Assembly: GCA_947561395.2 (NCBI GenBank)
Contig: OX387192.1
Span: 12,932,221 to 12,996,220 of the forward strand
Length of the DNA: 64,000 nucleotides
Direction: 5' to 3'
Origin: Buxus sempervirens
Taxonomy: Eukaryota; Streptophyta; Magnoliopsida; Buxales; Buxaceae
This document shows positions 1 through 64,000 of this stretch, in pieces. The notes under the pieces are model-generated. The model did no database searches. It had not been told where the DNA came from and saw only the letters and a list, made by a program, of their open reading frames with translations. The translations under genes were made by a program, and so were the position numbers. Position 1 is the first letter of the stretch; each line of letters starts with the position of its first letter.

Positions 1-640
1 TGTATTTTAGAGGATCAAGATTTGAGATTAGCAAGACTGTATGGCTGAGCAAGTAATGCCGAAGCTTCTGAGCTGCCCAGACTAGGGCACAACACGTCTT
101 TTCAAGCAATGTGTATCTAACTTCAAAGTTGGTAAATTTCTTGCTCAGGTAGTAGATTGCTTGTTCTTTCCTTCCTTTCTCATCGTGTTATCCTAACACA
201 CATCCTACAGCCGTCTTTGAGATTGTCAGATACATGATCAAGGGTCGCCCTGGGACTGGCGGGACCAATGTGGACAGACTCATTAAGTAAGCCTTGATCT
301 TGTCAAATGCTACTTGACAGTCTTCATTCCAGATTACCAGGTTATCCTTCTTTAGCAGCTTAAATATCGGTTTGTACACGGGGGTCATCTGTGCAATGAA
401 CTGACTGATGTACTGTAGTCTGCCCAGGAAGCCTCTTACATCCTTCTCTGTTGACGGAGGAGGCATTTCCAGAGTTGCCTTTGCTTTGACGGGGTCAACT
501 TCAATTCCTCACTTGCCAACTATGAACCCGAGCAGTTTCCCTGAAGTAACTCCAAACACACACTTGTTTGGATTGAGCTTGAGCTTATGCTTTCTGAGCC
601 TATCGAACATCTTTCCAAGGTTCACCAAATGGTCCTCTTC
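1..640 (-). pseudogene. RT C-terminal edge and RNase H of element A (deleted RT)
   Basis: From about 640 leftwards on the minus strand the reading frame gives the last RT helices (LGKMFDRLRKHKLKLNP), then the RT/RNase H connection (RGFLGRLQYISQF, beginning in the stretch at 466) and RNase H. RNase H strands (IMYLTISKTAVGCVLG, then YYLSKKFTNFEVRYT) continue to position 1. A stop occurs at about 188 and another near 510. The RT catalytic core is absent because of the deletion near 640-650. The element therefore cannot encode active RT. Integrase lies outside the window, if present. Confidence 0.8.
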
Positions 641-644
641 CTTT

Positions 645-2426
645 TTTGGTGTCTAGCTCGGGCATATCCTCGTATGACCATGCAAACACGTTAGAATAAG
701 ACTTTAGAAAATCAATCATCTGTTTTCTCAATAATTGTGACAGTGTTTTACCAATCTGTAGTATCCTTGGTTGTGCTATTTCACCTATGTTAATGGATTC
801 AGTTTCCTCAATGTTTGGTTGGAGACCCTTTTCATGCCTTTCCAAAGCCAGTTTGATTTCAGGCGAAGTCTCCCATGATTCATCGTCGTCCTCATGCTTG
901 GAAGACTTACAAGGGACGATGTCTAAATCCTCTTGCTGCAATGGGCAGGTGCCCCAGTCTAATTTGTCTAGACCTTGCTCGTTTTCAGCACTGAGCATTG
1001 GCTCATGCTTCTTTTTTATTATTGCGGTTTCAGTCGGCTTTTCAATTTCTTTTTGTCCTTTTTGTTCAATTATGGCGGTCTCATTATCTATCCCGTGCCC
1101 TGGCTTTTCTGGGTGTGCATCGAGATTGATAGTAAGATTGCAAGGTTTAGATTGTTTATTTGTGTTATTTTCAGACATAGGCAAATAGTAGAAAGCATTG
1201 AGATCTTCATTGAAAATTTCAGCAGTTGCTACAACAGAAATTTCGAAAGTGGAGGAAACCTCCTTTGGGACATTTACTCTACCGGTTGCAAAGGGCACGG
1301 TGCTCCAGTTCTTCAGTGGGGATTTGTCTTCTTTGTTGATTGAGGCTATCTCTTCTGGCTCAGCTTCCCTAGCCAGGACCATGTTAGTGCTGCTATCCGA
1401 CAATATGCAGATAGGATCGTTCTCTGCACTAGTCGGCTTGTTCTGGCTTTCCTTAGATTTGGGGTCATATCCTGGTGACGACCTCCTTCTTGATCCTGAC
1501 GGGATCGGAATAGCCGTATGTATCTCTGCACCTAGTGGTAGGTAAGCAACGGTGACCAGATGTGCTAGGTCCGATCCTGGTGGCGCCGCAGCAGCAGGTG
1601 CTATGGGTGGTGCCCCTAGTCTATTGGTGAAGAGACTCTTTGGTGCCCACTTCCCATAGGTTTCGTGGTACATCTCTGCGGGAATTGGTTCAACCACATG
1701 GGGCATGCCCTAAAACATCTGTCCCAGCTCATCTCGAGTCCTGGGGTTCTCGGCTTGTGGGGGTGGAGGAGGTGGAGACCGGGGCCTTCGATTGGGCACT
1801 CCTTAGCTACCTTGGCTTTCCATCATGCAGATGTACATGACTGGACCCTCTCCTTCTTTAACGGGAATGGGTGGTGCTTCTGCTACGATCACGGGGTTGG
1901 CAGATATCCCTTCCAGGATCAGTGGTTCAGCAATCGGGTGAAAGGCAAAAATGACATGTTCTGCTGATTCTAGGGCAAATAGTGCAGGTAAGCCATCGGG
2001 TGACCAGTCTGGGGTTAGCGGGTCTACTTCCACTACATTTTCGATCATATCTAGGGGTAGCGGCTCCTCCCAGAGCACCTGAGCAAAACCTTGCAGGTAG
2101 TCCTCCTCTTGGGTAGGGGAAGGCAGAAACTCGTCACCCCAGCCTTGGGCTACAATGTTCTTTAGTGACTGGGTGGCCTCCCATTCCATGTTGGTGAAAC
2201 GGTGGTACAATTCCTCGTGCATGCATATGGGCCAGTGAGGGTCTCTCCCTTCAGTTTTGGCTCTCTTTCTTTCGGCACAATTCTCAAAGAGCCTAGCATA
2301 ATCTTTAGGCTGTGGATTAAATCCCAGTCCGAATCCGGTGGCATGCTCTAGGGTTGGATGGCTGATTTGATTCCCTGTTTGTACTTGCCTAGTCCTTCTC
2401 CAACTTTGAGACCCCAGTCTGCGCAC
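645..2426 (-). pseudogene. protease-RT linker and RT N-terminal edge of element A
   Basis: Two open stretches (2426-1803 and 1706-600) encode an acidic, low-complexity region between protease and RT, as is usual in Tat/Ogre pol. The first holds a domain with the segment PLTPDWSPDGLPAL. The second ends with LRKQMIDFLKSYSNVFAWSYEDMPELD, the conserved lead-in to Ty3 RT. Immediately afterwards the sequence jumps (near 640-650) into the far end of the RT palm/thumb in another frame, so the RT fingers and palm, including the catalytic YxDD motif, are deleted. A stop separates the two stretches around 1707-1802. Confidence 0.75.
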
Positions 2427-2639
2427 TCAACGGTGCCAAACATATTGCTCCTTTTCTTCCTTGGCACTTGCTGCCTCCTTTCAGACTTTGGGATATGATT
2501 CACTTGCACCATTTCCACAGCCTAGAAGTTCAGTAGGTAGGCAGCTCGTAGTCGACGTAAGGCACTCCGACCCTTTCGAACTCTCGGTGATCTTCAGCGT
2601 GCACCGTGATGAGTTCGTTGCCCTAGATAAATTGGACAA

Positions 2640-3090
2640 TTCAGTGTAGTGAAGATGGTATTGCCCTGGTGTGATGCAACCATGGTCACCCGATCAACAG
2701 ATTAAAGGAAGCGTTGATATCCATGAGTTCAAAGGCCACGGTAAAAGGCCTTTATGCAATTATAATCACCAAGGTGACCTCTCCCAAGGATTCCCTTCTT
2801 GCATTGTCAAACCCCCTGACGTTGTGTGCACTTGGCTTGATCAGAGAGGGGTTGAGTTACAAACTATGGAATGTCCTCATCGGGCATATGTTCAGCGCTG
2901 ACCCATTGTCAATCATTGCCCGCTTCACTATCAAGTCGAAGCACTTCACAATGATGTATAGCGGTTCTGTGTGATGACACCCGTCAGGTGGCAAATCCGT
3001 TTTAGAAAAAGAGATAGCCTTGGGTGCCATGATCACAGACACAATTGCTTCTAGTTGTTCTGGGCTTATGCTCTCTGGCACATGAGCGTC
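2640..3090 (-). pseudogene. aspartic protease of element A
   Basis: Retropepsin-like domain that would cleave the Gag-Pol polyprotein. The catalytic motif appears as IDNGSALN near 2908, the DNGS variant common in Tat/Ogre protease, preceded by hydrophobic strands (KCFDLIVKRAM). After a frame break the other half is legible near 2660-2780 as a hydrophobic stretch resembling the C-terminal protease signature ending in LLIG and PWLHH. At least two stops fall inside. No intact reading frame remains. Confidence 0.75.
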
Positions 3091-3091
3091 A

Positions 3092-5253
3092 TTAATTAAT
3101 GGCCTTCATCAGTGCTGTCATGTGCTTCTCTGAGTCGATTAAGATGCGCATGATAGAGATCTGGGCTAGTACTTTGTTCAACTGTTGGAGGAGATCGTAT
3201 TCCGGCGTGTAGACGCTGTGGTGTAGATTCGTGACCTCCCCCTCTGTGGCCTTTCCCTTCTTCTTGTGGGTCTGCGGCAATTCAGTAGCCGTTTCCTTCC
3301 TTTTTTCCTTTCTTTTCTTTTCTTCTTCAGTCTCTCCCTTTGGTGCAGGTGGAGGGTCAGTGTTTATGTATCGGCCTGATCGGGTGATCTGGTCGATTTC
3401 TGCTTTTGTGGGGGTAGTTGTGGATTGATGGTAGAAGGGTTGAGCTGAGTAAGGCGGGGGGACGGCAGTGCAGGATGGCAGTTCCAGGTGGAGTTGCGAG
3501 AGGTTAAGGATAGGCGGCTTAAATGAAAGGGCGGTGAGGTCGTGGGGAGGGGAGTCTATTAGGTCAAAGATGTTGAGGGTGGATGGGTCTGGGATAGGCG
3601 AAGGGTAGAAGAACTCTGATTCTTCGAGTGGGTGGAAGTGTATTAGAGGGAAGTCTGAGGGGGTGCCTTTGTCATCTTCTCCAATGACGTTCACAGCGTG
3701 CTGCCCTATTTTACCTTGAGGGTGTACCATCAACATTTGCCTTGGTCGCCCAATCAGCACCGATGGATCAAAGTCCCTAGTGCTTTGGTCACAACTTACT
3801 TGGTTTGCCGACTTACTGGTGGAAGCCTTCGAGTGATCCGGGAGGGGGTTGGTGGAGACACCTGCCGCGGGGGTTTGAGATGGCGGTGTTGGGGGATCGA
3901 CCGTGATGCACTTGCTGTCAAACAAGTCATGGATATAATGCCTAAGGTCCCAGCACCGATTAGTGTGATGCCCTGGAGCACCGGAATGGTATTCGCAGTG
4001 TTCTGCGGCATTGTAGCTCCTTGCGTTGACTAGTCGGGGGTTCGAGGGCTTGATCTGCACGTACCCCTTCTTTAGCAGTATTGGCAGTAACTCTGCTGGT
4101 GCGTAAGGTAGGGGAGTGAGCACCCTTCTCATCCTAGCTTCCATTTCTTCTTTAGTTCTCCTTACCCCTTGGTAAGCTGCCTGCCCTAATCCTTGTGGCG
4201 CCACTGTTTCTGGCCTCTAGGAGAAGTGGTACGGTTGAGCCGGCTGTTAATAGTTAACAGCCCGTGGTTCCTGCCTTCTGGGCTCCTGCCTTCTGGGCTC
4301 CTGCCCCTGATTTCTGCTGGCCTGCCCAGTCACTGGCCTCCTTGGCACGGAACTCTACCCACTGCCATCAATCTTGCCCGCTCTTACAACGTCCTCAATC
4401 TAATCTGGGGTTAGGATCAAATCATTGAAATTGGGCGTACTTTGCCCTAGTAGCAAAGTGAAGAAGGGCTGCCCCAGTGAGGCAATGAACAGAGATGTCA
4501 TCTCCTGTTCTAGCAGTGGCGGTTGCACCAGGGTTGCCAATTCCTTCCACCGTTTGGCGTACTCCCACACTGATTCTTAGCTCTTCTTGGCCAGCATCTG
4601 TAATTCTACCCTTGTCTGAACTATCTAACTGTTCAGCCGGTACTGCTGGATGAACACCACTGCCAGATCGTTCCATGTCTTGATTTTGGTTTTATCCAGA
4701 CTCAAAAACCAAGAGTAAGCCGCACTAGTGAGTGATTTTTGGAAGAATTGCACCATGATTCGTTCCTCCTTGGCATACTGGCACATGTCACAAAAATATG
4801 ATCTTAGATGGTTTAGCAGGCAACCCGTGCTGTCAAACTGGTGCAGCTCTGGGCACTTGAACTTGGCCGGGAGCTGGATGTCAGAGAAGAAGTAGAGCCT
4901 TTCTAGAGTAGCCTCACTCTGCATTGTGCTGGGCTGGGCTGCAGTTGCTTGAGTAGATCTTCTCGCATGGCGGCCATCTCTACCTTGCTCTCTACCTTTA
5001 TTGCTGCCTTGATTGCTGCTACTCTCTCTTCAAACTGACCCTCTTGGGTCTTGTACCAGTCCTTATCGTCCTACCCCAGTTGGACAGGCACGAACTGATC
5101 CTGCTGCGGGGGGTGGATTGGTACTGCTGTGGGGAGTGGGACTGCCTGCGGCAGTTGTGGCGGCGCCACTGGCGGAGGGTGCACAAGGTATGGTGGTGGT
5201 GCCACCTCCACTTGAGGCAAGAACAGCAGCTGCTGCTGTTGAGCGACCGGCAT
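3092..5253 (-). pseudogene. gag: gag of element A (broken)
   Basis: Retroviral-type Gag, the structural protein of the particle. The start is taken at 5253 (MPVAQQQQ), followed by a Gln/Pro-rich N-terminus. A TAG at 5071-5073 interrupts the frame where the second gag copy of the window (element B) has a Gln codon. The retrotransposon gag domain spans about 4430-4924 (motifs FFQKSLTSAAYSWF and FIQQYRL) and is split over two frames by a frameshift near 4625-4676. The C-terminal part, from 4204, has the CEYHSGAPGHHTNRCW zinc-binding-like motif, then a long Pro/Ser-rich tail ending in a Lys/Glu-rich stretch. Several frame breaks make it a pseudogene. Collinear with the gag at 30888-32536. Confidence 0.85.
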
Positions 5254-6760
5254 TGTGATGTGGGAAATTATTTAACACATCTTCTTAGTCATATTTTGTG
5301 ATTTTAGAGTATTTTGTAGGTTTATTAGGACATTAAATTAGAATTTTGTGTGTCTTTTACATTTATTTAATTTCTGGGAATTCTTGGTATTTTACAGGTC
5401 TTTAACTAATGATTCAAGCTAAATTTGGGCTGAGGAAAAAGGGTAAATTTGAGCTAGTGCCATGAGTAAAAACTCAGCTGGGTTGACCCAATAAACATAG
5501 AGTACTGCTCAGTGTTTGGGCTATAACTGGAGTTACAGACTTGAGTGCCGAAAATTAGCAAGAACAGAGAGGTCCGAATTTGTCCAGAAAATAGTTGCGA
5601 CCTAGACCCGTTTTGCTATTTGACCCACTTCTGGAGTTGTAGAGCTCGAAAAATTGCAAGTTTATGTGCTTTGGAAAGTTAAGAAGTTTTCCTAAAACTT
5701 TCATGAAGGGCCCTAATTCAATTGAGCTTGTTTATATGCTCTAAATTCAGTTACAAACTGCATGAAGAAACTTGCTAATTTAGTGGATCTCAAAAATAGA
5801 AAGTGCATTGATTTGAGGATTTGGCCTTATGGAAAGAAGTGAAAAGGAGGGAGGCACGTTTTTGGCAGGGGAGATTGGACTTTGGAGAAGAGGAGACTGG
5901 AGCACAAGGATTCTAGAGAGGAGGAAGAAGAAGGACGATTTCTGCAGCAAGGATCGGCTTCTACAGACAAGAGTTCTTCATATCTTTCTTATTTCTCTCT
6001 TTTATTGTTTGATATTTGGATTGTAGAACTTTGAAGTTGGATTCGTGTTTTAATGGTTATTGAATTATTTTGTTAGACATGAGTGGCTAGTTTTCTTATT
6101 CTAGGGTTTGGATGTAATCATTGGATTTCGAATTTGAACTTGCATATGAAATTGTGATACATTCTTTGTTAATTAATTTGATGGATTCGGATTTTATTCT
6201 TGCAATTAATTGGCCATTACTTGCATTTCTAAGATGTTGAATGATGGAGTGAAAGTGGAAATTCAACATTAGTTGGTGAATTCATCAAACCTGGGTAGTG
6301 TAGTTTAGAAATAATCACACACTCTTGTGACTCTCATTTAAGATTTCCTCTGATCTTAATAAACTTATTTTAACTCCTGTGATCACGAAAGTAGACGTAG
6401 GATTAATATAGATATGGTTGTTATACCTTGAAAGAGGATAGCACATGCACATGGGAATTCGGTCATTTTAATTAACAAGGAATGGATGCAATCAATCATA
6501 TGTAAATTCATTGAAAGAATCCAATTGATGAAACCCAAATCCTAGAACTCGTTCATATTTGATTTATCACTTTTGAATTTAGTAATTCATTTTTGTTTAA
6601 CATTTAGGTAGTTTGTCACTTAAATTTGGAGTTGTCTAAATAATATAGGAAATTTGATTAATTGGTATTTGAATCTCCTCCTTGTGGATACGATACCTTG
6701 TTTGCCCTATTCTACTTGTCACGACCCATATACTTGTGGTAGTGTCCAAATTGGCAATCA
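5254..6760 (+). repeat. 5' LTR of the Athila-type element
   Basis: About 1.5 kb of non-coding AT-rich sequence from TGTGATGTGG to the CA at 6759-6760, six bases before the PBS. The length fits Athila LTRs. No second copy is present, so the 5' boundary rests on the TG start and on its abrupt junction with the gag start codon of element A. The 3' boundary rests on the PBS. The short open stretch at 5829-6026 has no recognisable product. Confidence 0.7.
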
Positions 6761-6766
6761 AGTTTT

Positions 6767-6786
6767 TGGTGCCGTTGCCGGGGAGG
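6767..6786 (+). other. primer-binding site, tRNA-Asp type (Athila)
   Basis: TGGTGCCGTTGCCGGGGAGG closely matches the Athila PBS, which is complementary to the 3' end of plant tRNA-Asp (TGGCGCCGTTGCC form, recalled from family knowledge). One C-to-T change is visible at the fourth position. It primes minus-strand DNA synthesis and fixes the LTR end just upstream. Confidence 0.8.
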
Positions 6787-7518
6787 AGTGCATTAAATAT
6801 CAATAAAAAATTTTCTTGCATTACTTTAGATTTTACTGTTAGGTTTTGCTATTTTGCTATTGTGATTGGTTTTGTTTAGTGCTTTGAGCTTTTGTGTTTT
6901 GTGTTGTTTTTCTATGTAATAATTGAATGTTTTGTAGGTCTATAGGAGTTTAATTAGTATAGTAGAAGTTTTTGTGATCAATTCTATCTTTCAAAAGTTG
7001 ATTTGTGATTCAAGGGCAATTTGGTCATTTTGTCCAATTTTATCAAATTTGCTCGGAATTGGCTGAAAATTGGTGGGTTGCTTGGAAACGGCGTGGGGAA
7101 CAAAACCCACAGGTATGCTGTGACATGCGCAGTTTTTCGGCCAAATTCCTTCATCTAGGCCCTCAAATTAACAAAATTGCTATTTTAGGAAAGAATTGAT
7201 TGCTTTCGTTTAGGGGTTAGGAAAATTCATTTTGAGCTGGATTTTTGCCAGTATTCTTAATTTGATTTAAATTTTTCGAAATTGAAGTTATCTCAAATCT
7301 TTCCATTTTTTGAAAAAATTATTTTTCTTTCTTTCTTTCTATTTGTAGGTCTTTTTGTTTCTTAATATATTGTGTTTCTACCTTCATTGTCTTACTTATA
7401 TTAGTGTATACCACGTAACAGGGAACTAATTGAGCTTTTTGATCTAGAAATTGAGAGAACCTTTCATACATTAAGGAGAATACAAAGGTTGGAGCTAGAA
7501 CAAGAACAAGACGTAGTC
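6787..7518 (+). other. Athila leader (5' UTR)
   Basis: Non-coding leader between the PBS and the first gag ATG. It is AT-rich with oligo-T tracts (for example around 7310-7340) and has no convincing ORF. The end is set by ATG at 7519 in the gag frame. Confidence 0.55.
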
Positions 7519-9170
7519 ATGGCAGAGGATCAGACTTAGAGACTATTACGTGACTATGCCATGCCTAATGTCAATGGAGCTCAAACCAACATAGTGAGAC
7601 CTACAGTCAATGCAAATAACTTTGAGATTAAGCCTGGTCTCATTCATATGGTGTAGCAAGAATAGTTTGGAGGAGGACATATAGAGGATCCAAATGCACA
7701 CCTTGCTAATTTCTTAGAAATCTGTGATACCATCAAGATGAATGGAGTTAGTGACAATGCTATTCGGCTTAGACTTTTTCCATTTTCTCTAAGAGACAAA
7801 GCCAAGGTTTGGTTGAATTCCAAAGCACCTAACTCTTTCACCACTTGGAATGCATTGTCACAAGCTTTTCTGAGTAAGTATTTTCCCCCAGGTAAGACTG
7901 CTAAACTCAGAAATGATATTACTAGTTTTGTTCAATTTGATGGTGAATCTTTGTATGAAGCTTGGGAAAGATTTAAGGATTTGCAGAGGAAATGTCCACA
8001 TCATGGTCTTCCTGATTGGCTGATTGTACGGACTTTTTACAATGGATTAATACATTCAGTTAGGATTACCATAGATGCAGCTACAGGTGGTACTTTAATG
8101 GGTAAGTCAACAGAAGATGCATATGAGTTGTTAGAAGAGATGGCTTCTAATAATTACAAATGGTCTAATGAAAGAGGTATGCCTAAGAAAGTTCCAGGTA
8201 TGCATGATGTAGATGGCATGAACATGTTAAATGCTAAGGTTGACTCTTTGGCAAAGATTTTTGGTAAATTGGGTAATTTGAATGCTGTTTCTAGTCTTGT
8301 ATTGAGTTGTGATTGGTGTGGAGGAGCTCACATGAATTCTGATTGTATGTAGGTAGAGCAAGCTCAATTTGTTTCTAATTTTAACAGGCAGCAGCAACAG
8401 AACAATCCTTATTCCAACACATACAACCCAGGATGGAGGAATCATCCAAATTTCTCATGGAAGGATCAAGGTAACCAAGGTAGTAGTTCTAGACCATTCA
8501 ATCCTCCTAGTTTCCAACAAAGACCATCTCAACCAGAAAGTAAGCAATCTTGGGAGATAGCTATTGAGAAGTTATCCAATGTCACTTCAGAGAGGTTTGA
8601 GAAGATGAAAGCAAAAGTTGACCAGTTAGCTAGTTCCAACAGAAATGTGGAGATGCAATTGGGGCAGTTAACCAATTCCATAAATTCTAGAGGACAGGGC
8701 AGTTTGCCTAGTAAGACAGAGGTTAATCCCAAAGAGCATTGCAAGGCAGTCAATTTGAGAAGTGGTAAGCAACTTAGTCAGGTAAGTGGTGAGACTGTGG
8801 TTGGGGATAAAGCAGATCAGGAAGAGATGAATGACAAGGCCAGTGAAGAGGTTGAGGATCCAGCTAAGACACCATCCCCATTACCACCTGTTGAACTGTA
8901 TGTTCCTCCCATTCCTTTTCCTCAAAGACTTAGGCAGAATAAAATTGATCAATAGTTTGAAAAATTTTTGAAAGTGTTTAGGCAACTTCACATTAATATT
9001 CCTTTTGCAGATGCCTTAGCACAGATTCCTGCTTATACGAAGTTCTTGAAGGATATCATGTCCAAGAAGAGAAAATTGGAAGATTTTGAGACCATTGCCT
9101 TGACAGAGGAATGTAGTGCTATTATCCAGAATAAACTTCCACCAAAGCTAAGAGATCCAGGGAGTTTTTT
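7519..9170 (+). pseudogene. gag: gag of the Athila-type element
   Basis: Gag polyprotein region, read from ATG 7519 (MAEDQT). The gag domain is clear at about 7740-8160 (RLFPFSLRDKAKVWL, FLSKYFPP, ESLYEAWERFKDLQRKCP, LIVRTFYNGL). A CDWCGGAHMNSDC zinc-knuckle-like motif follows near 8310-8345, then a Gln/Asn-rich linker (8360-8560), a coiled-coil-like region (8560-8690) and a basic/acidic C-terminal region. In-frame TAG stops are at 7537, 7654, 7663, 8350 and 8953, each in a context where Gln is usual. A frameshift occurs in the T-run at about 9165-9173, so gag and protease are in different frames. Confidence 0.88.
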
Positions 9171-9560
9171 TTTATCCCTTGTACTATTGGTGATGTTAAT
9201 TTTTCTAGAGCTTTATGTGATTTAGGTGCTAGTGTTTCACTAATGCCTTTATCGGTTTCCAGGAAGCTTGGATTATAGGAGTTGAAGCCTACTACCATAT
9301 CCTTGCAATTGGTTGATCAATCGGTGAAATATCCTTTGGGAGTTCTAGAGAATGTGTTGATCAAGGTAAAAAAGTTTATTATCCCTGTTGATTTTGTTGT
9401 TTTAGAGATGGAAGAAGACGCAGAGATCCCTATCATATTGGGTAGGCCTTTTTTGGCCACAGCTGAAGCAATCATAGATGTAAAAAATGGTAGGTTGACC
9501 TTGAAGGTTGGTGAAGAAGAGGTAGAATTTAATTTATTTGAATATGCTAAATACCCTTCT
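9171..9560 (+). pseudogene. aspartic protease of the Athila-type element
   Basis: Retropepsin domain: CDLGASVSLMPLS near 9220-9255 carries the catalytic DLGAS form seen in Athila/Ty3 proteases, followed after a TAG at 9276-9278 by a strand region and the closing IPIILGRPFLATAEAIIDV motif near 9430-9482. The frame then stays open to 10370 as one 362-residue stretch from 9282, joining protease to the RT start. Confidence 0.8.
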
Positions 9561-10353
9561 TTTATTGATCATGTTTTTAGAGTTGATGTGGTAGACGAGT
9601 CAATCAGAGAGGTTTTTAGGGCTGAAAATATTAAAGAACCTCTTGAGAATTGTTTAGTGAGTGCAGGGATAAGTAAAGATGATGATGTGGAGGTGTTAGA
9701 AGTAGCATGTGCTTTAGAGGCTACAGGTCCTTTGCTGAAGCGAAGAGGTATTCATTTTGAGGACTTAGGCAAAGGTAAGACAATTCCTCCTCCTTCTAAT
9801 GTGCAAGCACCAGTTATGGAGTTGAAACAATTACCCTCACATCTAAGGTATGCTTTTTTAGGTGAGAATGATACTTTGCCTGTGATTGTGAGTGATTCTT
9901 TATCTGATGTTCAACTTGATAAATTGCTGCTTGTTTTGAGATTGAGAAAGAAAGCCATAGGTTGGACCATATCAGGCCTTAAAGGAATTAGCCCTTCATG
10001 GTGTATGCATAGGATTCTAATGGAGGATAACCATAAACCTGTTGTTGAAAATCAGAGAAAGTTGAATCCTAACATGAAAGAAGTAGTGAGGGCTGAAGTT
10101 CTGAAATGGTTAGATGCAGGGATAATTTATCCTATATCTGATAGTTCATGGATTAGTCCAGTGCATGTAGTACCTAGAAAGGGTGGGATGACTGTGGTGC
10201 ATAATGAAAATAATGAATTAATTCCCACTAGGACAGTAACTGGATGGAGAGTTTGCATAGATTATAGGAAACTTAATAGTGCTACCCGTAAGGATCATTT
10301 TCCTTTACCTTTTCTTGATCAAGTACTTGAGAGGCTTGCTGGGTATGACTATT
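9560..10353 (+). pseudogene. RT N-terminal half of the Athila-type element
   Basis: RT lead-in (KAIGWTISGLKGISPSWC near 9955-9995; HRILMEDNHKPV) and RT motif 1 to 3 region (EVLKWLDAGIIYPISDSSWISPVHVVPRKGG, then WRVCIDYRKLN near 10245-10275, LPFLDQVLERLAGYDY) are legible without a stop. It is cut at 10353 by LINE-A. The RT resumes at 17036 on the other side of the LINE, after the 16-bp duplicated target, with the frame preserved across the empty site. Confidence 0.9.
10338..10353. repeat. LINE-A target-site duplication, left copy
   Basis: 16-bp direct repeat GCTGGGTATGACTATT, identical to 17036-17051. The length is typical of L1 target-primed integration. The final TT merges with the poly(T) run, so the exact inner edge is ambiguous by a base or two. 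Confidence 0.9.
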
Positions 10354-10536
10354 TTTTTTTTGGAAGGTAAGTCCAAAAGATTATATTAAAAAGTAGAAAT
10401 ATGTACAATAAGGATCCAAAAACGACGGGGAAGACCCCACCATGCCACTACCGGCATACCAACATGACCAAGACATCAAGATAGAATGACGTCCACTAGA
10501 GACCCCACATAAATCATACAGGATGGAACAACCTCT

Positions 10537-13500
10537 CTACCTAGCTGTAGGCATTATACCCCAATTCTGACATACACGAGTGGTATCTTGGTAACCATTG
10601 TCGTCCCTCTCCTCCCATGAAAATCTGAGCCTAATGTCCATAGTCAAAGATTTATCCAACTCCTGTGGTGGCAATGCATTGTTTTGGAATATCCTTCGAT
10701 TCCGCTCCCTCCATATATGGTAAACCGCACCTGCCATAGAAGCTTTCCTTATTTTATCAACCATCCTTCTACCCCGGAACCTCTTTGTAGCCCAATCAAT
10801 AGTATTACTCCATGAGGCTGGAGTCCATGTAATGCAATTCCGTTTCATCGTCTCTTCCCATATGTGATGGGAGTAGAAGCACTCGAAAAACAGGTGATCA
10901 ACATTCTCACTGTGCATCCTACACAACGGGCATTGAGATGAGTTTATGACGTTTAGGCCAATAAGTAGATCCTGGGTGAGCAACCTTCTGTGGATAGCTA
11001 GCCATAAGCAGAACGCGTGCCTAGGGACATTGCCCTCAAACCATACTAGATCCCTCCATGCCACCTTATGCACATGCACACGAAAAGCATTGTAAGTAGC
11101 TTTGATAGTAAACTGACTTGATGAGGAAGGCAACCATAGAACTTGGTCCTATTTCGTAAGATCAGGTTGCATAGCATTATGGAGCTTGTGTCTCACCTCC
11201 ATCAGATCATAAGAGACGGCTGGTAGTTCCCATTGATTATCACCTATAATCGCAGCAACTTTAGCATCCCTAGGAAGGCCAGAATCATAAATTATTCGGT
11301 CCCCATACCTTGCATGAATTGAGCCATCGAAAACCCAATTATCAAACCATAGTGACGTTCGGTTCCCATTTCCAATCTTGAACTTGATAAACCGTGAGAC
11401 TTCATCTCTTAGCTTCAAGATTTTGCGCCATGCCCAAGTAGTTGAAGCTGGAATTTTGATTTGCCAAAGAGACTTGTTTCGCATGTTATTTGTTTTTATC
11501 CATCGCACCCAAGGGGACTTGTCATCCGAAGCTATGCGCCATATGTATCTACTCAATGCAGCCTTATTCCAATGTTGAATGTTGATAATTCCCAGACCAC
11601 CTTCACTCTTAGGCGAGCAAATGGTAGCCCATGACATGGGAGTGATCCGTCTTCTTGTCTCAGTTCCACACCACAAGAAGTTCCTGCACATTTTATCAAT
11701 CTCCTCCAACACCTTCTTTGGCAAGAAAAACATAGATAGCCAATGTACTGCAGTGGCAAACAAAATAGACTTTATCAACTCGAGTCTCCCTGCATAAGAC
11801 AAGAATCTTGCCTTCCACGCTTGTATCCTGTTCTTTAATTTCAGTAATAAAGGCTCACAATCCCCAAGTTTTAACCTTGTAGAGATAATTGGCACCCCCA
11901 AATAAGTAACTGGAAGAGAGCCCATAGCCACCCCATACCTGTCTACAATTTGGGACTGAACCTCCATGGAAGTGGCGCTCATGAATAGCTGGCTTTTGGT
12001 AGGGTTAATTCTGAGCCCAGATAAGTCCCCAAACAAATGAAGCGACTGAAATATAGCATCCATTGACCTGAAGTCCGGTCTAGAGAATATAAGCACATCA
12101 TCTGCAAAGCATAAAGCTCTAACCCCTGTCTTGCTACATTTCGGGTGGAACCGAGCACCATTTTGAGTAGTAGCCGTCAGGATTCCCATAAATAGCTCCA
12201 TGATCAGGACAAAGAGATAGGGAGATAAAGGATCCCCCTGACGGAGACCCCTCTCCCCTTTAAAGTAGCCAACCAAACCTCCATTTAGAACTAGAGAGAA
12301 TGCTGGTGTTGTTACACACTCCATGATCCACCGAATAAATTGGTCTGGCACATTCATTGCCTTCAGGAGAGAGGGAATAAGATCCCAATTCACAGAGTCA
12401 TATGCTTTCTTAATATCCACCTTCAATGCACATCTAGTAGGACCATTGTGTCTATGGTAGTTGTGAAGTACCTCCTGGGCAATAAGAATGTTATCAACCA
12501 TCTTCCTCCCAGGAATAAAGGTAGTTTGGAACTCCCCAACAAGATCTTCCACAACATTCTTGAGTCTATTCGCAAGGATTTTTGCAATACACTTGTACAC
12601 TGTATTCACACATGCAATAGGTCTGTAGTCTGCAACAGAGGAGGAGTTCTTACTCTTGGGGACCATTGTAAGGAGTGTTGCATTTAGTTGTTTCAAAAGA
12701 CGTCCATCAGTGAAGAAACTCTTGATTGCCTTGATTGTGTCCTAACCTACTATGTGCCAAGCTTTCCTAAAGAACAGAGAAGTAAACCCATCTGGCCCAG
12801 GCGCCTTGTCTTGCTTAAGGCCAAATAAAGTCGCTGTAATTTCCTCATCTGTGATTTCCTTGACAAGCCCAAGTGAAGCCTCTGATTCCAGTCTTCTCGA
12901 GATATATTGATTGATCTCACCAGATTGCTTATTGCTTTGATCACGAGTGCCCAGAAGTCGGACATAAAAGTCCCCAAACGCCTTTTGCACCTGCTTCCAT
13001 TCAACAATATTTTCCCCCGCCTCATCATGCACTGATAGAATTCTATTATTTGCTCTTCTGCTGGTAAGGGACGCATGAAAAAAGTGCGTATTTGAATCTC
13101 CTTCCCTTAACCACCGAACCCGACTCTTCTGTTTCAATTGAGCTTCCAAGTTTCTGTCAGCTACAATGAGCTTTGTGGAGAGCTCCTTCTCTTTTGCCCT
13201 AAAGGACACGTCCTGAGGATTAGTTGCCAGGTTCCTTTGACATAACTCAAGCTCCTTTCTGAAGACCTGTACCTGTCCTTCCAAATTTGGAAATTCCTGC
13301 CTACTCCATTCTTTCAGGGCGCACTTAACAGATCTCAACTTCTTCACAAGGCAAAACATTGGGGAACCTCTCACCTGGATTGACCAAGCTTGCTCCACCA
13401 GGAGTAGAAACTCTGCATGGTAACACCAATAGTTGAAGATTGAATGGCTTAGGTCCTGAACCAAAGGACTGGAATGTTGAAATGATCGCCGCACTATGAT

Positions 13501-14209
13501 CCGATATTCCGGGAGGGATGAAGTCAGCTTCAGAATTAGGGAACGCCTGCAACCACTCATGGTTAACCAACACTCTATCCAGCTTACAGTGAATTTGGTT
13601 TGTACCTGGGCTTTTGTTACTCCATGTATGGATTGGTCCCTTATATTTCATATCAAGGAGGCAGCAATAGTCAATGAGCTCATTAAACTCTGTAGTAGCC
13701 TTCATATTGATAGGCTTTCCCCCTCTCTTCTCATGGGAGCTACGGACACAGTTAAAGTCTCCCGCAATAATCCAAGGACAACCTGGACTTGAGGTTTTGA
13801 TGTCATGCCAAAGCGACCTCCTCATTCTGAAATCATTCCACGCATACACAAAGGAAGCCATGCATGTTTGCTGTGATGACAAAATGCCTACTTGACAGTG
13901 TATCATTTGGTCCGACACAAAGCACGGCCAAACAGCCATTTCATTCGGATTCCAGCACACCCATATTCTGCCTTTCAATGCCTTTGCATAATTATCCACT
14001 GAACTCCATGTTGGACAAATAGAAGAAAGTACCGGTGCCTTGTTGCCACACCTAACTTTAGTCTCCACCACACATGTCAGGTTAAGATTATATTTCTGAA
14101 TAAGAGATCTCACCTCACACTGCTTTGCAGGGTCATTCAACCCTCTAACATTCCACACAGCCCACTTAATCATAAGGATATTAATTGGGAGCAATACCAA
14201 CGGCAGCAT
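10537..14209 (-). pseudogene. LINE-A ORF2: endonuclease-RT-zf-RVT
   Basis: Replicase of a plant L1 LINE. Endonuclease/exonuclease/phosphatase fold: WAVWNVRGLND, ETK, WIIAGDFNCV, HTWSN, KLDRVLVN and SDHSA (14170-13470). A frameshift lies near 13440. The RT follows: QDKAPGPDGFTSLFF (about 12800), a TAG at 12742-12744, DYRPIACVNTVYK, KVDIKKAYDSVNW, GLRQGDPLSPYLF and the catalytic CFADDVLIFSR (about 12105). After a stop at 11149 the zf-RVT domain appears (RHAFCLWLAIHRRLLT, CPLCRMHSENVDHLFFEC), with the closing YHIWRERNRRIF. Three lesions in about 1,220 codons suggest a relatively young copy. Confidence 0.92.
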
Positions 14210-15809
14210 GCTTAGATGCCAAGCCTTTCCTAGCCTCCTTCATGGCTATCTCGTCCACAAGCAGCACCTCTTTCTTCCTTCTCTTGGTTTTAGTCTTTTT
14301 CCCACCACTCCCGGAAGAAGATTCCACTACCTCAACCAAAGACTCATTATCAAGAGCCATAAACTGGTTCGGACTACAAGCAATGGGGTTATCATCTTGT
14401 GGCGAGGCTTGCTTCACCAGGGGCTCCGTAACCTGGTCCTCCTCTATGATTTGTCTGCGACCTCCTCCAATCTGACCATACTCCACCAAGGCCGAAGTCA
14501 CTATTGGGATAGATGTGCTGCCATGTTCAGAACCATTTCCATAAGCACCCGCACCCTAATGGTTCATGCTTGGTTCGATGATACCACTTGACTGCCCACT
14601 GTCAACACCAGTATCCGTCCTCGTGCTATCCTTCAATCCATTATCAAACATGACCTTCGGCATCTGCACTTCATTTGGTTCACTCACTGGTCTCTTACCT
14701 TTAGATACTATCATCCACTCACCTGGCACCTGGACTTGATCAGTCGCTTGATTATGGCCATCCTCAGAGTTCAGATCACCATTTATCATGGCAGAACCTT
14801 CTTGAGCTGTACTGTTATCTCCACCTTTTTCAATCAAGTCCGGAACCTCCACTGCTGCGTGATCATCTTGCACCCTCCTCCCCGTTGGCACCCATTTCCT
14901 CTTCTGGGAATTAGGACATCTAGCCTCGGCATGGCCAAACGCCTTGCACAGATCACACTTGTCCGGTTTCCAGTCGTACTCAACATCGATCGCAATGACC
15001 TCACTGTTAAACTCCTCCGAACCTTGAACTTTAAGGAAAAGGGTACTTGGGAATGAGCATTCGACATCAACCTCCACACACACTCTCGCAAAGTTCAATC
15101 TGGACTTGTTCTCCGTAGCTTCATCTAGGTATAACGGCTTCCCTACTCCACTCACCATAAAGCTGAGACCAGCTGGTGTCCAATATTCAATTGGAACGTT
15201 GTACATTTTTACCCACACCAGAACAGTCGATAACTTTGTTTTTTGCATTTGCATATTTGGTTTCCAATCCTGGAGAATCATGAGCTTACCGGCAAAGTGC
15301 CAAGGAGCTTGCTGCATGACCCTATTACGAGTATCCAGATTTGCAAATCTAAAGATATAAAAATGTTTCCCAACAAGAGAAATCTGCACATCACCACTTC
15401 TGCCCCACATCTTGTCCACAAGTTTTTTCAGAATCGGAAATGGCAAGCTTCTGTCCATAAAATGCCCAACTAAGCTACCCTCCCATAGCTTAGAGCCTTC
15501 CTCAGCTACTTCAAGAGGTGGGGAAATGACAATCCTGTCTTCGTCCAACTGAGGAGGGTAATAGTGTAGCCTTGTTCTAGTCAAAGATCTCTGGCTAAAG
15601 AGAGTAGACCACGTCTTCAACCCTTCCTTGGACGCAGCAGAAACAGGTGAAGTTGCTGTCCCATTACCAGAAATAGCAACTACCGCAGGCGGCCTGTCAA
15701 CGCTATTGTTGCCAGCCTGAGTCATTGCATCAGGAGCAGTCTGACCCTGGGGAATCAGTGGCGGGAAATCCACATTTGAAACTGGGATCTCGTTGTTCAA
15801 CATGGTCAA
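14181..15809 (-). pseudogene. LINE-A ORF1 (DUF4283 / zinc knuckle RNA-binding protein)
   Basis: Nucleic-acid-binding ORF1 of a plant L1 element, starting MTMLNNE at 15809. The first 417 residues are open to a TAG at 14556. The same frame continues for another 125 codons to 14181, so one stop divides an otherwise intact ORF1 of about 542 codons. A DUF4283-like domain spans roughly residues 95-265 (WEGSLVGHFMDR, GKHFYIFRFAN, PWHFAGKLMILQDW), followed by a CCHC knuckle CDLCKAFGHAEARC near residues 285-300. The C-terminal tail is Ser-rich then strongly basic (KKTKTKRRKKEVLLVDEIAM), a motif shared with LINE-B ORF1. It overlaps the start of ORF2 by about 29 bases. Confidence 0.85.
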
Positions 15810-17035
15810 ACCACCGTCGCCTGAGCTCCACCACCAAGGTTAGCCACCGGAGTCACAGTTCCGACCACCTCGTACTTGGTCAAGCCAAATAGAAGAACCA
15901 CCCTCACCACTGGTCTTGAAACTCTCATGAACAAAAACTGAGCGTCAGTGAGGAGACTGAGGTTCTCACGAACCCAGCATGCAACCACCTTCGAACCAAA
16001 CACTAACAGGTACTAAGCACGGCTAGAATACCCCCAAGCAGAAACACAGCACCTAACCCACGAGCTGAACAGAAACCCTCGAGCTAGCTCAAACCCAGGA
16101 TGATAGCACCCACAAGTCCTTGCCATGAGCAGCACAACAGCATTCAAGCTCACCAACAGATAACTCCCACAACCCTAACCACAACCCCACCAGCACGGCA
16201 GCACCCACAGAACCTTATATGCTCACAACCCGATCCAAGCAAGATGCCAAGGCATCAACCTCACAATGGGCATGCACAAGCACTTGAACCTAACGGCCAA
16301 AGCACTTCCACCCAGGATGCCAGAACAGATGAAAGTGGAAGCCGGTAGGGGCCGGAGAGCACCCACGACACCACACTAACAGAAACCCAGGCTTCACACG
16401 AACAACTTCTCACGTAGAGACAGCTCCCAGAAACCTAGCAGTATCCTTCGCCACACGAACACAACCCAGAAACTTGCTCCCCACGAAGAAGAATAATGCC
16501 TGGAACACGCTCACACCGAACGTGGAATGAGCTCGACACGAACTTGGACCCTGCACACCTCGAACCACGGCCGCCTGAGATGCCGGCAGAACGCCGGCGG
16601 TAGTTGCCCTTGAAGCTTCACCCCGAACAGAAGCGAACAGCAGCAACGAACAAAAACTTCAGATGCAACAAAACCCACGAACAGCACCATGAACATAAAC
16701 AAAGAATAGCACCCCGAACAGCTCTTGCTCACGAATCCAGCACCCAGAAGACCATGAACAGCACCCAGAAAAACTAGCTCAAGAGCGAGCCACGAACTTC
16801 ACAAAACCAGCACCTTCATGAACACTGCCCCTTCACGAAACCAGCACACGAACCAGACCTTGCTCCCCACAGACAAGAACAATGACTAGCACAGGAACAA
16901 TGACGAACCAGAACCTTGCTCCACACGGCCAATGAACGGCCGGCAGTAAGCCGGCGAGAGCCCTCCAAGTCGCCCTAGCTCCAAGTCGCCCTTAGATGCC
17001 CTCCAAGTCGCCCTCCAATGAACGGCCGGCAGTAA
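15810..17035 (-). promoter_or_regulatory. LINE-A 5' UTR with internal repeats
   Basis: About 1.2 kb without a credible ORF, richer in G+C than the surrounding Athila sequence and full of CACGAAC/CAGCACC-type words. The 20-base word AATGAACGGCCGGCAGTAAG occurs at 16931-16950 and 17017-17036, so the extreme 5' end is an approximately 86-bp tandem repeat with further CCAAGTCGCCCT repeats between. L1 elements carry an internal promoter here. Promoter function is inferred. Confidence 0.6.
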
Positions 17036-17051
17036 GCTGGGTATGACTATT
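17036..17051. repeat. LINE-A target-site duplication, right copy
   Basis: 16-bp direct repeat matching 10338-10353. It marks the 5' end of LINE-A, which abuts a tandem 5' UTR repeat ending at 17036. Confidence 0.9.
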
Positions 17052-18080
17052 ATTGTTTTCTAGATGGTTATTCATGGTATAACTAGATTCCTATTTCCCC
17101 AGAAGAACAAGAAAAGACCACTTTTACTTGCCCATATGGTACTTTTGCATTCCGTAGGATGCCTTTTGGTTTGTGCAATGCACCTGCTACATTCCAGCGT
17201 TGCATGATGGCTATTTTCTCTGATTTTGTTGAGAAGATCATGGAGATTTTCATGGATGATTTTTCTATTTTTGGATCTTCTTTTGATAACTGTTTAAATA
17301 ACTTATCTCTGGTTTTGCAGCGTTGTGAGGAGACCAATCTGGTATTGAATTGGGAAAAATGTCACTTCATGGTATAGGAAGGAATTGTTTTAGTCCACAA
17401 AGCGTCAGAAAGAGGCATTGAGGTGGATCGAGCAAAGATAGAAGTTATTAAAAAACTGCCACCACCTACCAATGTAAAGGGAGTTAGAAGTTTCCTTGGT
17501 CATGCAGGGTTCTACCGGCGTTTTATCAAAGATTTTTCTAAGATCTCTAAACCTCTTTGTAATCTGTTGAATAAAGATGTTGTGTTTAATTTTGATTGTG
17601 ATTGTTTGAATGCTTTCAACAGGTTGAAGCAAGAGTTGGTGTCAGCACCAATTATGGTAGCCCCAGATTGGAGTTTACCTTTTGAGTTGATGTGTGATGC
17701 TAGTGATTTTGCTTTGGGAGTTGTTCTTGGGCAGAGAAAAGACAGGAAGTTGCATGTTATTTATTATGCTAGTAGAGTCTTAAATAATGCACAGTTGAAT
17801 TATGCAACTACTGAAAAAGAATTGTTGGATGTTGTGTTTGCTTTTGACAAGTTTTGTTCTTACCTTGTAGGTTCTAAGGTGATCGTGTATACAGACCATT
17901 CAGCAATCAAATATCTGTTGCAAAAGAAAGATGCCAAACCACGTCTGTTTTGTTGGGTATGATTGCTTCAAGAGCTTGATCTTGAAATTCGAGACAAGAA
18001 AGGCATGGAGAACGCGGTGGCAGATCACTTGTCTAGATTAGAAGGGCAGTCAAGAGCAGAATAAGTGCCCATTAATGAAA
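17036..18080 (+). pseudogene. RT C-terminal half and RNase H of the Athila-type element
   Basis: RT continues after LINE-A: FAFRRMPFGLCNAPATFQRCM (17135-17205), the catalytic block EIFMDDFSIFG (about 17235-17275), then the thumb and connection ([20 protein letters not shown]). RNase H follows: [32 protein letters not shown] and [12 protein letters not shown] (17690-17925). TAG stops at 17084 and 17375, TGA at 17960 and TAA at 18062 break the frame; both TAGs sit where Gln is expected from the family. Otherwise collinear with intact Athila pol. Confidence 0.9.
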
Positions 18081-19190
18081 GCTTTCTAGATGAGCAGCTG
18101 TTTGCGGTGTCAATCATTCCATGGTATGCAGATTTGGTTAATTATTTGGTGAGTGGCATTCTTCCCCCTGATTTGAGTTATTAGCAGGAAAAGAAATTCT
18201 TTTGGGATGTCAAACATTATTTTTGGGAAGAACCACTACTTTATAAACATTGTGCAGATGGGATGATTAGAAGATGTATACCCCAGGATGAGGTTCAGGA
18301 TATTCTTAACCACTGTCATTCCCTAGAGTGTGGTGGGCATTTTAGTACCTCCAAGACAGTTGCAAAGGTATGGCAATCTGGTTTTTACTGGCCAACCATG
18401 TATCAAGATGATAGATAGTTTGTGAGCATGTGTGACGGATGTCAAAGAGTTGGCAACATTTCCAAAAGAAATGAGATGCCCTTGAACAACATTTTGGAGG
18501 TTGAATTGTTTGATTTGTGGGGAATTGATTTTATGGGCCCATTTCCTTCTTCCTTCAACAATCAATACATTTTGGTAGCAGTGGATTATGTGTCTAAATG
18601 GGTTGAAGCTACTGCAACTCAGACCAATGATTCTAAGGTTGTGATGAGATTTGTGAAGAAGAGAATTTCCAGATTTGGAGTGCCAAGAGCCATTGTTAGT
18701 GATGAAGGCTCCCACTTTTGTAACCGATCATTTGAAGCTTTGTTGAAAAAATATGGGGTTACACATAAAGTAGCACTTGCTTATCATCCTCAAACAAATG
18801 GGCAAGTGGAACTTGCAAATAGAGAGTTGAAACAGATTTTGGAAAAAAACAGTGAACAACTCAAGGAAGGATTGGGCAATTAAGTTGGATGATGCACTTT
18901 GGGCTTATAGGACAGCTTTCAAGATACCTTTGGGAATGTCTCCTTATAGGCTTGTCTTTAGAAAATCTTGTCATTTACCAGTTGAATTGGAGCATAGGGC
19001 CTATTGGGCAGTTAAGGAATTAAATATGGACTTCAAAGCTGCTGGAGAAAAGAGATTGTTACAGTTGAGTGAGTTGGAGGAGTTTAGGTTGAGTGCTTAT
19101 GAGAATGCTAGGATTTACAAGGAAAAGACTAAGCGTTGGCATGATAAGCATATACAGATTAGAAACTTTGAAAGTGGGCAGCAAGTGTTG
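18081..19190 (+). pseudogene. integrase of the Athila-type element, N-terminal and catalytic parts
   Basis: The HHCC zinc-binding module is legible (HCHSLECGGHFS and CDGCQRVGN, about 18310-18460). The DDE core follows: [11 protein letters not shown] (first Asp, about 18530), [12 protein letters not shown] (second Asp, about 18700) and [15 protein letters not shown] (Glu, about 18800-18845). TAGs at 18182 and 18416 and an A-run frameshift near 18841-18850 break it. The second frame (18852-19190) holds the integrase C-terminal conserved block ([33 protein letters not shown]). It stops at GQQVL against the Copia-type LTR; the GPF/Y-like end resumes at 22100. Confidence 0.9.
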
Positions 19191-19194
19191 TAAG

Positions 19195-20208
19195 TGTGAA
19201 AACTCACACTCCTGTTATGGCAAATGATTGACAAATTATGTTTCTAATGAAGCTTCAAGATGTGCAGATTAAACAATGAAAATTCAGTAAATTCAGTACA
19301 GAAGAAGAAGTTGGTGCCACCACACTGCTACCACGCCGCTGCCACCCCCGCTGGCAGCGCATGAGGGAATTCGTGTGTCGAAAGCAAGGATCGTGCACCT
19401 GCCGTGTACTCTCCCGCTAGCAGCTCGCTAGCAGCGCGCGTTTAACAGATTCAACTCACTCTGAGCGGGACATGAGTTCGCTACCAGCCGTCTACTTCGA
19501 TCGCTTCACGACGCTACCAGCGCTCGACGCGATCTGTGTTTTATTCTTTAAATAGACGAGTTGTAATTTTTAATTGTGACTTTTTTCTTTGGATCATTTG
19601 CTTTTCGAATCTTGAGGTTTTTGAGATTCGATCAAATCTTCTTTAGAGAGTCGACGATTGAGTGAGGGGGAGATCTGAGATAGATCGCCTGGAATTGAAG
19701 ACAGTGGATTCTTCTTCAATTCAGAACTTCATCTTATCGTGTGATCGCCTGGACTGGTGATCGACCTTGATTGATGCGTAGGTGGATTCCTACTGCATTG
19801 GATCGTCTCAGTGGATTCTGAGAGGATTGCTGCGATCTGGATTGATCGTGTCCTGCAGCTTGTGGATTCAAGCTGTGTAGCAGTTCGTGGATTCGAACTG
19901 TGGATTGCTGTTGAGTGAGTCAAATTGTAAAGGTTAAGTATGTTTCTCCTTTGTAATTGTCTTCTCATTCAATAGTGGATTTTGAAGGGTTAGTCGCCTC
20001 ATATAGACTCGAGGTTTTTCCTGGATCTGGATCCAGGTTTCCTCGTATAATTCTTTGTGTTCTGTTTCCGCAATTGTTAAATTCTGAATCGTTATAGATC
20101 GTGGACCTTAAGAGTAGTCCTCTACTCTTTCAAGTGTTACTCTTCAACTCAAGACTCAAATTATTTCTAGGCATTTTTATCAACTAGATTGAACAGTGTA
20201 TTTCTACA
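19195..20208 (+). repeat. Copia-type LTR (solo or remnant), no TSD seen
   Basis: About 1 kb running from TGTGAAAACTCACAC to TTTCTACA. It contains a TATA-like TTTAAATA at 19547-19554 and, in the second half, runs of GTGGATTC and a Ser/Leu-poor untranslated layout like Copia U5 (CTCATATAGACTCGAGG, then an oligo-T transition into CTCGTATAATTC). No Copia PBS follows and the flanking five bases (GTAAG versus CCCCG) do not match, so it is either a solo LTR whose TSD was lost or a truncated element joined to LINE-C. Lineage assignment is by layout only. Confidence 0.5.
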
Positions 20209-22099
20209 CCCCGATTCTCTCTGATAATCAATGGGAGTATGGTTGGATTCTTCCCTAGTGCCAGGGGGGTCCGCCAAGGAGATCCAATCTCTCCATACTT
20301 GTTTGTGCTAACAATGGAGTTGTTCAACATGCTCATCAAAGAGGAGACGAGAGTAGGGTTTACTCATCATGATAGATGCGAGCAACAGGATATAAAGCAT
20401 CTGTGCTTAGCGGATGACCTAATTATTTTTGCACATGCTGATGCTTCTTCAATCCATTGTCTTCTTATAGCATTACAAAGGTTAAATAGTTTGGCAGGCC
20501 TCCAGGTAAATAGTGAGAAGAGCAGTATTTTTGTCAGTGGAGTGGAGGAGGAGAAGAAGTATGCGATTGCCACCCAGATGGGATTTCAGTTAGAGCAGCT
20601 ACCAGTACGATATTTGGGACTTCCTCTTATTTCCACCAGATTATCAGTGCATGACTGTGAACCGCTGATTAATAATGTCAGGTCGAAGACACAATCGTGG
20701 AAAGGAAGGGCGTTATCTTATGCAGGGCGGATGACTTTGGTGAAGGCAGTGTTGTTTGGCATTCAAGTTTACTGGCTTTCGGTCTTTAGCATACCTAAGA
20801 AGGTGATCTATGAGCTGGAGAAAATATGCAGAGAATTCTTATGGGCAGGGCCTGATATGAAGAGGAAGGTCATTCCTGTGAGTTGGGATGTGGTATGCAC
20901 GCCAAAGGAAGAGGGTGGTTTGGGGTTCGTGAAGTTACATATGTGGAATAAAAGTGCCATTTTGAGACTCATATGGTTAGTGGTGAGTGGGGCATCGAAC
21001 CTTTGGTTGAAATGGGTGAGATCGTACCTTGTCAAGGACAGGAACTTCTGGGAGTTAAAAATTCCAGCTAGAGGGTCATGGGTGTGGAGGAAAATGTTAA
21101 AGCTCAGAAATATTGCGGCTCCTCTTATTAGAAAAAGAATCAATAATGGAAGGGATACGTCATTGTGGTTTGATAATTGGCACCCTATGGGCCCACTTTA
21201 CAGGAGGTTTGGAAGGAGAGTGAGCTATGGACCTCATGGAAATTTGGGGACGACTTCAGGAGCTACCAAAGCCAAACCCTCGTAACGATGATCAAACCAT
21301 ATGGGTTCCAGCGCAATCAGGAGCATTTGATATTAAGAGTGCATATAAGGCCCTTAGTGGGAGTGGACAGCTGATTAAGTGGAGCAAACTCATATGGCAT
21401 AGCATGGCAATCCCACGACATTCTTTCATCTCATGGATGGCGATCAGAGGTAGGCTCTTAACAAGAATCAACTCTTTGAATGGGGGGTTATACAAACGGC
21501 TACATGTCTCTTATGTAGGCAGCAGATTGAAACACAACACCACCTTTTCTCCAAGTGTGAGTATAGTGAGGTAATTTGGCATGGGCTGCTTCACTTGAAT
21601 GGAATCCCACAGGTTACTAGATCGTGGGATAGTAATATTGAATGGCTTGGGAACACGTGCGCTGGGACATCTCTTAGACAGGTACTTGTGAAGTTATCCT
21701 TTGCAGCTGCTATCTACAACATCTGGATCGAAAGGAACCGGAGAACCTTCAAAAATAGTTACCTCCCTCACCATGTGGTACTCAAGCATATTATGCAGGA
21801 CATCAGACAGAAGATGAAGCATAGCAAGGTACATGTCCAGAATAACCCATGTGATCATCATCTCCTCCACAATTGGGATCTGTTGGTTTTAGCACCTACG
21901 GCGTCACGAGGGTAGCATCTTGTTATTAGGATCTCTCATATGAGTTTGTGTTTTTTGTGATGGTTTGTGGTTGTCACTCTACATCTGTGAGTGTTGTTTG
22001 GTACGTGTACCCCGGTGATGGGTGACGTCCTTTTCATGTACATTCTTCACATCTTTTAATCTACTTTTAAACTTACCTTTTAAAAAAAAAAAAAAAAAA
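20209..22099 (+). mobile_element. LINE-C: 5'-truncated L1-type element with poly(A)
   Basis: Plus-strand LINE lacking endonuclease and the first RT motifs. It starts inside RT (GVRQGDPISPYLF near 20265) and runs through the catalytic CLADDLIIFA (about 20405-20435), the RT thumb, the zf-RVT region and the terminal YNIWIERNRRTFKN. It ends with an 18-base poly(A) at 22082-22099 directly against Athila integrase sequence at 22100. Its 5' edge abuts the Copia-type LTR, and about 11 integrase codons are missing from the target, so the insertion was accompanied or followed by a small deletion. Confidence 0.85.
20239..21915 (+). pseudogene. LINE-C RT C-terminal half and zf-RVT
   Basis: Three overlapping frames tile one protein: 20239-21285 (RT palm and thumb, with LADD in place of FADD, RYLGLPLISTRLS, SYAGRMTLVKAVLF), 21227-21574 (IPRHSFISWMAIRGRLLTR, start of zf-RVT) and about 21515-21915 (zf-RVT Cys/His region, IWIERNRRTF, ending in TASRG). 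Two frameshifts separate them, near 21240 and 21520. The substrate role would be target-primed reverse transcription, but this copy has no endonuclease and cannot be active. Confidence 0.85.
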
Positions 22100-22234
22100 G
22101 CTTCGGTCTAGGTGGTCTGGTCCATTCACAGTAATAAAAGTGTATCCATATGGTGTAGTTGAGGTGCATAGTGAGGCTACTGGAGCATTCAAGGTTAATG
22201 GGCAGCGTTTGAAGCTTTATTTTGCTGGTAATGT
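22100..22234 (+). pseudogene. integrase C-terminal end of the Athila-type element
   Basis: Resumes after the poly(A) of LINE-C. The translation [21 protein letters not shown] and [12 protein letters not shown] is the conserved GPF/Y-type C-terminus of Athila integrase. It is cut at 22234 by the second-family LTR. No Athila env-like region, PPT or 3' LTR follows. Confidence 0.85.
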
Positions 22235-24960
22235 TGTAAAATCCCAAATTTTGAATAAAATTAAAAACTTAGAATTTATGGTTGATAAATTTATTTAATT
22301 GATGGAAATTTCAAAAATGGAGAAAAAGGAGTCAAACCGGGGATTTTTGTTGAAATAGATGAGAATTTTATTTAAATGGGTAAAGAGTGTTGTTTAATTG
22401 TAATTGGTTGATTTGGAATGGTTAAATGGAGTGGCATACAAGGGATCTTAGCCAATTGAGGGTGCTTGTATAGGAAGTTGCTGGAGTGGCAACTATAGGA
22501 TCAGGTTTTAAAATACAAATCTGGTGGCAGCTATAAATTGGCATCCTCTTTCGATTGGCAGTTGGTTTGTTGGTTTCTCGAGTGGGGAGATCAGAGAATC
22601 AAGGGAAGGAGAGCTAGGGTGAGAGGTGATTCTGGTTTTGGTGGTGATCAGAGAGTAGTGAGGTTGATCGTGGATCTTTGTTGAAGTAAACAGCAGAGAA
22701 AGGATCTTGCGGTAGCAACTCCAAAAATGTATGGGAGTTGAAATTTCTCCAGATCTGTGATAATTTAGGTATGAATGGTTAAGTTCGGTTAGAATAGGTT
22801 GAGTTCTATTTGATGAGCTCAGATTTATAGAGATCTAATCAAGTTATTAATAAATTTCAGAAGAATTCAGTTGTTGGTTAAATTAGTGTTGCTCTCACCT
22901 GCGGCAGCACCCTAAGGATATCAAGAGTAGGTTATTTCTGCAAATTCAATTCAGTTCAGTAATATAGCATTGGATCTGAGGTTTAGTTTAACTTGTAGTA
23001 TAAATTGAAATCAGATCTTAGATACGAAATGGTTGGATGAGTTGGAGGCTAATCTTCAGAAGAGGAATTGGCGGCTGAGTTGCTATTGAGCTGCTAGAAA
23101 TTTTGTTGGTCGAATTAATAAGTTTAGGGCTATGGATTGTCTTCAATCATGTAAGTAACATCGGATTTCTACTTTGTTTTGCAACCGATTGCATGAATTA
23201 AATTTGATCTATGTGTTGCAAGTTAAGTCTATCGTTGTAAAAGTCATATTTCGAGCACAGTGTTGAATCGGAGCTGGTTTCTTAGAGGAATTAATTTCGA
23301 ATTGGTTCTAAAGGGCTATGGGACGTGGTATGAGTATGGATTAGCTGTTGTATAGGTTTAAATTTAGGTCAGACATGTCGGAATCAAATTTACAGAGACT
23401 AGAAATAGCTGTCGGGAAATTATGGGGGTATGCGCTGAGTGCCGCTCACTGGCATTACTCGACGGCACTCAGCGCTAGCTCAAATGAGGGTATCCGCCGA
23501 CTGCCGCCTAGTGTCGCCCACTGAGACAAAGTCAGCGGACCTGTTCAATTCTCCAGTTGAAGTCAGCGGACCTATTCAATTCTCCATTATAATCAAATTT
23601 TGCAATTTTAAGGGTTCCAAAACCTGTCTAGGAGCTGAATAAAGATGCTAGGAGTATTTATAAATGATTGTAAGCTACTGAGTTTTATTCCATCAATTAC
23701 TTGGAGGATTTATGAGGGTTAAAGTTAGGTTTTGAGGTGCTTGTTAGAGAGTTGGTTGCTGGTTTAGTACTATGAGTTCCTGGTTTGGTTTGTTTCATGC
23801 TTTACTATTAATTTTTCCGGTTTGTGACACCTTTTAAGTGGAGTTTTATCAGACTTTAATATGCTGGGCAGAACTTGTAAATTGGTTTTCTTTAGAAAGG
23901 TTTGTACTAAAGGTTTTCAATGGTTGTTCTTGGTTGTGGAATCTCAATTAAAGTTTCATGAGTTACTGTTTTGGTCTTGGGTGACCCGGATGAGTTGGTT
24001 TGTGATGGTAATACCAGAGTTTGGTATATTTTGTTGCTACCAGAGGTTGGTTTATGTAATGAGTTGTCTTGTTTTGGTCTAGCTTGTCCTGGATCCAGAG
24101 TCTAAGCTTAGTATTGTGATGTGTTGACTTTATTGCTGTAATTGCATAGCCATGAATGTTGCCCTGACCAGGGTAGAGCAGCCCATGATCCTTGGTAGGC
24201 CGGGTTGTCAATGCCGAAACCCGGAGTAGGCCGGCATTGGATGACAAAGTTCCTTGGTAGGCAGTCATTTCAGAGTACCGAGTCTATGTTGACCGGACTG
24301 TGTTCCAGGAGGCTTGGATGTCGCTCAGGCATGCGAATTACCCAATATAAGTGAATTGTATGACATTGGCCTCGATGTTTTGGTTTTATCGGTATTTGTA
24401 TCTCCAACTGGTTCTGAGTGGCCCATGATAAACACTCAGCTTTCCAAAGATTATTATTTCATCGAAGTGTTGATATCTGGTTATAAGTAACTTTAAGGTT
24501 ATATTTGTGATTTGATACTGACATTAATTGCTTGGTTTACATGTGAATTACACTAGCTATATCATCTTTATCTGTTATATTGTTGTGGGATTAGTCAGAT
24601 TAATCGTGTTATCGCCATTGTTACTAATGTATTATTCGATCCATGTTTCATAACTTTGGAAAATGTATTTGTGCATGCATGTGCTGCTTATTGGGATATT
24701 CGTATCTCATTCCGTATTGTTTGTTTTGTTTTCAGCTGCTCCTAGAGAGGACAATATCGTGGGGAATTTCTCGATTATGTGAGTTTCGAGTTGGATTATT
24801 GTAATTAGTATTTTAGTTTGGGATTGTAGCGCACTCTGATTATGTAGTTTTTGTTGTATTCATGTTTTTCCTTCACTTTGATATTGCGATCCTGTGTTAT
24901 ATATTAACCTCCAGAGATGAGTTATGGTTTTTCTATGTAACTCGGATCCGGAGCGTTACA
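22235..24960 (+). repeat. second-family LTR copy 1, no TSD
   Basis: Non-coding 2.7-kb block from TGTAAAATCCCAAATTTTG to GGATCCGGAGCGTTACA. Both ends match, in opposite orientation, the LTR at 37549-40760, which has a clear TSD, so the termini are real LTR ends. Flanking pentamers (AATGT and AGTGA) do not match. The left flank is Athila integrase and the right flank is the leader of element A. It contains a short GC-rich island near 23430-23530. Probably a Ty3-type LTR; the lineage cannot be set without internal coding sequence. Confidence 0.75.
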
Positions 24961-25205
24961 AGTGAAGAATTGGCACACAAAACGATGTCCTGGGAGAGTC
25001 CCCAGGTAATTGGAGGGTCACAATAGTCCCACTTAAAACCCAATTACCTTAGGCAATTATCTCGTTCTTTATGACAGGACTTCCCAAAATATGTATTTAC
25101 GTGTATCCTATGCCTTACTAAAGTGGGACAGAAGCGGTCCCCTAAATTAATTGATATCCCCCTTGTGTTGATTCGCTCTAACTAAGGTCCTACTGGGCTA
25201 AGAAA
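24961..25205 (-). other. leader of element A (5' UTR next to PBS)
   Basis: About 245 bases collinear with 34322-34565 in element B: both have the block around CTTTATGACAGGACTTCCC (25068-25086; in B near 34348-34366) and the same spacing to the PBS. It is therefore the PBS-proximal leader of element A. The remaining leader up to the gag start (about 1.8 kb, by comparison with element B) is missing. Confidence 0.75.
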
Positions 25206-25224
25206 GTCCCCAGCGGAGTTGCCA
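25206..25224 (-). other. PBS of element A, tRNA-Arg-like
   Basis: On the minus strand TGGCAACTCCGCTGGGGAC, three bases from the LTR. It is complementary to the 3' end of plant tRNA-Arg with the usual TGGCGACTCC changed to TGGCAACTCC. The same C/T variant occurs in the U5 PBS-like motif of this LTR (25296-25306). Confidence 0.75.
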
Positions 25225-25919
25225 GGCTGTGCGCGGGGTCGCACGGCGGGGCTCATAGGTTGTGCATGCCTCCTAAAGGGTAAATTGAGAAAGGTTGGAG
25301 TTGCCACTGCCTGATGGGGTGTAGGCAGACACCTGGGTGCCTAGGCTTGTCAATTAGGTAGGTCTGCGGCTTGAGATTCTAAGTAAGGTTTCGGTTACGG
25401 TCCGGGAAAGTTCGTAGACACCCCGGTCCGCCTTGTCGAATGACGGGTCCCATGGGTTTTCCTAGTTTGAGTCAACTCGAATTTTGGTCTATCTCACCCA
25501 ATTCCTAAGCCGAGCATGCGCATTTGGTTTAAATCTGGTGGGGACCACCAAAGTAGTGTGGGTCCCTTTATTCTATTTTATTTTGCCTTATTTAGCGATC
25601 TGGGTTTGATTGGGTGGGCCCCCCTGGAAGGCCCACGGATTCCTTGGTAGACTAGGTTTAGCCCACATGCCCCTTTGTTGGGCCTCAATCTATCCTTAGG
25701 AGGCCCTTTAGGGTTTTGGTAAAGTTAATTGATTTTATTTAGGGTTCAAGTGAAAAATTAAATTAGGATTTATTTGGTGGGCCTGAATGGTTTGTGGGCC
25801 CATGGGATGGGCCGCACAAGGTTAGCCTTGAGGTTTGGGTTATCTTGGTTAAGTTATGTCCCAATGGGCTAGGCATGGGCTTTGGGCCCATGTCTAGGCT
25901 TGGACTTGAAAGCCCAAGG

Positions 25920-28047
25920 TGTGCGCACCTCGGGCGCACGGTAAAAGCGGGTTACTTGTCTTTTATGGAGTCGCCACTACCTGAAATGGTGCAAGTAGAC
26001 ACTTTGTTGATTTTTGGTTTGAACCAGTGATTTCGGATAAGTGACCTAATTACAACCCAGGGAAGTCCTTGAACACCCTGGGTTGCCCCACAAAAATGGG
26101 TTCCCTTAAATCAGTTGGATCGTATTTGGGTTGTTTTACTATTATTTAATTCTTCTCTTTTTTTTTTATCTTTTATCTTTTATATATATTTTTATTTATT
26201 CTTTTTATGATCACATGTATACAAATATTGGAGGAATGGAGATTGCTATGCTGCATCCTATACAAAATATAATACATATATAAAAAATCCAAAATAAAGA
26301 AATTTAAATCAAATATTTCAACATGGGGCAATGTACTTTCTTTTTTGGAAAGTTTTATACAAAGTACATGGAGCAATGTACTTGGTTATTTTAAAAAAAT
26401 TTTATTTATTTTTTATTTAACCTAGCCACATCATTTAATCTTTTATTTATTTTTATTGTTTTCTTATGTTTTTTCCTTTTTTTTCCTTATGATAATTTAT
26501 TTACACAAAGCATGGGTTAAAAAAAACTCAATCATATTTGGTCATTGAAAATTACACTTTCTTTTCCATATTTTTTTTTACTCTTATTTCCAAGGATTTT
26601 GAGGAAAGGAGAGGTGTTATAAAAGTGACAAATGTTTAAGCATATGATCTAAAAATAATTAAGAAAAATAAATAAATATGTTAGTTTGGCATATTATCTA
26701 AAAAAGTAAGAAAAGAATAAAAATCTGATTGTTATAATTATGTTAATTAAGCATATTATCTAAAAATAATTAAGAAATTAACAAAAATTAAGTTAAGCAT
26801 ATTATCTAAAAGGAAATTAAGAAAAAAAAATTAAAGAAATAACAAGAAAGAAATAAAAGAAATAACAAATGAAAGCTAGAGTTATTAAAAAGGTTTTAAA
26901 GAAGAACTAAAACATGAAATAAAATAAGTTCTTTTTAAATCCTTTAACTTTTCAGAATAACAAATTAGGCACCCTAGTTTATCAAATTCTCAAAATTCAA
27001 CCCACATATCCATTCGTTCAACAGATTCGGTCGGATAAGAGACATGCTTTGTATACTTTAATTTGTTAATATAATAACATTGAAAAATTCAGATTCGGCC
27101 ATAATAGTGCATGCTTTGTATTATTTTCATTTGACAATCTAACAACATAAAAAAAATATTTGATTAAAGAATTAATAAACAAAATAATGAAAAAACCTGG
27201 TATGGAGTCGATTTCCCGGAAACTGATGTGCTCAACTCCAGATGTTCCCTCCTTTCTCTTGCACAACTTCCTTCTACCTCTTTTTCTCACTTCCCTCTTT
27301 GCTTTTTCTTAAGAACTCTTTTCTTTAGATCCTCCCCTTTGCTTCCAACTTCAAGCCTTTTTATAGAGGATTCCCACCCCTTCAACTTCTTAACCCCTAA
27401 GCTTTCCTCCTCCTCTCCTAAACCTCTCATTTCCTTAACTTCTCCTCTTCATCTCTTAAACAACTAACCCTTCTTCTTCCTCTCTTAAACACCCTCATTC
27501 ATTTAGGCTTGGTCAAAGTCTATTTTGTCCCACATTTTTATTAGGCTTTTATATTATTTTTTAAGCTTTGTCTCAATATCTCAAGAGAATATGAGTTGGA
27601 CCAATTCGTCCAACTCATTTCTCTTTGTTTATTTTTATTATTATTATTTTTTTAATCTTAAACTTTTATTACATTTGTTATTTATTTGCATAAGAACCCC
27701 ATTAGGAAACTTACTTATTTACTAAAACAACCCCACAAAATTTTAATTTATCATTGGTTACTTGGCAGCCACCATGGCGTACACGTGGCTGCCATGTGAC
27801 ATCCAATTTCGGTTTTGTAAAAATCCCCAAACTACCCTTTATTTCGTTTATTCATAACTTAGCCGTTTGAGATCCGATTTGAGCACGGTTTAGTGCATCG
27901 GAATCGGCTCAGAATTCTCTTTTTTATGGGCTTGTTATTTCAAAAAGATGGGTCCATTATAAAAACCTAAATGTACGTGCCCACATATATGCCAGTTAAA
28001 GATATGCTTCTTGGACAATTTTATGGTGCAAAAATAGGGTGCTGACA
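25920..28047 (-). repeat. 3' LTR of element B
   Basis: 2,128 bp; in element sense it starts TGTCAGCACC (28047) and ends GGTGCGCACA. It aligns along its length with 34608-36773. It contains a copy-specific extra 38 bp near 26335-26372 bounded by CAATGTACTT repeats. TATA-like CTATAAAAAGG on the minus strand near 27355-27365. A 10-bp-stem hairpin (TGGCAGCCAC, 27763-27772 with 27785-27794) lies about 400 bp upstream of it. The PPT is purine-rich AAAGAAGGG just inside 28048. Confidence 0.9.
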
Positions 28048-30887
28048 GCTGCCCTTCTTTGTCAGAGTCACCAAGGTGATGATTGACAAAGAATAAAAAG
28101 AACCCTATTTTTTGCACTTTGCATTTCTGTCGACATAACCGATGAATCAAGTCCTTTAATGTTTTAAAAGATGCGGAAGCACTGGTCCAAGCTCTATGTT
28201 GCTTTGGCACACTTCCAAGTTCTTGGGAATTTCCTTGCCATTGGGCTTTTGGAATTGTTCCCCTTTTTTAGTTTAAGTTGAAAATGATGGGTTGGATTTA
28301 GACTCACCGACTTGTTTCAGCGCTGATGCAAAAGTGCTTCAACAATGCTCTTTTCTTCTTGTTTGTTCCATTGACTTTTGAATTCTTCTTTTATCTTTTC
28401 AGACTTATTCACTTTATTTTATTTTATTTTATTTATTTATTATTATTATTACTTTTTTTTTTAAGTTTGAAGTTCTTTATCCCCCATGTAGTACCCCCTA
28501 ACTCTATTTGGCTAAGAGTCACTGCTGCTCAACACACCGAGGAAATCCGAGTCCTGGTTCGAATCCTATGATACAAAAGTGGGAAAATGAAAAAATTACA
28601 TGAGGGCCTTCTCTGCCCTTTAAATCTTCAAAACATGTCTTCTCCTCTTGTTCTTGAGCTTGCCTAAGCTTTATTGTCCTTGATGATTCTCCACTGGGTA
28701 TTGGTGGGACTCCCGTTTAAAGGAAAACTCTTCTAGGAATTTTATGAGAGCCTTCTCATTTGTCATTCTGTTTCGCCCAGTGTCTTTACGTAGAATGTTG
28801 CCGTTCTTTCACCTTTCTGAGGTTCTCATGTTGATGATGTCTCTTTATTTAATTGGTACTCTTCTTTTGTTGGGTAACACTTCTTCTCGATTAGGAAACT
28901 CCACTAGGGATTTGTAGAGGAAGGTGTCACCTCTCTTGCTTTCTTTTCGGCATTCTCTGGCGGGGTCTTGGATGAGAAGCTTGTGTGTTCTTTGAGTGTA
29001 CTCATCTTCTTTGTGGTGGATTCCCCTTGTTTGCTTCTCTTTCCCTTTGCCTATTTGCTCTTTTTTTTTAGCTCCAGTATCAGAACCATTTGATTTCCCT
29101 CCTCGCATGGGCCTGCAAATTTCTCAAGATAGTAGTGAGGTATATGAAATTCAAAATGTAAGCACTTATGGCTTACTTGGTTATTTTTGTGTGCGAATGT
29201 ATAGGAATGAAATGAAAACAATTTTCTCTTTTTTTTTTCTCAAGGAACTTTTTCTTAGAAACTATGCAAGTGCTTAAAAGGGAAAGGCAAGACCAATGAC
29301 CATGGTAAATTGCCTTATTAGCTTGAGGTGTTTCGAGACAGTGTGCCTGACACGTTTTCTCATGAATTTCTTGACTTGTGTCGTCATTGGCTCTCGAAGG
29401 TTCTACAAAGGCTTAAAATAAGGATCATCTCAAGGAATGCTTTCCCAACCCTAGTTTTGATTTTTCTCACTTTGATCCAGTCTTAAGTGGTTTCGAGATT
29501 TTGCAATTGAAGGTGTTCCCTTTCTTTTTCTCCCCGGGGTTAGTGCTTGCCCCAGTTTAAGGGTTTAAACTGACTTTCATGCATCATGCCCTTTAGATCT
29601 GAGAGGTGATCTAAGAGGTCTTTAAAATAGGACGAAACATTGGCTGAGTTTTAAGTCTAAGAAATGATGGGATGTAAGTCTCAAGTTCTTGTGTTTCTTA
29701 GGTTAACGGTTTGTGTCTTGCTGAAGCTGATTCTTCTTTTAAATTCCTTCATCACTAATCTACATAGATCCAAATGTCACATTTTCTACAATCAAAAAGG
29801 ACTTTCTCATATGACGAAACGAAGTCTGAGGTCTTGGTTTTTGAAAGAAAGGGAAGATGGCTCAAAGTTTTACAAATGGGTTGAGTCATGTTTTGCCCTT
29901 TTTCTTCACTGCTTGGGCCTTGTCAATGCCTTTTCCATTTTCTTTCATTTTCTTTTTGGGTCTTTTGCGACCTTCGCCTTTTCCTTGGCGTTTTCTCTCC
30001 TTTGGTTTGGGTGTCCACCTTGATTGGTATGCCCTAGTGTGCTTTTTGTTTTCTTTTTGCTTCATTTTTGCACATCCATATTCTTTTTTTTTCTTTTCTT
30101 CTTTCATTCCAAGCATTGTATTTAGAGCTCATGACTCAATGGGTTAGAAGAAAGAAATTAGGCTCAACTGATTTGACTAGGGATTCTGTTTTAAAGACTT
30201 GACAGATTAAAGCAAGGATAGCCTTTCATCCTTTTGCAGAAGTTGTGACAACATGGTTTAGATATTCGATGCAAATTTAGTTCAGGAATTGTTTTCTCCC
30301 TTTTGTTCTTATTCTTTTTGGCTTTACCCCAGTGTGGGGTGTCTAGACACAACACGGGTATTTGAATAACACGAACAAGCCCAAAGTGTTTGACTAGTGA
30401 TTCTTGATTCAGGATGCATGAAGGATGGCCTCTCATCCTTTCTCAAAGACATGATGCTAAAGCCAACCTTGACCCTTAGCTCGTTTAGGAATTTTTTCTT
30501 TCTTTTTCTTTTCCTCTCTTTGCTCTCAGGGATCACTCTACCCCAATGTAAAAATAGGTGTGGAAGGAAAATCGGGGTCTGGATCAGGAAAGGATGGCCA
30601 CTGGCTCAGTCAAGTTTCTCATGGGAGCAATATCTTGCACCCAATTGAAGACACCTTTGAGTAACTTGGCATCTTTCCATGGTCATGGTCGTGCCAAAAG
30701 GGTGGTGGTCTCAGAGCGATGTCATCATCGACCAAGCACTTGCCAATTTTTTTTCTTTTCTTTATTTATTTTTTTTCCAAAGTTTTTTTTAAAAGTTTGC
30801 ATGAAAGTAAAAGTATGCAAAAACACTTACAAAATGACTAATCCCACTCGAGATGGTCAGTGCAAAAAAAAAAACGTAACATTTAAC
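28048..30887 (-). other. non-coding 3' region of element B
   Basis: About 2.8 kb between the gag stop and the 3' LTR, where pol would be expected. It is T-rich on the plus strand with many short ORFs but none resembling protease, RT, RNase H or integrase. Internal duplications are visible: around 30180-30340 and 30400-30550 two diverged copies share a motif that reads GGATGGCCTCTCATCCTTT in one copy, followed by a T-rich tract. The stretch ends at 28048 with a purine-rich PPT candidate on the minus strand. Confidence 0.6.
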
Positions 30888-32536
30888 TTAGCCTCGAAAT
30901 GGTGGACTCGGAGAAGAACCGTGTTCGGGAGTTGGTTGCACCTTGCAACCTTGCTTGATTTCTTCAACTTGTCCCGCTTGAAGATGCCCCCTGTGATCTG
31001 GAAGAGGGTCTTGAGTCACAGCAGTGGCTAGTGTGTTGGTTGGAGTAGAAGGGTCCACGGTGAGGCGTTTCTGATAAATCAAGTCTTGGATATCATGCCT
31101 CAAATCCCAACATCTGTTGGTGTCATGTCCCGGTGCCCCTGTGTGGTACTCACATCTCTTATTAGGATTGTAGTTCTTGTCGATGAATGTTCTAGGATTT
31201 GGCGGCTTGATTTGCAAATACTCTCCTTTCAGTAATGTGGGTAGTAACTCAGCTGGTGTGTATGGAAGTGGAGTAAATACTCTTCTCAGCCTTGCCTCCA
31301 TTTTTTCTCTTGTCCGTCTCGGTGGACCCTGATATGGTATGGCCATTTGTCCCTGGTTCTGTGGAGTTGTTGTCAAGGGCCTCTGAGAGATTTGATAAGG
31401 TTGAATAGGTTGAACATAGTTCACTGCCTACCCCTCAGTTCTCCATGGTTGCTCTTGGCCCTGGCTTCTATTGCCCTAATTCGCTATTGGCGTCCTCTAA
31501 GTGGCATTCTACCCACTGCTATCCATCTTTCCTGACCTTACTGCATCTTCAATTCTGTCAGCTGTCAGAATCAAGTCACTGAAACTTGCAGAACTCCACC
31601 CAAGTAATAGAGTGAAGAAAGGTTGGCCAAGTGATGCTATAAACAAAGACGCCATCTCTTGCTCTAACAGTGGTGGCTGGACCAATGTTGCCAGCTCTTT
31701 CCATCTCTTAGCATAGTCTCGAACTGACTCATGGCTCTTCTTTGCTAACCTTTGCAGCTCTGCCCTTGTTTGAACCATCTGGTTGTTCAAACGATATTGC
31801 TGAATGAACATTGCAGCAAGGTCATTCTAAGTCTTTATCTTGGCTTGTCTAAGCTCAAAAACCAATAATAAGCAGCCCCGGTTAAAGACCGTTGAAAGAA
31901 CTGTATCATGATTTTTTCATTTTTTGCGTATTGGCACATGTCGCCAAAATACGACCTTAAGTGGTTTAGCGGACAACCAGTGCCATTAAACTGGTGCAAC
32001 TTAGGACATTTGAACTTGGTAGGGAGTTGTATGTCTGAGAAAAAATAGAGGTTTTCCGGAGTAGCCTCACTTTGAATTGTGTTTGGCTATAGCTGCTTCA
32101 GAAGATCTTCCTTCATGGCCGCTAGACGGGCTTCGAATTGAGCTTCTTGCGTTCTATACCAGTCTTCTTCGTCCTGCCCCAGTTGGACAGGCGCAAACTA
32201 TTCTTGCTGCTGTATCGGGTGGACAAGATTTACCACAGGAGGTGGGAATGGAACAGCTTGCGGTGGCGGATGTGGTGGTGCCATAGGTGGAGGTTGTTTT
32301 GGTTGTGGTGGAAGCGGTACTACTGGCACTTCTGCTCGTGGTGGGAGTGGTGGGTGGTGCTTTTGAGTGATCGGAACTATTGGTTGAACTTGTTTCAGAT
32401 CCCTGATCTCTGCCATGAGGGACTGAATAACCATTGTCATGTTTTCGACCTTTTTGGTTAGGTCGTTAATCACTTGGGTTTGACTAGATTCTGCTTGGTA
32501 CTGCACTGGCGGAGTTTGATTTCCTTGTGCATTCAT
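30888..32536 (-). pseudogene. gag: gag of element B (broken)
   Basis: Second Tat/Ogre-like Gag. Starts MNAQGNQTPP at 32536, then a heptad-like segment (LTKKVENMTMVIQSLMAEI), a Pro-rich spacer, and TAG stops at 32198-32200 and 32087-32089. The gag domain spans about 32080-31500 (YFFSDIQLPTKFKCPKL, FFQRSLTGAAYYWFLSLDK), is frameshifted near 31825, and continues as FIQQYRLNNQMVQTR. The C-terminal frame from 31424 has CEYHTGAPGHDTNRCWDLR. Collinear with gag A, but gag B stops at 30888 without a protease. The intact C-terminal frame contrasts with the broken N-terminus. Confidence 0.85.
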
Positions 32537-32749
32537 ATCCAGTCTTTTGCGAGATCGAAGATTGTATGGGCTTTTGGGAGCAATTTTGGATACCTGTTGA
32601 TGATTTTGCAGAAGTTAATGCATTTCTTTGGCAATTAATCATTTTTACATATTTTTTATGTTTTGCTTTTAGAGACATGGTCAATTGAGATCAAATTTGT
32701 GATTTGATTTAGCTGTGTTGAAGCAAATTAGGGGGAATTTCTGAAAATG

Positions 32750-33210
32750 TATCATTTTTAGTTACACAAAGGCAACTGGGAGAGAAAACCTAAAGGAATG
32801 ATCTGTTTTAGCAGCGCAAAGACAACTGGGAGAGAGAACCCTGTGTCTACTAGTCTGTTTTAGTCATCTGTGGACAACTGGGAGAGAAAACACAAGGTAG
32901 TGATCTATTTTAGTTGCACAAATGCAACTAGGAGAGAGAACCCAATGTCTAGTGGTCTATTTTAGTCGTCTGTGGACAACTGGGAAAGAGAACCCAAGGT
33001 ATTGATCTATTTTAGTTGCATAAAGGCAACTAGGAGAGAGAACCAAAAGTCTAGAGGTCTATTTTAGTCGTTTTGTGGACGACTAGGAAAGAGAACCCAA
33101 GGGATTGATCTGTTTTAGCTGCGTCAAGTCAGCAAGGAAAGAGAACCTAAAGAATTTGATCTATTTTAGGCGCTTGTGACAAGGAAAGAGAACCTCTTGG
33201 TTCATGCCCT
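32750..33210 (-). repeat. leader tandem repeat I of element B, about 50-bp monomers
   Basis: Nine imperfect head-to-tail copies, each built of TTTTAG, a short stem-loop, an AACTGGGAGAGAGAACC-like purine block and a GATCT or GGTCT end. Copies alternate between an A type (GTTGC/GCAAC arms) and a B type (GTCGT/ACGAC-like arms), giving an approximately 102-bp higher-order period. It lies between PBS and gag, so it is transcribed into the leader RNA. See the separate finding on covariation of the stems. Confidence 0.85.
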
Positions 33211-33234
33211 AATGAACCGGAGCTTGTTTATAAT

Positions 33235-33655
33235 CAATTGAACTCAATATCACGGGATTGGACTTATGTCTCTGTAGGGGGTGAGCTAAAAAAACAACAC
33301 CCGGGCTCACCCAGTTGGTCTCCGATTTAAGAATCGGTCGTCAGACGCCACAATTTTTGGACTCATGTCGAGTCTCCGCAGGGGAAGGGCTAAAAATAGT
33401 GACCTCCGGGTTCACCCAGTTGGTCTCTGATTTAAGAATCTGTCACCAGGCACCACAATTTTTGGACTTATGTCTCCGCAGGGGGTAAGCTAAAAAGCAA
33501 ACACCGGGTTCACCCAGTTGGTCTCCAATTTAAGAATCGGTCACCAGGCACCAAAATTTTTGGACTTATGTCTCCGCAGGGGAAGGGCTAAAAATAGCCA
33601 CCTTTGGGCTCATCTGAAGGGTTGGTCTTGACGGGCCATCTTCAAACGCCACCAA
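33235..33655 (-). repeat. leader tandem repeat II of element B, about 115-bp monomers
   Basis: Three full and one partial copy of a unit containing GGACTTATGTCTCCGCAGGG, a GGGCTAAAAATAG-like block, TTCACCCAGTTGGTCTC and CACCAGGCACCA. Each unit also contains a 6-bp hairpin CCGATT-TAAG-AATCGG, perfect in the first unit and decayed in others. It is adjacent to repeat I on its PBS side. Confidence 0.85.
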
Positions 33656-34564
33656 TTTGGATCATTGGATCCAGGGCAAAAACCGAGTGATCTTGTGAAT
33701 AAGATGCATTCGGGTGTGATCTAAGTTCAATCCATGAGTGCTTTAAGAAACGCCTATAGGTATTAATATTAGAATAATTAAGGAGTAGGATTAGAAGGAC
33801 GGGGTCTAATGTGACCAGATATCGCGGTTTTGTATAACCGAAAATTTGGGTTTTTCCAACGAGCATCTGCAAATTGATTTACTGCTTTTTTTCATGTTTT
33901 TGTTCTGTCCATTCAAAATTAAATTAGAATTAAAGCATTAAACTAAAATAAAAAGTGTGTGATCCTAAGGGTTGGTGCTTGTCAAGGCATGACTTCTAGA
34001 CATACTTGTGTAAGGAAGCACACCCAAGTCCCGACTAGCCTTATTCTTTTATCTGCTCTTTCATCTTCTGATGTAAAACTTACAACTTGCCAGCTAGGGC
34101 GAAAATTACATGATGTTCAAAAAATTGAAAGAGAATGCAATCTTAGGGTTTTTGAGAACTCTAAGAAAGGATACATTTGATTCAAAAAGGGTAGGTTGAA
34201 AAGGACTAATTCTAGGGTTCAACTTTATTTGTTCTGATCTGGCCTGATTTCATTTGCTTAAAGATTGATCTGGACTCAAGATACTTCCTATGGACTCAAT
34301 GGGTCGAGGCCCACGGCTCTCAGGACTCAATGCATGGATCTCGTCCTTTATGACAGAACTCCCCAGAATATGTTTTTGCGTATATTCAACACTTACTAAG
34401 TAAGACGGCAAATCTTCCTTGTCCAATTTGTGCAAGTGTGTGCATATGTACAAAAAGAGTGTGCGTGCATGTGCAAGTGTGTGCACATGTGCAAAGAATA
34501 AGCCCATTATAATCCAACTAATCAAATCGGGTAGGGTCAGCCCCCAGCAATTCCGGGTTTGATC

Positions 34565-34604
34565 AAACCAGAGATTCTGGGTTCAATCCCCAGTGGAGTC
34601 GCCA
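34565..34604 (-). other. PBS of element B embedded in a 40-nt tRNA-Arg-like 3' half
   Basis: The plus strand reads like the 3' half of a tRNA: a T-arm with perfect CTGGG/CCCAG stem around a TTCAATC loop, the acceptor 3' strand TGGAGTC, discriminator G and CCA. The minus strand is therefore a PBS complementary to tRNA-Arg. A usual PBS is 12-18 nt; here the resemblance extends 40 nt, into the variable loop and anticodon-stem side, and continues into the palindrome GGTTTGATCAAACC (34556-34569). Identity as Arg is from recalled tRNA sequence. Confidence 0.75.
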
Positions 34605-34607
34605 AGG

Positions 34608-36221
34608 TGTGCGCACCTCTGGCGCGCGGTAAAAGCGGGTTACATGTCTTTTATGGAGTCGCCACTACCTGAAATGGTGCAGGCAGACACCTTGTTGATT
34701 TTTGGTCTGAACCAGTGATTTCGGATAAGTGACCCGATTACAACCTAGGGAAGTCCTTGAACACCCTGGGTTGCCCCACCAAAATGGGTTCCCTTAAATC
34801 AGTTGGATCGTATTTGGGTTTTTTTACAATTATTTAATTCTTCTCTTTTTTTTTTTATCTTTTATCTTTTATATATATTTTTTTATTTATTCTTTTTATG
34901 ATCACATGTATACAAATATTGGAGGAATGGAGATTGCTATGTTGCATCCTATACAAAATATAATACATATATAAAAAATCCAAAATAAAGAAATTTAAAT
35001 CAAATATTTCAACATGGGGCAATGTACTTGGTTATTTTAAAAAAATTTTATTTATTTTTTATTTAACCTAGCCACATCATTTAATCTTTTATTTATTTTT
35101 ATTGTTTTCTTATGTTTTTTCCTTTTTTTTTCTTATGATAATTTATTTACACAAAGCATGGGTTAAAAAAAACTCAATCATATTTGGTCATTGAAAATTA
35201 CACTTTCTTTTCCATATTTTTTTTTACTCTTATTTCCAAGGATTTTGAGGAAAGGAGAGGTGTTATAAAAGTGACAAATGTTTAAGCATATGATCTAAAA
35301 ATAATTAAGAAAAATAAATAAATATGTTAGTTTGGCATATTATCTAAAAAAGTAAGAAAAGAATAAAAATCTGATTATTATAATTATGTTAATTAAGCAT
35401 ATTATCTAAAAATAATTAAGAAATTAACAAAAATTAAGCATGTTAGTTAAGCATATTATCTAAAAGGAAATTAAGAAAAAAAAATTAAAGAAATAACAAG
35501 AAAGAAATAAAAGAAATAACAAATGAAAGCTAGAGTTATTAAAAAGGTTTTAAAGAAGAACTAAAACATGAAATAAAATAAGTTCTTTTTAAATCCTTTA
35601 ACTTTTCAGAATAACAAATTAGGCACCCTAGTTTATCGAATTCTCAAAATTCAGCCCACTTATCCATTCGTTCAACAGATTCGGTCGGATAAGAGACATG
35701 CTTTGTATACTTTAATTTGTTAATATAATAACATTGAAAAATTCAGATTCGGCCATAATAGTGCATGCTTTGTATTATTTTTATTTGACAATCTAACAAC
35801 ATAAAAAAATATTTGATTAAAGAATTAATAAGCAAAATAATGAAAAAACCTGGTATGGAGTCGATTTCCTGGAAACTGATGTGCTCAACTCCAGATGTTC
35901 CCTCCTTTCTCTTGCACAACTTCCTTCTACCTCTTTTTCTCACTTCCCTCTTTGCTTTTTCTTAAGAACTCTTTTCTTTAGATCCTCCCCTTTGCTTCCA
36001 ACTTCAAGCCTTTTTATAGAGGATTCCCACCCCTTCAACTTCTTAACCCCTAAGCTTTCCTCTTCCTCTCCTAAACCTCTCATTTCCTTAACTTCTCCTC
36101 TTCCTCTCTTAAACAACTAACCCTTCCTCTTCCTCTCTTAAACCCTTAATTCTTCCTCTCTTAAACACCCCCATTCATTTAGGTTTGGTCAAAGTCTATT
36201 TTGTCCCACATTTTTATTAGG

Positions 36222-36287
<66 letters not shown>

Positions 36288-36773
36288 AAGCTTTGTCTCA
36301 ATATCTCAAGAGAATATGAGTTGGACCAATTCGTCCAACTCATTTCTCTTTGTTTATTTTTATTATTATTATTTTTTTAATCTTAAACTTTTATTAACTT
36401 TGTTATTTATTTGCATAAGAAACCCCATTAGGAAACTTACTTATTTATTAAAACAACACCACAAAATTTTAATTTATCATTGGTTATATGGCAGCCACCA
36501 TGGCATACACATGGCTGCCATGTGGCATCCAATTTCGGTTTTGTAAAAGTCCCCAAACTACCATTTATTTCTTTTATTCATAACTTAGCCGTTTGAGATC
36601 CGATTTGAGCACGGTTTGGTGCATCGGAATTGGCTCAGAATTCTTTTTATTATGGTCTTGTTATTTCAAAAATATGGGTCCATTATAAAAACCTTGATTT
36701 ACGTGCCCACATATATGCCGATTTAAGATATGCTTCTTAGACAATTTTATGGTGCAAAAATGGGGTGCTGAGA
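34608..36773 (-). repeat. 5' LTR of element B
   Basis: 2,166 bp, nearly identical to 25920-28047. Main differences: a (TA)n microsatellite at about 36213-36283 absent from the other copy, a 9-bp gain near 35440, loss of the 38-bp segment and scattered substitutions. The terminal TG of the element-sense strand reads TC here (36773-36772). The PBS lies three bases inward at 34604. Confidence 0.92.
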
Positions 36774-37548
36774 CAAGGCTTGGGGGATTAGGGTTTTGGA
36801 CCCTGTATTTATTCAGTTTAATGGGCTTAGTGGGCCTGAGCCCGCGGTCACGGCCAAACCAAACCTTAAACTAGCAAGCATGATCCAAATAGGGCTTTTG
36901 GTGGGCCTCAAATGGTATGGCCCACTTAGCAAGCTTAGTCGTCTTACTTAGGTCCAAGTGAGTTGTGTGGGCTTGGTGGGCCCCGTTGGAAGGCCCACAA
37001 TTAACCGAGCTGGACTAGATGAGTCCAAGGCCCTTATTGGGTTTCTGGTTGACCCGGAAACCCTGCTGGGTAATCTGGATTGATGGCAAAGGAGCTGGGA
37101 ATGGGCAAGGAGGTTAGAAAACCTGTTTTTGGGATTCACAAAGTATAACCGAAAATGCATTTCGGTTATACCTTAGTATAGTATGACCGAAAATAAATTT
37201 CGGTCATACTATACTTTTATACATAACCGAAAATAATTTTCGGTTATGTATAAAGGTGTTTGCCCGAACTGTGTTTTTGGGCAAACACAGAAAGCAAATT
37301 GTTTTGGTTTCTTGGTGGGCAACTGATTCCAGAGGGTTTTGGGATTGCTTGGGGCTTGTGTAGGCCCCTGCGTGGGCCCACAGTGGTTCAAAGGAAGGGA
37401 GAGAGCCTCATTTGGCCCTCTTTTGGGATTTTTTGGGAACCACAAGGGAGGGGGATGAAGCTAGGGGCTTTCCCCTTTCACCTTAAGCCGGAACTCAAGG
37501 TATAGAACAGGGGCCTAAGGTGCCTCTGTTCTGGTGTTGAGTACACCC

Positions 37549-40500
37549 TGTAACGCCCCGAATCCGGGTCATTTTTTTCTTTTTCTTTTTTACTCGGATC
37601 AAGGCATTAACTTGTGGTACATTACAATCAGCTCAAAAGATAAAGAGATAAAGAACTAAGATTTATCAGAGTGCTAGGAAGCTTAAATTATTCATTTGAA
37701 CATGGATCATCCTATTACATCAATTAATCAAATGAGAGGCAACTACAAATTAACGAACTCTTAATATCCTACAAAATCATCTATTATGATTCCAATAAAA
37801 TAAATACAGCTATATAAAATTATCCTACTCTTTTCATTTGGATTTTCTAGACTTCCACCCACTATCTGTCTAACCCTTGGCATCCTCTCCAAGATGACCT
37901 GAAAAATAGAATATGAAATATGAGTGAGATACGAATATCTCAGTAGGTAACACATGCATGAGGAAAACAGTTTATATATAAAAAATAATAGTGGTTTCAT
38001 GCACGGTAAAATAGTTGAGTAATTACAGTCAATAAGATAAACGAATAATCACGATACAAAACAAACACTGAACCAGTGCCAGAATTAAAGGAAGTTAATC
38101 ATGTACATTTAATTTAAATTTAAAGGACCATATATTATAATCCACATTCCCATGGTTTCTGGTTTATTTCAATTAGTTTCTTCCCAAGAACAGTTCCACA
38201 TTTTATTCATGATTCCATAATATTCCATTTTAACAGTTCTCATTAAATCATAGCAATTCTATTCAATTATGACATTTCAATATTTCCTTTTAAATAAACA
38301 ATCTTATCAAATACGTCCAAATCAATCCATCAATTTGAGAATCAATCAATATATTAGTAATAAAAGCCAACCTTCAGGTAGTAGCCTATCTCTACCGCAA
38401 GACACAAACACATAGTATCCACATAAGCTCTGCAGGAGAATGCACATCTCTAAGACTACAAGTACCCCCTGCAGGAGACAGCATAACTCTACTACAGGAT
38501 GTGAACACCTAGCATCTGCCTCTACCGTAGGAGATAGCTTCCTCACATTCCAGTGGTAACTCACACACCCATCCTCCATGTGGGATGCAATCATGCATAA
38601 TCACATCTCCCCCACATGAGGTATATCTCCTGTAGGATGCAATCCCTCAAAAATACATCTGACCCACAGGAGGTAATGAATCTCTCCCGCATGAGGTAAT
38701 GTCTCCGCCACCAAGTGGGTAATCTCTACCACCAAGCAGGTTGGGTCTCTGCCACCAAGCGGGTTATCTCTGCCACCAAGTAGGTTGGGTCTCCACCACC
38801 AAGCGGGTTAGGGTCTCTGCCACCAAGCAGGTTAGGGTCTCCGCCACCAAGCGGGTTATAATCTCTGCCACCAAGCAGGTAATATACAATACATCTTTGC
38901 CACCAAGCAGGTTATTAATAAAATTGGCCACCAAGCCATTGTACAAATCATTCACATTCCAATATTGTTTATAATCATAGTTCTTTTATGTTCAATTGGC
39001 AATCCAAAGTCTTGTTCCATAACCAATTCATTAGTGTGTACTTATATTGATTATGGGATTATCTTAATAATGGAAGACTCAAGTGGTTAATGGTAGTGGT
39101 GGGATCGATTAAGGTAATTTAAAAGTTATTTAAAGTTTAAAGGTGGTCACATATCTCATCCACAGATGGTACAAACCTCTTATAGCCATCATGGCATTCA
39201 GTCCACAGTCCAATTATATTTTGAGAAGGAAATTACTTATATAGAATCCTTATAATCATTTCAAGTGAATTTGATCCTCTTTAAACCCCAAATTGTACTA
39301 AATCATAGAACAAGGTGGTTAAATATCTAACATGAACCTTTTAGTATAATTGGCCTTCAGAGACACCTTAAGAATAATCTTAGAGAAGTGTTACAAGTGG
39401 TGGAAATCCAAATAACCTATTTTATAATGATTTGGGACTAAGAATGTCATAAAATTCTCAAAATACATTTTGGATGAGTGGAATGGTCTTAAGATTCCCA
39501 ATAAGTTCACCATACCAAAAATCAATCGATTCCGAAACAAAAAGTTTCGGACCCCAAAAATATTTTAAGTCTGGTTAAAAACGTTGACTTTTGGGTATAT
39601 AATTTTTCTAGACCAATCCACAAGGAGTATTCGGCTCAAATTCTGGTTATATTCTAGTTAGGGGTAAAAAAATCTTCTAGAATTTTATGGGCTTTTAAAT
39701 CACTCATCTGGGTACCAAACTCAAAACAGGATTTTTGATAAAAATCGGGAAAATTGTAAATTTAGGCATAAACTGAAAAGTTGATTTTTTATTGGCTGGG
39801 AATTGGGCCTTGGGAGTATTTTTATTGGCTCCAAATGGGGGGTAAAACCTTATTTATATGTAAAGACTTAAGTAAATGGAGCAATAAATAAACAGGGGAC
39901 GAAAAATTGTCAAAATTACATTTTCTGGCTAGAGCGCCTAGGATCGCTCAGGATTGCCTGGGCGGTCAAAGGTCGGCGGTAGCTTAAATTAGAGTGCCGA
40001 CGATAAGTCTCCTGGCTGTCTCGGGCGATCTCCGAAGTTATACTAGCTCCTAAGATCGCTGAGGATCGCCGAGCGCAGAGAGGTCAGTGGCCCCCCCCCC
40101 CCCCGAAATCGGCCATACAGTGTACCAAAACTCAAATTTTCATGTTCTAATCAGTTTTATCATACATATAACATCTCTACTATGCTAAATACATGTAAAT
40201 ACAACCCAAAATCATGCAACACAATCGATTAACCTCCAGAACACAAAACGAAACGAAAAATCGGTGCTACCGACCTCTTATGATCGTTTCCTTTCCTTCT
40301 CTATGAACAGCAACAAACACAGACACTACGACACTCCCTTGGGATGAAGAAAACCAGAGCAACCACTTCCCTTCTTCTTCTTCTTCTTCTCTGGTTGCTT
40401 AGTCGCTCTTGGGTGTGCGTTTTTCTCTTGCGGCTATTGAAGACTAAACGAATACAAGCAAAATATGTTTAGGTATTCCACACGTATTTCATTAGGGTAT

Positions 40501-40760
40501 ATAGCTTATTTAATACCCTCATATCCCACGCAACACACATGTATTAAACTCCACATATCTCGCCCAATCAAAACACATTTGAATTAAAATACATGTCTTA
40601 CCACGATATCTCATGATCAGACGCTCTGATCCGCACCAAACTCCTGATCTCCACTAATAACGATATTCTCTACAACAATAAATTATTTCCATCCATAATA
40701 ATCCTCAATAATATTAATTATTATTTTATTTTAATATTTGGGAAAATTTGGGGTTTTGCA
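37549..40760 (-). repeat. second-family solo LTR copy 2, TSD CACCC
   Basis: 3.2-kb non-coding block inserted in LTR A. TSD CACCC at 37544-37548 and 40761-40765. On the minus strand it begins TGCAAAACCCCAAATTTTCC and ends CGGGGCGTTACA, matching copy 1 at 22235-24960. It contains a tandem array of CCACCAAGCGGGTT units (about 38700-38935), a related array of CTCC/AGGAG words (38390-38700), a GC-rich island (39945-40090) ending in a C15 run, and a (TTC)n microsatellite near 40370-40392. No coding region. Confidence 0.88.
38700..38935. repeat. tandem repeat inside second-family LTR
   Basis: About ten copies of a 20-25 bp unit with the core CACCAAGCGGGTT or CACCAAGCAGGTT separated by TCTCTGC or TCTCCGC. 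It lies in the mid part of the LTR; the upstream 300 bp carries degenerate AGGAG/CTCC related words. Confidence 0.85.
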
Positions 40761-41832
40761 CACCCTTTCTTCTCTTTGGGAGGAGCAAGAGAGGTGGCCC
40801 GGGAGGCCGGTGTACGTGTCTACGGCCAAACCATTGACATGCCCACTAATCCAACATATCACACATGGACCTAGATATGTTTTTAAAACAGTGATCTAAG
40901 TGTGTGTATGTGACCATGTTTGCATGCGAATTAGGAGAAATCAAAGAGAGGGGGGAGGCAACCTAGGCATGCTCTCTAGGTGATCCTAGGCATGTGAATG
41001 TGCTTAAGGCACGTGAAAGTGGGGAGGGAACATGCACATCACACCAAACAGTGCCTAAAGTAAAGGGGGAACATGGCATTGGGTGGGGGAACATGCTAGT
41101 CAATCATACTAATAAACATGGAGTTATGCAAACATGCTTTTACACAAAAAGAAAAAAAGGAATAAATACAAGCATGCTTACGACCTAAAAAAAACATTAA
41201 AAGAAGGGATCTTAGGGGGGTTAAAAGGATACATTAGACTTCAAAAAAAGAGGGAGGGGAACATGCTCGCCCCACTTAATTGAATGGAAGTGTGAAGGAG
41301 ATGGAAAACACACAAAAAGAAAAGTACTCAAAAAGGGGACTTTTGAATACATACCTTGGTCTCTCTTCTCATTTTCGACCCTTGGACACTCTCCTTTTCC
41401 ATGGGGACTTACTTATACGTAGAAATGAAGAGGAAGTGAAGGGGAAGAGGATAAACAAACTACGAGGAGAGGGGAACAACATGCTTATAGTGTAAAAGGT
41501 AACAAAAATACTCCCATTTCATTCATCTTTGAATATGTTGAATAAGAGGTGCTAAGGAATTACCTTGGGGGTCTAGAGTTCTTTTTGGGTATGTTGAGCT
41601 CCCTTGGATGTGAAGCCAGCACCTTGAACCCTCTTCTCCAAGCAACAAGTCCCACCAAGCTTCTCCCAAGCCTTAAAAAGTGAAGAAAGAAAGGGTGGAA
41701 GGGGTCTTCAATGTTTGAAAAGGGGTTTAGGGTGTTAAGGAAGGGTTGAGAGGGTGGAGGAGGAGGTCTTGAGCAGGGTAGGGTGGGGAAAAATTCGGGA
41801 GCCAGCAACCGTTAGCCAAATGGCTGGGGTTG

Positions 41833-41843
41833 CTATTTATAGA
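41833..41843 (-). promoter_or_regulatory. LTR A TATA box
   Basis: CTATAAATAGC on the minus strand followed by AACCCCAGCC. The upstream hairpin with ACCGAAA-type arms (41854-41878) starts about 11 bp away. Confidence 0.7.
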
Positions 41844-42789
41844 AAATAAGAAAGTAACTGAAAATAATTTTCGGTTACATTGATTTTGGAGTAGAACCGA
41901 AAAATACCATTTTATTTTGTAATCGAAAATTAATTTCGGTTACACTAATTTCGGATTCACAATCATGAAAATGCTGGTATGGGCGCAGAGAATCTATCAG
42001 GAAATATTCGTTTTAACTTTATGAACCAAAAATTAATTTCGGTTATTTTAAGATATTTTCTCGATTTACCCCTGATTTGACTAATTTGATTGGATTTGAT
42101 CATTAAGAACAAGTCCGAATTTTCCTGATTTTTTAATTATCTTAATTCATTAAATTGAGATATTTTGGGAAAAATTATTATTTTAATTGAGATATTTTCC
42201 TGGCCGTCCTTTCCGTCCTTTGACTGACATGTGGCAGGTTTATGCCTTGGCACGTGGGCAGCCTTCTGCAATTCCGCCTGAGATTTTGAACTGCTTATAA
42301 CTCTCTTATATCAGCTCTGATTCTGGCAAACTCAGTTGCGCTGGAACTGGGGTCGAGATCCTCTGTCCACTGGGACAGGGTTTTGCAGCAAATTCAAGTT
42401 TTTAGCAAAAATTTGAACTCGCGTCTGGGATCTTAATCTGCTCATATCTCCTTGATTCGGTCCCCGATTTTGGCAAATTCAATTGTGTCGGAATCGTATT
42501 GGGATCCTCTATCCATAGAGATAGAAATAGCAATTAATCTGGGTGTGAGCAGAAAGTCAATTTCTGCTCCCCCGGGACTTGATCTGCCCATAAATCCTTC
42601 ATTTGGGCTTCTATTCCAGCAAACTTAGTTGTGTTGGAACCATGTCAGAAATTGCTATCCATTGAGATAGGGCAAGGTAGCCAACTTGAGCTTGATCAAA
42701 AAGTCAACTTTTGTCCCTTAGGTTTGGCTTTTTAGTTAGGGTTTTCATTTTCGGCACTTCTGGGGGGGTGCAAAAATGAGGTGCTTACA

Positions 42790-44297
42790 CCTGATATCAG
42801 CCTTTATAGTGCATCTAGGACTACCTCTGTTAACATGATTATTGTGCAAAATGCCCTGAGTGAGAAGAATATTATCAACCATAAGCCGACTTGGTATAAA
42901 AGCACTTTGATAAGAACCAACTAGCTCCCCCACAAATAGCTTCAACCTGTTAGCCATAATCTTTGAAATGCATTTGTAAATGGTGTTAACACACGATATG
43001 GGCCTATAATCCTCCACTTTACTTGGATTAGGACATTTCAGGGTGAGAGTAATTAATGTTGAGTTCAGCTATTTCAGCAAGCAACCAGATTGGAACAAAC
43101 TTTAATGGCTTCTATTGTATCATCTCCAACAATACTCCACGCATGCTTAAAGAAACAGGGTGTAAATCCATCAGGTCCTGGTGATTTATTATCCTTGAGA
43201 TGAAACATTGAATCCTTGATTTCCTGGGTAGAAACATCCTTAGAAAGATTTGCAGCATCCGAATCAGATATCTTTCTAAATATGCACTCGTTAATAGTGC
43301 CAATATCCACAGCTTCTGAAGCTTGGCTATCTCCAAGAAGACTAACATAATAAGAAGTAAATCTGATCTTCAACTCATTCCAACCCGAGGTCTTCAATTC
43401 ATTCCAAACTGAGATTTTCGAGCCATCACCCTCAACTAGACTTAGGCTTTTGTTATTCACACGCCTGCAAGTCAAAGCTTTATGGAAGAAAGCTGAATCA
43501 GAATCCCACTCTTTAAGCCATTGAATACGAGACTTTTGTCTTGTTTGAGCTTCAAGATTAGCCGACTTCTTAACAAGCTCCATTGATAGACTCTTCTCTA
43601 GATTTACTAGATGAATACTAGAAGGATTAGCAAATAAGTTCATTTGACATTTTAGCAACTCTTGTCTAGCAACCTCAACCTGGGCCTCCAAATTCCCAAA
43701 TTTTGCTCTACTCCAAGATTTTAAAGCAATCTTAAGTAATTTAAGTTTTTGAGCAAGGACAAACATAGGTGAGCCTTTAACAGTAGTCTTCCAATTCTTC
43801 TCCACTAGGGGGAGAAACTCTTCATGTTGGCACCAAAAATTTAAAAATTTGAAACGTCTAGGCCCCTTGAAAGTATCCTTCATAATTGAAATTACAGTAG
43901 GGCAATGATCAGAAATGGAGGGAGCTTGAAACACTGCTTCTGAACATCCATACTCATCCATCCAAGCCATATTCACGAGAACTCTATCAAGCTTGCACAA
44001 AATTAAATTGTTTCCTGAGCTCTTGTTACTCAATGTATGAAAGAAACCTTGAAACTTTAACTCCATCAACATATTGTTATCAATAAACTTATTGAAATCC
44101 TTTGATGACTATTTATGAATAGCTTTACCACCACATTTTTCAGCATCACATCTGACACTATTGAAATCACCTACTAATAACCAAGGACAAGCAGGGCTCA
44201 TTCCTCTTAAATCATGCCAAACAATCTTCCTTGAGTTGAAATCATTGGCACCATACACAAACAAAACTGCAAATTGCTTCTGATCACTCAACATAAC
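42790..44297 (-). pseudogene. LINE-B ORF2 fragment: endonuclease C-terminus to RT start
   Basis: Minus-strand L1-type ORF2. From 44297 leftwards: WLLVGDFNSVRCDAEKCGG, a stop at about 44108, TLSNKSSGNN, CKLDRVLVNMAW, SISDHCPTVIS, the long helical linker (RQKSRIQWLKEWDSDSAFFHKAL), and the RT entry KDNKSPGPDGFTPCFFKHAW. After a stop and frameshift near 43020-43075 it reads DYRPISCVNTIYKCISK and AFIPSRLMVDNIL, ending at KADI, the RT motif-A entry, where LTR A begins. The rest of RT must lie left of element A, outside the window. Confidence 0.88.
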
Positions 44298-47081
44298 TGT
44301 TAGCACCTCATTTTTGCACCCCTTAAAAGTGCAAAAAACAAAGTTTAGCTGAAAGTCAAACCCCGAGGGGTCGAAAATTTGACTTTTCAATTTGGTGCAA
44401 ATTGGCCACCATACTTCTTCCCATTGGATAGGAAATTCCGACGCGACTCCAACGCAACTGAGTTTGCTCAAATCGGAGTCTAGATGAAGAAGTTATGAGC
44501 CGGTCAAACTAGAGGGGGAGCAGAAATTGGCTTTCTGCTAAAACCCGAGTCTGCTGCCAAACTTTAGTTTAGTGGATAGAGAATTCCAAACTGATTCAAA
44601 TGCCACTGAGTTTGCTCAAATCGAAATAATCTTTGTGTTTGCCTTTTGGCTTTGCAGGTCTTGGCGTTTGCCTGCTTCTGTAATTATCTTTTCTTCTGAT
44701 TTATACCACTCTCTCACTTACTTTCCAAAAAAAAAAAAATTTGGATAAGGGGATTCAAATCACACATTCTAGAAGCATGTGTGACCGCATTTTAATTGCG
44801 GTTTGGCCTAAACCGCTCTTAAAATGCGGATTTGCATTGCCAGCTGTCGCAAGCTGGCGACAGCTAGTAGATTTGTGGAGATTTGCGCACATGGGTGGCT
44901 CGACCGCATTTCAAATGTGGTCAAGGCTAAATCGCACTTTAAATGCGGTTCTAACCAAACCGCACTTGAAGTGCGGTTTTGGACTTTTTTGCCTATAAAT
45001 AGGCATCCAACCCCATTGTTTGAAAGTCCTCTTGAGCCCTGTTGACCCCCTGCCTCTCCAGAGACCTGCAACCTCTCTAAGCCCCTCTCCACTCACCCAA
45101 ACCCAATTTAATCCCTAAAATACCCCTTGAACCTTCCTCTTCATTCCTTTTGCTCCATTTTCACTACCAAGAGAGTTAAGAAGAGGAATTTTGAGAACCA
45201 AAGGAGGATCTGAAGTGCTGTCCACATCAACAGGAGAATCACCACTCATCAAGATAGAATGGTAATAGCAAGGTGAGCCTCCCCTCTACTTTGTATTTGA
45301 CATATATGAAAATCAAGTGGTTCTAACAAGTTTTTTTTAATTCTTTCTAGACCTTGTTTTTACTGTGTTTCTTCTTTTCTAACTTGTTTGGCCCCTCTTT
45401 GTGCATGAAAATGAGACTCCCTTGGAGGGGGCTTCCCTCATACGAAATTATGGGAGGAGGGAGGTTTCACGCAAAGTAAAGGGTCTTAGTTAGACATTTA
45501 TGAACTAACCCTTTTATGTTGGTTTGTTCATTTTATTTTAAAAGAGGGGTTTGTCCTCTTCGAAATCTCATGTACCCCTAAATCTTTCTTCCCATCTTTC
45601 CTTTCTTTGGTTATACGATTATTGCTATGTTTCGTTAGTTAGGCCCAACAAAGAACCCCATGCTTTTAGTCCACATGAATTCATCTTTTAAGTGGTCTAA
45701 AGATTTTAATTCGGTGTTAAGTTGTTTGTTTTACTTCCTAGATTCTCCCTTTTTCTTCAGATTTACTATTAACAGAGTTCTTCTCATATGAGCTGTTCTC
45801 ATGCATGTTTTCTTTTCGGTCTCGTTCAATGCATGTACTTGTTTGTGAGGGCTAGGCATGAGTATAATGGTGAGTTATTTGATTCTAGAGGGAGAATCAA
45901 GCCTCTTTGCCCTTCCATTGAGTTCTTTCAAGAACAAAGCAAGGGGGGATTGTGATTGACACCGAGCTAGGGTACCTCGGACCCTTGTTGAATGCTTTGT
46001 TTGCCGAATAGAGATCAAGATTGATCTTGTTTTGAAGGCTTTAAGGGATGACGCTATTTGAGCCAAGAGAAGAGCATTTTCATCCCTGTGAATGTGCTAG
46101 AAAACCCCAATAGAAGCTGGTGGACATCAAGAGGAACCGGGCGAACCAGACCCCAAAAAGATTTTGGCCAATTTTCGCAACCTGAGCCGAACTGCATACT
46201 TAGTGTGGTTCGGGTTTGACTGCATTTTATATGCGGTCAGGCCTGAACCGCATTTAGTTTGCAGTTCAGCCCATACCACATTATATATGCGGTTTACTTC
46301 TGTAATTAATTAAAAAATTAACTCCCTTGACCCGGTTGGACCCAATCTGACCCGTTTTGATACAATCTAATCCCATTGGGCTTTGTGGGTAAACCCAAGC
46401 CCATTTGAGATAGTGGGCCCATTTGGGCCCACCAAAGGTTTTGTGGGCCTTCCAATGGGGCCCACATTTAATCCAGCCCAAACCAAAGCCCGTCTTCAAT
46501 GAGTGGGATCAAGGCCACTTGGTTAATTGCTCATGGGCCAAACCCCAAGCCCATTGGGCCTTAAAAGCCTTAGTCCACTAATTTTGTAAATACAATTAAA
46601 ACCCAAAGTCAAATAACCAAATCCAAAATGGGTTACCTAATAATCCTGACAGACCTTGGGCTTGACTTAAGCCCAGCATGGAATCTAGTGGGCCTTCCAA
46701 TGGGCCCCACATCTGACCCACTTCACCAAAAAGGATAAAAAGATAAATCAATTAAAATAAAGGGGACCTACACCTTTAGGGGTCCCCGTTCAGACCCAAT
46801 AACATGTGCATATTGGATTAGGAAATTGGGTGAGACTAAGTTGACTTGAACCAGGGAGACCCATGGGACCCGTCAAATCGACGAGGCGGGCCGGGGTGTC
46901 TTCGGACTTCCCCGGATGTAACTGGGAACTTACCTCGAATCTCTAAAAAGTTGTAGACCAATCAAATTAGACCTGGTTAGGCACCCTTGTGTCTGCCTGT
47001 ACCTCTCAGGCAGTGGCGACTCCAAATCTCCTGAGGCACGCGTCCTGCATGCACCTCGTTGTGCGAAAATAGGTGCGCACA
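44298..47081 (+). repeat. solo LTR, Tat/Ogre-like, TSD ATAAC
   Basis: 2,784 bp from TGTTAGCACC to GGTGCGCACA, plus orientation, inserted in the LINE-B endonuclease region. TSD ATAAC at 44293-44297 and 47082-47086. TATA box TATAAAT at 44994. Hairpin clusters with ACCGCAT-type words occur at 44768-44979 and 46190-46300. PBS-like TGGCGACTCCA occurs at 47014-47024 in U5. No internal region, so one LTR remains after recombination. Short ORFs inside are not genes. Confidence 0.92.
44994..45000 (+). promoter_or_regulatory. LTR TATA box (44298 copy)
   Basis: TATAAAT 15 bp downstream of a perfect 10-bp hairpin (44957-44966 with 44970-44979). It sits about 700 bp into the LTR, the expected U3/R position. 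Followed by AGGCATCCAACCCC, a motif conserved in the related LTRs. Confidence 0.7.
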
Positions 47082-47270
47082 ATAACCGCTTGACAATGGA
47101 TAACCTAATCAGAAACAAATATAGGAGTCACTAAAACCTCAATCGAGTTCCACCAAACCCTTGAGAGAATTAGAATAGTTATCAATTACATTCCATGTCG
47201 AGCAAATATTAGCCACCACAGTGGTCTTATTCGCTTGACGAACTTTTGTCTCAAGTAAACCCAATATACT
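47082..47270 (-). pseudogene. LINE-B ORF2 fragment between two solo LTRs
   Basis: About 185 bp of LINE-B endonuclease on the minus strand: GLLETKVRQANKTTVVANI, STWNVIDNYSNSLKG, then after a frame break VIHCQAVML leading across the 44298 LTR junction into SDQKQFAVLFVY. The matching LINE-A segment (ETKVRCGNKAPV, WSSVDNYAKALKG, MIHCQVGIL) confirms the order and shows that the two LTR insertions removed nothing beyond the TSD sequence. Confidence 0.85.
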
Positions 47271-50118
47271 TGTAAGCACCTTATTTTTGCACCCCTGGAA
47301 TTGCTGAAAATGAAAACCCTGGCAGAAAGTCAAACCCCGAGGGGACAAAAAGTTGACTTTTTCATTAAGTGATATTTGGCCACCTTGCTTTATATCATTG
47401 GATAGAGAATCTCGACACGATTCCAATGCAACGGAGTTTGCAGGAATCGGAGTCCGGATTAAGGTTCTGCGGGCAGTCAAACTTGGGCGAAGCCAAAAGT
47501 TGACTTTCTGCCAAAATCCGATCCAAAGGCCTACCCCTAAGTCATGGGATAGAGGGCTCCGATACGATTCTAACGCCACTGAGTTTGCCCAGATCGGAGC
47601 CCGGGTGAAGAAAATATGAGCTGGCGAAGTTTCCGAGCAGCAAAACCGGCGAACTGCGCACGTGGCAAAAAGCTGCACACGTGGCGAGTTGCGCAGAAAA
47701 ATATCTCGGGGATCAAATCCGTAAATATCCAAACATTCAAAATATCCCAGGGACCAATCTGAAAGTATCTGAAAATATCTAAATAAAATAATATTAAACC
47801 TAAATATCCCAGGGACCATATCCTAATTTTCAGATTTTTAAAACAAACGGGCGGCCGCATTAATGGGTTTTTAATCATTTGGTCGCTCAAGCGGGCGTGG
47901 CAGGGGGTATGCGCTCACCTTGAGCTGGGCGCCAAGGTGAGCGGCACCCCCTTTTTTCTGGCCTATATAAGGCCGTGCGAAGTTCAGCGCAGGGGTTGGG
48001 ATTTTTGTTCTCGGGTTGGGGGGATTTTTTTGGAGATTTCGAGCTCCTTCTTCGTCGGGCATAGGTGGTCTTGACCACCCTCTTCCCCAAAGAACAAACC
48101 AGACACTTCTTCCCCCACCTTTCTCGGACCTTTCTTCCCATCCTTGTCCTCCTCTCTTGATACCCAAAGGAAAAGGAGGAGCTTGCCGAGTGAGCCTAAA
48201 GGAGGAGAGTCCAGCCGCTGCTTGAGCTTCAAAAGGGGGAGCCTACCTGCTCACTTCAGAAGGGTGTTCTGACACCCAGTTAATGTTCCCGACCATGCTG
48301 TTTTTTTTGAATATAAGCTCATTTCGAGCATATCATGTCATGATGTTTTACATTCTACCATTTTGTTTACTAATACTGCTTGTGTGATTCGAAGGGGAGC
48401 ATGTTCCCCGTGGTCATTTCATCTTGTGTACCCCATTATAAACCCCCTTGTCCCTTCACTGTTAATTTGTCGATGTGTGATTTTGTGGTTCGGTTTGCGA
48501 TATGTTAGGTTAGGTAATTTCAATGCAAGTCTAAGTGCCTTCTGGGGAGTGGTCGAAGCCCGGGGAGGTGTCCTGGGCATATTATTCGTGAAGCATTTTG
48601 AATGCATGTTTGTATTGTAAGTTTTCTGGGTTTTCAAAACTTGAAATAAAATGTAGTTAGATTAAATCCAAGATTAGTTGGGAGGTGTTCTGAGCATGTT
48701 AGGAGGCTAGTGGAACAGTTACAGACCGAAAAAAACCGGCCAGAGATGGAGATCTAAAAAAAAACAGAGAGTTGAAAATTGCAGTGACCTGCCGCCCATC
48801 TGGCGCCCACCTGGCGCTCACCTAGGAGGTGGGCGCCCCTTTCATCTCACTTCCCGCCGAGCTGGCGCCCACCTGGCGCTCAGCTCGCGCCCACCAAAAA
48901 ACAGGTGAAATTCTGGCGCCCTTCTCGCGCCCATCTCGCGCTCACCTCCTGCCCAGCTCGCGCTCACCTGGTATCGGGTGAGCGCCAGGTCAAAATTTTG
49001 CCCGGATTCTGGCGCCCACCCGGGTACCTCCCCTTGGACCCAGCACAATGAGCCAATTTTTTCTTGATAGGGTGTCAATTTTGTGTATTTCCTTATGTGA
49101 TTATTGCTGAATGTGGGTTTTATTTCCAAACCGAACCGGATGAACCAATAGGGTTCCCGGGTCACCCGGAAACCCAACATGGGCCATGGACCAACCCGGT
49201 CCAAATTGATTTCCGGTGGGCCTTCCAACGGGGCCCACCAAGCCCGACCAACCCATTCATGCTTAAATAAGATAATAAAAGATTTGAGCGGGCCAGACCA
49301 CTTGAGGCCCACCCAAGCCCTAATTGGGCCATGCATGATTAAAGTAAGATATGGTTTGGCCGAGACCACGGGTAGGGCCTATCGGGCCCACTAAGCCCAT
49401 AAACCCGACCAACTTAGGGTTTCCAAACCCTAATTCAGGAAGCCTTGGGCTTTCAAGCCCAAGCCCAGGTAAAGGGCCCCAAGCCCAATGCTTGGCCCAT
49501 TTTGACACAGATAAGAAAGATAAAATCAAAATCACTTGGCAACCAATTGTGGGGCCCACTCAAGGGCCCACAAAGTAATCCCGGCCCGCTTTTGGCATGA
49601 AATCCACTTAACTAATCCAACTTGAACTCTAAAATAAAATCAATTCAAAGTGAGCCAAAATCCAAAGGGCCACACTTGGCCCACCAAGGAACATGCGGGC
49701 CACACTTGGCCCACTAAGGGATACCGTGGGCCTTCCAACGGGGCCCACCCCACCAGGCCCAGATCATCTTAATTAAAAAGATAAAATCAAGTAAAGGGAC
49801 CCACACCACTTTGGCGGTCCCGCCAGACTCAATCAAAATTGCATGCTGGAATAGGAATCGGGTGAGTGAGAGACCAAAGTTGACTCAAACCAGGGAAACC
49901 TATGGGACCCGTCACTTGACGGGGTGGACTGGGGTGTCTACGGACTTCCCCAGACCGCAACCGAGCCCCTACTTAGAATCTCAAAGCCGCAGACCAAAAG
50001 CCTTAGAAGAAGAACTTAGGCACCCGGGTGTCTGCCTGCACCCCATCAGGCAGTGTCTGCCTGCACCCCATCAGGGATACCGTGCGCCTCGTCGTGCGAC
50101 CGAAATCAGGTGCGCACA
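47271..50118 (+). repeat. solo LTR, Tat/Ogre-like, TSD ATACT
   Basis: 2,848 bp from TGTAAGCACC to GGTGCGCACA, plus orientation. TSD ATACT at 47266-47270 and 50119-50123. TATA box TATATAA at 47964. GC-rich hairpin clusters occur at 47912-47943 and 48780-49020 sharing the word GCGCTCACCT. The U5 end carries a 24-bp tandem duplication around GTCTGCCTGCACCCCATCAG (50031-50075) that disrupts the PBS-like motif present in relatives. No internal sequence. Confidence 0.92.
47964..47970 (+). promoter_or_regulatory. LTR TATA box (47271 copy)
   Basis: TATATAA about 690 bp into the LTR, 21 bp downstream of the hairpin whose arms are 47912-47921 and 47934-47943. Followed by GGCCGTGCG, unlike the AACCCC context of the other copies. 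Confidence 0.65.
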
Positions 50119-50765
50119 ATACTCAAATTATTTTTCTTGATAAGATTCTTCACCTCTGCCTGCTGGGATGTATCATTTAATCCCCTAATATTCCACACAG
50201 CACAGTTAAACATTAATATGATGATTAGGAAAGGAAGACCCATCTTTCACAATGGGATTATGCTTTGAAGTAACTTGTTTCCTGGCCTCTCTCATGGCTA
50301 TTTCATCAACAAGTAGAACCTCTTTATTTTTCTTCCTCTTGGATTTAGCTACTACTTTGCCTTCACTACTGGATGAAGAGGATTTGGTTGGTGATAATAC
50401 AGCAAACCTATTAAGACTGTGAGCAATAGACGTAGATATATCATGGTTAACATGTTCAGATCTATTCACTTCTGCCATATCTGAAGGGATGTCCAATTGC
50501 TGGCCCTCTCCCATTGAAGCATTTACCTCTAAGAAGCATTCCTTACCAAGGTCCTTCCCACCAGAAGAAGACTCAATAGGTCCTGTAGATCGAACTCCCT
50601 GAACATTTAAATGCTCATTCTTTGCTGTAACACAACCATTAGAACCCTCCTGGTTAGTAATAAATACCTCCACCTGATTAGCATCCAATAATGAATGATA
50701 GGAATCCTTATCGTTACCAGCAAACATACTAAAGGTTGCTAGGTTTAGATTAAACCCAAAATAGG
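50119..50765 (-). pseudogene. LINE-B ORF1 C-terminus and ORF2 N-terminus
   Basis: ORF1 tail on the minus strand from about 50765 to 50206: acidic/Ser-rich, then KSKRKKNKEVLLVDEIAMREARK, directly matching the tail of LINE-A ORF1. ORF2 begins near 50210 (CAVWNIRGLNDTSQQAEVK) and runs to the LTR junction at 50119. The DUF4283 and CCHC part of ORF1 is missing: near 50755 the sequence changes into LTR-like sequence, so LINE-B is 5' truncated or was cut by recombination there. Confidence 0.85.
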
Positions 50766-51265
50766 ACATATGGGCTATCCCTTAGGCAATCTTGGACCCT
50801 GTGAGTCTTCCAAACGGGACCCTCCTACAGACTAAGATCACTTAATAAAGAAGATAAAATCTAAACGGGACTTACGCCACTTAAGTGGTCCCTACATAGA
50901 CCTAATCAATGAGTGCATATTTGTTTAGGATGGGTGAGATAAAGCAACTTGACTCATAACCAGGATGACCCATGGGACCTGTCATCCGACAGGGCAGATT
51001 GGGGTGTCTACAGACTTCACGAACGGTAACTGGATATTTAACCAGAATCTCAAGCTGCAGACCATATAATAGATAAACACTAGGCATCCAAGTGTCTGCC
51101 TGAATCCAATCAAGCAGTGGCGACTCCTCATTCCCCTACTTCCTTTCCTAGTCCTGAAAGCATGCGACTCTTCATGTTTTCACTGGATAACACGCTAGGA
51201 CATTTTCCTAAAGGAGGCACGCACACATGCACCTCCTAACAAAGGTGTGACCGTAGATCGATGCA
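50755..51265 (+). repeat. degraded Tat/Ogre-like LTR fragment (3' part)
   Basis: About 500 bp collinear with the last third of the 44298 and 47271 LTRs: GGGACTTACGCCACTT, GACCCATGGGACCTGTCA, GGGGTGTCTACAGACTTC, AAGTGTCTGCCTG, AGCAGTGGCGACTCC (PBS-like motif at 51118-51127) and CATGCACCTCC. More diverged than the solo LTRs, so older. The LTR 5' part is absent; the left edge touches LINE-B ORF1. Confidence 0.7.
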
Positions 51266-52402
51266 TGCATAGCCTGGAGACTTCGCTGAGGATAGTACTC
51301 AACCCACTCAAAACTGGTTAATAAGAGTCAACCTAAGGGGGGTATAGTTGGTTTAGAAAGTTTCTAGCTTATTTTAGTGGTGCGGAATTTAAGTAATTAC
51401 ATGATTTGGGAAATTTCTGTCAAATAGGACTATAATTGCCTAAGGAAACTGTATCTTAAGAAGGACCACTTGTGACCCCTCCAGTTTCTTGGAAACTTTC
51501 TTGGAACATTGATTTGCTTTCTAATTCCTCACTTTACTATACCAGGTAGTGTAATGCTTTCTACCAATAAGTACATGGATTCAACTCACCCAATTAGACA
51601 CCTCACTCAACTACTTGCACACATGTGCACTCACAAAACACCGTGAATGGTTTACTGCTTTAATAAAAACTGTGTAGGGTGACACACGCGAGGGAAACTG
51701 CGTGAATGATCTGAGCTAACATGAGATATGTGGTTACAGTACTCTTCTTTACCAAAACGAAGACCTCTTTAGTAGCCACCCTTCTTTATTGTATAAACAA
51801 ATTTTGGGATGGTATTAGCTTCACGCGCCTGTGGCTTGCTGGAGGGTCTAGTACTTGGCTCAGACCCTTGTAGGTGTTTGTCTCAGGCTGGGTATCATTT
51901 TCCCACCTATTACATTCGATACACCCCGGTTTGCGAATGTGATTGAATGTGAATACAAGAAGAGTAAAATCAACTTAAAACCCAATAGTTCATCAGGGGC
52001 ATGTTTACACTTGCCATAGCCCGACAAATGAGAAAGAGCCACGTGGTATCAACATGGGCTAGTTTCACTAGTAAAGATACGTAAGCATACGCACGTGCCT
52101 AAGCAGGAAAACCATACCCATACGTAGGGGAGTGACATCATCATCAACATGGGGCTAACAATTGAGACCATCTTAACAAACAACGGAAACAAGGAAATCA
52201 TTTGTTGGGATCGTGGCAAGTAGTTGTTTTACCGGAATGAAGTAGGAAAGATTGATAACTCCTGGAACCAACATGAAGATCGTGCAAACATGGGACGGTA
52301 AGCAACCGTCAAAGCTTGGCTATAAAAGGCATAGTTGCAATCATCCACTCAACCGCAACCGGTTACTATGATTATAATCCGATCATCTGTGATCACTATC
52401 TA
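51266..52402. other. unassigned repeat-derived DNA with a TATA-like box
   Basis: No ORF with recognisable homology. TATAAAAGG at 52321-52329 is preceded by a long AT/GC-mixed tract and could be the promoter of a decayed LTR whose end would lie near 53765. I see no TSD or TG/CA boundaries that settle this. Confidence 0.35.
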
Positions 52403-52410
52403 GTCTCCTA

Positions 52411-53198
52411 TAGGGTTGCAACTCGGTGCAGTTTGGTTCGGGTTGGCCTCAACCCAAGACCAAACCAAGGTTACTTATGGTGGGCCCAAAACCAAACCGA
52501 ACCGACCTCAGAACCGAAATACACAAACCGAATACCGAATCGATTATTTAAAGAAAACCTGTAACCCAACCCAAACTGAACCAAATTGAAAAATTCGGTT
52601 TGGTTCGGTTTAGTTTGGGTCATTTTCCTATACTTAAAACCTGTTATCAAGAGAGAGATTCCCACTTTTATCCCAAACAAAAAAATTTTAAGAATACACA
52701 CAACAAATTTAAACGATCATCACTTACATGCGGTCAAATCCTTTAATTAGCTCACATGCATACATAAGATGGAGCAAAGAGCTTAGAATCCCAAGTCATA
52801 TGTTAATTGTTTTGGATCGCACTTTTGAGCTCATGAATCAATTTAATAATTAACTACAAAGATTTATAAAATAATAATCTTATTCATTATTTTATAACTT
52901 ATAATTTATAAGTTATATTTTATTATTACAACTTTATCTATTGTATATTATATATATATATATATATATATTATATTTCAGTTCGGTTCGGTTCGGTTTT
53001 ACACTTAGGAAATTCGGTTTGGGTTTCAGTTCGGTTTGGTTAACCCAAGCCTTCAACCCAAAACCGAACAAAACAAATTCGGTTCTCTATTTTTAGAACC
53101 AAAACCTACCCAAAGACTATATAACCCAAACCAAACTGACCCAAAGTCGGGTTGGACCGGTTCGATTTCAGTTTTAACCGATTCGAGTTGCAACCCCA
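52411..53198. mobile_element. hAT-like non-autonomous element (MITE), 8-bp TSD
   Basis: 788-bp element with terminal inverted repeats (GGGTTGCAACTCG at the left, CGAGTTGCAACCC at the right) beginning TAGGG. It is flanked by GTCTCCTA (52403-52410) and TTCTCCTA (53199-53206), an 8-bp duplication with one mismatch, the size hAT transposases make. Subterminal regions are dense in CGGTT/AACCG words (TTCGGTTCGGTTCGG near 52979-52996). A (TA)n run lies at 52947-52972. The ORFs inside are by-products of the repeats; no transposase is encoded. Confidence 0.8.
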
Positions 53199-53770
53199 TT
53201 CTCCTACACCCACATTGTAGCAAGAAAGGATAATTTAGGATTCCTCTCACTGTTTTCTATCACAGTGACACTTTAGGATCACTATTTACTCCGATCAAAG
53301 TGAAGAACCTGCCACCGGGAAGGACGTCGAGGCCACCCCTGTTTTCTAATCTTGTGCTTCGATTATTGCTACAAGGTTACGAACAGCTGGTACGGAAGCT
53401 ATCTTTGGTTAAGCCAGGTGATTAGCAGAACGTCGGATAAATAGTATTCTTGGGCGAATCATCGAATCAGCTTTACTAACAGACGCCCCCTATATCCCTA
53501 CCTTATACTCTGATTACGTCTATAAGGCCAGGGGAGGCCGATACTACTAGCATTGATGATTTTCATTTGTTTTATTTCTTTTGAGTTATTTGGAGGCTTG
53601 TCATATTCGACGGTTGCGTCTTTGGCGACCGATATCTGAATATAATACTTCGTCATTGCTGTCTGTCATTTTCAAAGACGAACAAGAATCCAAACGAAGA
53701 CCAAACCCCTAGTTTTCATTATTTCGTCTGATCAATTTTATTTCAAGTGACTTGCAGTATGGTTAGACCA
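53199..53770. other. unassigned stretch left of element C leader
   Basis: No coding capacity recognised. Just after it, at about 53768-53790, the text CCAACTCCGATTTAGATTC resembles a decayed tRNA-Arg-type PBS, and the following GACCCTACCC matches the leader of element B. This stretch is thus probably the 3' end of the 5' LTR of element C, too diverged to bound. Confidence 0.35.
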
Positions 53771-54248
53771 ACTCCGATTTAGATTCGGAACAAATGCTCG
53801 GGGTTATGACCCTACCCAAATCTTGTATGGACAGATACTGGCACACCCGCACATAGACACATCACCCCTACTGCCACGTGTCAAGCCAGGTCAAATTTGG
53901 AAGGAACAGGGCAGCAACCCCCACCCTTTTGCATAATTGAGTAAACCCTAGACTCTAGGCTACCCTAGTCCCAAATTAAGAAGCCTACCCAAATTTGATT
54001 AGGGGAACCACCCCAGATCTATACATTAAGTCTTATGAGCCATGGGCTTTGACCCATTTAGTCCGCTGGAAGCACTCTAAGCCAGGGTTAATCTTTTAGA
54101 AGATGAAAGCCAGCCAGATCAGACAAACAGGGGAAAACAAGCCAGATCAGAACAAAGGTTTATGAAACCCTAGAATTGGGCCTTTTTAGGCTACCCTTGT
54201 TGAAATTAAATCTATCCCTTCTTGGGGTTCTCGAAAACTCCAGGATTG

Positions 54249-57200
54249 TGTGCGCACCTGATTTCGGTCGCACGACGAGGCGCAAGCAAAATGATACGTG
54301 CCTCGGGATTGTTTGGAATCGTCACTGCCTGATGGGGTGCAGGAAGACATCTGGGTGCCTAAATTTGTCTATTAAGGCTTGGTCTGCGGCTTGAGATTCT
54401 AAGCAAGTTCTCGGTTACGGTCCGGGAAAGTCCGTAGACACCCCGGTCCGCCTCGTCAAAAGACGGGTCCCATGGTTTCCTTGGTTTGAGTCAACTTTGG
54501 TCTCTCACTCACCCGATTCCTATTTCAGCATTCAATTTGGTTAAGTTTGGCAGGACCGCCAAAGTGGTGTGGTCCCTTTACTTGATTTTATCTTTCTTAG
54601 CTTAAAGTGATGTGAGACGGATTAGGCAGGCCCCGTTGGAAGGCCTGCGGATCCCTTGGTGGGCTTCAGTCTAGCCTAGGAAGCCTTTTGGGCTTGGTTC
54701 AAATGAATTGATTTTATTTAATGGTTCGAGTTTGATTAAATTTGATTTCCATGCAAAAAATGAGTCTGGATTGCTTTGTGGGCCCGTGAGTGGGCCACAT
54801 AGTGGGTTGCCAAGTGATTTCAGATTATCTTGGTTAACTGTGCCAAAAAGAGCTAAGCCTTGGGCTTGGGGCCCTTTACCTGGGCTTGGGCTTGAAAACC
54901 CAAGGCTTCCTGAGTTAGGGTTTGGAAACCCTAAGTTGGTTCGATTTAATGGGTTTTAGCGGGCCCGATCGGCTCTACTCGCAGTCTCAGCCAAGCCAAA
55001 CCTAGATCTAAACATACATGTTACCCCAGTTGGGCTTTGGCGGGCCTCAAAGGGTCTGGCCCACTCAATTCTTTTAATTATCTTATTTAAGCACAATAAG
55101 TTTGTCGGGCTTGGCGGGCCCTGTTGGAAGGCCCACCGGAAATCAATTTGGACCGGGTCAGTCCAAGGCCCACCTTGGGTTTCCGTGTCACTCGGAAATC
55201 CTACTGGTTCGCCTGGATTGATCAAACAACTAAAAAAACAGCAAAAGATCAGAAAATGGCAAGAAAAAACAATTTGGCAGTGTAGCCGGCCTAAGATGTC
55301 AGTTACACACAGGTCTCGGTGTATCCGGCATCTTTTGTCAGCTACGAATACAGCTCTGTTGATCCGACCTGAGTTGTCAGATCAACATACAGAAGCTGTT
55401 TTGTGATTTTTGCATTGGGGTTGGGTTTTTGGGTCTTCTAGGGTGTTTCAGCATTTTCGTGGGCCCCTGTGTGGGCCCATAGTGGTTCAGATGAAGCCAC
55501 ATGGCTTCTCTAGAAGGGGTTTCCAACACTAAAGGCAAATACGGGGTCCCAGGGAGGTATCTCTTCCTTCCCAATCGAGACAACGGGTGAGTAGGAGTCT
55601 GGGTATCCCTAGTTTAGTCCTATGCCTTCACAAGAAACAGGGCTTCACATGTATGAAATAGAGCAAACCAAAAACACACTTTAAATCTAAGATTGAGCTG
55701 ACATGAACAAGATGGACAACTTAGAACATCAGATCCGATTTTCACGCATGTAAATTCATGCTGGATAGTGTTATACACAACTACCTAGACATGTTTCTAG
55801 CAAGCAAACAGGCCAGCATGCAAGCACAAGCAAGGAGAAAGGAAAACATGCTGCGGTGAGGCGGGGACAACCACTATTATGGGGGGTTTCAGGCATGCTA
55901 GAAGGGGGAAGGGATCATGCCAATAGGGTCCTTTGGTGAGGGCATACTCTATGCATGTTAGTCACAAGATCAAGGGCTGAGAAGGGACCGGCACCCTTCC
56001 CATAACAGTAGCCGGAAACATGAAAAATCAAGGCATGGGAAAGAGGAACATGCAATATTAGAGAGGGGAAAGATAGTCTAGCCTATACGTGCACATTCCA
56101 CGGATCAAGAAACATTAAGAACAGCAACATCACACAAAGAAGAAAAAACAAAATGGCTCCATGAGAGAAAGGATAAGAGGGGGGTTTACATAGGGTATAA
56201 GGGATGAACACACAAAGGGAACATGCTCCCTTAAAAATAGAATCAAACATGCAATACAACAACCAAAAAAAAAACACCAACCATAGAACTATATGGGAAG
56301 ATCCCTCATCTTCCCTTTGGGATTATACGTGTACTCCCTTACCTTGGGAGGTCTTCATATCTCCAAGAACAAGAAGCAAGCACTTACAACATAGGCATGA
56401 GGACAAACTTTATATTAAGAAGAAACCAACACTGAAAAAGAGACCTCATACTCACATGTGTTCAATGGAACATGGTAAGAAACCTTACCCTTGGGTTTTA
56501 AGACCCTTTTTGAGGTGTGTAGACACCTCTTGATAGCAAAGGCACGAGCTGGAGGCTCCCCTCCAAACAGTAGCAGCAGCTTCCTCCTCTTGGTTGTGAG
56601 AAAATGGAGAAGAAAAAGGGAAAAGAGGGTAAGGATGGTCAAGGAAGGGAAGCTCTTGGGTTTAGGAAGCAATGGGGGGTGAGAATGGGTGGTTTCGTAC
56701 CGGTGGTAATGGGGAAGAAGAAGTGGAAAAGGGCCAAGAAGAGCCAACCCCCGAAATGGGGCTGCTGTTGCCTTTTTATAGCAAAATTTTTGTATTCGGC
56801 ATTTAATGTCGGATACATTACACTTCCTTTGTATCCGGCATTTAATGTCGGATACACTAAGCTTCTTTTGTATCCGACATTTTATGTCGGATACAAGACA
56901 TAATAATTTCGAAAATTAAATGCCGTCACGAATTTGTCAGGGAATCAGCGCGAATCTTGCGGGCGGATCTCTTTGTATCCGATGAATAGTGTCGGATATA
57001 CACAAGGGTACGTGTATCTGACATATTCGATCGGATACAAATAAAAAAATTACGGATTTGCCCTTGGATATTCGCAGATTTGGTCCCTACGAAATTTTGC
57101 TTTAAACCCTGGGATATTTTGCATGTTTGGATATTTACGGATTGCCCCTCGAGATATTTTCTTGCGCCACTTGCCACGTGTGCGGCTTTTTGCCACGTGT

Positions 57201-57589
57201 GCAGCTTTCTGGGTTTTGCTGTTTGGAAACTTCGACAGCTCATATCTCCCTCATCCGGGCTTTGATTTGAGCAAACTCAGTTGCGTTAGAATCGTATCGG
57301 AGCCCTCTATCCAAAGGCATGGGGTTAAGCACCTGGATTGAGGTTTAGCAGAAAGTCAACTTTCGGCTCCCCTCAGGTTTGATCAACCCGCAGAACTTTT
57401 ATCCGAACTCTGATTCCAGCAAACTCAGTTGCGTTGGAACCGTGTCGGGATTCTCTATCCATTGAGATAGGTCAAGGTGGTCAACTATCACCTGATCAAA
57501 AAGTCAACTTTTTGTCCCCTCAGGGTTTGACTTTCTGCCAGGGTTTTCATTTTCAGCACTCCCAGGGGTGCAAAAATAAGGTGCTTACA
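54249..57589 (-). repeat. solo LTR D, Tat/Ogre-like, TSD GATTG
   Basis: 3,341 bp, minus orientation (element sense starts TGTAAGCACC at 57589 and ends GCGCACA at 54249). TSD GATTG at 54244-54248 and 57590-57594. Inserted in the leader of element C. TATA box on the minus strand at 56771-56780. Hairpin clusters: 56791-57040 (GTATCCGACAT type) and 55274-55390 (GTAGCCGGC, GTATCCGGC and TTGATCCGAC). Its U5 PBS-like motif is decayed (TGGAATCGTCA, 54314-54324). Confidence 0.92.
56771..56780 (-). promoter_or_regulatory. LTR D TATA box
   Basis: CTATAAAAAGG on the minus strand followed by CAACAGCAGCCCC. The first upstream hairpin (56791-56817) begins 11 bp away. Confidence 0.7.
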
Positions 57590-58148
57590 GATTGCATTCT
57601 TTTTTAGCTTTGTAAATATCATGTAGATTTTTCCCAAGCTGGAAAGTTGTGAGTTTTCCTATGGTTAGACACCGAGAGCAGATGAAAGATAAAGATTGAT
57701 CAGGACTTGGACGTGCTTCCTTACACAAGTATGTCTAGAAGTTTCGCCTCAATAGGCGCTAACCCTTAGGATTGCACACACACCTTATGTGCTTGGTTTT
57801 CATTTCCGGCACGTTTTTAATTTGGTTTTCTGTTTTGTCAAACCCTGGCAGGAACCCAAGACAAAACCCTGGCAGGAACCCAAGACATGGTGATGTCCAT
57901 CCCTTTTATTTACCTTTTGCATTTCCTTCTTAATGCATTAGATTGATTGACAGTTCCTACATGGACCTCCCAAAATGATTTGGGACACTAATTGGATAGT
58001 TAGGCACATAGCATCATCATCATCATCATCATCTGAGAGAACCAAGTTCCCTAGGATAGATAAATGCGCTTGGGACACCCCCTGGATCTATTCTTGGACA
58101 AGACAACTCTAAGGGGATAAGCAGATTAAGCGAGAGGCACGGTACCAC

Positions 58149-59384
58149 ATGGGACTCACTTTGTCCTTGTTAAACGTGCCAATAAATTGGGACATGATCC
58201 AGGCATCTTTGCTATTTTGGGATCCCCAATTATCAGTCTTTCGATTTGGGACTGTAGAGTTGGCACCCACAATCGAGGAGTTTGACCTACTCCTTAGGTT
58301 TAGCGACCATGGAGAACCAGCTAGGGAAGAATTCAAGACCTTAGGAGGTGAAAAGTCATTCACGAGGGTCTCCAAAAATTTCCTAGCTAAAAAGATAAGG
58401 AAAAAAAAGCAGGAAAGACCTTGTGTTTGGTGGGACACCTTCACCATCGTAGTTATTGCATAAATCTTTTTTCAAACTAGGGGAGACACCATTAATTAGC
58501 CCTCATGGAGATTGTGGATCAATTGTCGACTGGGTACCGAATCGTGCAACTGATACTCGCTTAATTGTATCATGCCCTTACTTCGTCCAAGAATGGAACT
58601 AGAAGGTTCCAGGGGTGTGCTCCCCTCCTTCACATGTGGATGCAAGACCACCTGAAGGTGGCTAAACCCATCAGTGATAGATACGGGATAGTCCGTGACA
58701 ACTTCACGTGCATGGCCTGAAGAGAGATACACCCAGACTTGCCAATTCTAGAGGAGTGGTTGAACCATTTTCTCCACTTGACTGGAGATGCAAACGTTAG
58801 ATGGTGGGGGACTTTCCATTTCACATACACCTCCATTTTGACCTTCAAAGATATGAAATGCCTGGCTGTAATCGGCCTCACCAACGCTGTGCTGTACTAT
58901 CCAATTAAGGTTTTGAAACAGTTTGGGAAACCACAGGGAATCCTGTTTAAGAATGACGTGGCATAATGGAATTGAGGCGGCATCTTTTGGCAGAATGGAA
59001 AACTGTGCAAGTGCACTAGAAAGACATATTCTCGAAAACCCACCTTCAAGAATACGAGCAATGGACGGCCCAGGAATTTGGCCATGGTGGCCCCCGGCTC
59101 TTCAGACCATCACATAGGAGGACATTCTAGTTCTACCGAGATGGGGTGGCCAAACTGTAGGAGATCCACTCCCATATCCATTTAGCTTATGTCGAATCGG
59201 AACGGGAGAGTAGACAGGCTAATGTAGCTCTTCAACAAGAAATGGACACCGTTCATAAGCATGCGGATGAGGACCAACGTCTGTGGAACAAGCTTCTACG
59301 TGTCTTAAGGAGGCAAGATGTGTCCTCCCATTATAATGATGACCAACCTAACTAGCCTTTGGCTTTGTTGTACTTAATGTTGAC
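58149..59384 (+). pseudogene. ORF1-like protein of element C (plant-mobile-domain-like)
   Basis: Tat/Ogre elements can carry an extra ORF upstream of gag. Here 58149-58463 encodes a 104-residue stretch with FWDPQLSVFRFGTVELAPTI and EEFDLLLRF, the N-terminal signature of plant mobile domain/DUF7745-type retroelement proteins. Other frames continue the same protein: LHMWMQDHLKVAKP (about 58640), WGTFHFTYTSILTFKDMK (58810-58860), VLKQFGKPQGI (58910-58945). Many stops and frameshifts. The function of this ORF is unknown. LINE-D cuts it at 59385. Family assignment is by eye, moderate. Confidence 0.6.
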
Positions 59385-59883
59385 TTTTTTTTTTTTTTTT
59401 GAAAAGTATAAGTAATCTATTATATTAAAATAAGCTTATACAAAACTGTACAAAATATGCCTAATAAGCATAACCAGATTCTACTCCCCTAGGACTACTA
59501 GGAAATCAAACTACCATGCATTAGAATGTGTACATATATAGCCATGATCAAAATATGTGGAGCAAACGCATCCAAAGTCGCCTTCTTGCAGCTTGTTAAC
59601 CTCTTAGCTTCCATGATAGTTTCCAATTCTCCATTACTTGCCTAGTAAGAGGGTTGTCGGCAATCACTATATCTTCCATATGGAATCCATCTTGAACATC
59701 AGCAACTATGAATCCCAAGACCTTCCTTGCCGGTAAGTAGCTTGTCTTAAATATTCTTCTATTTCGTTCCTTCCAAATGTGGTACGCAGCAACACCCAAG
59801 CTCATCTTAAACAAATTGCTAGTAGGTGAAGAACCTGAGTAGTTTGATGCTGCCCAATCAATGAGATCATTCCAATTTTGGTT
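59385..59883 (-). mobile_element. LINE-D: 5'-truncated L1-type fragment
   Basis: The minus-strand 3' end of a LINE: T-run of 16 at 59385-59400 (the poly(A) tail), then 3' UTR, then from 59596 rightwards the ORF2 C-terminus (VAAYHIWKERNRRIFKTSYLP, LTRQVMENWKL), paralleling LINE-A YHIWRERNRRIF. It is cut at 59883 by LTR F. Target duplication not identified. Confidence 0.85.
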
Positions 59884-61726
59884 TGTGAGACCCCAGATTC
59901 TTGACCATTTGCTTAAGTGCTAATCAAGGGGTATTAGGTAACCCTAACAATTTTTTATTTTCGTTGTGAAGGTGAATTTGGAGAAATCCAAATTTGAAGC
60001 CAACTGAGTGGCTAAGCCAAGGCCTACCCAACATGCATGGGGTAAAGTATCTCTTTCATTGGAGAAATTCCTAAGTTATTAAGCAAATTATTCTATTAGA
60101 TGGAAAATGGCTAAATGGTAAATTTTGTGTGTAGTAGAAGGAGTGTCAAGGTTGTAATTTCTTGTGTCTTGATGGGAGAAGGGCAAACTTGGAAGATATG
60201 CAAAATGTCATTTGGGGGAGAAATTAGCTAAGTATAGGAAAGGGGAGTTTTGCCCCATATGATTGAAACACAACCCTATTCCCATCTTCATCTTCTTCTT
60301 CCACTCTCTCTTCTCTTCTCCTCATCACATTCTCCTTGTTAAGAAACGTGGAGAGACTCTTGCAAGAAAAGAAGAGGAAGAACCCAAGTTTGGTATTTTC
60401 GTTTGGTGGAGATTAGAGCTTTGTGAAGTAAACTCCAAGGAAGCAAGGGTGTTGTTCGTGGTTGCATTAGGAGCAAGAGATCTTGTTGGTTTGCTTGCTA
60501 GAACATGTAAGCAACACTCTCCCAACCTAGATTTCGTTTTCTCATTTTCATATGCAATGTGGGGAAAAATTGGGGGTTTTGTGTAAACTTGATTATCTTT
60601 GCAAATAGGAGAGGGATTTGTTGGGGGTTTGGTAAATAATAGGTAACTACACATGTTAGAGACAATTTAGAGACCAAAACCATAGAAAAGAGAGAGATTT
60701 GAAAAACCTTAGAAAATCACAAAATTTGGATTTTTCACGACCTAGGAAATCTTGCCAGGGCGCCCGACAGAGCGCTCGAGCGATGTCGAGCACCCATTCT
60801 TATTCCCTAGTTGCAGGCCTGCCACTCGTTGGCGCTCGGGTGCCCTATCGAGCACCCCGCCTGTGTTTTTTTTTAAAACCCAGAATCTGAGAGTTGAAAT
60901 TTGGCCTCAGCTGGGCGCCCAAACTAGCTCTCGAGCGAGCACTCAGACGCCCATGCCCAGATTTGAGTATTTTTAGATTTTAGTACAAATCCAACTACAG
61001 GTTGTTTTTATTTGAATCCAACCAATGTACAAATAGGATTTAGGTGTCTAGGAAGTGTACACACTGGAATCAACTCAAAATTCCAAATAACGAAGATTTT
61101 GGGTAAGTTCTACTGAAATAGGTTTCCTGGGAAGTTTCTGTCCCAGATTGCTATAGAAGTAGGGTAATTTAATTCTACCGCTTGAAACACGTTCCAAATG
61201 ATCCTTGGAAGTAGAAAACCAAATCCAAATTAAAGTTGTACATGTTTCCAAATATTTGGGGTCTAGGTTGCCCAAGTGAGGTGTGAAATGCAAAACTTAA
61301 TACCATGAATGTATTTTATTGTTAATGATTATTGTCGTAAGCATGTGATATATTGTGAAGGGCATTGGCCCGAATTGATTTGCATGATATGAAGGGCATT
61401 GGCCCAGATATTGATATGTGTATGGAGGGTAGTGGCCCGGTTCCAAGAGATGCTGTACGAAGGGCAGTGGCCCAAAATTGACTCGAGTAAGGCCATGAGC
61501 TACCCTTGAGATTATACATGCATGATGGCATGGTTTGACACATGGAATTGATTGAATGAACACTTACATAATGAACAATCATAAGTTATGGATCCATAAA
61601 TTTAAGTAGGTGTGTTTGTATATAATGCCATGACCAAGTGTTATTGTTCTTGTGTTACTGTATTGCTTATAACATTCTGGCACCAAGCAACATCGGTGGT
61701 TGATGCCCATTGCTACGGAGAATCGG
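59884..61726 (+). repeat. LTR F: second-family-like LTR, right part displaced
   Basis: Begins TGTGAGACCCCAGATTC, comparable to the TGTAAAATCCCAAATTTT start of the second-family LTR. It contains a GC-rich island (60755-60955) with GCGCTCGAGCG and GAGCACCC words and a short tandem array with AGTGGCCCGG-type cores (61355-61500). LTR E interrupts it at 61727 and the remainder lies beyond the window. Family membership is tentative. Confidence 0.5.
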
Positions 61727-64000
61727 TGTAAGCACCTTATTTTTGCACCCCCGAAAGTGTCGGAAATGCAAACCCTAGCTAAAAAGTCAAACCCTAAGGT
61801 TACAAAGGTTGAATTTTTGACCAAGTGATAATTGGCCACCTTGATTTATCTCAGTGGATAGAGAGTCCTGACACGGTTCCAACGCAACTGAGATTGTTGG
61901 AATCGGAGTTCGGATGAAGGATTTGCAGGCCGGTCAAACTTGAGGGGGAGCAGAAATTGACTTTCTGTTAAATCCCAGATCAGCTGCTTAAACTAGCTCC
62001 AATGAATAGAGGACTCCGATATGGTTCTAATGCAATTGAGTTTGCCAGAATCGGAGTCCAGATGAAGAAGATAGAGCAGTTGAAGTTCTTGGGCAGCAAT
62101 GCCGGAAACTGCACACGTGGCAAAAAGAGCAGAAAAGCAGCAGACGAAAATATCTCAGGGGAAAATCCGCAAATATCAGAACTTTCAAAAATATCTGGAG
62201 GCATATCTGTAATTAATTGGTGGAAAATCTCTAAATATCAAAAGATCAAAAAATATCTTGGGGCAAATCTGCAAATAATCCAGGGGCAAATCTGCAAATA
62301 TAAAAAATTTGCCTTTTTTAATTCGACATATGTGGTCGGATACACATATTTTTCTTCATATCCAAAATTATATTTCGGATACAAAAGATTTGCTCGTCAG
62401 ATACTGTCAGATTCTCTGACAAATTCACTGACAAAATTGAATTTTTGAAATAATTATGTCTGTATCCGACATTTTATATCGGATACAAACAACACATAGT
62501 GTATCGACCTCCATGGTCGGATACACGCAACATATAGTGTATCCGACCATGGAGGTCGGATACAAAAATTTGCCTATAAAAAGGCAAGCAACCCCCCTAG
62601 CCGAGGGTTGCTGGCCCCTGTTCCTCCCCTCCCTCACTGATTCAAACCCTTCTTCTTCCACCTCTCTTCACCCATACACCCTCCCCACACCACCTTAAGG
62701 CTTTGTAACTCTCCTTTTCTCTCTTCCTCTTCTTTCTCATCCAATCAAAAGGAAGAGGACTTGCTGTTGGTGGTGAAGAAGGAAGTTCCAGCCCTTGTTC
62801 CGGCTTCAAGGAGGTCCTCAAACTTCACACAAGGGTTCTAAAACCTCAAGGTAATGTTCCTTATGGCACCTTGTTGAATATATGTGAAAATGAGTTCATT
62901 CGGAGTCCATTAAGTTGATTGGTTTGTAAGAAAGGTTCATTGCTTGTTTCCATCCTTTCTCGGCTCTCTTTTCTCTCATGTGTGACCCCCTAAAGGTAAG
63001 CTAATTCTAATAGGGGAAGAAGGACCATACGTTTGTGGTAAGGGAGGATGAGTGATACTTTTGCACACTTTTAAGAGCCCTTTGGGGGTGCTGTTTTATT
63101 ATGCCTTCATTTCATTTAAGAGGGGAGTGTGTTCCCCCGTATCATACTCCAATGTACCAACACAACCCCTTTTATCCCTTCTCTTACTTACTTTGTTTTA
63201 TCTTCATGCTGGTTAGTTCTAGTGTGATTTAGAATCTGATTTCAGCATGCTTTAAAGTCCATGTAGTATGCATGCATAAGTTTATGGAACCTCATAGGTA
63301 TGACCCCTTTCCCCACCACCACTTAGCTACTGCTGGCATCTTTAGTATGTCATCTTTTCCCCTTTAATGTCTGCTGTTCCAGCATGTTTCCTCGCCCCAG
63401 ATATCCCAAGTTCATCTCACATGCACCTTGTTGGAAAGCATATTAGTCCTCTCTTTGATAGGCTATCTCATGTCCACCCCTTAGAAAGCATGTGCACTTG
63501 AGCACTCACCCACTTGCATGCTACTTTTACTTGCTAATTTGTATGGTTTTTGTGTTCCATGAAATCTGTCCAATTTGTTTGAGGTGTTGTTGTTGAATGA
63601 GTTGCATGAGGAGACCAAGAGGGAGATTTTCCCTCTTCTTTATACCACTGTGGGCCCACATAGGGGCCACAGATTTTTTGGAATACCCTAAGAAGCCCAG
63701 GAATCCGAACCCACTTAAAAAACCATGAAAAAGCCTTCTCCAATCTGATCCGACAACTCAGGTCGGATCAGTAGAATAGTGTTTGTAGCCGACCAGGGTT
63801 GTCGGCTACACTGGCTTCTGTGTGTAGCTGACATCCAAGGTCGGCTACGTTTACTTTTGTGCGTAGCCGACAACTAAGGTCGGCTACACTGTTAAAATTC
63901 CTATTTTCTCATTTCTTTGTTTCGTGTAACATTTTTTGCTCTTAATTAAACCAAATGAGCCAATAGGGTTTCCAGGTCGCTTAGAAACCCAAAATGGGAC
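61727..64000 (+). repeat. LTR E, Tat/Ogre-like, plus strand, cut by window end
   Basis: Starts TGTAAGCACCTTATTTTTGC, left TSD candidate ATCGG (61722-61726). TATA box TATAAAAAGG at 62575. Hairpin clusters at 62325-62564 (GTATCCGAC type, with a perfect 11-bp stem at 62538-62548 and 62554-62564) and 63745-63888 (CTGATCCGAC and GTAGCCGAC). Runs off the right edge about 0.5-1 kb short of full length, so solo or paired status is unknown. Confidence 0.88.
62575..62584 (+). promoter_or_regulatory. LTR E TATA box
   Basis: TATAAAAAGG followed by CAAGCAACCCCCC, 11 bp downstream of the perfect hairpin ending at 62564. Confidence 0.7.

Follow-up and report, generated by a model that had tools for sequence, protein, structure and literature searches.

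A 19-letter palindrome with rigid spacing is arrayed on both sides of the promoter in many long terminal repeats of Buxus sempervirens

The U3 region of Tnt1 carries repeated regulatory boxes that change fast within an otherwise conserved LTR, a feature resembling that of the elements described here. VANDALs, in turn, are DNA transposons. In the sequence-specific anti-silencing of VANDALs in Arabidopsis, an element-encoded VANC protein binds the motif and removes methylation. VANDAL motifs precede one gene and occupy introns of others, VANC targets are dense short motifs in non-coding DNA that have diverged between related TE families, and the targets of VANC21 and VANC6 carry different motifs (PMC5735166; PMC10398659). 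The LTR of ONSEN/COPIA78 is summarised as having heat-responsive elements (PMC5059998; PMC3907296), which originated when a shorter motif was duplicated and are read by a host heat-shock factor with one motif type (PMC5059998). Arrays of the ONSEN type are characterised by a known host factor and by induced transcription. For Retand, a member of the Tat clade of plant Ty3/gypsy elements (PMC6317226), DNA binding is predicted and a regulatory role suggested for the antisense ORF TRP28 (PMC11963269). Palindromes as insertion targets (PMC6911290) were set aside, that work concerning insertion sites with a weak preference and not LTR-internal arrays.

In the Buxus sempervirens genome, many LTRs contain a rigidly spaced palindrome of 19 letters in two arrays, which flank the promoter; these may be a variation on LTR-borne binding arrays and on VANC-like diverging motifs. 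As in the VANC systems, the motif is dense in non-coding DNA and differs between related families. VANC motifs, however, have one orientation and an element-encoded reader, whereas the Buxus units are palindromic with both orientations in each unit, their reader is putative, and each rigid palindrome lies in the LTR of a retrotransposon at a fixed position relative to the TATA box. A transcription-factor element within the LTR (putative in Buxus) is shared with ONSEN, for which the published summary has neither a second matched array nor lineage-specific letter switching (PMC5059998). TRP28 may exemplify the kind of reader that arrays of the Buxus type could have, although an LTR binding site is absent from its summary description (PMC11963269). 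Among the titles and abstract openings covered, such LTR arrays were nowhere described, which does not prove that they are absent.

The window, i.e. the 64-kb stretch of DNA analysed, contains the LTRs listed in Table 1. An earlier note had described paired clusters of short hairpins in five of five long LTRs, and these were recovered at the places given for A, B, D and E but not for C. In the former four the hairpin words represent a single site type, NCCGYZ-N7-ZYCGGN, which is 19 bp long with CCG-N11-CGG invariant and Y and Z variable. CCG-N11-CGG occurs 15 times in the window, 14 of these within the named clusters, while other CCG/CGG spacings from 3 to 24 occur 0-10 times each. The first 2400 bp of 28 LTRs contain 175 units compared with 11.2 after dinucleotide shuffling. 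Likewise, a start distance of 14 between CCG and CGG was seen 144 times in 30 D-type loci (other distances up to 69, at most 84) and 161 times in 20 LTRs of the 5'-end set (others, at most 81). In all, 3,687 LTR 5' ends were counted.

Table 1. LTRs and palindrome arrays in the window
Feature	Position	Strand	Remarks
LTR A, piece 1 (U3, promoter, leader)	40757..42791	-	
LTR A upstream array, ACCGAA	41850..42050	-	units at -24, -89, -192 from TATA ~41842
LTR A, piece 2, past an insertion	36774..37560	-	
LTR A downstream array, ACCGAA, long unit-specific palindromes	37140..37255	-	RNA fold z -17.5
LTR B, solo LTR	44297..47081	+	read directly; TSD ATAAC both sides; LTR end motifs
LTR B upstream array, ACCGCA	44765..44982	+	units centred -200, -81, -53, -25 from TATA
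LTR B TATA box, CTATAAA	44993..44999	+	from sequence
LTR B downstream array, ACCGCA, 28-bp period	46185..46302	+	RNA fold z -10.4
LTR C, solo LTR, motif type GGCGCYCACCT	47271..50118	+	TSD ATACT; outside CCG-N11-CGG set
LTR C downstream array of GGCGCYCACCT words	48780..49022	+	
LTR D, solo LTR	54249..57589	-	read directly; TSD GATTG both sides; LTR ends
LTR D upstream array, TCCGAC/TCCGGC, 39-bp period	56788..57042	-	last unit -23
LTR D downstream array, decayed, one unit past unit filter	55272..55392	-	RNA fold z -5.0
LTR E, truncated by window end	61727..64000	+	
LTR E upstream array, TCCGAC	62320..62566	+	last unit -23 from TATA ~62574
LTR E downstream array, TCCGAC/GCCGAC, 39-bp period	63745..63892	+	RNA fold z -10.6
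LTR F of nested element, comparison LTR without units	34608..36773	-	
LTR G, paired with F (91.7% identity), no units, for comparison	25920..28047	-	

In the Buxus sempervirens genome the four words, searched with free spacing, gave 27,173 sites, and the exact 19-bp span was found in 194 of the 200 matches listed. Specifically, sites of any allowed spacing numbered 12,382 for CCCGTA (1,255 in the reversed-pattern control), 6,959 for TCCGAC (303), 5,874 for ACCGCA (47) and 1,958 for ACCGAAA (44), with the 19-bp span in 50/50, 48/50, 47/50 and 49/50, respectively, among the matches listed. For the last word a seven-letter arm was used, because the six-letter pattern ACCGAA mainly picked up unrelated repeats, most of them 21 or 26 bp long; the longer arm removed nearly all of these. 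No copies of two site patterns were found in viral contigs, or of one site pattern in prokaryote genomes. Within the D family the CCG core (0.90) is barely ahead of the centre (0.895) and the linker (0.886) in conservation. The CpG ratio, 1.61 in units versus 0.60 elsewhere, was discarded as evidence because units are picked by CCG/CGG.

The position of the upstream array is constrained as well. That the clusters end close to the TATA box, as proposed earlier, holds in the window, where the last units are centred at -23 to -25 (Table 1), and in 47 of 53 rows the centre of the promoter-nearest unit lies 23-26 bp ahead of TATA, corresponding to 46 of 52 distinct LTRs since LTR D was entered twice (as wD and L001). 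In the remaining six rows the last unit lies at -62/-63, i.e. one further 39-bp unit away. Unit spacing is 39 bp in 105 and 28 bp in 54 of 250 intervals; these periods are 11 bp apart, which would amount to about one helical turn. Lineages A, B, D/E and TGTTAGCACCTG have the upstream array equally far from TATA, and their first 450 bp are 60-68% identical. The downstream array is located 0.8-1.6 kb into the transcribed part of the LTR; L076 was not counted as a two-array LTR since its scored downstream array is that of the nested LTR L075. Candidate splice donors were observed 277-293 bp past TATA in nine of 16 LTRs examined (A, B, D, E, L053, L057, L059, L060 and L075), with which the downstream array would be intronic.

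Other LTRs depart from this organisation, and to claim it for "every" long LTR was too strong. LTR C has a single upstream hairpin with a different word and is of another type, so that the five LTRs do not share one hairpin class. Two relatives of C, L062 and L065 (88 and 94% identical to it over the first 450 bp), have a downstream array only, of another word, with no CCG-N11-CGG-type units and no comparable upstream array. Scanning of LTRs F and G revealed no such units, though F has a TATA box, and in L058 a different palindrome array adjoins TATA. The notion of a replaceable cassette in conserved DNA is likewise unsupported in the form proposed: conservation applies to the outer LTR alone, and the middle diverges as a block from array to array, C-D identity between cluster 1 and cluster 2 being 37-62% per 200-column window. 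The lack of step in A/G at Y among D-group loci (see below) also speaks against it.

Plant Ty3/gypsy elements are recognised by TG...CA LTR ends, 5-bp target duplications and Retrotrans_gag. LTRs B, C and D have these end motifs and 5-bp target duplications, and Retrotrans_gag (PF03732, E 8e-12) was detected in the element flanked by L068 and L069, the one place where gag was tested, in agreement with Ty3/gypsy. Among the ORFs of at least 80 aa searched in one interior (10 of 26 in L081, two in L069) gag alone was recognised, with no candidate array-binding protein and no match to Transposase_28, and the interior of one element had no array. No pol domain was recognised among the ORFs searched (10 of 26 in L081), and the Tat/Ogre label is that of the earlier note; Tat/Ogre is defined, in PMC6317226, by an additional RNase H (aRH) and the RT-RH-INT tree position.

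Comparing the two arrays, the agreement in YZ is 0.83 within and 0.29 between six lineages, of which only about four to six are independent, and the true pairing ranks 1 of 720; for the outer base X the two arrays match less well (rank 12 of 720). The similarity of words within an LTR thus exceeds that between LTRs when lineages are compared, as had been proposed as a check, and does so for the word positions alone, with fewer cases. When the clusters of LTRs A-E are paired in all 120 ways, matching each cluster with the other one of its own LTR gives the most shared k-mers at k=6 and k=7 and the second most at k=8. The words vary by lineage and not by copy, the TCCGAC/TCCGGC type being common to D, E and 28 further scored loci of the D family. 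Moreover, the arrays are in step between lineages but not at every letter: in the D group, the choice of A or G at Y is uncorrelated between them (rho 0.05, p 0.81; 28 rows, LTR D twice), and in the CCCGTA family the downstream arrays often read ACCGTA or ACCGTG.

We consider it probable that both clusters consist of arrayed palindromic sites for a putative homodimeric, sequence-specific DNA-binding protein active at the promoter. The geometry favours a protein-binding array, one of the roles suggested before: a fixed span of 19 bp, 23-26 bp to TATA, a 28/39-bp repeat and no G.U excess, though no such protein was recognised in the ORFs searched. The half-site would be N-CCG-Y-Z, with two halves opposed at the fixed distance CCG-N11-CGG. 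Given the fixed position of the unit centre, a protein docked on the upstream array would recruit the promoter or keep it open, and the downstream array would be a second, intragenic site for the identical protein, acting as enhancer or against silencing. If this protein, encoded by the host or by the element, or a partner in the lineage, shifted its preference for Y and Z, both arrays would follow, giving agreement within and difference between lineages. We infer one dimer for both arrays, with a role in activation or protection. Against a binding array, downstream units of the D family have unit-specific paired arms around a centre that is unpaired, features not required of a simple binding site. 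The nearly even conservation of core, centre and linker in that family, the uncorrelated A/G at Y, the weaker match at X, the deviating downstream words of the CCCGTA family and the small number of independent lineages count against it too. A more specific proposal, which we regard as possible but doubtful, is a retrotransposon counterpart of VANC, in which a dimer from an autonomous element would read the YZ code of its own lineage at both arrays and activate or un-silence its own LTRs only. If so, code changes would divide the superfamily into lineages deaf to one another, and solo LTRs would be dormant but readable promoters.

The main rival, which we hold to be unlikely, is that the downstream array forms RNA hairpins. 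The upstream cluster would then lie at the 3' end (U3) and the downstream cluster near the 5' end of the genomic RNA, and the common words would let both ends pair or one protein bind both. Six folded stretches, four downstream and two upstream, all beat their own shuffles (z -5.0 to -17.5), but good folding is a property of any palindrome array. In the D family the downstream unit corresponds to a stem of some 10 pairs closed by a 7-nt loop: arms pair with their own partner in 98% of cases versus 32% across units at offset 11 (87 versus 27% at offset 12), and centres pair below chance (3, 20 and 20%). One change in this stem is two-sided, T-A to C-G, and the outer arms downstream in LTR A are unit-specific as well, so that RNA structure, as suggested earlier, is conceivable for the downstream cluster. 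In contrast, arms in the CCCGTA family are not unit-specific (17% own, 26% cross at offset 11), and in the upstream array of the D family cross-unit pairing nearly equals own-unit pairing at offsets 6-13, as expected for a consensus half-site. G.U mispairs are no commoner than A.C in either cluster (59 versus 95 upstream, 28 versus 36 downstream), so pairing in sense RNA is not favoured, and the fixed TATA distance and rigid 19-bp spacing have no evident RNA reason.

Common origin without co-evolution, where the two arrays of each lineage's founder LTR were newly derived from one array by duplication or gene conversion and are still alike, appears quite improbable. Agreement within families is partly inheritance, A/G at Y is not in step in the D group, and with the LTR middle diverging as a block recombination could shift both arrays together. 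However, lineages only 60-68% identical have equal TATA distances, so array positions are probably older than the words. The spacers, moreover, differ between the arrays of one LTR but recur per array across the D family, where the commonest five-base spacer is TTAAA upstream and ACTCA downstream; since these five bases stay array-specific, neither array is a recent copy of the other. Finally, neutral generation, with template switching during replication or reverse transcription making and perfecting palindromes and the arrays as by-products, would suit the very long, unit-specific, near-perfect downstream palindromes of LTR A but is highly improbable, leaving unexplained the one span in 194 of the 200 sites listed, the single TATA distance and the identical dinucleotide at two distant sites.

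Taken as a binding array, the palindromes provide a concrete, testable code, CCG-N11-CGG, in which Y and Z vary and the distance to TATA is fixed, present at thousands of sites in one genome. The code predicts which solo LTRs near host genes could act jointly as enhancers. Should a protein read it, the code would reveal how families of retrotransposons reserve their promoters for themselves, and direct tests would become possible of how new LTR families arise and escape silencing.

We report that the hairpin words of LTRs A, B, D and E in the window, read in LTR sense, share one 19-bp form, N-CCG-Y-Z-N7-Z'-Y'-CGG-N', with 11 bp from CCG to CGG and a lineage-specific half-site (ACCGAA in LTR A, ACCGCA in LTR B, and TCCGAC, TCCGGC or GCCGAC in LTRs D and E); a base is missing from a few of these units. 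The earlier note had located the clusters correctly, as 14 of the 15 CCG-N11-CGG occurrences in the 64-kb window fall within them. Its claim that every long LTR carries such a pair held for these four LTRs but was too broad, since LTR C differs and LTRs F and G lack palindromic units of the 19-bp form. Three of the LTRs are solo copies, B with the 5-bp duplication ATAAC, C with ATACT and D with GATTG; LTR E continues past the window end, and LTR A is interrupted twice, by an insertion and by a full-length element that has CAAGG on its flanks and whose LTRs F and G are 91.7% identical.

Positions of features in the window and in loci (L numbers) fetched elsewhere in the genome
Feature	Sequence	Position	Strand	Description
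Window	G000:C15	12932221-12996220		Genome of 676.5 Mb
ORF pair	Window	11152-12741 and 14559-15839	minus	Neighbouring ORFs, Reverse transcriptase (PF00078) and DUF4283; presumably LINE-like
LTR G	Window	25920-28047		
LTR F	Window	34608-36773		
Insertion in LTR A	Window	about 37560-40757		
LTR C array	Window	48780-49022		GCGCYCACC/GGTGRGCGC, palindromic in places
Repeat stretch	Window	52430-53200		AACCGAA/TTCGGTT words abundant, without 19-bp spacing
DUF7745 fragment	Window	58113-58460		PF24924 (E 9e-9), located between D and E
L062 array	L062	1370-1600		GCGCYCACC/GGTGRGCGC, palindromic in places
L065 array	L065	1230-1520		GCGCYCACC/GGTGRGCGC, palindromic in places
ORF pair	L081	6168-7475 and 5275-6033	minus	Adjoining ORFs, common gag C-terminal motif AELLPTLL...CxYHxGAPGHxTxxCW

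Exact palindromic words with a free spacer of 3-15 (3-13 for ACCGAAA) were counted in the whole genome with the reversed pattern as control, giving 12,382 sites for CCCGTA (control 1,255), 6,959 for TCCGAC (303), 5,874 for ACCGCA (47) and 1,958 for ACCGAAA (44). Among the matches listed, taken as the first 50 distinct places per word and all from one contig, the 19-bp span was found in 50, 48, 47 and 49 places, respectively. In 28 LTRs, 175 units were counted with one core mismatch tolerated, against 11.2 in dinucleotide shuffles. The array feature is real, genome-wide and geometrically strict, and the two arrays match in between-lineage comparison. The six-letter ACCGAA pattern (4,139 sites; control 1,279) was set aside because it is flooded by other repeats, similar to those in the AACCGAA/TTCGGTT stretch in the window, and 19-bp spans are rare among the matches listed.

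In 47 of 53 rows the promoter-proximal unit has its centre 23-26 bp upstream of the TATA box, and in the other six at -62/-63; LTR D is counted twice in these rows, which makes 46 of 52 LTRs. Among 250 intervals between units, 105 measure 39 bp and 54 measure 28 bp, and lineages with the common unit-TATA distance are only 60-68% identical over their first 450 bp. A sample based on similarity to the LTR D promoter comprised 30 loci including D itself (L001), 29 with a recognised TATA box; 28 of these have the upstream array, for which the query selected, 26 the downstream array, which lay outside the query, and 25 both. Genome-wide, the pattern for LTR 5' ends was matched exactly at 3,687 places (control 0), and among the first 20, of which 16 belong to one family, TGTTAGCACCTG, both arrays with at least two units each are present in 13 LTRs and a single downstream unit in three (L067, L071 and L072). 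In the same sample L062 has no CCG-N11-CGG units. L065 and L066, whose TATA was not recognised by the search pattern used, have no units whatsoever and downstream units only, respectively. In L076 the upstream array is present, and the downstream one that was scored lies in a nested LTR; past this insertion TCCGGC-type units reappear. Upstream units were also found in the first 1.5 kb of L051-L060 (ten loci; L051 and L052 overlap) except L058, and of four loci with the upstream array picked for a downstream check (L053, L057, L059 and L060) two have the downstream array, which is absent from the other two. Candidate splice donors lie 277-293 bp past TATA, before the second array, in 9 of 16 LTRs examined; their similar distance in LTRs A, B, D and E (AAGG then GT-like sequence, +277 to +293) suggests that the downstream array may be intronic.

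LTR C, L062 and L065 resemble D in the outer LTR (84-86% identical over the first 450 bp), but none of them carries a CCG-N11-CGG array, and downstream they show arrays of a GCGCYCACC type, apparently another code. L058, a TGTAAGCACCTC LTR, instead carries four copies of another palindrome, CTTAACCCTTAAG and variants, in the region ahead of its TATA (about 240 bp upstream), with the last copy directly before the box; this is a different promoter array occupying the same place. In LTR F, the TATA box is preceded by direct repeats rich in purines (TTTAAGAGAGGAAGAGG-like) and by a (TA)n run. Taken together, the C-type, F/G and L058 LTRs show that promoter-side arrays are of unrelated types in some lineages, and the earlier idea of a replaceable cassette survives for the array type. 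The block between the clusters aligns poorly in pairwise LTR comparisons, parts of D-E excepted.

On balance, the arrays probably work through a dimeric DNA-binding protein. That they instead act as RNA hairpins is unlikely: selection on RNA should favour G.U, yet on the sense strand A.C outnumber G.U stem mispairs in both arrays (95 vs 59 upstream, 36 vs 28 downstream). All six stretches folded as RNA were more stable than their shuffles (z -5.0 to -17.5), as would be expected of any palindrome array. In the upstream arrays of the D family (LTR D-like loci), cross-unit arm pairing nearly equals own-unit pairing at offsets 6-13, and own and cross pairing at offsets 4-5 are 74 vs 55% and 49 vs 37%. 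The downstream outer arms pair chiefly inside their own unit (offset 11, 98 vs 32%; offset 12, 87 vs 27%), and the LTR A downstream array resembles them, which speaks for hairpins; the CCCGTA family downstream array, unlike that of the D family, lacks such own-unit arm pairing, which speaks against them. Pairing in the D family downstream centre is below chance. Judged from these pairing patterns, the upstream array looks like repeated putative binding sites, and the downstream array may carry an added structural constraint in some lineages. Somewhat more doubtful than hairpins is a common origin of the two arrays, and neutral palindromes are very improbable. Unit-core conservation is a weak signal, with majority fractions in the D family (n=29 including D itself, chosen by similarity) of 0.97 for outer arms, 0.90 for core, 0.895 for centre, 0.886 for linker and 0.84 for upstream DNA, and in 13 TGTTAGCACCTG LTRs of 0.94 for core, 0.87 for centre, 0.84 for linker and 0.85 for upstream DNA.

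The layout is similar to that of the VANC21 motifs, including the candidate splice donors ahead of the second array; in that system, one gene of the element has the motifs upstream and others have them inside introns, in dense arrays that diverged between families (PMC5735166). Unlike the motifs described there, the Buxus LTR sites are palindromic and come without a known VANC-like protein. ONSEN offers an example of an LTR that acquired a duplicated factor site (PMC5059998). Among the matches listed by a literature search, no title or abstract start described such LTR arrays.

The element interior examined (L081, 7.7 kb between LTRs L068 and L069, and the end of L069) has a gag ORF (PF03732, E 8e-12) and a second ORF that has gag's C-terminal CCHC-like motif too, as if gag had been partially duplicated. 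No array was found in L081, where four units are scattered, two being copies of one repeat, and L069 beyond its LTR has zero units. Extra ORFs of the Tat/Ogre clade are reported to have a plant mobile domain in 57% of Ogre and Transposase_28 in 23% of Retand (PMC6317226), and DNA binding is predicted for the Retand TRP28 protein (PMC11963269). A search of 10 of the 26 ORFs in L081 and of two in L069 identified neither a DNA-binding nor a pol domain, and the putative protein recognising both arrays would therefore have to be supplied by the host or by another, autonomous element.
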